Source: Chrysomallon squamiferum (taxonomy: Eukaryota > Mollusca > Gastropoda > Neomphalida > Peltospiridae). From it: a stretch of 64,000 nt of DNA. Below are positions 1 to 64,000 of the stretch, in pieces. Under the pieces are notes generated by a model that saw nothing but the letters and a program-made list of their open reading frames with translations, was not told where the DNA came from and searched no databases. The stretch is taken from assembly GCA_012295275.1 (NCBI GenBank), contig CM022672.1:169568-233567 (forward strand), given 5' to 3'. A program made the translations under genes and the position numbers. Positions within the stretch are counted from its first letter, which is position 1. Each line of letters opens with the position of its first letter.

Positions 1-142
1 AGTACTGCACCTAAGAAGTTACTTCCAAAATACTGCCTTTAAGGTAGATCTGAGTGTGTAGTATTTGGCGATGCATTCCACGGTGAGTAAGAAGTCTGTA
101 CGTTCATGTTCAGACATATCTATGCCGATTTCCTTTTCTCAC

Positions 143-330
143 TGAGAAGAGCAAAATTCATTATTCATCTGTGTGTGTTGAGGCTGAGAGTTTGTTTCAG
201 CAGCCATGCGAGGGTGAAATGAATTTGTGATCGCAAGGTGATGGGTATAACCACTCTCACTTTTAAATATCAGGCCACTTTGAGCTGACCTCTCATCAAG
301 CCATCCCTGAATAATTACCGACTTTAGCAT
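143..330 (-). CDS. Possible internal exon of an unidentified minus-strand gene
   Basis: On the minus strand a 188-nt open segment is preceded by a good acceptor (pyrimidine-rich, ending ctgcag just above position 330) and followed by a strong donor (gtgaga reading down from 142). It encodes a hydrophilic peptide including GWLDERSAQSGLIF and ITNSFHPRMAAETN. I recognise no domain. The sequence below it, reading MSEHERTDFLLTVECIAKYY after a stop, also looks protein-like, so this could be two exons of a neighbouring gene or the remains of a mobile element. Base composition is less AT-rich than the surroundings. Without expression data this is a weak call. Confidence 0.25.
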
Positions 331-1560
331 CTGCAGAAAGAGGTTTCTCTAGATTTGTTTGCAAATATTGCATGCCATCACCATCTAACATCTGACGACA
401 TCTTAATATGTCAATAAATAATTCAATTTATTCAGGGACCATAAGTCTTGATATAGCATTCATTTAGTAAAGATATCAGATCTTTTATTAAAGCTATATT
501 GTGCTTTTTAATTTAGTAAAACAGTAAATATTGATCTATAGCATCTTTGTCAGCTTAACAAATATTCAAAAATCCTAAACAGTATACCATATTGCCCTAG
601 GACTAAACACCTGTTTGCTTGCTTACTGATTTCTTTATTAACATAGTTATTTGATGCGGGTAGATGAATGTTGAAAATTGTGGTTATTTCCCCTTGATTA
701 AAGCTTCTAAGTGAAATACACATGTCTTCATATCAAGTTAACGTAATGTCTTTGCAGGAGATTAGCTGATTAATCTGCTATTTAATCTTTATATAAGATA
801 CAGGCTTGAAATGAAGTGACAGTCCAAAAATAGTCATATTTCAGACTGGTATATATATATATATATATATATATATTCTGATAATAAAATATTGCTTATA
901 GTGCCACATGAAAGAAGAAGGGATAAGTGTGTTTAACTAGGGTGACAATAATCTAGACGCTTTACCAATTGTAAGATGAAGTTGTAGTACTTAGCTCCAA
1001 CTCAAACAACAACAACTCCATTTCAAAATACTGTAACGTCTTCTCAGACTACAACATCTGATCTCAAAGTACTACAACTTCGTTTCAACTGGTTCTGAAA
1101 GTATTGCAGTTCCATTTGAAAGTCCTACCACTATAATCAATGTACAAAAACGTCTTCCCAAATTCCTACAACTTTATCTCAACATAACTCTATCCTTAAG
1201 TAATTTTCAATGGACTAATTAAAACCATAATGAAGTGAAGAAAATTTACAACAGACTGCTAAGTGAAGTAGAAATATCCACTAAACAACTTTCAGATAAG
1301 TGCTCTAACCATACGGCTACATACTGACATTTGCTCTTTAATTAAAGAGGCAGGTATGGCTGTCACGTGACTTTTAGTAGTCGAGCATTTGATGATTACC
1401 TTGGCTGTGTTAGGTCTTTTCATGGTTCGTGACTAGTGACCTTCGCGTTGTTGTTGTGCGCTTCCAGGCTAAGCTGAATTATAATAACTACAGTACAGGT
1501 CGCAAAATGTTTGATAAGATCTTTACAAATAGAAGGGATTAATTGAGTGGATATTTCACT

Positions 1561-1656
<96 letters not shown>

Positions 1657-2689
1657 TAATAGTTTTGGCTGTAATTAGCTCTTAAATCACTGTTACATAT
1701 GTTTATCTGTGTGTGTGGGATTGTTTACCACGCCACTGACAATATGAAGATAAAACTAAGCTGATGTCCTGAATAGCCCTTTGTACTTCTGTAACACTGG
1801 CAAGTGTGGCTGTCCTACCTTTTTATATTTATTTTTAAATCCGATAGCTGGATATATTGTGCCAAACAGTACAGGCATAATACACACAGGTGACGAGATG
1901 TATTAAAATGTTTTCTAAAGCGGCAGTTTTCTCTGTTGGAATAGATCGGCTGTTGAGTAAACGTGACAGCATAATCTTAAGTTATTTCACACCGTGTGAA
2001 AACTGCTCATATTAATAAAATTAACGTTAATGTTAATAAAACTGTTCTTTTTAATTATTTGCCTGATTGTCCCAATAAATGTTTTATCTGTGATTTTCCT
2101 TAGACATGTACACTAAACAAACATTAGTTTTAGACAAACATCTCGTTTTGACATAGACGTCACATTGACAGCTTTTTTTAGACATCCACAACAGACATAT
2201 ATATTTCACAAACATCTACTTAAGATACCGTGACTAAACAACATGCTGATGTTAAATAAACTGTTTTTGGGACAGAATTTACAACATATCGCTATGAGAG
2301 AAGAATAAAACATACACTATTTGCTTTTTTAATGTTTTCTTCAAATTAAGATAACTGATCTCCATTCCTCACGACAAAACTTTACAATTACTAGTAGTAT
2401 TTTACAATCAACACTTCTACTAATATGATTAATATTAAATAAATAAAAATGAAAAAGCATTATCAACAGCAGTAATTATAATAAAGCATGTAATGTTGAT
2501 TTTGCTGTAGCAGAAAGTCGGTCACTCGAACTGTTGTACGAAATATTAGGTCTTTCTGAAGCGAGTTGGCGAAGAGATATTTTGATTTTAATGTGCGCAC
2601 ATAAAAAAAAAACCCCAGAGATATTTCTCCTCAAGTCTGGAAAAGATTCAGTCATCTTGTTTTGTAACCAACAGCTACAGCTTAAACAA
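331..2689. other. Intergenic stretch, no gene seen
   Basis: No convincing coding region on either strand. It holds a TA run near 850-876, a weak repeat of 'actacaactt' type around 970-1180, a somewhat CpG-rich patch at about 1360-1460, and a long GT tract (listed separately). Confidence 0.6.
1563..1655. repeat. (GT)n microsatellite
   Basis: About 46 uninterrupted GT dinucleotides upstream of the giant gene. Confidence 0.97.
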
Positions 2690-2935
2690 CTGATATAAAG
2701 CTGGCATATGATGATTATAACAAATATAAGCTATTGGTATACTGATATACACTTCATATAACGCTGATATAAACTATTGATATAATGCTAATACAAACGC
2801 TGACATAACACTAAATTACACTTTTGATATAATTTTTCAAGTTTATATCATTGTTATATCAAATATAATACTAATATACACTATTGATATAAAATTGATA
2901 TAAACTACTGATAAAATGCTGATGCATCAATAAAT
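2690..2935. repeat. Degenerate 'ctgatataaacta' repeat
   Basis: Imperfect copies of a roughly 20-bp AT-rich unit (gatataaactattgatata and variants) fill about 250 bp. Confidence 0.6.
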
Positions 2936-3057
2936 AATCAATGCTCTGCTATACTATTAAAGTTGTCATCAACTCAGAACGCCCCAGATTAAGTATTAGT
3001 GTATTCATCTTCAGAGAATGCCCCATCAAAGTTGTCACAATGAACCAGACTAATCAC

Positions 3058-3500
3058 TTTTTTTTTTTTTTTTTCTACTCAGGACGCCCTAGTCTGAACA
3101 AATGGTTTTTTTCTACTCAGGACGCCCTAGTCTGAACAAATGGTTTTTTTCTACTCAGGACGCCCTAGTCCGAACAAATGGTTTTTTTCTACTCAGGACG
3201 CCCTAGTCTGAACAAGTGTTTTTTTCTACTCAGGACGCCCTAGTCTGAACAAGTGTTTTTTTCTACTCAGGACGCCCTAGTCTGAACAAGTGTTTTTTTC
3301 TACTCAGGACGCCCTAGTCCGAACAAATGGTTTTTTTCTACTCAGGACGCCCTAATCTGAACAAGTGTTTTTTTCTACTCAGGACGCCCTAGTCTGAACA
3401 AGTGTTTTTTCTACTCAGGACGCCCTAGTCTGAACAAGTGTTTTTTTCTACTAAGGACGCCCTAGTCTGAACAAGTGTTTTTTTCTACTCAGGACGCCCC
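3058..3500. repeat. 38-bp minisatellite upstream of exon 1
   Basis: Twelve head-to-tail copies of a unit of about 37-38 bp built on tactcaggacgccctagtc, each followed by a T-rich stretch. They lie about 200 bp upstream of the putative TATA box. A diverged single copy sits at about 2970. The copies are very similar, suggesting recent expansion. Confidence 0.95.
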
Positions 3501-3694
3501 AGATTCGATAAAAGAACATTTGTGGTGTGCCTACGGTCTTCTTCCAAACTAAATATTCCAGACTGTGTTTGAAAAGTGTAATTTTAATACAAAATAATAC
3601 ACAGAAGTCCAAATACCTGAGTAGGCCACACCTACCGACAGCGATCTATTGATAGAACGTATCTGCGTGGAACCGGTCTGAGCGTCCTGTCTCA

Positions 3695-3701
3695 TATAAA
3701 A
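3695..3701 (+). promoter_or_regulatory. Candidate TATA box of the giant gene
   Basis: TATAAAA lies 142 bp upstream of the start codon at 3837. Transcription starting about 30 bp downstream would give a 5' leader of roughly 110 nt. Only the motif and its position support this; an upstream non-coding exon is equally possible, because aacag at 3768-3772 could act as an acceptor. Confidence 0.35.
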
Positions 3702-3836
3702 ACACTGTACCCGGCTGTTACACCCTGTATACATTTTCCCTTCTAACGGTCAAAGTGTTATACTCTTCTAACAGAAAACACTACCCTGACGACATAACCG
3801 CACACATCGTGTGGTCAGGGCAGATTAAGACGAGGG

Positions 3837-3903
3837 ATGGAGGTAGATCTAGCTATCACACTTTTGTTGTTTTCATTTTATGTGAGGCTTTCTCAACAGC
3901 AAA
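3837..3903 (+). CDS. Exon 1: signal peptide
   Basis: Encodes MEVDLAITLLLFSFYVRLSQ followed by QQ, a short N-terminus with a hydrophobic core typical of a secretory signal peptide, cleaved probably near the QQQ end. The start has G at +4. The exon is 67 nt, ends in phase 1 and is followed by a consensus donor gtaagt at 3904. The open frame continues into the intron, but the phase and the next exon (a discoidin start) make splicing here much more likely. Confidence 0.75.
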
Positions 3904-5653
3904 GTAAGTATTCAAGTACATTAATTTTTATCTGCAGTTGTAATGTTGTTTTATTATCAATATCTAGACAGACGGTATTGTACCTATTATGTACATTAGG
4001 TTTTATCTGCAATTTTTCCTATTTTTTTTATTATCAGTATCAATATCTAGACAGTAACGTCCCTATTCACGTATGTCAGTTTTTATCTACATTTGTATGT
4101 TTTTTATTATCAGTGTCTAGTCAGACAACAAACAGATTATTCAAGTACATTAGATCTTTTCTGCAATTAATACATTTATCCATATCTCCAAAATAGAAAC
4201 ACATATTTTCTACAATACTTTTATCAATAAGTGTAAATATTATTAAATTAATGTTATATTTAATAATGTATATATTACTTATTAATAACTGTAAATCTTA
4301 TTAGTAGTATATTATACAATAAAGTTTTTACAATAACGTTCTGTGTGGAATGTGGTGTGTGGGCGATCTGAGAAGGTGAAAAGGAATGTATTGTGTTTCG
4401 TCAGATTGGACATACATGAGCTGGAGAACAGGTAGAAAGAGGAAAAACATATTTCAAAAAGATGAATTATTTCTAGTCGACTTTACACAACTGTTTCTCA
4501 GAAAAGTGCAAAGAGATGTCGTGTATGATTATTCGGTGTCATCTGTACACACTCAGATACACAAACATAAACAAGTACAAACGTACAAAGTGATAGTCTT
4601 CTTAACTATCTCGATTTTTCTTCACTAACTTAAAAAAAATTCTGCTTCTTCTTCTTCTTCTTCTTCTTCTTATTATTATTATTATTATTATTGTTCTTGT
4701 TGTTGTATTCATAACGTTCTCGATTTTTTTTACTAACTCAAACTATTATAATAATTATTGTTGTTGTTGTTGTTATTGCTTGTGTTGTTGCTAGTGCTGC
4801 TGCTATTGTTAAAGAGACATTTAAATAAGTATGGTTTATTACTATTAAAAAAGAAACTAAACGATATTATATACATACTAGAAACTGCTTCAGGCGGTAC
4901 AAACAGGTAAAGAGATTAAGTATTCCACTGAAAGCGTTCAGTTTCCTTCACCTATTTATTATTTGCAGTGATTTGTGTGTGCAGTGTATATTCATGATTC
5001 AGGCGTTTAGATTTTGTATGTTTATGTACTATATTTTTATTAAAAGAACTTTCTTGGTTTTAGCCACAATCAGTCAGTTTGTTTTATGGAGTATTGATAA
5101 TATTACTTTTTCACTTCAGAACTGTATGAGTTTTGTTGCATGGCATAATTTAACTGTTACATACAGATTTTCGCTAGTATTTATATGAACAAAATTTTTG
5201 GTTGTGAAGATAATTATTGCATACAAAATTACGTTTTTAATTATACTGATTTATAGACACTTCGTCTTTCAAATTTGTTTATATTAGATGAACACACAGT
5301 AAACATATTTTACACGTGTAAATATATTCATAGAAAGGTATCACTTTCAGACTTTCTATTTTTTACAGGAATTGTAAATATAATACGACACGCTATAAAT
5401 CTAACACAGCTAATACACAAATATAACAAACTATATTCAAGTATAACAGAATAAATCAACATAGTACCAGTTTTATATACAAGCCCAAAACAATCCACTA
5501 TAAATATGATTTTATTTTCTATTATAAAGCTAAAACAACAACAACAACAACAAAAATAATACCAAATATATAAACGTACATACATACATACATAGACACA
5601 TACACATATATATATTTATAAATATATAATATATATATGCATGTATGTATGTA

Positions 5654-5684
<31 letters not shown>

Positions 5685-8600
5685 ATGTATGTATGTATGT
5701 ATGTATATATATACAAATTAAATTAAAAAGAAAGAACAAATTAATAAAACATAAAATAATAATCTAATAAAATCTAACATAACTGAAACTAAACAGTACA
5801 ACATAATATAAATATATATAATACAAACTAAACACAATAGAACACTATATATATATAAATATAACACAAACTAAACACAATACAACACCATATAGATATA
5901 AATATAACACAAACTAAACACAACACAATATAGATATAAATATAACACAATACAGCACAGTAAACATATACATATATAAAATAAACTAAGATCCGTAGGG
6001 CTGAGGTTGTTAAGAAAGAGATGCAGAATCTGAACTGTGTTTTCACCATCGTTTTGATCTTCATCTGTCTGAAGACTGTATTTTAAACAATCTCAGGATG
6101 CTTTTTTCCATAGGGGTACACACGTCTGAAATGTATAGATATTTGATATGATATAATAAAATGTTTACATTTGCATTTTTGCTTTGCTAAATGATCGTTT
6201 CTGATTCTATACTCGTACATAAACAGAAAACTACAAATTAAGGGAACGCCATCCCTCTGAGTACTCTGTTTCCATAACTGATTAAAATACAAACTAAAAT
6301 ATTTTACCTAGTACGACTGTAGTCGCCATTCTCAGATATTCAGCGACTGAGCATGACGACCCGATTCAACAGATCCTAGTTTAACCGAATAACAATTCGT
6401 AAGTTACTTTCCCAGCCAGACATTTGTTTTCTCACTACATACATAACGCCATAATTTATACAATTTTTTTACTCGAAATATAGCTGCTATAACTTGTCCT
6501 CTAAAAACTGCGTCACAAAACGAAATTTATGTAACATCTAGTGACCTAGTTGTTCATTGTTATAGTTGAGTTGTTATACACAAATAAAAATAAACGTAGT
6601 TTTTGTTTGTTTGTTTATGTAAAGGGTGCGGTTTTGTGCTAGAATGGAATATGAAACTGTTTGAAGAGAAGATAATACGTTCTTGTATGGTGCGCAGAAG
6701 TTACTGTGAGCTCACACAAACTGGTGCGAGTTGCAGAAACATTCTCCACGTAATTTACTGCAAAGATTTAAATTCAAATGAAAATATCCACAGACACAAC
6801 GAGAATAAATCAAACGTATAATGATATGATGATGATTATATTGTTGACGATGATGATGATTATATTGTTGACGATGATGATGATGATGATGTAAAATGAT
6901 GCTATAAAGAGGAAATCCGCTAGCTTCTTTAACTGCCTTGTTTTGCTTTCTTGATAAACCTGCTTACAGAACAAAACACAAAGCGAATCTAGACAAACTG
7001 ATATATGTACATATACATACATATACACATACACATACATACATATAAATACATACACATACACAGACACAAACACATCCATAAACAGACATACGCGTAC
7101 ACAAACACACTCAAATACCTACACATACCAACAAAAATACATACATACATACCAAAACATACGAACAGAGCACACACGCATCATACACATATCGACACGT
7201 ATATACACATACAGTATGTATTGTTTTCATTCTTTTAGCATGTCTCGATCCTTTTGGTATGCAGAATGGAGAAATCAAAGCAGAGCAGCTGAAATCATCC
7301 TCTGTGAAAAACGGCCTTAGTGTGGATTATGCGAGACTGAACTGTTGTACAGGTGAGTAGCTTGGTCACTATTAGTGAGTAACTTGCTACATGTATGAAC
7401 ATCAGAGCTTTATTAACCTGATATAAATGGTAGAATATTTTGCATTTTAAGCATTGAAAAAGAGCTAAGAAGAGAAATACATCGCTGATATAAACTGATC
7501 TTATTCGTATATTTTGGTAATGACCATGAACCAGTATACACGCTATCGTTTAAATTAAAGTAAAATAGATTTAGTTTTAGCTGACTGTACCACAACAGAA
7601 CCGTCAGCTGAGCGCTTGTTTCATAGCTGATCACAGGTTCTTCACTCACTATTTACTCAGTTGTTTATTTCTAAATTTTACAAGTTGTAAATATGTTATT
7701 TTGTGATGAACATGTAGTCACCCTATTTGTCGTTATGTCAGATTCTCTCACAGGATTTAAACGCATAGTCAATGTCGATAATAGTCTAATTTACATTTCA
7801 CTAGAAGCTAACAGCTTGTGTATTGAAAGCGACAATAATTTGTATTCAGCTGTGTTTTTCGCAATGCATTTCATATATAAAAAAAATAATAATAAAAAGA
7901 AAAAAGAAAAAAATCAATATACCGTTTACTTAACACTAAGTTTTTTTTTTGTTTGTTTTTTTGTTTATTATTCATGTAACTGAGTTTATTTCACCTATGT
8001 TTTTCGTTTCATTTTGATTCCGCTTTGTTTCCCACAACACTTTAATATTTTAATAATTTGACACTATCACAAAGAGGGCGTGGCAAATATTGTGTTTCAT
8101 TATAGACAGTATGTGGTGTAGGACGTACAGGATACAACAGTATTCTTTACATATTCACTGATGACGTTTTCAAATAATAATCACTAGGCGTAGTCCTTAC
8201 TAGTATTCAAATACAAAAAATATTTTCATAATCACTGTATTTTTTATCAGTATAACAACTCTATTTCGATGAGAATGTAAAGGCTCGATGTATTTCAAAC
8301 TCACATAAAAGTTATTATTCACGTTTCAAACACTTATAGAAAAGTAGCGTTTTTTTAATTTGCTTCATTTTTCTTACATTTTTAGAGAGATAAAGACAGT
8401 ATCTGACAGACACACCTAGCTTCTTATATAATACTGTGACGTAGCTTAATATAATGTTATTGTCCATAATAAAATACACTGAGAAAGAAGTGCTGTATTA
8501 CTTGTTGTCACACATGAAATAGTTATTATGTTAACAAATTAGCAAATTAAGTTTATAAAAACTCTAATCATTACTTGTTTAAATGGCTTCTTGGTGGATG

Positions 8601-8893
8601 TAGAATGACTGCTGTAACATTTCGAGACTTTCACTATTTTATACTGTCATTTCTCAACTGTAAAAGAGTATCATTTCTACTGCTGTTTTACAAATATCTC
8701 ATCTGATTTATTTCTTATCACATTCTTTGTAAAAACTGCTATTCACCTAATCGATTGCCTGACACTTTCACTGAAGATTCAGATAGGAACGCTTTAGTTC
8801 CAACATCCCAAAAATCTCTACGTAATAACGCTAAGGAGTTAAAATTTTAATTAGGAGTTTATACATAATTTTAAGAAGTTATTATCAATCAAA

Positions 8894-8926
<33 letters not shown>

Positions 8927-10111
8927 ATTGTCCACCTAATACTGATATATCAGATATTTTTAATTAATTATTTTGAGTTGTGATAGTTCTATGAAAATTA
9001 ATGTTTTATAGACGAATATATATTACAGTCACTGTTGATAGTTCAGTATACATTAGTGTTGTTTAGTATACATTAGTCAGTGTTGATAGACTTAAGTTTC
9101 GCAGCGGTGTCGACATAACCCTGATTCCTGTTTGACTTGTTTGACAAATGCAGGTAAAATTATAAGCCTGTCATCATATATCTCCTCTATTGTACGTGCA
9201 CAACACAATTCATAGAGCATATTTCTCTAGAAACGTGGCTCATTTTTTATACAACAGTTATTTATGAAACGTTTATTGTTGACAAAGACGAGCAGTCACT
9301 GTTTACTTAGCTTTCATATTTGACGACAACGAAAAGCGGAATTTCTTCATATCTTATTACTTTCATATTCATAAAATATAATTTTTTTATGATGTCATGT
9401 CGTTAAAACTACATTTTTTGCCGAAATCGTCTCACAGTATCGTCTCCGGTCAGATAAAATTACTTGTTGTTAATGCATCACTAATCATAAACTACTGTAA
9501 ATTTCCTCCAAAATAAACGTATAATAGTGTTAACAACACGGTACACATTAAATAACGCCTACTCGATAAATATCGCAGATCAAGTGACGCAGCTGAAAGC
9601 TGCTCTCACCCCCACCCCTCCCACAAGACAGAAAAAGAGAGACAAGCAAAGTGAGACAGAGAGAGACAACCGAACATAACGTCAGAGACTGAGAGAGATA
9701 GTAAATGGGTTGGTTATAGTTAAAAGTAACTGTGTGTGAATGTGTATATGTAAGAGTCATGGAAAATGGTTGGTAATTGCAAACGTTTAATGATTCTGAT
9801 TATGAATTAGCAAATTGGATCGATTGTGTAACTAAATTAATCTTCCTTTAGTGACACAAATGAAACCAGAAGCTGATTTTCTTGTTATCTTAATATTAGC
9901 AAGTATGGGCAACAAGCCAAATATTTTTTCTTTTCAAACCTGTTGTGTTTTGTTGAATATATTGAAATGTATTATAGTATTGTATATTCTGGTGGGGCCT
10001 CGTTCATTTGCACGTGGTATGAATTTCTTTGTCCACTGAAAGGAAACATTTTTTTTATATTTTTTTCAAATTATTATAGTGGGCTTCCTGTCTCATTCTA
10101 TTATTCTATTA

Positions 10112-10204
<93 letters not shown>

Positions 10205-13069
10205 TTTGTTTGTTTGTTTGTTTGTTTGTTTGTTTGTTTGTTTGTTTAATTACTGAACTTACAGACCCTATTTTAATATTAAAAAGTAATGGCTAAAATC
10301 CGATCGAACCTGTATAATTGATTCAATAATAATCTACTTTGATTTGCTTATCTTTTAAGATGTTGATTATGGTGCCTGGTGCCCCAAGAATACAAGTGCT
10401 GGCGAGTGGTTCGAGGTGAACTTTTATAAGCCGGCCAATGTTACGCAAATCACACTGCAGATACCAGCAACAAAGAACACGAGCATTGTCAACTACATAA
10501 CACGATTCAAGATTCAGATGGAGCTGTCGACGTCATCCCCTGGTGACCTCACAACATACGAAGAGCCAGAATCACACAGTCAGGTCTGTTTACATGTAGA
10601 CTGATGAAATATACTTCGTAATACGATGTTTTCTGATCATTACACCAGTTTACTTCTTACTTTACTGTTAATACAGAACACTTCTTACTTCACTGTTAAT
10701 ACAATACACTTCTTATTTGATAGTTAACACAATACACTTCTTATTTGACTGTTAATACAATACACTTCTTATTTGACTGTTAATACAATATACTTCTTAT
10801 TTGATTGTTAACACAGTACACTTCTTATTTGTTTGTTAAACCAGTTTACTTCTTACTTCACTGTTAACACAATACACTTCTTATTTGTTTGTTAACACAA
10901 TACACTTCTTATTTGTTTGTTAACACAATACACTTCTTATTTGACTGTTAATACAATACACTTCTTATTTGTTTGTTAATACAATACACTTCTTAATTGA
11001 TTGTTAATACAATACACTTCTTATTTGACTGTTAATACAGTACACTTCTTATTTGTTTGTTAAAACAGTTTACTTCTTACTTCACTGTTAATACAGAACG
11101 CTTCTTACTTCACTGTTAATACAATACACTTCTTATTTGACTGTTAATACAATATACTTCTTATTTGATTGTTAATACAATATACTTCTTATTTGATTGT
11201 TAACACAGTACACTTCTTATTTGTTTGTTAAACCAGTTTACTTCTTACTTCACTGTTAACACAATACACTTATTATTTGACTGTTAATACAATATTTATT
11301 TGTTTGTTAACACAATACACTTCTTATTTGTTTTACAAACTTATTTGACAATACACTTCTTATTTGATTGTTAACACAATACACTTCTTATTTGTTCTTA
11401 TTTACTTTTGTTAATACTTATTAATACAATACACTTCTTATTTGTTTGTTAAACCACTTGTTAATACTGTAAACTTCTTATTTGTCTGTTAATACTTATT
11501 TGACTGTTAATACAATATACTTCTTATTTGATTGTTAACACAGTACACTTCTTATTTGTTTGTTAAACCAGTTTACTTCTTACTTCACTGTTAACACAAT
11601 ACACTTCTTATTTGACTGTTAATACAATACACTTCTTATTTGTTTGTTAACACAATACACTTCTTATTTGACTGTTAATACAATACACTTCTTATTTGAT
11701 TGTTTTCTGTTAATACAGTAAACTTCTTATTTGTTGTTGTTAATACGGTACACTTCTTATTTAAAACAGTATACTTACTTTCTTCTTACTTAATTATTAA
11801 TTTACTGTTAATACAACTTGTTATTTGATTGTTAAAGTACACTATATTACACTTCTTATTTGACTGTTAATACAATTTTTATTTGTTTGTTAAAATATAC
11901 ACCTTATTTATCCGTTAAAACAGTATGCTTCTTATTTACTGTTAACTCAATAGATCGTTAATAATACACTTATTTGTTTTTACGTGCTCTTATTTGACTG
12001 TTAAACAGTATATTTGTTTACTGTTTCTTAATTGATTGTTAATCCAGTAAACTTCTTATTTACTGTTAATACAGTATACTTCTTATTTGTCTGTTAATAC
12101 GGTACACTTTTATTCAGTATGTGTGTTACTTTTTCACTTTAAACTCCTGTGTTTTTTACGTTTTTACCTAATTAAGCCAATGTTTAACCTAAAAATATTT
12201 TGTACGATTTTAATACCAATATACACCTTACGTATCCGTTAAAATAGAAGACACGAGATCGTTAATAAGTACACTTTTATTCGTGAGAAAGTATATTATT
12301 ACGTTAACTACTTTTTCTCTAATTACTTCTTACTTTTCGTTTATTCAGTATGTGTGTTACTTATTCCTACTATTGTGTTTTACGTTTTCATTAAGCCAAT
12401 GTTTAACCTAAATATAATATGTATTAATGTATATATAGAAGACAAATGTGTATTACAAAAATATATTACGATTATTACTACTACTATTGCTATTCCTACT
12501 ATTGGTACTATTACTACTACTACTACTAGTACTATTACTATTACTAATATCACTACACTTATTACTAACACAATTGTTGTTGTTTTTATTAGCGAAGTAA
12601 TGATTTGTTTTATTTCATTTTTTAAAAGGTGTTTGAGGCAAATTTCACTGCATCCTCTACCTGGTCAATGGCTGTATCATCAGATGCAGTACGACGTGTT
12701 CGAGTCGTCGTTGTAGACTTCCATAATGAGCCGTGTTTTAGACTAGAGTTGGCTGGATGCTACGTTAACGGTAAATTATTTCAACTGTTATTCTGTCAAA
12801 TGTTAAAATTAAATTATAATTAATTTCACAGTCGCGTAATACTTTTATATTATCTTTGAACTCGAATTTCTTCCCAGATGTTTCCGTGCTATAACTCCAT
12901 CAACTAATATGATGATCTGAACAGTAGATTACCAGTAAAAGAAAGCTACACTTTCCAACGACATGTAGTTGGGGCTCTCAGTAATGTAGTATACTTCGTA
13001 GGGAATGTCAGGTGTCGCTGATTTGTGTTATTATATGTTTATAAACATTCTCATGAATTTCTACAACTG

Positions 13070-13161
<92 letters not shown>

Positions 13162-16100
13162 ATTGGTTCTTTTCTTCAGTTACGATTCCTGCCAATGCTT
13201 TGACAAAACCTAGCCTCTATTTGGAATATACGTCACTGGATAAGATGTACCTTGTTTGTGTCATAAATGATAAAGTCACCTTCAGTGTACAGTACAAAGT
13301 CACATGGTATCAGGAGGATACCAAAACCACTTCAGTGTTATTGAAAAACGGTGAAATGCAAAATAAACAGCTTGTACTGGCTTCCAACTTTACACAGAAA
13401 CAAAGAGTAAGAAATATATATTGTTACTACACAACCATCACTATTACTACTGATACTAATAATACTGATGCTGCTGCTACTACTAGTATTGCTGCTATTA
13501 TAACTAATATTACTGCTGCTACTACCGCTCTACAGCTACCACTACAATTATTACTACTATTACTACAACTACTACTCACCTCAGCAGGTACTATTATTAC
13601 CATAGCTACTGTTAATACTACAGTTACCTCCATTATTGATAAATACTTTATTACTACTGCAACAATTACTACTATTACTACTACTCTACTATTACTATAA
13701 GCTGTAATTATTGCACTACTTCTGTTAGTACTCTGCTGCAATAACAATTTCTTTTACTCTCGCTAAAACAACAGCTACTACAACTATTATTATATTGATA
13801 ATGATAATAACGATTATGGTAATAATGGTGATGATTATGGTTATTGCAATGATTAAACGAAAAAAATAAAATAAAATAAATAAAATAAAATGGCAGATAA
13901 AATACTACTATTACTACTATTATTGCTTTTACTACTCCTCCTCCTACTACTAATAATAATAAATAAATAAATAAATAAATTAAGATTACAAATAAATATT
14001 TTCAGCACGTGTGTAAAGTGCAGGCTTGCTACACGCCGCTCTGTGGAGACCAGCTCAGCGACGTGAAAGTCAGTGACGTGTACAGACCACAGATACGGGT
14101 GAGTTGACGTCGTCGCTAGTGGTGTTCTGTCTGTGTGTTGTAGACATAAAAATGCCTGTGTACTTTATGTATACATTTTATTAAAATATATTTTATGTAT
14201 ATTGTTTGATTTTTATAATTGTGCACTTTCTGTATACATTTTATTATAATGTACTTTATGTATACATTATAATAGTTGTGTACTTTTTATAGACATTTTA
14301 ACAGTAATCTATTTTGTATATACATATTAATAATAATGTATGCTTATTAGTAATAGTGAACTTTGTTCACATACATTAACAATACTCTTGCGAACATTAT
14401 TTATTTAGTAATACAAGTTATTCTTTCTGTGTTACAGCTTGTCTCTGATGAACATCTCAATCTGACAGAGGGAGAATCAGACGTACGGATCAAATTTACT
14501 TTCAATGCACCACCCAATTTACTCTGTCTTATTGCAAACAAAAAGCTCGACTGCAAAGTGTTTGTCGTTGCCATGGTCACTGACAAAGATCCAGTAAAAT
14601 GCAGTTCTCCAGCAGACTGGCTGCTTCCTCAGATTGTGTTTCCTACAGTGAAAGAAATGGGATGCGCAACTCCCATCACAATGGCGAGGTGGCAGACAAC
14701 ACAGAGTGTGAGAGTGAGAGCGAACCAGGACATGTTGATTGATGGTTCCCGCTCATCACTGGTCACTCTCATTACAAAGATAGACGATTACATCTATAGC
14801 GAATCACAGACAAAATCAGAGGTAAACATGACTGCAGCAAATTTTGTGTTCAGAAAATCTGTACCAAGTAAATAGTACAAAAAAAGAAAAGAAAAACGAA
14901 AAGAAAAGAAAAAAAATATGAAAATGAAAAAGAAAATATAAAATACAGAAGTGTAATATAAAATGCTGAGTATTAACGTCCAAGTGGTAATACAGTCATT
15001 TTAATATTTATTTTCTACTTTCAGGTTTCAATAAAAGACAACGATAGGAAAGCTGTCTGTCAGTCTCTTAATGATCCACATTTGAAAACATTCGACAACA
15101 AGTAAGTCTAAATGTTTCAAGTTTGAAAACATTCAATAGAATGTGAGTCTAAATGTTCCACGTTTGAAAATATTCGACAAGTAAATCTAATTGTTCCACG
15201 TTTGAAAACATTCGACAAGCAAGTATAAATATTCCACGTTTGAAAACATTCGACAAGTAAGTATAAATATTCCACGTTTGAAAACATTCGACAAGTAAGT
15301 ATAAATATTCCACGTTTGAAAACATTAAGTTTAGATGAAACAGATACCGTGATTAATTCTAATTTGAAATATAATACGTAATAAGCTCAGTATGGTATTT
15401 GTACAATATACAAAGCTATTTTCGTAATACGTCTTGCACAATATAGATAGATAGATAGATAGATAGATACAGAGATAGATATATAGTCTTGCACAGTATA
15501 TAGTTACAGTGCATAATAGGTTTTATCTTCAGAATTCAATGATATATTTTAGATACTACGACTACCACAGTGAAGGTGAATTCATCTTCTATCGAAACAA
15601 GAAGCTCCCATTTGAGGTAATTAGTTACTGCTTTCTAAGTATGATCTTCCAAAAAACCCAAAACATTTATTGATTTTTATTTTTTTCTCTTTTAATCTAA
15701 TGCTCCTTACGTATAATACATGATATTAATTTTCAAAACATTATAGTACTAAATAAAATTAATACTTGTTCTATCAAGACTGGCTGTACGTAAGTTAGAT
15801 AATATTATATTCATTGTACAAATGATGAAACTAAATTATATTGAACATATTTTTTTTTTTTGCAGGTTAGGACGTTCTACAAAAAGTGTGTTGCAAGTAA
15901 CAATGCGTCGCCGTCGTGTAACTGCGCCGCGGCTGTGAAGTCTGGCGATGACGTCATTGTATTCAAAGGCTGTAAACCAGGCGAGGGAATTTCAGTTGAT
16001 ATGTTCCTGAACAGAGACCTTGAAAATGGCACGAGCGTCTTCAGATATAAAGGAGGCAAGGAGTACAAGGTATTCTTAAAGTTATGATTTTAGTCGTGCC

Positions 16101-19100
16101 CATGCTATTCACAATCTGTGTTGTCAGTCGTGTAACTTTTACTCGGTGTATATAGTAGCTGGACCAACAGGACCGATAACTCGTACAGCACAAATTACGT
16201 CACCGGAAAAAATGACTGCAGAATATGCCATTTAATGGGTACAAACTACACCTGAATGTTCTTTTCTTTTGGGTTGTTACATGGGGAACATTGCCAATTA
16301 GAAATGTTAATATATTAATCTTGTAATAAATTATAATTTTAGTTTATTATGTATGCATTTTCAAAACTCCATAGCGGACAGTTCCGAGTAAATAGTTGTA
16401 AAACAATACTTGAACTATTATAATTTTTTTTTTTTTTTTTTTATAATATTTATTTCCATTTTCAATATATTAAAAGTGGTATTTTCATGCAAAAAGCAAA
16501 CTGATCTCGTTTTTTTTTTTTTTTTTTTTTAAATGATTGCCTTGATACATTCATTAAGATGCCTGATACCCCTTATAGAACAAAACTGAAAAAAATTAAA
16601 GGTCCATCAGCCGGCCGTATAAAAAACAAATAGCGATCATATAAAGTTTTCACTCTTTTTCGTTAAAAGCTATACAGTTATGTATGCAAACTACGAATTT
16701 CCTATTTTCATTTTAAAAAGGTTATTGGTCCTTGTTATATTTAGTGCTTGTGTCGTATTAACTTTAATTTTAGTCGTGTCATTATTTTTTAGTACTCGGT
16801 TATTATCATTACACCTGTAATCACAGTCGTGTTCAGAAAAGTATTTGCCCTGTCGTATGATGTATAATAAAGCTGCTGTGCGAGTGAGGTAATCTTCCCT
16901 TCAGCGATATTTGTTTTTGATTTTTAAAATAATTTCGATCGCCGATGACAAAGCAGCGAAAATATGGTTGCAATTCAGGCAAGTCGTGTAACAACAAATT
17001 GGTAGCATTTATGGCGAAAAAAAAGAAGAAGAAAAAGAACAAGAACAAGAAAAAAAAAAATGGAATTTAGATGATGAGGTAAAAAAAGGATTGCTGCAGT
17101 AATATCTAAGTATGGTTGTTTTGGTGCAAGATGTACCGTAGATCATCTGTCGCAAACGTATGAAAACAATTTTCATCCAATTTCAATAAAAAAGAAAAAA
17201 AGCCCAGAATAAAATAGTGATATATAGTGTTTAAGTACATCGATAGCTGTATATAGTATTTATAGTGCATCACTGGCTATATATATATAATATATATCTG
17301 TACATAGTGGTCATTGAATGTCAATAACTGTAGAGAGTGTTTATATTATCAGTTGATATTTATTATTATTACATTCTAATCATGTGTCTGTATTTTCTAG
17401 GTGGTGTTCCCCACTGGTGCATTCCTTGTCATTCGAGAGAGTTTCATGAATTTTATAAACATATGGTTTTACCCATCACCACTTGATTTCAACAACACAG
17501 AAGGTATTAGTCACATTTTATGTATTTCTGTAGTAATAAAGTTAAATAAATAAAGAAATAATTGTTTCAAACATGAATATAACAATTATTTTAATAAGAT
17601 ATGACACAGAAATGTGTAGATAAAACAAAAACTAAAAAACATAAAATTTAATCTTTGACTCTTCAAAAATGTTCCAGCCATTAAACATGAACAACTTTGA
17701 ATACATTGATTTGTATTTAAAGTCTTGTGATTGTGAAAAGTTTATTTTGAAAAAGATCATCAAATCAGTGCCATTTCCATTTTATATAACATCAGATTAT
17801 ATTAACAAACTAAACATTGCTTCAGTGAGATCTTTGCAGCATATATTAAAAGTATGCATATTTCTTTATCTTTGTTTGTTAATATTCTAGGACTGTGTGG
17901 CAATTTTGATGCAGATGCAGACAATGATGAAGTTACAAGTTTAAAATGGAGGTATTTATTTATTTTCTTGAATAGACAACATTTAAGATCATATTTTTAA
18001 AATTACTTTTATGTGCAATTTTTATCTTCTTATAGCACTGTAGCATGAAATGAAAATTTAGTCACACTTTCAGAGTGAGCAAAGAAGACAGCATCTACAA
18101 TGGGCAGTGTCCAGGTAAAAGCACACCAGTCTCAGTGCCACTGACCACAGACTGTGCCTGTCAGTCTGATCAGCCTCAGTGTTCTGCATCACTGGGAATA
18201 CAGACCTGTCACTTGTACAGCGGATACCAGACAGGTGAGTGGCATACACACATCTACACAGTGTCAGTAGTGAGCACAATGCATCTACACAGTGTCAGTA
18301 GTGAGCACATTGCATCTACACAGTGTCAGTAGTGAGCACAATGCATCTACACAGTGTCAGTAGTGAGCACAATGCATCTACACAGTGTCAGTAGTGAGCA
18401 CACTGCATCTACACAGTGTCAGTAGTGAGCACATTGCATCTACACAGTGTCAGTAGTGAGCACATTGCATCTACACAGTCAGTAGTGAGCACAGTAAATC
18501 TACAGTGTCAGTAGTGAGCACATTGCATCTACACAGTGTCAGTAGTGAGCACAATAAGTACACAGTGTCAGTAGTGAGCACAATGCATTTTCAGTGTCAG
18601 TAGTGAGCACAGTAAATCTAGTGTCAGTAGTGAGCACAATAAGTACACAGTGTCGGTAGTGAGCACAATGAAACTCACAGTGTCAGTAGTGAGCACAGTA
18701 AATCTACAGTGTCAGTAGTGAGCACAATAAGTACACAGTGTCAGTAGTGAGCACAATGAACAATCACAGTGTCAGTAGTGAGCACAGTAAATCTAAAGTG
18801 TCAGTAGTGAGCACAGTAAATCTAAAGTGTCAGTAGTGAGCACAATGAATCTTCACAGTGTCAGTAGTGAGCACAATAAATCTACAATGTTAATAGTGAG
18901 CACAAATCACCTAAAGTGTCAGTAGTGAGCACAATAAACTCCACAATGTTAACAGTGAGCACAATGCATCTACAGTGCTATTTGTGAGCTCAATACATCT
19001 ACACAGTGTTAACAGTGAGCACATTAAAATATATACATTTAGACAGTTTTTAAATATTACTTCACAGATTGTTTTATTGATAATTAATTTAAATAAGATT

Positions 19101-21535
19101 TTTGATAGCTAGTTTTAAGTAACTGTAAAAGAAGTATTTAGTATTACAATTTGTTTCACAGATGATAAACAATCAGGTAAGCTGTAAGCTTATATTTGAT
19201 TAAAACATCACATTTCTATACTTAGACTGTACACACTAAAACACTGCAGTATACTTAGATACAAATAATATAAAGATTTAATATTATATTAAGATTTACT
19301 AATATTAATAATACTGTATTAAAATATGATATAATATTTTTATGTTGTAGATTATGACATCACCTGATAGTAATAGTTTTTTTTTGTAATATATGAAAAC
19401 AGAGGAGAGTAGTAACATATATATGTTGTAGATTATGACATCATCTGATAGCAATAAAACATTTATATTGTAACATATGAAAGCATAGGAGAGCAATAAA
19501 ATATGTGTATTGTAGAATATGACATCACATCACTGCTGAAGAAGAATGCCAAACACGCACTGAACTGTGTTGCTGCAGTGAACAAAATTGATGAGTTTGA
19601 TTACAATGCGACAGCACAGGCACCAAGTGTAAGTTATTTAGAAAACAATTCTACTGCTTCTGATAATTTAGATATTTATTTCACATTTTTACTGAGCAGT
19701 GAGGAAACAGTCACTGAATACTGAGTTATTCCTTATACAACTCATTTGGAAGGTTTTTGTTGTGTAATAATAAAATTTTATATTGTTTCAAATAAAACTG
19801 AAAAATTGCTGTAACAGTGTTAGTTTAGTGTGTATAAATCTGTAATGTAATTAATACAGTTTTATTTTCAGTCTGAGATAGACTACCCCTCACCATGGAC
19901 AGACAACTCTTCCCGTGCATACTGTACACAGGTTCTAGAAAAATCTCCACTGGCAACCATTTGTAAATCATTCACACAAGTTTTGATTGAAGAGAAAATA
20001 AAGAACTGCATGAATGACATACGTGTACGTGTTTTGTCAAAAATATCTCAACATGATATTTTTATTGAGGTTTTTGTCTAAAATATTTTAGTATGATGTT
20101 TTAATGCGTTTTGTCTAAGATATCTTAGCATGATATTATGTAAGAGTTCTTTTTTCTAAGTATTCCCCAAATTAATTATGTTTATGTTTAACTAAACAAC
20201 AGCAGTCTGTTTAACAATTACTTACATCTGTTATGCTAAACATTTTCTCTAAAACCTAAAATATATTTCTGCATTTATATAAACTCATTATAACTAATAT
20301 AACTGAACGTCATTGTTACTTTAAATAATAGATTTTCAACCTGGGGGTTGCGACCCCCAGATGGGTCACCTGCCTTTTTTTCTGGGGGTCGTGAGATTGT
20401 TCTTGAGTGAGGGAATGTTTTAGCTTTTTTCAACTTGACTTGGAAGGAGAAATAAATAAAAATATATAGATAGTTTTGGGTCCCATCATAGTGAATATAG
20501 ATTCCTTTTGTACTGTCTTTGGTTAATGAAAATATGGTAACCCTAGATATTATTGAATCAAAAATTTTAAAGGGTGTCATCAATCATATTGAGTTTCTCA
20601 CAAAGGGTCATGGTATGAAAAAGGTTGAAAACCAGTGCTTTAAAATAGCATGTTATTACTAAACTGTGCAAAAATATGAGTTACTTAAAATAAAATGTTC
20701 TGTTTTATTTAGCTGACCAATGACAGTCAGTGGTCAAGTGTGCTGGTGGACTCTCTGGAGGAAAGCTGTAAACATGAACTGACATACAACCTCAAATGGC
20801 AGGCAGAAAGGACAGCAGCACTCCAGCAGATCTGTCCTAACTTCTGTAGTAGCAATGGCAGATGTATTAATGGTAAACAATTCACTTTTTGTAACATTTC
20901 TCATTCACATATTTGAACAATCACATACATAATTAAATAAATTTCTGCTTAATTTCTTACAGTTTTCTTCTCTGCAAATTATTTTACAGTAGAAGTATGT
21001 TATTTGTTTCTGCAAATTATTTTACAGTAGAAGTATGTTATTTGTTTTGTGATAGGTGTCTGTGTGTTTTGAACTGTACATCATGTAGTAAGTAGTATGT
21101 TATTTGTTTTGTGACAGGTGTCTGTGTGTTCTGAACCCTACATCATGTAGTAAGTAGTATGTTATTTGTTTTGTGACAGGTGTCTGTGTGTTTTGAACTG
21201 TACGTCAGGTGTCTGTGTGTTTTGAACTGTACGTCATGTAGTAAGTAGTATGTTATTTGTTTTGTGACAGGTGTCTGTGTGTGTTCTGAACCTTACATTG
21301 GTGTTGACTGCTCAGTAAACTCAAAGATTGCACCCACTGTGACCCGTCTGTCATACTCAGGTCTCTGTAATGTACTCACATCCAGTTGTCACACTGTCCA
21401 TGTCTATGGTCACCCTTTTGTCAACAGCAGACAACTCCGATGCTATTATCGACAAATCAATGTAAGTACATATTGCATAATATGATAATATACAATGAAA
21501 TATTTATTTAGAGACTAAATAACAGCAATGAGAAC

Positions 21536-21594
<59 letters not shown>

Positions 21595-21599
21595 GTATG

Positions 21600-21630
<31 letters not shown>

Positions 21631-24600
21631 GTAATATATATTTATACATAGGTCATATTTATACATAAGTGTTTAAGTAATTTTTAAAACTATGTAAGTA
21701 ATGTGTGTATATATGTATTGTAAATACAGGTCAATGAATCTGGTTATGAGACTGACGGTGAGTGGCATGAAGCAGTCACTACTCTTTTTATTAGTGACAG
21801 TCACATCAAGTGTTCACTACCAAAGACAGGGAATTACATGATCAGTGTGGAGAACAGAGTTCTCACTCGCAGTGCAGCACACATCTTCCTGGCATACAAC
21901 CCCGTGTGTTACACGTGTGATGCTAAACAAGGAAACTGCTCACAGAAGGTAACACTGTGTTTGTGAAAATACTGTATTAATCATAAACAAAAAAACACTA
22001 ATAGAGATAGACATACACACTAATACACATACATATACACACTAATACACATATATATACACACTAATACACATAGATATACACACTAATACAAACTAAT
22101 ATACATACATACACAATAATACATATACATACATACACATAATATTACACATACATGTACATACTAATACATATATGTACACTAATACACATACATATAC
22201 ACACATATACAAATACACATACATGTACACACTAATACACATACATATGCAAATACACATACATATACACTAATAGACATACATATACATAGTAATACAC
22301 ATATATACACTAATACACATACATTATATAACATACAAATAAACATACATACATATATATATACAAATTAATACACATACATATACAGTGTACCTTGACT
22401 TACAAGTTTAATTTGTTCTGTGGCCAAGCTTGTAATTCAATTTGCTCGTATATCAAATCAGTTTTCCCAACTGAAATTTATTGAAATACCATTAATCCAT
22501 TCCAGCCCCCTAAAAACCACCCCAATTTTTTGTAACATGTTTTTAAATAAGAAAAACATATTTATAAATGACAAATATTCTATAAAAACAAAATGAAAGA
22601 GATTATAAATAAATAAATTGATTTTGTAAAGTGTACAGGGTTTAGGGTTTCTCCATCTTTTCAGGGACAGAGGCCCATAGCACAGAAATTATTTTAATGC
22701 CTTTTGCTGGAGTTATAGCCTTTATTGACTCCTTCTGTTTCTATGGTACATATCGTAGAAGTACTATGCTCGTACTGCCTAGCCAAGTCGACTACATGCA
22801 TACCTCACTATTTCATGAGTTAATTCAATGGACATCATCCACTTCTTCTTCTCAGGACTGTCCTTTGCACTCATGAATCCACAGAAATTTGGGCAAAACA
22901 TGAGCATAACACAACAGAGATGCTTCCATGGCAAGATAACCTCGTGAAGCAAACACATGACGATGTTCAGTTGTTTGTTATGCCAACTAGCTTGTAACTC
23001 AGATTTTGGCTTGTAACTCAAAGCAAAAAATCAAAAGGGCAATTGCTCGTAAGTTGGGGCCCTCATAAGTCAAGGTACCATTGTATACACTAATACACAT
23101 ACATGTGCATACATATGCACACTAATACATTACATAAACATTAAAACACATACTTACAATGACTCTTGTTCAACCATATAAATATATACTAATATTAACC
23201 CTAATGCATCTTTCCAATTACACAAACACATACACTGATACACAGACCTATGTATACATTTTTTATACACTGATGTTTGTAATATATGAAAGCACATTCT
23301 ACTGGTGTTTATCGATACTTTAAGATAGGTATATAAATACACAGTGGTAGTTCGACTTATGAGTGCCCCAACTTATGAGTTGTTTGAGTTATGAGTAGTT
23401 GCCTAGTGGAATTTTTGCTTTGAGTTGCAAGCCAAAATCTGAGTTACCAGTGGGCTTCAGATATGCCGCCACTAGTTGGCACAACAAACAGTACAACATC
23501 TGCCCAGCATCCCACTTCTCACTCATTTACTTCTCATGGTTACCTTGCAACAGAAGCATCTCTGTTTTCTGGCCATGGATCCTAAGAAAGTGAGTGCAAA
23601 GGACAGTGCTGAGAAGAAGAAGTGATGGATGTCCATACAAGAGTAGTATTTCTACGATATATACCATACTGAAGCTGAAGGAGTTGAGAAAGGATGTAAC
23701 TCCAGCCGAATAATTTGTCTGATCTCCAACATAAATACACTTTACAAAACCAACTTATTTCTTTACATTCTCTTTTGTTTTGTTTTTATGCAATCTTTGT
23801 CATTTATACGTACATTTTTCTTATTTAAAAACATGTTACAAAAAAGAAAAAATGGAGTTGTTTTTATGGGGCTGGAATGGATTAATGGTATTTCAGTTAA
23901 TTTCAGTTGGGAAATTTGATTTGATATATGAACAAATTGAGATACAAGCTCAGTCACAGAAGGAATTAAACTCATAAAAATCTGTTACAACAGAAAAGAT
24001 ATAAGACTACTGTAGAGTTATTCACACAATTATTTCTGTTTGAAGGAAAAAACTTGCATGATTGAAGGAAAATGCAGGACTCATTTAGAAATCAACCCAA
24101 ATAACTTTTCTCAAATTTGTAATTCAACCGAGAATAGACAGCTCTGGAGTCAAAGAACCAGTAAGTTTACTTCTAACTGTGAGTAGTAGATAATACTTTT
24201 ATTTGTAATTTTGACTAGTAGCCAATACATGTATTTGTAACTGTGTACAGTAGACAGTCACTACACTTACTGTAACTGTGACTAGTAGAGAACATTGGTT
24301 TAAAAAATATATATATTTCTGCTCCATTTTTTCCTCTTTCATTTTCATCCTTTGTTATGCAATAACTAATGAAATTATCAGTGTTTACACAGAATGTAAA
24401 ATACAAGTAAAATGCCAGTAAAGATATTTTTACTGCAGGTCCGTGTCTAAATTCAGCGGTTAAGTGGAAATCAGAAAGCAGTGCCATAGCTTTTCACAAT
24501 CAGAAGTCAGTAGCAAATGTCAGCCAGTCTGAAGATTGTCGCAAACTCTGCCTGCAGGAAACATATTTTCTTTGTCGGTCCATTGATTTCAGTTCTGAGA

Positions 24601-27600
24601 GTCAGGTCTGCCATCTTTCCAAGTACAGGCGTACTGATGTTGGACATTATTATCTCCCCTTTGGCAGCCAGATTGTTTATGAAGAATGGAGCTGTGAAAA
24701 ACGTAAATGTTTTATATATTGTAATTTGACATCTGATTTATGTTCATTGTGCCATATAGTTGTATTTATCTAACAACTTTGACATGTACCTTGCTGTATA
24801 TATGATCAGTGTCCATTGTTGGTATATTGGTATGTAAAGATAGTGGAGTCTACCCACAGTGGAAAACTTTTTAATTAAAGAAAGATATAAGATTCATCTG
24901 TGTTTATTGCATATATCTGATAGTGGATAATTAATTACAGGTTCTGTTTTGATCTTCTAACTAGAGATGAAAGTAAGATCTTCAGAATATGCTGTGAGTT
25001 TATATATTTTATCTGAAACAACTATCCATTAACAAACATAGTTAGTAGATTTGTTTTTTTTTAAAAATCGTGCTAACCTCGTTTAAAATAATGTTTTTAT
25101 CAGAGCGGTGTGCTGGTAAGACAGAGAAATGGGAGGAGCAGTTAGACCGCGTGACTCAGGAGAACAATGTTAAAATAACAGAGGAAGTGTGGACAGCTGA
25201 CATTTGTCAACAACTCTGTGATTCTGATGAAGCCTGCACTTCAGTCAAGTTTCACCCAGCACGAGGCATCTGCATCCTGTCCAATGGATCTGACTCTGAC
25301 TGGATCCAGGCTCCTGGCTGGCAGTATCAGAAACGAATTTGTACAGACGGTATTAAACTGAGCTTTTAGTGAATGTATGCTATGAAATACAATTAATGTT
25401 CCAATAAAATATTTTTTATTATTATTTGATGTAAAATTATACCTTTTTCCCTGTTAGTCACAGTTTAAAAAATGTTCTAATGAAATTTTAAATCTTTCAG
25501 GGTCTCCTGCAGACCGTCATGGACCCAGTGTTGACAAAGCAGTCCTGATCCCAACATTCCAAGGACCAGGAAATGACAGTTTTAGATGTCACTTCACACA
25601 TCTTCAAGACAACAAACGAAATGTTCGGTATGATGTGTTGTGGAGTGTTGATGGTGTCTGGATGACAGAGAACACTGATGAAGTTCTGTCACAAACATAT
25701 TCTAACACACTGAAAGACAACTCAACAGTAAGTGTCAATAAATCAGTACCTGTCATACACATAATGTGTTTGCAGGTTCAGTGTGTGTAACATAATGTGT
25801 TTGTGTTTGCAGCTTCTGCATGTGTATAACAATGTGTTTGTGTTTGCAGGTTCAGTGTGTGTAACATAATGTGTTTGTGTTTGCAGGTTCAGTGTGTGTA
25901 ACAATGTCTTTGTGTTGCAGGTCCAGTGTGTTTCTGTTTGCAGGTTCAGTGTGTATAACAATGTGTTTGTATTTGCAGGTTCAGTGTGTGTAATATAATG
26001 TGTTTGTGTTTGCAGGTTCAGTGTGTATAACAATGTGTTTATATTTGCAGGTTCAGTATGTGTAATATAATGTGTTTGTGTTTGCAGGTTCAGTGTGTAT
26101 AACAATGTGTTTATATTTGCAGGTTCAGTGTGTGTAATATAATGTGTTTGTGTTTGTGTGTAATATAATGTGTTTGTGTTTGTGTGTAATATAATCTGTT
26201 TGTGTTTGTGTGTAATATAATGTGTTTGTGTTTGCAGGTGTGTAATATAATGTGTTTGTGTTTGCAGGTTCAGTGTGCTGTCAGTGTTTGTTATGTAGAC
26301 GACTGTGAGAACACAAGGGGGCTGCTGGCCATGTCAGAGCTGTACAAGGCTCAGATAAAGGTAAAAACTGATGTTTTAACATTTACTGTCCAGTAATTTT
26401 AAGAAAAGTAAAGTGTTCCAGTTAGAAAAATGATATAATTGACATGGACATGACAACTTCTGTCTTTCAGATAGAAAACTTTGATAATTCAGGCAGTCTC
26501 ACTTTAAGAGAAGGGGAAGATGGTATTAATATGGCTGTGCAAGCTACAGCTCCTCCATACATCTTGTGTCGAGACATGGGACTGTCTGATTCAGACATTT
26601 GTACACTGGAGTTAGCTGTGAGTGTGTCTGGTAACAACAGTGAATTGAGATGCCCTGATGGTAACAGCATACCACAGGTGTCTGTCAGGATTACAGAGAA
26701 GGGTGAGGAGATGAAGCTGTGTAAAGTGGCAATCACTTCAGACAGGTGGGACACACCGTTTAACATCAACATCAGAGCAACCATCGACAACAAGTACGAC
26801 ACAGATCAAACATGGCATTTGACTCTAACAAGAAAACACTTTGTCAACTCAACTCTGGAGAAAAGTATTGTAACAGTCAAGTCTGAGGTGTTTATACTAC
26901 TCATTTTACTAGCATTACTACTACTCATTTCACTAGTATTACTACTACTCAGTATTACTATTACTCATTTCACTGATATTACTACTACTCATTTCTCTGG
27001 TAGTATTACTACTACTCATTTCACTGATATTACTACTACTCATTTCTCTGGTAGTATTACTACTACTCATTTCACTGGTATTACTACTACTCATTTCACT
27101 GGTATTACTACTACTCATTTCTCTGATATTACTACTACTCATTTCACCGGTATTATACTACTCATTTCACTGGTATTACTACTACTCATTTCACTGGTAC
27201 TATACTACTCATTTCACTGGTAGTATTACTACTACTCATTTCACTGTTAGTATTACTACTAATTTCACAGGTATTACTACTACTACTCATTTCACTGGTA
27301 TTATACTACTAATTTCACTGGTATTACTACTACTCATTTCACTGGTATTATACTACTCATTTCACTGGTATTATACTACTCATTTCACTGGTATTATACT
27401 ACTCATTTCACTGGTATTACTACTACTCATTTCACTGGTAGCATTACTACTACTCATTTCACTGTTAGTATTACTACTAATTTCACTGGTAGTATTACTA
27501 CTACTCATTTCACTGGTATTATACTACTCATTTCACTGGTATTACTACTACTCATTTCACTGGTACTATACTACTCATTTCACTGGTATTACTACTACTC

Positions 27601-30600
27601 ATTTCACTGGTATTATACTACTCATTTCACTGGTATTATACTACTCATTTCACTGGTATTACTACTACTCATTTCACTGGTATTACTACTACTCATTTCT
27701 CTGGTAGTATTACTACTACTCATTTCACTGGTATTACTACTACTCATTTCACTGGTAGCATTACTACTCATTTCACTGGTAGCATTACTACTACTCATTT
27801 CACTGGTAGTATTACTACTAATTTCACTGGTATTACTACTACTCATTTCACTGGTATTATTACTACTCATTTCACTGGTAGTATTACTACTACTCATTTC
27901 ACTGGTAGTATTACTACTACTCATTTCACTGGTATTATACTACTCATTTCACTGGTATTACTACTACTCATTTCACTGGTACTATACTACTCATTTCACT
28001 GGTAGCATTACTACTACTCATTTCACTGTTAGTATTACTACTAATTTCACTGGTAGTATTACTACTCATTTCACTGGTAGTATTACTACTAATTTCACTG
28101 TTAGTATTACTACTCATTTCTCTGGTAGTATTACTACTACTCATTTCACTGGTAGCATTACTACTACTCATTTCACTGTTAGTATTACTACTAATTTCAC
28201 TGGTATTACTACTACTCATTTCACTGTTAGTATTACTACTAATTTCACTGGTAGTATTACTACTCATTTCTCTGGTAGTATTACTACTACTCATTTCACT
28301 GGTAGTATTACTACTACTCATTTCACTGGTAGTATTACTACTCATTTCACTGGTATTACTACTACTCATTTCACTGGTAGTATTACTACTAATTTCACTG
28401 GTAGTATTACTACTAATTTCACTGGTATTACTACTACTAATTTCACTGTTAGTATTACTACTAATTTCACTGGTAGTATTACTACTCATTTCACTGGTAG
28501 TATTACTACTACTAATTTCACTGGTAGTATTACTACTAATTTCACTGTTAGTATTACTACTACTAATTTCACTGGTAGTATTACTACTACTAATTTCACT
28601 GGTAGTATTTACTACTAATTTCACTGTTAGTATTACTACTACTCATTTCACTGGTATTATTACTACTCATTTCACTGGTATTACTACTACTCATTTCACT
28701 GGTATTACTACTACTCATTTTACTAGTAAAATGATTCAAAGTTAATAGATGTCTATAAAAAACACAATACATATTGCTGTTTACTACAGTTCTGTTCTTC
28801 ATTTTCTTCACTCTTAAACCATATAAGCACTACTGCTCTGGGAGATGCAGGAAATAGTTCATGTCTGGTCTTTAAAGGTACTTTAAAAATCCATCGATTT
28901 TTGTTTTGGAATCATGTATTATTAGATTTGTAGTACACAAACATTAGACATGTAAATCTTTCTTAAAATTGTTATCAAAGAACACTGATAAATGTTTATT
29001 TTAACATTAATTTTGTTTAGTTAACTTTCACAGATTTGTTTTCTATATTCAGCTAACCATTGTCAACATGGATAGACCATCCATCTGTATGTCTATCAAT
29101 GATCCACATATGACAACATTTGATGGAACGTAAGTAACATTCTTACTGTATATGATAATAAATTATATTATTTTTTAAGTAGTAATACAGTTTTACTTAC
29201 AATAACAATATAGTTTTGTATATAGTAATAATAAAGTTTTATATATAGTAATAAAACAGTTTTATATATATATTATTAATACAGTTTTATATTTAGCAAT
29301 AATATATTTTTATATGCAGTAATAATACAGTTTTATATATAGTAACAATACCAGTTTTACATGCAGTAATAATACAGTTTTACATCCAATAATGATACAG
29401 TTTAATATGTAGTAATAATACAATTTATTATATAGTATTAATACAGTGGTTTTACTTATAGTAACATACAGTTTTTTTATTGGTTATGTTTCTGTGTATA
29501 TTGTTTATATGTTTATATGACTGTGTTATTTATTTGCTTTTATGTTGGTTAGATACTATCACAACTACTATGAGGGAGAATTCATTATGTATCAACACAA
29601 AACTTTGCCCTATGAGGTGAGAATTTATTTATTTATTTATTTTTTTTATTGTTTATAAAAATGTTATTGTTACAGGTCATTGAAAACAGTCATCCATTAA
29701 TAATAATATTATGTTAATTTTATGTTCTCTTATTCTTCTAGGTGAGAACATTCTACCGCAGCTGTTCAGGTCGAGTTTCCTGTAACTGTGCTGTTGCAGC
29801 ACGTGCTGGTGATGATGTTGTCATTATTGACAAGTGTGGACCTTTTAATAAAGAAGGATTTTACCCCATCACGGTAAAACTGTTTCGAAATGGAATTCTC
29901 ACTCCTGGCTTCCGAGTATTTAGTCAGTTTGAAGGAATTGAGTATCAGGTAATTACAACATTGCTCAGTTATCATTCTTCATTCATTAGTTATCACAACT
30001 GATATGTCCATTTATATAATAAATTTTACTATGATAATATGTTGATAATGTAGGTTTTATAAATATCAGATAATTATGTTGATGGTATGTGCATTTATAA
30101 ATAATGGTCAATATTTTGGTAGTATTGTGTTTATAGCTTTCATGTAATATACTGATGTATTTGTGTTTGTAAATATAAGATATAATGTTTTTGTTTTTTA
30201 TAATTACAATATGATAATCTTTAGATAATGTTCCCTTCTGGTATGATGGTATATGTGAGCAGAAGTGCTATACGAGGATACAACTTTCTTAATGTGTGGC
30301 TGACCCCCTCAGCCCTGGATTTCAATAACACAGAAGGTAAATAATGTTACCACTCATTTTTCTTTCTTCCTCTTAACACTCTAATTTTTAACACCAACAC
30401 ACTGTTTTTGGAGTGCGCAAGAGCTATTTGAATTTATTTACAATACACAAAAAGATGTGCATCTATAAGTTATATTTAATAAAAAAATATATATTTTGCT
30501 TATCAAGAAACATTCTACAGATAGAGATAATAACTATTCCAGTACTGGATTAGTTTTTTGGTTTAAATCTTTTGATCACATTTAAATACTTGCCAGGTCT

Positions 30601-33600
30601 TTGTGGAACATTTGATGGAAACCAGCAAAATGACTTCACCCAGCGTGACGGGTCACTGTATGAATACCCAGCAGGTATCAGCAACACCAACTTTGCTAAT
30701 CAGCCAAACAACTTTTCCAAGAGCTGGAGGTAAGTCAGAAATATTCACTGCTGTCTTCTTTTTCTCATACACTTGTTACTGCTGCAGGGTAATTACTACA
30801 TTTGTTATTGAGTACTTGTACAGACTATCTGTTTGTGTTATTCTTTATTGCTTTTGTTACAAAGTAAATATGTATATGTTACATTTAACTTGTTCTGTTA
30901 CAGAGTGACAAAAGACAGCCTGTACACTGGCTACTGTTCTGAAGACACTGCTGACAAAGAACATGAGGACATATTTTGTCTGTGTCAGACTGATGGACAG
31001 GATCAATGTTTGAAAGGAAATCACAGATCATTGTGTACCTCTGACATCAAAGGTATGTTAAACAGTGAAACACTGACTCTAAAATTAGGTCAGAAAAAAT
31101 ATGTGATACTAGCCATGTCAGTTTTATGTAAAATGTGTTATTCATCTGTTACATGACACTAACCTACAAATCAAATACATGTGTGTTTCAGGAAATGACA
31201 TCACAGAGTACTTGATTGCTAATTCACTGTTTGCAACAAAGTGTTTGAAACAAAATCAAGTTACTTTCTCTCATCCTGACTTTGAGTATGATATCCACCG
31301 AGTTCCACAGGTATCTTCCAAAACACTGTCATATCATTATCTTTCTTAAACATTGCCATATCATTATCTTTCTCAAACATTGTTATATCATTATCTTTCT
31401 TAAAAATTATCATATCATTACCTTTCTTAAACATTATCATATCATTATCTTTCATGAACATTGTTATATTGTTATCTTTTATAAACATCATATCATTATC
31501 TTTCAAAAACATTGTCATAAAATTATCTTTCATAAACATTCTTATATCATTATCTTGCTTAAACATTGTTATATTATTATTTTTATTAAACACTGTTATC
31601 TGTCTAGTTTTATTAAAGGTTTTTTTTTTTTAGTATGCTTATTAAAAATGATTATCTCAAAATCTACTCTGTATCTAGATGTGTAAATTACCTATTTTCA
31701 GGAATATGGCTGGCCTACAGCAAACAGAAGGTATCCAGAAGCATTTGGTAAAGCAATGTGTAACAGTGCCTTTGAAATTGCCTTGGCTACAAAAACATGT
31801 AAATCAGTGCCTGATATCCACTGGACAAATGCTCTCAAGTCCTGTGTTCAGGATATAAAGGTACATGTCAGTAACTACCACAACTACCACAACAACAAAC
31901 GTAAAAATATACAATCAAAACAAAGTCATTTGTATATTTTTGAGAATGTGTGCACTACATGTATATAAGTATATTGGTGATGAATGTAAGAGTTAAAACG
32001 GTTTGCAAAGACATGTAAATATGATGACATGCAGACAGAATAATCGGTAGCATGGTGACAATATAAAACTACTTTTGAACAAATAACACAGTGACTTGCA
32101 TGTATAAAGACAATGACCTTCAAATATAATGTTAAATAAGTTAAAAGAGTATAATAACAAGTAAGATATGTTTGTGTTCAGATCACAGAAGATATTAGTT
32201 GGACCAAGACAGCTGTAGAAAATGTAAGAACGCAGTGTTTGATACACCTGAGTAGAAACATGAGTTTGTGGGATGTACAGGATGGTAATCAGTTTGCAAG
32301 TCCTCCTCGACAAGTGACAGACAATCTGTGTTTGGCAGACTGTGGAGGAATTAAAGACGCTTGCAAGAATGGTAAATTTAAATCAATTCTCTTGTTCACA
32401 TCTAGAAACTGTTTTGTACTTTTCTTTTTGGAAGTTATGAGCTTAATTATAAACCTGTTACTAAGAACTTGTGATCTATACTTTAAACTTGTTTCTAGGA
32501 AGTTATGATCTCTAATTATAAACTTGTTTCTAGGAAGTTGTGTTCAATAATTATAAACTTGTTTCTAGGAAGTTGTGATTGTGGAACAGAAGCAGCTGGT
32601 GCTGACTGTTTCGTCCAGACAACAGATCCTCCAAATTTGTATTACCTTCGTAACAATGGAATATGTGACATCCGCAAAGACTTTTGTCGCATTGTCTCTG
32701 TTTACAACAACAACACTTATAACACAAAAAAACTGAGATGTGTATTTACCAAAGCAGAGGTCAGTTTGTTTATTCATTTTTAATTGATTAACCTGCAAAC
32801 TATTGACACTGTATTATCATGTTATAGTCACACACTGTATTATCATGTTATAGTCATATGCTGTATTATAATGTTACAGTCACACACTGTATTATCATGT
32901 TATAGTCACACACTGTATTATCATGACATAGTTGTACACTGTATTATCATATTATAGTCATTATCATATTATAGTCACACACTGTATTACCATGTTATAA
33001 TCATACACTGTATTATCCTGTTATTGTCACACTATTATCATGGTATAGTCATATGCTGTATTATCATGTTATTGTCATACACTGAATTATCATGTTATAG
33101 TCATACACTGTATTATCATGTTATAGTGACACACTATTATTATGTTATAGTCACACACTGAATTATCATGTTATAGTCACACACTGTATTATCATGTTAT
33201 AGTCATATGCTGTATTATAATGTTATAGTCACACTGTATTATCATGTTATAGTCATATGCTGTATTACAATGTTATAGTTACACACTGTATTATCATGTT
33301 ATAGTCATACACTGTATTATCATGTTATAGTCACACTGTATTATGTTATAGTCACACACTGTATTATCATGTTATAGTCAAACACTGTATTCTAAGGTTA
33401 TAGTCACTGTATTATCATGTTATAGTGACACTGTACTATCATGTTATAGTCACACTGTATTATGTTATAGTCACATGCTATATTATGTTATAGTCACATG
33501 CTATATTATTATGTTATAGTCACATGCTATATTATCATGTTATAGTCACAAACTGTATTATGTTATTGTCACACTGTATTATGTTATGGTTACATGCTGT

Positions 33601-36600
33601 ATTATCATGTTATAGTCACATGCTGTATTATCATGTTATAGTCACATGCTGTATTATCATGTTACAGTCACACACTGTATTGTCATGTTATTGTCATACG
33701 CTGTACTACTACATGTATTATTGTCACAGACAAATGAAGCTGGATCAAGACGTGTTGGTGCCAGAATCATTAAAGAAGCTAACTTCATCAGCATCAATGA
33801 GTTGACATGTGAGCTACCAAGCATCAGCAGCTACTACATCGAGGTGCTGTATGACAAAGACAAGAAAAGTTCAGCAGCACTATATCTGGTGTACAACTCT
33901 CTGTGTCTTCAGTGTTTTCCTAACAACCAGTCCTGTGTTTACAAAGTGAGTTTCTTAGTATCCACATACAGGTTATGTCTGTGTGTATTGTCTTATGAGA
34001 GTGTGTACACATACAGGATATATCTGTGTGTGTGTGTGTGTGTGTTTATGACCGTGTGTATATATATGTCTGCAAGTGTGTATTTGTATGTGTGTTTGAG
34101 TGTCTGCATTTATGAGCATGTGTTTGTGCATGTTGGTGTGTGTTTTTAATATAATATAATTTAGAATACAAGATATATCGATACAGAGTCTTATGTCTGT
34201 GTATGTGTCTGTGTCTATATGTGGGTGGTTGTGTATGTATGTTTACTGCTGTGGTCTTAATGATATGATATACTTTAGGACAATGTGTGTTTATATGTGT
34301 TTATATGTGTGTATATGTGTGTATATGTGTGTGTCAGTTTACTGTTGTGATCTTAATGATATGATATACTTTAGGACAATGTGTGTGTGTGTGTTTATAT
34401 GTGTGTATATGTGTGTGTCAGTTTACTGTTGTGATCTTAATGATATGATATACTTTAGGACAATGTGTGTGTGTGTGTGTTTATATGTGTGTATATGTGT
34501 GTGTCAGTTTACTGTTGTGATCTTAATGATATGATATACTTTAGAACAATGTATGTTTATATGTGTTTATATGTGTGTATATTTGTGTGTCAGTTTACTG
34601 TTGTGATCTTAATGATATGATATACTTTAGGACAATGTGTGTGTGTGTGTTTATATGTGTGTATATATGTGTGTCAGTTTACTGTTGTGATCTTAATAAT
34701 ATGATATACTTTAGGACAATGTGTGTGTGTGTGTGTGTTTATATGTGTGTATATGTGTGTGTCAGTTTACTGTTGTGATCTTAATGATATGACATACTTT
34801 AGGACAATGTGTGTGTGTGCGTGTTTATATGTGTGTATATATGTGTGTCAGTTTACTGTTGTGATCTTAATGATATGATATACTTTAGGACAATGTGTGT
34901 GTGTGTGTTTATATGTGTGTATATGTGTGTATATGTGTGTACATGTGTGTATCAGTTTACTGTTATGATCTTAATGGTATGATATACTTTAGGACAGTGT
35001 GTGTGTGTGTGTTTATATGTGTGTATATGTGTGTACATGTGTGTGTCAGTTTACTGTTGTGATCTTAATGATATGATATACTTTAGGACAATGTGTGTGT
35101 GTTTATATACATGTTTAGGACAACTGTTGTGATCTTAATGGTGTGTTTAGGACAATGTGTGTGTGTGTGTTTATATGTGTGTATGTGTGTATATGTGTGT
35201 ACATGTGTGTGTCAGTTTACTGTTGTGATCTTAATGATATGATATACTTTAGAACAATGTGTGTGTATATGTGTGTCAGTTTACTGTTGTGATATTAATG
35301 ATATGATATACTTTAGGACACTGGATGTCGTATTGATGGGGAGTGTTATGAAGCTGGCGAATTCAATGCAAACAATGTGCGACAGTTCTGTGATCCCACG
35401 AAAAATATAACTTCCTGGCAGACAGCTCCAGGTGACACTGCCTTACCTTTAAAATCATCATCTTCTTTGATCTTTTATTTAAGATCAACATTTTTCATTC
35501 TAAGTTAACATTTTTTTTAAATTTAATATTAACATATTTTACTTAGAATTAGTATATTTATTTAAATTTTAAAAATTTCATTTAAAGTTTAAATACTTGA
35601 TTTAAAATTAACATGATTGATTTAAAGTTAGCTTATTTAATTTATAATTAACATGTTTTATTATATTTAGATTCCTGTCAATCTCTGGAACTCGTGTGGA
35701 TGACACAGTCAGATGTTTTCCTTGCTGGTTTTACACAGGAAGAAATCAACTCAACAGAGTCAAACTATGAACGCTGTCATCAGGCCTGTCTTGAGAAATA
35801 TAGCAGTCCATATGTCTGTTCATCTATTAGTGTTAATAAAACATCAAAAACCTGTCAGCTGTCAACTTCAAATAAGCAGAAAAATGTTGCCAGTTTCACT
35901 GTCGACTCTGACATGGAATATCATGAATGGATGTGTAACAATAGTGAGTTAACTTTACACATAAACATTTTATTATTTTCTGTCTTATATTTCCACTTTT
36001 ACTGTTCTTCTTTTACTGACTATGCTGAATTTTCCATTAAAATGTTTATTCATGTATAGTAGTGCATTTTGGGGATTATGTAAATTGAAAAATGTTTTTG
36101 CTCATACATGCCATGATTTTCTGAATGCTGGGGAAGCCCATAGTAGATTAATAATTGCCTACTTCAGCAATGGAAGTCATGTTACTAATGTGCGGTAATT
36201 TTAAAAGTATGATGATATCATCATCATTCAGCACTCTATTGTATATATACTGCGTTGTGGAGATCTCTGTCATTCAGCACTGAAGGTGTTAATTATAGTT
36301 AGATTCACTGTTAACACATCTGTAAATGTGATTATTTTTGTTAGATCCATGTGACAAGCATGGGATCACCTGGACTGTCAAACCAGGGTTTGCTATTCTT
36401 GGTCACAACCAGAGAGTCATCAGCAATGTTTCCTTAGCAAGTGAATGTCGCCGCTTGTGTCTGCAAGAAACATCGTTTCTGTGTCGATCACTTGAGTTTG
36501 TGTTAGAGGCTGGAAAGTGTTCTCTGTCCAACATGACACAGTCATTGGCAGCAGACAGTTTTGTAAAGTGGCCTGGATATCACTATGAGGAATGGACCTG

Positions 36601-39600
36601 TGATTCAGGTTTGAATTTTTATATATTTTCTCAGGATTTCTCCAGTATTTTGGGATTAACAAAAACAAATAAAATAAAATTTATGAATAATTCATGATTC
36701 ATTAGTATTAGAACAAGGAATATACAGACTTACAATGTTTCTTCAGTTATGTCATATGATAGCACAGAATGATGAGTATATCACTCTATATTATATACAT
36801 CAAATTTTAAACACTTCTGTACACCACTGTACAGTTCATTGTTTAGACATTTATAATAAAATCTTAGAAAGTAAAATATGAAATTCATATTTTAGAATTA
36901 GTAATTTTGATGGCTTAATCAGTGATTTTATTGTGACACATAAATTTATTAAATCTGTTTGTTACAAGGTTCATTAAAAATACTATTTAAAGGTGAAGAT
37001 GATAATGATAATGATGATGGTGATGATTTTTTCCTTCAGGTGCAGACCTGCCCATCATTGAAAAGAACCCAGAGGCAGTGGTCACACGCATTCAAGGTTC
37101 ACTGAACTACACACTTCAGTGTTCATTCCCCACACTGAACATCACAGACATCCTCTACAACATTGACTGGCTTATTGACAACAACATCGTCGATCACATC
37201 AGTGGTGTTGTATTCAAAGACAAAGTAGCTGTTGTCTACATGAATGAAACATTTCTGAAAAACCTGAAATATGGAACAAGGGTAAAGAATTATTAAACAA
37301 ATTTGTGTTAAGAACATAATACATTACAAAATCTTTGACTCACTCAGTTCACCTCATCTCTCACTAGTTTACATCTCTAGTTGTGTTTACAGTTGTAGTT
37401 CTTGTCTTAATAACAGTAAGGCTGGGTAAATTCAAATATTTTAATTTTTATACATTGTTGGAGAAAACAAAATTGTAATATTTGTTAATTGTCTCTCTTG
37501 GAAAAGCAAAATAACATCTGTAACCTGCAGTTGATGTGACAGTCATCTGAAGCTGAAATTATTAGTGATGTGCAGCTTACATTATGTTCACTTTGATTAC
37601 CACTTTAAATTTATTTATAGTATTTATTGTTTTTTTAAATATTGAAATGTAGTTTTTCATTATTAATCAATTGTAGATATCATGTGGTGTGTCAGCATGT
37701 TTACAAGCAACTTGCAGTGAATCTGTTGGCGCCTTTAGACGCAGCAATCAAATTGAACTGTCAGTGAAGGTTTGTAAGAAGTATAAACCAATATGTATTT
37801 TTGTTGGATAAAGTATCTGTTCTTATTCTTCGAAATGTTTTGCTTTTGTGTATAATGAGCTGTTATTTTATCAAATATATATGGTTTTTGTATAAAATGT
37901 ATTGTTATTATACAAACCTTGTGTCAGCAATTAACCATATTGATAAAAACTAATGAGTTATGGATTCCAGTTTGTTAACAGTTGTTGTGTTAATAAATAT
38001 TTATACATTTTAAAATGTCTTCCTTTTTAGGTTGTTGGAGAAAGACAAATCTCTATTGAGGAAGGAAAGCCAGGGAAAGAGTTTCACATTGTGTCAAACT
38101 TTCCACCATCATTCCTGTGTGAGACAGGGTCAACGTCCTGCTCTGTGACAGTTCGTTGGAGTGTAAACAGTTCAGATAAAGACTTGCAATGTCAGTCTGG
38201 GGGGCACATGAACCAGCTCGTGTTTGATGCATCACCCCCTCTAGAACAGGCCTGCTGCTTTGCTACGTTCACAACATCCAACTGGCAGCAACCTCAGAAC
38301 ATCACTGTGAAAGCCAAACTTGACTCTGTCTCTGACAGCAACCAGACCCAAGAAGTCATATTCCAATACAGAGTGAATTCATCCAGCACTTCAGTGTCAG
38401 AACTGACACCACTTCAAACCTTTAATGTGAGTCAGACAACAGTTTAGATTTTTCACAAAAGTGACACCACTTCAAACAAATTTAAACTGACACTGTACCA
38501 AGGTTTTATATAGGTTAGTCAACACTTCAGATTTTTAATGTAATTAACAACACTTCAAACATTTAATTTAGGTCAAACTTAAGGAAACTGACAGCACTTC
38601 AGTTAACACTTCAATTTTTTAACATAATGACAAGTTGTATGTGTGAGACTGATGTGAAGTGTTTTATATGAACACTGATGTGTAGTGTTTAATTAATCTG
38701 TTGCCAGGTGACTGTTATTGACAGGGATCACACTGCTGTCTGCAAGTCTGTGGGTTCTTCTCATATCACAACATTTGATGGAAGGTATTGTCAGTGAATA
38801 TTTAAAATAGCTATGTTTATGACAAGCACAACCAAACATTTCTGTTAAATGTGGTTTACCACAGCACAGTAACATAAGAATTTGTTTGATGATATTTAAA
38901 ATATCTGCCAAAATATCTGCAATATATGTGCCTTTTTTTTCATCTTTTAGAATATATATATATATATGTCAAATATTTTAGTCACATGTAAAATGAAATT
39001 ATGTGCTCAAATACTATGAACATACACCATTACTAAAACTATTTGAAAAAAGTTTAATATTCTAAAAAAAAAAAATTTTTAATTTTATTTTATAAGATAT
39101 TACGACAATGTCTACCAAGGTGAATTTGTATTTTATCGACACAAAACCTTACCATATGAGGTAAGATTTTTGGATTAACTTTTATAACAAATTGAACACT
39201 TCAGTTTGATATTTAGTATTTTCCTTTTTATATCTTTATTCGGTCAATTTTACTTCTAGTTTTTCTTACACATAAAATAATCTAATCTATCTAATCTTCA
39301 TAAAACACAACCAAATTTTAATCTTAACAGTAAGAACATTCATGAACTCTTTGTAAAACACATCAGCTATTTAACAGTAAGAAGATAACATTCATCAACT
39401 CTTTATAAAACACATCAGCTATTTAACAGTAAGAAGATAACATTCATCAACTCTTTGTAAAACACATCAGCTATTTAACAGTAGAGAACAATGATGAAGC
39501 ATAAAATTGATTTTTGTGATTGAAAAGGAAAACAGGTGAGATTGGTTTTTATTTCAGGTGAGAATATTCTATCAAAGCTGTGATGGCCAAGTGCCGTGTG

Positions 39601-40272
39601 CATGTGCTGTGGCTGTGAAGTCAGGTGATGATGTCATCATGATTGACAGGTGTAGACTTGTTTTAACATCCAATAAAAAAATTCCTCTGATGGTTACACT
39701 GTTCAAGAAAGGGGAACTAACTGCAGGTACTCGTGTGAGAAGAATTGCTGATGGATTGAAATACATGGTTAGTTTGTCAGCTGGTTTCAGTTTTAGTAGA
39801 ATTTTACCTCTATTAAATTATCCAAATTGTAAAATGTTTACATCAGTATATATGCTAAATAGTACTTATTGTAATATGTTTACGTCCATCCATATATTAA
39901 ATAATTTGTATTATAAAATGATTACATCAGTGATAGTTATATGTTGATGTACAAACTGTTGTACTTTATTTAGATTGATTATTTGGTATTAAATGTAACG
40001 ACAATTTATGTTGATGTATTTTATTTAGATATATTTGCCAACTGGCACTGTTGTCATGGTGAAGGTTGGTCATGGTTCATTGCCTAACATCCTGAATGTG
40101 TGGATTAAACCTTCAAGTGCTGATTACAATCAAACACAAGGTAAAATATTTTATTAAATAAGCAAAAATATCAGTGTAAATAAAAATAGTTTATTAAATA
40201 AGTAAAAATATCAGTGTAAATAAAAATAGTTGATTAAATAAGCAAGAATATCAGTGTAAATAAATGCCAGAG

Positions 40273-40308
<36 letters not shown>

Positions 40309-43300
40309 CTGCGTGCTTACTGTTATAGGTATATGGAAATTTTAACTTTTCTACAAACAAAGAGCTTTTTAAAGAGTGTATTTTTACTGTTGTAGATTTC
40401 AGTGGAAACTTTTAATTTCATTACAGGCAATGAGTTTCTCAATGTGTATGTGTGTTTATGCAGTTTACAGATGACCTATATATATATGGGTGTGTGTGGG
40501 TGTGTATGTATTTTATGTTTGTTTTTACTGTTGTAGGACTGTGTGGTAACTTTGACCTCAGTACAGACAATGCTGATGATGAATTCATTCAGTCATGGCG
40601 GTTAGTTATTTCCTTCTTGTATTTCACTAATTTTTATATAGTTTTACTTTTTAATGTCTATTTGATAACCCAGACTTTTAATGTCTACTTGATAAATATT
40701 ATATCAAACAAATAGTGATTCAGTCATCTTTGTTTTAGAGTTCTGCAAAACAATTCTCTATACAGAGGACAATGTCATGATGATAATGCAGATGATGCTG
40801 CTGTTGGCTTATACTGTGAGTGCAGCAAGGGAGTTGACAGTGTTTGTCAATATGCACTTGATTCTCTTTCTTGTCCAGGAGACGTGAACACATCTACAAC
40901 ATCAGGTATCATCTCATAACATCACCATCAGTATCATCTCATAACATCAACAATATCAGTATCATATCAGTATCATCTCTTAATATCAAACATGTCAGTA
41001 TCATCTCTTAGCATCAGCAACATCAGTATCATCTCTTAATATCAAACACATCAATATCATCTCATAACATCAACAACATCAGTATCATCTCTTAATATCA
41101 AACACATGAGTATCATCTCTTAATATCAACCACATCAGTATCATCTCATAATATCAACCACCTCAGTATCATCTCATAACATCAACCACATCAGTATCAT
41201 CTCTTAATATCAAACACATCAGTATCATCTCTTAATATCAACAAAATCAGGTGTCACCTCATAACATTAATCACATGAGTATCATCTTGTAATACAGCTG
41301 TCAGTATCATCTCATGTTTATATAAACATATCAGTATCATCTCATGTTTATATAAATATCAACAAAATCAGGTATCACCTCATAACATTAATCACATGAG
41401 TATCATCTTGTAATACAGCTGTCAGTATCATCTCATGTTTATATAAACATATCAGTATCATCTTGTAATACAACTATCAGTATCATGTCATGTTTATATA
41501 CACATATCAGTATCATCTTGTAATACAACTATCAGTATCATGTCATGTTTATATAAACATATCAGTATCATCTTGTAATCAGCTATCAGTATCATGTCAT
41601 GTTTATATAAACATATCAGTATCATCTTGTAATACAACTATCAGTATCATGTCATGTTTATATACACATATCAGTATCATCTTGTAATACAGCTATCAGT
41701 ATCATGTCATGTTTATATAAACATATCAGTAATAGTTGTGATTTACTGTTTCAGTAAATATTTTTCTTTCAGATTCAGACATCACATCTGATTTGCTGAA
41801 ATACTCACAGAAAGTAGATAAGTGCAATGAAGATATGTCTGTGTTCAAATATGACTTTGATTATGAACAACAGGTTTGTTTACATGTAAACATGTTTAGT
41901 CTGTATTTGTTTACATATAAAACTTTTAGTCAGTATTTATATATAAACATTGTTTGTCTGAATTTTGATATATAAACATGTTTAGTCTGTATTTGTTTAT
42001 ACTTAAAACATGTTAAGTCTGAATTTGTTTACATATAAAACATGTTTAGTCTGTGTTTGTTTACATGAAATATGCTTAAATATAAATCATGTTTACTTAT
42101 AAAATAAAATAAAGAAACCTATTTGTTTAAGTTGAAAAATTTCCTTTCAGGTTTACAGCTGGCCAACATTTTCTAACCTGACAGAGGAGGATGCCAGGTC
42201 TCATTGTTTGTCCAAACTGAACTCTTCATCCACACAGAAATGCATCAACATCATTGGCAGTAGCAGTGATAACATGATCACATCCTGTGTCAGAGATCTA
42301 CAGGTACTTTCTAACTGAACACTAATCTATTCCACATATTCACATTAAACAGAGCAGGCTGCAATGGTGTTAATGAAAATGTTTATATTTTCATACTTAC
42401 TCCTTTTAGTTGCAGATTACAGGATGACAAAACTCACTTGTAGATAGTGCAAAATTTATAAATAAGTTTTAATATTTCCTGATTTTGGATGATAAAAAAT
42501 GGTCTTTCAGATTACTGATAATGTAATGATTACAGATAAGTTTTCATCTTTTCTAGATAATGGGTGACAAGAAATGGTCTGACATTTCTTTGATTGATTT
42601 ATTTGAAACATGTCTGATTTATGTGAAGTCAGAAGTAAACCAGTGGACTGAGATCAGTGGCAAACTGCAACCTGACATGTCTGTCCTAGACTCAATCAGT
42701 GCAGACCATTGTCCTCTGCTGCTGCCAGGTAAGACAACGTAAACAGTCAGTTATTACCAGTTATCTACACATATAAGTAGATGTGTGTTTTTGTTACAAT
42801 CAGTCAACATTTTTCATTCTTTTTAATTCTTTTTTTAATTTAAACCAGAGGAAAAAGACTGTACTGTTATTTTGTAAAGCAAATATTGCTGTTGTTCTTG
42901 TCTTAGTATTATTATTGTTGTTATTTTTGTTGTTGTTCTGTTATATTATTTTTATAGTTACTATTGTTTTTGTTTTGTGTTATTATTATTGTTGTTGCTG
43001 TTGTTGTCATTATTGTTCTGTTGTTATTATTGTTGTCACTGCTATAACACAGGTAACTGTAAGTGTGCTGAAGGATATGGAGGGGCTGACTGTTCAGTCA
43101 AACTGAATGAGGCACCTGAGATATTTTTTCTGTACCCACCTCTCTGTAACCTTGACCATTCTTCCTGTGATGAGATTATTGTGTTTGGAGGATCTTTTAT
43201 CAATTCTGAAAAACTTCAGTGTAAACTACAATCTATCCAGGTATTTATTTATTTATTTTTATTTAAACTGAAAAAACCAATAGCATGATTTGTATTTGTA

Positions 43301-46300
43301 GGTTTCTTTCTTGTTATACACTGTTAACACAAAATCATGAACTGAATATTAAGATAGTAGTGCAACAAACATTAAATTAGTGAATATGTTTCATTCTACA
43401 GCTGGAAAGAAGGAAGCTATCAAGTTGTTGGTGAGGAGAAAATAGTAGCAGCTGAATTCTTCAGCTTCAACCAGGTGATCTGCAAACTGCCTAAACCAGG
43501 CAGCTACATCATGTCTGTCACCAACAACAACGTCATCTTCAGTGAAAATGTCACATTCACAGCATACAGTCCAAGCTGTCATCAGTGTACAAAGTCAGGC
43601 CTTTGTAAACTTACGGTAAATGTAAAATATGTAAACAGTGTGCAAAGTCAGGCCTTTGTAAACTTACAGTAAATGTAAAATATGTAAACGGTGTGCAAAG
43701 TCAGGCCTTTGTAAACTTACGGCAAATGTAAAATATGTAAACAGTGTGCAAAGTCAGGCCTTTGTAAACTTACGGTAAATGTAAAATATGTAAACGGTGT
43801 GCAAAGTCAGGCCTTTGTAAACTTACGGTAAATGTAAAATATGTAAACAGTGTGCAAAGTCAGGCCTTTGTAAACTTATGGTAAATGTAAAATATGTAAA
43901 CAGTGTGCAAAGTCAGGCTTCTAAAGATTTATGGCAAGTCTAAAAAAAGTAAAAACTTAGGCATTTATAATCTTGAAGTTTGCCCTATATAAACTTACAG
44001 CAAATGTATTGATATAAGTAAACATTGTACACTCAGATGTTTACAGATGTTTAGACTTATACTAAATACATCAGTGTCGACTGTAGTTCTAATCATTTGT
44101 ATGTAAATGTATAATAAATGTATCAATCTATGTAAACAGTGTATTAATCATCGGTATTAAAATGAAAAATGTGTTATTTATTGCAGTCTGACAGGTGTTT
44201 CATAGACAATAAATGTTATCACTCTGGTGACAAAGCCAAACACAACGCCTCTCTCGTTTGTGAGCCACACGAAAATTACACAGAGTGGAGCATCTTTAAA
44301 GGTTGTTTTATTATTTGTTTATCTGTGAGACTTTTGTTGAATAAAATTACCTTGAATCCACAGTCTTTTTAACCATGAGGAAATGTTAGTTTTACTTTGT
44401 TGAATTCTTTTTAAAAAAGAGAGCAAAGTATAATAATAACAAAGAAGTTATAACAGTTATTCAATATAACAGTGGATGCAGTGTTTATAAAGAAATCACT
44501 AAACATGTCCATTCACTTCTGTGGGTTAATTTTTTCAGCATATCCATATCTCCGAGGTGAGCCAAAGTTGTCTACCCGCTATGATGAAACAAAGAATGAA
44601 TTATTCTTTCGGTGCGAGTTCGATGTCTTCCAGCGTGATGATGTCACATACAAAATGGTGTTGTATCACAATGACACTAAGATCACAGATCAAGTCCTTG
44701 GCAACTCTGTGAACATGACCGAATACAGCATCAACCTGGTGACAGGAATAGCTTATGGCTCTACAGTATGTACTATAACTAAGTCTATTAACTATTATGT
44801 TTTATTTTATTTTTCTCTTGCTCCTCATTTTTGCAGAAAGAAAGTGAGCTGTTTTCTGGTGTGTGTAGCATTCCATACAAGATCAATTTTTGTATGTTAT
44901 TACTTAATGAAAGTATTTGCTGCAGTTCATCTCTGAATAAGTAGTGATAATTTACTTGAATGTCATATGTTAGACAAAAGAATAAATTTAGCATACAGTG
45001 ACAGTTTTTAGGTAGGAGTGTATATTTATCATTTTTTGTATTTCCTGTATATCTATGTGTCTGTGCATGCATGCATTCATGTCTGTGTATATCTGTTTTT
45101 TTGTGTGTTTATACATGTGTATGTGTGTTTATTTAGTATATGTTTGTGTATGTGTGTATATGTGTGTATATGTGTGTAAATATATATATTTATGTATGTA
45201 TGTGTGTATGTATGTATGTATGAATTGTGTATGTGTGTGTGTGTTTGTATTTATGTATATGTTTTATCATTTTAGGTGAGGTGTGGAATATGGGCATGTT
45301 TCACTTCCAGTTGTTCCAACACAAACAGTCCACCAAAGAAAAGTGAAATATTTACTGTAGAGCTGAAGGTAAAGAGCTAGTTATGTGAATTAACCATCCA
45401 CACAACATCCATTAACTCACCTAACCTGTGCTCTGAGTAACCAGAGGTTCACCTAGCTACTACTCAACCAGTATTTTATATAAGAACTGACTATGGAAAG
45501 CTGCATAAAATGATGTACAAATAAGCACAGATTAAATACAGATTGGATAGACAAAAACATTTTATGGTCTGTAATCATTTCAGATATCTCACTTTTACAT
45601 GCATCTCTCTTTGTTACCAAAACAGTATAACACTATAATCACACATATCTCACTTTGATATCATGCTGCTACATTATTCTCTAACAATGGTTTCACTGTG
45701 TAAAATGTGTCCATGTTTCAGGTGTCTGGTGACATCACTGTAGTGGAAGGAGGACTGCCTGGTCAGTTTGCAGTTGAGTTGACAGTGCCACCAAACTACC
45801 TGTGTACTGACAACAGTGATGACTGCCATGTGCAGGCTGGGATTGTTCTGGATGTTGAAAAAGAACACAAATGTTCCACTTCAGATCTGATTCACTACCA
45901 GTCAGTGTTTGTCTCCACAGCAACAGAGCCCAGCAGTGCTGGTTGCTCTTTGAGTTTCACTTCATGGCCTCAGACTGTCACAATGCCAGTCCAGGCAGTC
46001 AGTGACATGTTGGTAGATGGTGATCAAATTCGCACTGCTCACTTTTCTGTCTCAGTCACCATGGATACCAAAGTACAGTTCAGCTCAGTGGTTGCATCAA
46101 GGAAAGTATGTATTTTGTGGTTATATTTTTTTGTTGTTCTTTGACTTTTGACATTATTGTGTTGTATAATAAATTTTCACTTTTTGTTCACTTTGTACTA
46201 AAACATAATTCAGAGAACTGCAGTGTTTTTAAGATAACAATTCAGAACTGTGTGATTGCAGGTCACAGTGAAAGATTCAGACCACACTTCACTCTGCAAC

Positions 46301-49300
46301 TCTGTTAATGATCCTCATATGAAAACGTTTGATGGAAGGTAAGACATTTCAGATCTGGTCATTACTGGTGTAAGAAGCATAGAGAAAATGTTTAATTTCA
46401 CTTTTGAAATAATTGAAGATTAAAAGCTACTGGCACTTGAAGTTTGGAAAGAGTCAATCCTGACAATTATATTAGCTTTAGCATTTATTACTTTATACTT
46501 AATACATGTTTATGTTAAATAGATAATACTAAAAAAATAATACTAAGATAAATATCTCTTTATATCTGATTGTAGTTAAATATGTGTACATATCTGTTTG
46601 CATCTAATCATAGTTAATAAATAGTTGTATTGTCTGTTTATAACTAATTATATTATAAATATTTGTAAATTAGTTTATAAATTGGTGTGTTGTTTCAGGA
46701 AATATAACAACTTTTTAGAAGGAGAGTTTGTTCTGTACAGACACAAGACTTTGCCTTATGAGGTGAGGTGTCATTTATAGAAATATCATTATTCTTATTT
46801 ATCATATTTTAATAGTTCATACATGATTTATTTATCATATTTCAGTACTTAACTAGAGATTTATTATTTATCATGTTATAGTGATTTACTTGTAATATTA
46901 CAGCAGTTTACTAGTGATTTATTCATTATTGTAGTAGTGATTTAACACCTACAGAGCTTTATTGTGATGGTCTGTGTGTTTAGGTAAGGTCATTCTACCG
47001 CTCCTGCAATGGCCGTGCAGCATGTAACTGTGCTGTCACTGTCAAGTCTGGAGATGACGTCATTCTGATAGACAGATGTGGAGCTGCCATGGGACCATCA
47101 ACTAGGAAGACAAGAATCTCAGTGAAAATTTTCAAAAATGGTGAACTCACAAAAAATACCAGAATTCTGCAGTTTTCTGGAGGAAAGAGATATGAGGTAA
47201 GATTTTACTTTTATTTTATTATTAGTTTAGTTCACTTTATCTTTTTATTTTATTATATCTTTAGATTCTTCTTCTTATTATTATTGTTATTTTTTTTTAA
47301 ATGCAACAGTTTAGAAATTACAGATTTCTCATTCTGGAAATAATATTAGAAATGACACAAATGAAGTTAATAGAAATTGATTTATTAGTTGAAGAGGTTT
47401 GTTATAAACAGACATATGTCAGTGAATGGCATTTCTTATACACATTTAATTTTTTAAGAAGCCTGTGAATATCATTTAATTTTTTAAGAAGCCTGTGAAT
47501 ATCATTTAATTCATGCAGAAATATGTCAGTGACAATTCATAAGAAAATCTAATAGTGATACTTCATTCATGAAGAAATAAAATAGAGAAATGTCATAACT
47601 TGCATTGTAGGTTCACCTGCCAACTGGAACATATGTCATAGTGAAGACAGGAGTGAGGAGAACAGCAAACTTCCTCAACGTGTGGGTCAAATCATCAGCT
47701 GCAGACTACAAACAAACTGAAGGTTGTAATCATATCATATTTTAATTAGCTTACTGCTGTGTGTTTTGTTTGGATATTAGACTACATGTTATTCATTATG
47801 TAGTATATCATTGTGCAGAATCATTGTAATATTCAAATATATATTTGAAGCAGTTATGAACCTGATTAATAATTCATTTATTAAATATGCACATGTATAT
47901 TATAAATTAAATACAAACATTAAATTTAAACTATATAACTGTATCCACATTGTGTTTCAAACAGGCCTTTGTGGAAGTTTGGACAACAACAAGAGAAATG
48001 ATTTTTTCATAAAAGACAATCTGGCACAGGATGTGAACACCTTCTCTCTGTACTGGAGGTAAACAATATTTGGTAAACTGATTGTTTAAACTGACGCTGG
48101 TAAACATTACACTCCTTCTTATAATACATACATTGTTACATTGTTTTACACTGCAGAATATTATTGTGATAAACTCTACTCTGTTGTTTCAGTTGACAGT
48201 GATAAACACTACATTCTTGTTTGTGACAGTAAACTAATCTGGTAAATATTACACTCTTTCTGTAAACTGAATAAAGAATATCACTTTTCATCATTTCTTT
48301 GTTTAACAAAAATCGTTTATTTCCACAGAATTACTAAAGAATATTATTAACACTAGAACATACCAGTTGTTTATGATTAATATTTTTGCAAATCTAAGTT
48401 CTGCCTATATTGTAGATTTCTTTGTTTTGCAGAAAGTCACTACTCTGGTCTGTGTGTGACAGAAGAAGTTTCAACATCAAATGCAAAGTTTTTACATGAT
48501 TAAGATTTTTGTCAGTAAGTTCTGCCTATTGTAGAGTGATGTCAACTTGATGTTATCAGATGTCCTCAAAACACACAGTCCAGGAAACAGAACATCAGGT
48601 TTAACCCATGAAAATAGTTTTGTTTAATGTTATTAGAGGTATAAAGATATAACAAAATATATGTTTGATGTTATCAGATGTCCTCAAGACACACAGTCCA
48701 AGAAATTCACATCAGGTAAAACTTCACATGAAAATAGTTTGTTTAATGTTATTACAGGTAAAAATATATATTGAAATATCTGTTTGTTAAGGTTTGTTTA
48801 ATAATTTTTAAATGTATGTTTGTTATTACAGGTAAAGATTTGTTTAATATTAAAATGTATATTTCTTATCACAGGTAAAAAGATATATTAAATTATTATT
48901 GTATGTTTGTTATTACAGGTAAAGGATTGTTTAATATTAAATTGTATGTTTGATTTTACAGGTGAAGATTACACAGAACATTTTTTGCAGCAGGCAGTGA
49001 GTTCTTGTAATGAGAAGACAGTTTTCCAGTATGACTCTGACTACAGATCTGAGGTACTCGGTTTCAGTTTTACTCTTGTTAATACCTGGTTCTTTTCTTA
49101 ATGATAAATATTTAGAGTTTATTATTACAGTTGTTTAACACGTGTTTTTCTGTTTCCAGATTTTTACATGGCCTACAAAAACACTTGGTTTCACTGAGCA
49201 GAATGCAACTGAATACTGCCGCAACTACATAACAGGAACAAAGATTGGAACTCAGTGCATGAAATATTTGAGTCTGCAACTTGAGATCAGTATTGCATCC

Positions 49301-51077
49301 TGCGTTTCTGACATCCAGGTAAAGCACTGCCATTGATTATTTTTTTTAAACTGTGCGTTTAGAAATAGCTGTTCAGTTTATTATTTTAAAACACTGTGTA
49401 CAGTTACAAGTTGTTTTGTCACTCAAACCTGCTAATCAGCATCTTAATAAGTGCACATTTGAACATAGTGTTTGCATTTTCTAGAATCCTGATTTTGGAC
49501 TTTGTAGGTAATGGGTTTATGTTATGGATACAGATTTTAAAAAAATGTAATATTTATGTTCTTTACAAACAGGCATTTATAATGTATTTATGTTATATCA
49601 AGGACAGCTGTAGATAATATGTTTATGTTGTGTTACAAGGTATGAACAGCTGTAGGTAATGTGGTTATATTGTGTTACAGATCATGGACAACTTGGACTG
49701 GGCAGAAGAAGCCCTCCAGGGATTCATCCTGCAATGTCTGTCTCTCTTCATGTTTGATGTGAAGATGTGGATTGAGGTTAATGGCCAGATTAAACCAAAT
49801 TTCAACATAATAGATCTTGTGTGTGTCAATGACTGCAGTCAGCACGGCAGTTGTTGTTCAGCAGGTCAGTAACAGAGGTAGATCAGAACAACAGGTGATA
49901 TATGATATGGAATCTTCTACTGGATTTCTATTTGCAGTTTTATTAAAAGTCTCACATGAGCTTTTATAGTACTGGGCAATAAGATTATATCATAATTAGC
50001 AGAGGTTTAGTGTTTGACAAACCATATTGTTTCTACTAAATGATATTATATTTTATTAAGATGATGATTTGTATTTTTTGTTTTTCTGATATAGGCATGT
50101 GTAGCTGTGACAATGGTTTTGCTGGTCCTGATTGTTCTGTGGATCTCAGCATACCTCCACGTATAGACTCTGTAGCTAAACCTCGCTGTGACAGGAAAAC
50201 ATCTGACTGTACTTCAGTGGTTATCTATGGAGGCAGCTTTGTCCAGCTGGACACTCTTGTCTGTAGGCTGACCACAGCACTGGTAAGTTTTAAATATCTG
50301 CATGTATCTTTTTTAAATATCTGCATATATCTGTCTGTATTTTGTTTTATATAAATATTAAAATTTTGTCTGTTATTTTAATGTGTCATTTAATCTGTGT
50401 TATCTGTTATATATAAATATCAGAAATCTACTTGAATCTGTATGTTCTTAATCAGTAAATTGTACTTGGGTATTTTATTTCAGTACACGACTTCAGCCTA
50501 CATCAAGAGCAGCATTCAGACAACTGTGGTGGCTAAATTTGTATCATTTGAAGAAATTGTGTGTCCTGTCTCAGAGGGCAGCTACTACATTGAGATCTCC
50601 ATAGACGGCAAAGTCTTCAGCAGTGACATTCTCTTTCAAGTGATTGACTCAACATGTATGACCTGCGAGAATAATACATGTACTGTTAATGTAAGTCACC
50701 AAAAATATAATGTCATAGTCTGATCATAAGTTATCCCAGTCAATATTTACATTACATATTTGGTTAAAGTCTTTTTTAATGCTTAACAGTTAAATTATTA
50801 TTATTAAATGTCTAGTTAAGTAATAATTATAATTAATAGTTAAACTGAGATTATTTATTAAATGTTTAATAATTAAATAATAATAATTATCATTAAACAG
50901 GAAGGTTCATGTTTCATTGAGTGTTTCATTGAGTCTGATAAAAGTGTTACAGGAACCTTGGAGAGCAAACCCTGATAACAATACTCTGATGTGTGAGCCA
51001 AGCAGGAACCAAACAGCATGGACCAGAGCAAATGGTACTGTTTTAAACCTAATCAGTGCAGTGCTCTGCCTGCAAAA

Positions 51078-51135
<58 letters not shown>

Positions 51136-54100
51136 TTTGTGTGTGTGTGTGTGTGTGTGAGTGTGTGAGATAGAGAGAGAGAAAAAAAATAAGAGTAAAA
51201 TAAAGTGTTTTTTTCAATAAACTTAAATTAAATAATTAATTATTTGTCAACACTTGAGGTCTATCTATACACACAATAAACTTAAATATTTTCAATTACA
51301 TTAAATATTTAATTATTTGTCAACACTTGAGATCTATACACACAATATTGACACATTATAGTATTTATACTAAAAAGAGTTTTAGGAATAATTCTACAGA
51401 GAAAAAAAAAAATATTTGTTAAATCTTTTCTGCAGACTTTCCAGACATTGGTGTTAAACCTAATCTCAGAGTTGAGTTCAATGAATCTACATCAGCGTTT
51501 GTCTTTATCTGTGACTGGAGTTCCTATGTCCCACAAACATCAGTCGACATTTCAGTGATTTGGTTCACTAGTGACAATGTCACATCTAAAACTCAAGTCA
51601 CAGACAACACAACAGCTGTTAAGAAACAGATGACCTCAGACTGGCCAGTCAAATATGGAGACGTTGTAAGTTTGTTTTGATGAACTATAACATTAAGAGA
51701 AGCAAAAATACATAAAAGCATTACTTTCATTTTCAGTTAAGTGCAGCAAACAATAAACCTCCTAACTGTATAGTATACTGTTATATAAGTTCATTCAGTT
51801 GTTAAAGACTATACTTCATACCACAGTCTTGTGATTTAGTAGCCAGTCATGCAACAGACCATTGATTCAATAATTAATTATGCAATAGTCCAATAATTTA
51901 GTAACTAATCATGCCATAGTCCGATAATTTAGTAATTAACCATGCCATAGTCCAGTGATTCAGTAACTAATCATGCAATAGTCCAATAATTTAGTAATTA
52001 ATCATGCCATAATCTAATAATTTAGTAACTAATCATGCCATAGTCTGGTGACTCAGTAATTAATCATGCAATAATCAGTAATTAATTTATTCATTAATCA
52101 AACAACAGTCCAATGATTAAGTAACTAATCATGCCATTGCCCAATAATTTAGTAACAAAGTCCATGCCATAACTCCAATAATTCAGTTTAACTAAATGCC
52201 ATTGCCAATTTAGTAACCATGCCACAGTCCAATAATTTAGTAACTAATCATGCCATAGTCCATGAATCAGTAATTAATCATGCAATATTCCAGTGACTTA
52301 GTTACAAATTATGCCATAGTCCAGTAATTTAGTAACTAATTATGCCATAGTCCAATGATTCAGTAACTAGTCATGGCCCCAGTCCATTGGTGTAGTTTTA
52401 TTTGTTTTCACTCAAAATTGTATTAGATGATACATGTTGTTTTTCAGGGATTTTTACTTGGTTAAATTTATTATGAGAAAATTCTTCACTTCAAAGTCAG
52501 TTTTGATTCAGTTTATAATAACAAATGAGAATAAACTAGCATGGTAAGTGCAGGTAAACTCTCATGTATTTGGGACTTTCAGTGAAATATCTTTTTTCTT
52601 TTTTCTTTTCTTCCAGATTTACTGTGCTCTTCAGTCATGCCGCTCTGACAGCTGTAACAGGACAAAAAGTCCTTACTTCAAGAGTAATGAGTACACACTG
52701 GAAATAAAGGTATATCTATACACATCTAATAAACAGTATTAATATTATGCTTTATCATAATTATTTAATTGTACTAAGGTTACAGTTATTTTATTCAGCT
52801 CGAAAAATAAACAGATGTTGACATCCAAATATAAATGACAATACTGACTGAAATGACATTTATGAAGTTTCAGTCATGTAAGATATACACAGGGCACCCA
52901 GTATGTTGTGATTTCCCACAATAAACAATTTTGGATCTTTAAACCTAATAAATTAATAAAATGCTTTCTAGAGAAACAGTGAATAGACACTGGAAGTAAA
53001 CATTTTTACATCTGACATCAAATTTATTTTGCTTTTAATTTATTACTATTAAGTTAATGTTATTAGTTTTCCTTACATTTTTTTTTGCTAACCTTTCAGG
53101 TCATTGGTAAAACTTCTCTCACAGTGACAGAAGGAGGTATTTCAAAAAGTGTTAGAATTGTGTCAACGTTTCCACCTTTGGTCTTCTGTAATGATGATGT
53201 TAACTGCAGTATGCACATCAACACCTTCATTCCACATGTCAGTAATGACATCACCTGTCCAGGTTCAGGCACTGTCATCCCTCAAGCAGTTCTCAGTTGG
53301 CATGACAACAGTGGTGTGACATCATCCTGTGGTGTGATTCTAACAAACAGTAACTGGAAGTCAGAACAGCTGATTAACGTCCGCGCATCAATGGATGGCA
53401 GACCTGACAACAATCAGAGACGACAGCTTGAGATCTCAGCTGAAGTAATGTACCATGGCACTGTTCAAGTAGAAGAGACAGTTTCAGTAGCTCATATTGA
53501 TGTGAGTAACAAGTGAACTATCATTTCAGATACCTGTGTGCTATCCTAGATCTTTTCTCTCTCTATGTAGTTAGACATATGATCTTAAATAACTGTTCTA
53601 ACTTTACAGCTTTTATGGTATTCATTAAACAAAAATGACTTTTATTATGATTTGTTTTCCAGTTGTTAATAAAAGATAGAAACCAGAAGGCAGTGTGCAA
53701 ATCTATCAATGACCCACACATGACTACTTTTGACGGAAGGTTTGTTACTTTATTCTCTACCTATAACACAAAAACTGAATTGTTTTGTATAGCTATTTAA
53801 ACAGCACAAATGCAATGTTATATTTTTACCTATCACTGAAACAAATCAGTGACACAAAAGTGAAACAAATATTTTTATTTTAATCAACAACACAAATCTA
53901 ATGTTACATTTTACTTTCATCAGTGAAACAAAGGTAGTACGTTATATTTTTATCTGTTATTTACCAATGTTTGATGTGGTTTTTTTAACATTGCTACTAA
54001 ACTGAGATATTTTCTGTGACTTATATTTACACTAGATACTACAACAATTTCAATGTGGGAGAATTTGTTCTCTATCGACACACTACACTGCCATATGAAG

Positions 54101-57100
54101 TAAGTAAGAAATAATCTAGTTGACATATACTTTGTAAACAGTTATATTTAATAACATTTGATGCAGTAAACAAGAACTATTGGTTGTTACTGTTGTTGTT
54201 TTTTGTTTTTGATATATTAGTAGAAACAGTACTACGAATGTCAATTATTAGTTAATAATGGTAATGACAATGAAGAAAATTATGGTGAAAAATTAAAACT
54301 TAACTTCACGTGATATGCACAGAGATGACAAATAATAAAATAACATGTGTTATATAAATATATCATTCATGTCTGTTGTTTTTTTGTTTGTTTTTTATGT
54401 TGTTTTTTTCTCCAGATCCACACATTCTATCGACCATGCAATGGAAGGGCAGCTTGTAATTGTGCTGTTGCTGTGCAGGTTGATGATGATGTTGTTGTAG
54501 TTGATAGATGTGGACCATCAATGGGCAAGTCAAACATTCAGACACCTATTTCAGTACAGATGTACGTAACAGGAGAGTTGACAGCTGGATTTCGAGTGAT
54601 CAGAATGAATGGAGGAAAGAAATATGACGTGAGTTTTCTGCATCTCTCTGTAGCACAATTTATTTTAAACAAATTTTTTATTACAGTTTTAGGTTTTAAG
54701 AAAAATATCTATACATGATTAATATAAGCTTAGTCTTAGTGAATGCTGTTGTTACAGGTGATGTTGCCCAGTGGGTCAGTGTTGACAGTGTCCGTTGGTC
54801 GAGGTCTAACTAAAGAGTTTCTCAATGTCTGGTTTAGAGCATCAGCTGTTGACTTTGGCCACACAGAAGGTATTGATGTCATATCAGTTTTTTTATTTGT
54901 TGTTAGGTCTGTTTAGATTATTGGAATAACTAACTAAATTAAAACTGTGGTTAGGTCTGTGTAGATTATTGGAGACACTAATTTAATACAAGATGTTGTT
55001 AGGAATGTGTAGATTTTTTGAGTCACTAATTGAATTAAAGTGTTGTTAGTTCTGTGTAGATTTTTTCATTCACTAACTAAATTATAACTGTTGTTAGGTC
55101 TGTGTGGAACATTTGATGGGAACAAGAACAATGACTTAAAAACAAGAGATGGAGACTTAGTTACTGGAGGTGTTTACCCAAACAAGTTCTCAGTTAGCTG
55201 GAGGTAAACATTTTAAATACTTAAATATTTTAAGTACTCACACAGAATAAACACTTTATGTACTCATTTAAGTGGAGGTAAAGATTTTAAATATTTGTAT
55301 AGATGGAGTAAAAATTTGAAATTCTCACACAGATGGAGTTAAACATTTTAAAATAGTTAGCTGGAGATAAGGAAATGCCAACATGCAAAAGTGAGTTGTC
55401 ATAATGTAAATAGAACAGTACATATTAATCTAATTGTTTAACAGAGTGAGTAAAGAGGAATCGTTGTACAGAGGTGTCTGTGGTGCAGCTACTACAACTG
55501 AAGGTACAACTGTCAGCCAGACTTTCTGTTCCTGTGACAACAAAGAAAACATTGACTGTAGCCATGGCTATGCCTTCATGTGTCAAGACAGTTTGAAGAA
55601 AATCAGACACGGTATATTATATGTTATAAATAGCTTTGTAAACCCAAGTACATCATAGTCTGTGTTTTCACTACATCAAAACAAATATCAGTAGCTGAAA
55701 CAACAGATTCACAGTAAACAATGGAAGTATTTCACATCAAAATACTGGTTTCATAGTAGGCTATGGAAGTGTTTGACATCAAAATGCTGGACTCACAGTA
55801 AAAAATATTGAGTCATATTTTATAGCTCACTAAATGATTTTACTACAGGTACACCCAACCCACTCACATTTATTATATTTATTTGTGTTTACAGGTAAAG
55901 ATATTACAGATGAACTAATGCAGACTGCAACTGTTGGCTCTAGTCAGTGTGTTGTATATGAGTATGATGTCAACTACACTCCCCAGGTACACCAATATCA
56001 TTTCTTCAGTAAATATGAGTTTTACCCTTTGTTGTTAATGCATGAGTAATAGTTATTTATGTTAATGTTAGTGTAAAATATAATGATAATATAACAGTTA
56101 TTTACATGTTGGTCTAATGTTTAATATAAGTGGTAAGTTAATTTAAATGTTAGTGTAAAAGTAAAGGTAAATATTAGTAACAGTTAATGTAAATTTAGTA
56201 TAATTGTAATTGAAGGAATACACCTGGCCGACACGAAAAGGCTGGACTCTGGAGAAGGCGAAACAGTACTGTACTGAGTACATACAGAAACACGAGTCTG
56301 GTCGTGTCTGTACCAGCAAAGTTCAAAACATTGGCCTTGACCTTGTTATCAAAGCTTGTGTGGAGGACATTCAGGTAAATACCAAATTTAACAATTACTT
56401 TATTCTCTGTTTCTCTATATCTATCACCCTCTCTCTCTCTCACTCTCTGTCTCTGTCTCTCTTTCTAATGACAAATCTATCTGCGTATCTGTCTCTCTGT
56501 CTGTCTGTCTCTGTCATTTTACATGTATAGTGTGTGTACATGTGAGTAGTGTGTGTGTGTGTTTGTGTTGTGTTTCACTTCTATGTCTATATAATTCAGA
56601 TTATGGATGACACACACTATGCTACTACTGCCCTGGAGAGTGTTAAAGAACAGTGTGTGTTTGAAGTGGCAATGAACAGTCAGTTCTGGATTAAATCTTT
56701 AACTGGTCTCTACACTATTGACTTCACCATCATTGGAAGTGTTTGTCCAGAGGAATGCAATGAGCATGGGACATGTAGAGGAGGTAAGCATCAATATTTT
56801 GTTTGTTTGTGTCTCACACTGAGCCATTTGTCAAAGATTTACAAGTGTACAGAATTTGTTTTTGTGATCTCAGTTACAGGTGTGTAATTAAGTCAAAATA
56901 TTAAAGACATATAATTAATTAATATATGTGTGTGTGATTATGTATATAATTAGTTATGTAATTAATTAATAAGTTTTATGTGTTTAAAAAATATAATTAG
57001 CAATATGTTCAGGTGTGTATGATTAAAGCTGTATATTTATATAGATACAGGTGGCTGTATTTATAGGAGTCTATGATTAAATCAATATATTTACAGGTCT

Positions 57101-58622
57101 GTGTAATTAAATCAGTGTATTTACATGTGTATATAAGTCAGTGTATTTATAAGTGTGTGTTTATAAAACAATGAATTTATATGTTGTACATAAAACAATG
57201 AATTTACAGGTCTGTGTAATTAAATCTATGTATTTACAAGTGTATATAAATTAATGTACTAACAGGTGTGTGCGACTGTCATGAGGGCTATACAGGAGAA
57301 GATTGTTCAGTAGATTTGTCAGCTCCCCCCACCATTTACGGACCCTCTCATGGTGGATTGTGTAATATGGGGGCAGGTTCTTGTACACAGAAAATCTACA
57401 TCTACGGAGAAATTTTCTACAACTCCCAGACTCTGACCTGTTACTTTAAGTCCATCACAGTAAGTGTTTGAGTCAAGACAGCAAATAAATGTTAGATAGC
57501 TTATTCTGTACAGATATCTGTATCAATATCTGTATATCAATTAATCTAAGTATTTCTATATCTACATCTTAGTTCAGTATTAAAATTATTTTAAATGCTC
57601 TGTGACTTTTTAATGTCTTGATATAGAATTAAACATCTGTGCTTGTCATATGCAAAAGAAATGTTTATTAAATCTAATCATTGTGTATTTCAAAATTTTT
57701 AAGATTGAGGCCTCCACATTGGTAATATCAGAAACAGTGACAGAGTCTTCTGCTGTATTCATCAACTTCAACACTGTCATCTGTAACCTGCCGACCATCA
57801 GCAGCTATGCAGTCAGCATCAGCAATGTTAAAAACATTGTCAGCAACTACACCATCTACCTGGTTTACAACAGTAAATGTGTGACCTGCAATAGAGAAAA
57901 ATGCACTTTTAAGGTGATCTCGTTTCTTCTGTTTGAGTAAGAACTAAGAATCCTAAGAATCCTAAGAATCCTGTGTTCTGTATTCTGTTTAACAAAGCTA
58001 TAATGTAATAGTTAAATGTAACAAAGCTGTTATCTCATGGTTCTGTGTAACAATGCTATGATGTAACAGAACTATGTAATAGTGCTGTGATCAGTAAGAC
58101 TTATTATAAGTTACGTTTGATAAAACACTTTTATATAGCCCTTATATGTATTCACAATTGCAGCCTGATACTTGCTTTATTGATGGGATGTGCTACAAAA
58201 TAAAAGAGAAGAAACCAGGAGATGATAACAAAATGTGTTTGCCATCAGTCAATGTCACATCCTGGTCTCAGATAAAAGGTAATACATAGATTTTAATTCA
58301 CAATAATATACTTAGTTTCTGTAACTGGTAGTTTGACATATATATATATATAACAACAATAATGTGGTGGGCCATAAAGCTTCACAAAATGTAAATACTG
58401 GAAAAATAATTGATATGGTTTCTGCATATTACAAATAATTTTTAACTGTGATAAAATATGTTGCTATTTTATATAAACTGAAATGCAGATTATACAGTAA
58501 AACACTGACAAGCATTTAGTTACCATTTTGCAATACAGATAAAACTTTTTCAAGTGGTAAAATGTTGTGGATGGCAATCTCAAATGGTCAAATTATTGGG
58601 ACAGCAGTTGCTGCCATATCAT

Positions 58623-58657
<35 letters not shown>

Positions 58658-61600
58658 GTAAAAACATTTTACTTAAGTTTTGTTAAATATGGCATATTTC
58701 ATCTGTTTATAGAATATCCAGTCCTTAAGGAGCCAAAAATTTCCACAAAGGAGATGAGTGAGTCTCCTTATTTTGTTGTGATGTGTCAGTTTGAGCGAGT
58801 GGAGGATGAAGATATTCGCTACACAGTTGAGTGGTTTGCAGGGGAGGAGAAAGTGACTGATCGAGGACCATTTGTAGATGAAACAAAGAGTTTTCTGAAC
58901 ACTGAAATGTTAAAAAACTTTACTGTTGGCCAGAAGGTGAATAAAACATATTAATCATAATATTTTTTTATTTTTTTTGAGAAACAAAAATAATTTCATT
59001 AAATGATATATAAATAAAAGGTATATGTAGATATGTGTTCTGACAATAGTATAAATTAAAATACTATTTATTTAAACAGATTCAGTGTAGTGTGATTGGT
59101 TGCTACAGAACAAACTGTACAACAACAACATCACCTCCAGTCAGGAGCAGATACCTCAGTGCCAAAATACAGGCAAGTTTATAGTCAGTAAAATGTAGTG
59201 CTCAGTTTATTCACAATATCTTCAAAACAGCTTGTAACATTATGTCATGTCTAATAGTAGTGACAGTTATTTCCTTAGCAGAAGAAAAATAAAATTCTTA
59301 CAGAATTACTGTCAGAATTAATCTGTAACCTAATTAGTAAAAACAAAGTGGACATATTTTATCTGATAAATAAATGTACTGTAAATATATTATATATATT
59401 TTAGTGATTTGTTGCAAATTTTATACATTTATATATGTCACAGGTAAAAAACACAGCACTGAAGATAAAGGAAGGCAGTGGCATTGTTCATGTTGCTATC
59501 AAGCTGAATTTCCCACCTGGTTTCTTCTGTCACAATCTGTCAGTCTGGGATGAGTGTTCCTTGAAACTGACTTTGGCTGTCACCGAAACTGAAACTCAGC
59601 TGAAATGTCAAGGTCAGCCTGTTGTGCAGGCTGTTATTGGATATATGCCAAAAGGAGATCATCCAAAATGTGGACTTGTGATTACAAAGACAAACTGGAA
59701 GTCAGAGTTGATGGTCAGTGTGAAAGCAAAAACTGACTCTCCACTTGTTGATGGTGACAGAAATGTTGAAATGAGGTTAACAACATCTGTCATGATGTCA
59801 GGTGCTGGGGTGCTGGTCAGTACAGCTCAGATAATTGATGTCAAGGTTTGTCATCGTCTTCACAAATCAGTAATATAAATGACTGAAATTGAAATTTAGC
59901 CTTGTGGCCAAGTTGACACTTTGTTACATGTATCTAATGTTTGACAGTGTGAGCATCCTGACACTTTGTTACATGTATCTAATGTTTGACAGTGTAAGCA
60001 TCCTGACAGTTTGTTACATGTATCTAATGTTTGACAGTGTAAGCATCCTGACAGTTTGTTACGTGTATCTAATGTTTGACAGTGTAAGCATCCTGACAGT
60101 TTGTTACATGTATCTAATGTTTGACAGTGTAAGCATCCTGACAGTTTGTTACATGTATCTAATGTTTGACAGTGTGAGCATCCTGACAGTTTGTTACATG
60201 TATCTAATGTTTGACAGTGTGAGCATCCTGACACTTTGTTACATGTATCTAATGTTTGACAGTGTAAGCATCCTGACAGTTTGTTACATGTATCTAATGT
60301 TTGACAGTGTGAGCATCCTGACAGTTTGTTACATTTATCTAGATGTTTGACAGTGTAAACATGCTGACACTTTGTTACATTTATCTAGATATTTGAAAGT
60401 GTAAACATTCTGACAGTTTGTTACATTTATCTAGAGGTTTGACAACGTAAATATGCTGACACTTTGTTACCTTTATCTAGATGTTTGAAAGTGGAAACAT
60501 TCTGACACTTTGTTACATTTATCTAGATGTTTGACAGTGTAAACATGCTGACAGTTTGTTGCAAGTATCTAATGTTATTCATGGTGTTTTCAGATTGTTG
60601 TTGAAGATGCTGACAGGTCAGCAACATGCAAGTCTATGAACGATCCTCACATCACAACATTTGATGGAAAGTAAGTGTTTCTACAAGTTTATCACACATT
60701 GTTATTATATAATAAATCTGGGTTTTTTTTCTTCTTACACACCCATACTGTACATGCAAATGACAGATGATTTCTTATTCCTTTCAGAAAATACAACAAT
60801 TTCTATGAAGGAGAATTTATCCTTTATAAGCACACCACTAAACCATACGAAGTAAGTAAATATATTAAATTATGATACAGAGAGCCAAATATAATTTATA
60901 AGTGAATTTTTTTAATCTATTTAAGATTTTACTTTGTTAGAAGAACAAATTTAATATACTTTCATATATAGTAATATTGAAATATATTTCTAGTATGATA
61001 TTAAATTTATAGCTGCTCTTGACTATTTATTCCCAGATAGAATAAGAAATTTGTTTTGTGTACAGGTGAGATCATTCTACCGAAGTTGTCGTAAGAAAGC
61101 TGCCTGTAACTGTGCTGTGGCTGTCAGATCGGGTGATGATGTCATAGTAATTGACAGATGTGCAGAACAGGACAGTGAGCCAGACACACAGATGGTCATA
61201 CGGACATACATAACTGGCGAGTTGACACCAGGAACTCGTATTGTCAGATATGTTGGAGGAAGAGAATATAGGGTAAACAATTCAACCTCAGTCTGTCACA
61301 GTGTTCTAACAATTCAACCTCAGTTTGTCACAGTGTTCTAACAATTCAACCTCAGTTTGTCACAGTGTTCTTATACTTCAACCTCAGTTTGTCACAGTGT
61401 TCTTATACTTCAACCTCAATTTGTCACAAGTGTATTTACCTTCTGGTACATTCATGGTTGTTGTGAAGTCTAATGTATATTTTAGGTGTATTTACCTACT
61501 GGTACATACATGGTTGTGAAGTACAATGTATATTGCAGGTGTATTTACCTACTGGTACATACATGTTTGTGAAGTACAATGTATATTGCAGGTGTATTTA

Positions 61601-63414: not shown

Positions 63415-63419
63415 GTAAC

Positions 63420-64000
63420 AGTTGGAAAATAATGTCTGACATTATAGTATGTTTGATAACAGGTATGATTCACACATATTTTTAACACATTACATATGTG
63501 AAACAAGAATGAATCTAGATTTCATTAATAACAAATTTGTTCAAGTTATATGATAATAATACAACAGATTAAATTTTGCAAGATTTATGATAATACAATA
63601 GTTAAATATTACAAGATTAATAATAATACTACAACAGATAAATTTTACAAGATTTATGATAATAGACTAGATAAGTTTTACAAAATGTATCATAATAATA
63701 AAGTAGATACATTTTACAAAAATATGATAATTAAGCAATAGATAAATTTTACAAGAATTAACATCATAATAAATAGATAAATTTTACAAGATTTATGATA
63801 ATAATAAAGTAGATACACTTTACAAGGTTTATAATAATAATACAATAGATAAATTTTACAAGACAAGATAATAATAAAGTAGATATATTTTACAAGGTTT
63901 AAGATAATAATACAATAGATAAATTGTACAAGACAAGATAATAATAAAGTAGATATATTTTACAAGATTTAAGATAATAATACAATAGATAAATTTTACA
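63420..64000 (+). repeat. 'aatacaatagataaatttta' repeat in the last intron
   Basis: About 14 imperfect copies of a 35-45 bp unit (ataataatacaatagataaa + ttttacaagatttatg) from about 63545 to the window end. No exon is seen after 63414. Confidence 0.9.

What the first reader, a model, noticed from the sequence alone, without database searches (positions are those of the whole stretch)
15078..61862. Many introns carry tandem repeats whose unit contains the splice site itself
In at least ten introns the repeat unit includes the donor or acceptor plus adjacent exon bases: 15102 (donor), 19325, 20990, 25770, 32440, 34225 (acceptors), 43591 (donor), 48750, 54880 (acceptors), 55196 (donor), 57091 and 61486 (acceptors). 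Other arrays start exactly at a donor (26888, 31315, 40880, 61273). Ordinary intronic minisatellites need not sit on exon borders, so this looks like a recurrent mechanism of boundary-anchored expansion producing arrays of decoy splice sites.
Basis: partly seen in the sequence, partly recalled or inferred. Interest (0 to 1): 0.9.

Follow-up and report, generated by a model that had tools for sequence, protein, structure and literature searches.

The report
Intron repeats that copy splice sites
A giant animal gene has short introns full of tandem repeats, some of which carry copies of the splice site; this is real and resembles the "mirages" known from amphioxus, and the number of repeats lying across exon edges is what random placement would give.

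Summary
The arrays are real. The gene is a modular VWD/EGF (VWDE-like) gene of an animal. An exon model, checked against a collinear paralogue (116 of 120 paired exons keep both splice dinucleotides), gives 93 tandem arrays and 152 introns. Seventeen arrays include at least 5 exon bases; random placement predicts 15.7 (pooled) or 20.6 (own intron). So arrays over borders are not in excess. Arrays that stop within 20 intron bases of a border are: 26 of 92 against 11.9 (pooled) or 15.2 (own); this excess is absent from the small set of lineage-derived arrays (4 of 22, 4 of 29). Decoy sites are intact in 79 of 90 copies, as strong as real sites, neither eroded nor preferentially kept; 1 of 82 would keep an open frame. 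Best explanation: tandem duplications landing at random, tolerated even across splice borders, then turning over, with exons limiting array growth (inferred). Closest known kind: amphioxus mirages. One array lies on the donor of an intron found in 1 of 11 homologous exons: candidate intron gain.

The parts
15075..15326 (+). tandem array, unit 38, contains donor after exon 15025-15101 plus 27 exon bases; array at the same border in the paralogue (36 exon bases)
19341..19528 (+). array, unit 84, contains acceptor of exon 19516-19628 plus 13 exon bases; one copy counted in the paralogue
21032..21291 (+). array, unit 62, contains acceptor of exon 21271-21461 plus 21 exon bases; same overlap in the paralogue
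25765..26277 (+). array, unit about 36-37, up to 15 copies aligned, contains acceptor of exon 26268-26360 plus about 10 exon bases (by eye); paralogue array covers 10
32430..32579 (+). array, unit 35, contains acceptor of exon 32569-32759 plus 11 exon bases; same overlap in the paralogue
34198..35320 (+). array, unit 86, 12 copies against 1 counted in the paralogue; reaches acceptor of exon 35317-35431 plus 4 exon bases (marginal)
43583..43918 (+). array, unit 53, contains donor after exon 43409-43615 plus 33 exon bases; 6 copies against 1 counted in the paralogue, which however shows further diverged partial copies when read
48802..48970 (+). array, unit 43, contains acceptor of exon 48962-49053 plus 9 exon bases; same overlap in the paralogue
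54898..55116 (+). array, unit 48, contains acceptor of exon 55098-55203 plus 19 exon bases; no paralogue partner for these exons
55195..55370 (+). diverged copies of the donor region after exon 55098-55203 (by eye only; limits approximate)
   Evidence: TRF rows 55205-55238 and 55273-55352
57078..57269 (+). degenerate array, unit about 26, reaching acceptor of exon 57266-57459 (4 exon bases; marginal)
61430..61786 (+). array, unit 53, contains acceptor of exon 61751-61862 plus 36 exon bases; same overlap in the paralogue
26895..28728 (+). 24-bp array (about 75 copies by TRF) starting 7 bases inside the intron after exon 26471-26887; 9 copies counted in the paralogue
61276..61433 (+). 32-bp array starting 3 bases inside the intron after exon 61066-61272
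14438..63414 (+). window part of the VWDE-like gene: tandem modules of about 15 exons (E1-E15, some with two PAN exons)

Best explanation
Tandem duplications of short segments (mean unit 32 bp) arise at effectively random positions in this minisatellite-rich gene. A duplication wholly inside an exon would damage the protein and is lost. One inside an intron, or straddling a splice border, leaves an intact exon edge and is tolerated. Copy number then turns over inside the intron, giving arrays of extra splice sites. Because introns are short (median 278 bp), about one array in five or six covers a border by chance. Older arrays tend to stop just inside the border, probably because they spread by further rounds of duplication until the exon stops them. 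Splicing must use the exon-proximal site, since nearly all decoys would break the frame. Shown here: array anatomy, positional counts, copy-number differences between paralogues, intact decoys. Inferred: neutrality, the duplication steps, exons as a growth barrier, correct splicing.
For: TRF-free: border 14-mers recur in 28 of 304 cases, collapsed-intron interior 14-mers in 693 of 5031, mid-exon 14-mers in 0 of 304. Borders supported by a paralogue keeping both dinucleotides in 116 of 120 paired exons. Border arrays with one copy counted in the other locus: window gene 19341, 40005, 43583, 85288; paralogue 83728 (14 against 1) and 89650. Arrays cover 34.2% of intronic but 1.3% of exonic bases. 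Near-border edges are not in excess among derived arrays. Decoys keep signal dinucleotides at 0.939 identity against 0.914 elsewhere, P=0.26; mean site score 5.46 against 5.52. Of 82 decoys with similar context, 1 is frame-keeping and stop-free.
Against: Excess of arrays stopping within 20 intron bases of a border: 26 of 92 against 11.9 (P=0.0001) or 15.2 (P=0.003); spanning and abutting together 45 of 92 against 29.9 (P=0.0007) or 38.8 (P=0.09). In kinesin loci 8 of 42 arrays end within 20 bases of an acceptor (1.4 expected) and 0 start within 20 bases of a donor (1.4). Spanning with uncollapsed intron lengths: P=0.03, 0.06, 0.02 for k=3, 5, 8. Two of the 'one copy' ancestral states (43583, 85288) show further diverged copies in the paralogue when read. 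The gene carries several times more array DNA than most kinesin loci and the four other C8 pieces, which placement does not explain. The kinesin sample is small; 10 of 20 loci have an unbroken phase chain.
Confidence: 0.7

Rival explanations
1. Boundary-anchored expansion: exon borders promote tandem duplication or array growth next to them, for example through structure at splice sites during transcription.
For: 26 of 92 arrays stop within 20 intron bases of a border against 11.9 or 15.2 expected; similar in the paralogue, 21 of 83 against 8.8 or 11.2; starts at intron offsets 5-9: 7 against 1.5; kinesin loci, acceptor side 8 of 42 against 1.4.
Against: Arrays over borders are at the null in each set tested; borders are repeated less often than intron interiors; derived arrays show no near-border excess; kinesin donor side 0 against 1.4.
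Confidence: 0.2
2. The decoy arrays are functional: they regulate splicing or provide alternative exon ends.
For: 79 of 90 decoys intact and as strong as the real site; several border arrays are shared by both paralogues.
Against: Signal dinucleotides are no better kept than the rest of the unit (P=0.26); 1 of 82 decoys keeps an open frame; 13 of the 18 units are not multiples of three; copy numbers differ between paralogues.
Confidence: 0.05
3. Assembly artefact: arrays are collapsed or expanded by the assembler.
For: Raw reads are not available here; exact copy numbers may be wrong.
Against: The same borders carry arrays in a separate locus 20 Mb away with the same exon overlap (21/21, 11/11, 9/9, 36/36, 24/24 bases) and about 94% median exon identity.
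Confidence: 0.03

Closest known systems
'Mirages' of amphioxus (Adh3, globins BflGb6/BflGb9, TnC, PGBD5)
   Same: Minisatellite-like tandem duplications of exon-intron borders, donor or acceptor side, copies often carrying AG/GT signals, variable copy number; reported not to disturb splicing (PMC3087553 and PMC3902484, passages read).
   Different: Those are single genes of a cephalochordate, units 10-72 bp (Adh3) and 150-160 bp (globins), as given in the passages. Here 17 such arrays lie in 88 kb of one VWDE-like gene whose best protein hit is a gastropod, with a placement test.
Intron gain by tandem genomic duplication (Rogers model; Hellsten et al. 2011; Gao and Lynch 2009)
   Same: Tandem duplication carrying splice signals (review PMC3443670, passages read; the primary papers not read).
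   Different: Most arrays here sit in introns shared by several modules and create no new intron; only the split exon at 68000-68523, outside the window, is a candidate gain.
Human introns derived from tandem arrays (Zhuo et al. 2007)
   Same: Tandem arrays containing splice sites. Only the title was seen, in the reference list of PMC3087553; content recalled.
   Different: There the arrays themselves are proposed to become introns (recalled); here they lie within existing introns.

Membership tests
Mirage (border-spanning minisatellite) | tandem direct repeats, units of tens to about 160 bp | tested here: met
   units 15-84 bp in the 17 border arrays; up to 15 copies aligned at 25765-26277
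Mirage (border-spanning minisatellite) | unit spans an exon-intron border and includes exon bases | tested here: met
   17 of 93 arrays with at least 5 exon bases
Mirage (border-spanning minisatellite) | copy-number instability | tested here: met
   between paralogues only, counted as 6 against 1, 12 against 1, 14 against 1 and others; between alleles not testable
Mirage (border-spanning minisatellite) | somatic instability (reported at Adh3) | not testable with these tools
   no reads
Mirage (border-spanning minisatellite) | normal mRNA despite decoys | not testable with these tools
   no RNA; only inferred from frames
Intron gain by tandem duplication (exon 68000-68523) | intron present in one homologue and absent from the others | tested here: met
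   split in 1 of 11 E1 exons of this gene, and in the paralogue's copy of the same module
Intron gain by tandem duplication (exon 68000-68523) | intron sequence derived from duplicated exon carrying AGGT | tested here: inconclusive
   23-25 bp repeats in the intron resemble the last 19 exon bases and the donor, but the array could postdate the intron

The most novel reading that the evidence does not exclude
The spliceosome of this animal tells apart up to about a dozen near-identical, equally strong splice sites by position alone, always taking the exon-proximal one, so decoy arrays are selectively invisible; and such an array has occasionally given birth to a new intron, as at the split E1 exon of one module in both paralogues.
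Probability: 0.35. Interest if true: 0.6.

Novelty: new member of a known kind. Interest (0 to 1): 0.35.

Why it matters
It extends border-spanning minisatellites from amphioxus to a gene whose best relatives are molluscan, and it suggests with counts that duplications creating strong decoy splice sites are tolerated about as often as purely intronic ones. These introns are natural competition assays between nearly identical splice sites and could be read directly with RNA sequencing; one may record how an intron is born.

Tried and rejected
First gene-finder run predicted too many exons; replaced by runs with a higher exon cost and a homology bonus. In one search I put 24 predicted exons on a drop list (weak ones without exon-type support, splice-site decoys inside arrays, fragments; six lie beyond 102 kb), set three borders by hand, and added five exons of 630-672 bp from an earlier run; exon E8 at 48962-49053 was added. 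Exon E7 of the module near 48.1-48.9 kb was not found, so that stretch counts as one intron. Two paralogue exon starts were set by hand. Two of 95 merged arrays were dropped as microsatellite-like; one of the 93 lies inside an exon and is absent from the own-intron and edge tests (92 arrays).

Rejected: functional decoys and assembly artefact (see rivals). Polypyrimidine richness as the cause of the acceptor-side edges was looked at: 1 of 12 such arrays is over 60% T. Species identification by mitochondrial COX1 found nothing. PF00094 (VWD) could not be searched. The original mirage paper (PMC117041) is not held.

Full report
Setting. The gene from about 14.4 kb rightwards is built of tandem modules of about 15 exons. 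One module translates to VWD plus EGF-like domains; PAN domains were found in two exons tested. Its best protein hit is an uncharacterized Physella acuta protein (32% identity, 97% of the query); oyster proteins, Lineus, Capitella and amphioxus VWDE are among the 25 hits. I call it VWDE-like; the source is probably a mollusc (inference).

Exon model. I wrote a small gene finder (codon, splice-site and module-homology scores), edited by exon-type homology (E8 at 48962-49053 added). A second copy of the locus lies at about C8:20.77-20.86 Mb on the minus strand and aligns collinearly, introns included. Of 153 exons, 120 have a partner there; 116 of those keep both AG and GT, and median exon identity is 93.6%. 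Of the 33 without partner, 18 lie between 49160 and 57459 and 15 beyond 93.7 kb, near the end of the compared stretch.

Observation. TRF with merging gives 95 arrays of period 12 or more in 14.4-102 kb, 93 after dropping two microsatellite-like ones, and 152 introns of mean 394 and median 278 bp. Mean unit is 32 bp (2974/93). The claim that four arrays start exactly at a donor is loose: 7, 10, 57 and 3 bases inside the intron.

Arrays over borders. A duplicated unit of length u landing at random with at least k exon bases has 2(u-k) border placements per intron. With each array kept to its own intron, 17 of 92 against 20.6. With today's uncollapsed lengths the expectation is 11.5 and P=0.06, or P=0.03 at k=3 and 0.02 at k=8; I prefer the collapsed version because the arrays themselves lengthened the introns. 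Adding the by-eye array at 25765 makes 18 and changes nothing. In the paralogue 12 of 83 against 12.1; among arrays with at most one copy counted in the other locus, 4 of 22 against 4.3 and 2 of 29 against 4.6. Without TRF, 14-mers across borders recur in the adjacent intron for 12 of 152 donors and 16 of 152 acceptors, mid-exon 14-mers in 0 of 304, collapsed-intron interior 14-mers in 693 of 5031.

Arrays against borders. Spanning and abutting together: 45 of 92 against 29.9 (P=0.0007) or 38.8 (P=0.09). In finer bins, starts at offsets 5-9 are 7 against 1.5, starts at 40-59 are 12 against 5.9, and starts in the last ten exon bases 1 against 3.0. In arrays counted as derived (at most one copy in the other locus) the excess is absent: 4 of 22 against 2.8-2.9 and 4 of 29 against 3.0-3.1, with low power. 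I read this as older arrays spreading by further duplications until an exon stops them; trimming of diverged edges by TRF may add to it. A real preference for growth next to borders is not excluded.

Other genes. From 137 kinesin-motor matches (PF00225) I took 20 loci with closely spaced matches (DNA). In 68 introns, 42 array-intron overlaps include 2 border-spanning ones against 2.8 expected, both at donors. None of the 42 starts within 20 intron bases of a donor (1.4 expected), but 8 end within 20 bases of an acceptor (1.4 expected). Border arrays are thus not confined to this gene. Array density: eight paralogue pieces L003-L010 have 14.6-26.9% of bases in arrays, five pieces downstream of the window 14.2-24.2%, flanking pieces L011-L013 5.7%, 6.5% and 21.1%, four other C8 pieces at round coordinates 3.0-10.9% (two contain N), and the 18 kinesin loci of 3,600 bases or more 0-36.1%, median about 4%. 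I have no explanation for the high density.

History and turnover. Five border arrays have the same exon overlap in both loci (21, 11, 9, 36 and 24 bases) and a sixth differs (27 and 36), so these probably predate the split. For others one copy is counted in the sister locus: window gene 43583 (6 against 1), 85288 (6 against 1), 19341 (2 against 1), 34198 (12 against 1), 40005 (3 against 1); paralogue 83728 (14 against 1) and 89650 (2 against 1). On reading, the sister sequences at 43583 and 85288 show further diverged partial copies, so 'one copy' depends on the alignment threshold.

Decoys. For 18 border arrays, 90 aligned intronic copies cover the splice signal; 79 keep it. Their mean score is close to that of the real sites (5.46 and 5.52). 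Signal identity is 0.939 (169 of 180 bases) against 0.914 (3636 of 3976) elsewhere in the unit; random dinucleotides do as well in 26% of draws. Of 82 decoys with similar context in 17 arrays, one would be frame-keeping and free of stops. So decoys are neither detectably purged nor kept, and correct splicing must pick the exon-proximal site; that is inference, as no RNA was available.

What is known. [quoted passage not shown] PMC3902484 (one passage) adds PGBD5 and TnC. PMC3443670 (passages) reviews intron gain by tandem genomic duplication. No report of mirages in molluscs stood out in the capped listings of my searches, which cover only the open library. The arrays here meet the mirage features that could be tested.

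Candidate intron gain. Exon E1 is one piece in 10 of the 11 modules examined (including the one at 107044) and split in the module at 68000-68523; the paralogue's copy of that module is split at the same point. The intron (131 bp here, 303 bp there) contains 23-25 bp repeats resembling the last 19 exon bases and the donor. This fits the mirage-to-intron model, but the order of events is not shown.

Verdict. Real anatomy; the number of arrays over splice borders is as expected by chance; arrays resting against borders are in moderate excess, best explained by growth up to the exon. It is a dense set of mirage-like arrays in a VWDE-like gene.

Noticed in passing
68224-68354 in window coordinates (beyond the window; in L014): Intron splitting exon E1 in one module only (and in its paralogue), with 23-25 bp repeats spanning its donor: candidate intron gain.
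   Followed up: partly
window 21949-24045: Long intron with a dispersed element: ORFs at 23411-23860 match others near 103.0-103.6 kb, and 22078-23087 matches a different intron of the paralogue.
   Followed up: no
window 49160-57459: Eighteen consecutive exons, about one module, have no partner in the paralogue: module gain or loss, perhaps by unequal exchange.
   Followed up: partly
63143-63414, 95995-96135, 97088-97308 (window coordinates; the last two beyond the window): Neighbouring exons fused (E8+E9; E2+E3; E5+E6), the last two at the summed usual lengths (77+64 and 112+109), as after precise intron loss.
   Followed up: no
kinesin loci L023-L042: Eight of 42 arrays end within 20 bases of an acceptor (1.4 expected) while none starts within 20 bases of a donor: an acceptor-side pattern not explained here.
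   Followed up: partly
gene and paralogue, L003-L010 and L014-L018: Array coverage about 14-27%, several times the median of kinesin loci and the four other C8 pieces.
   Followed up: partly
   Followed up: no
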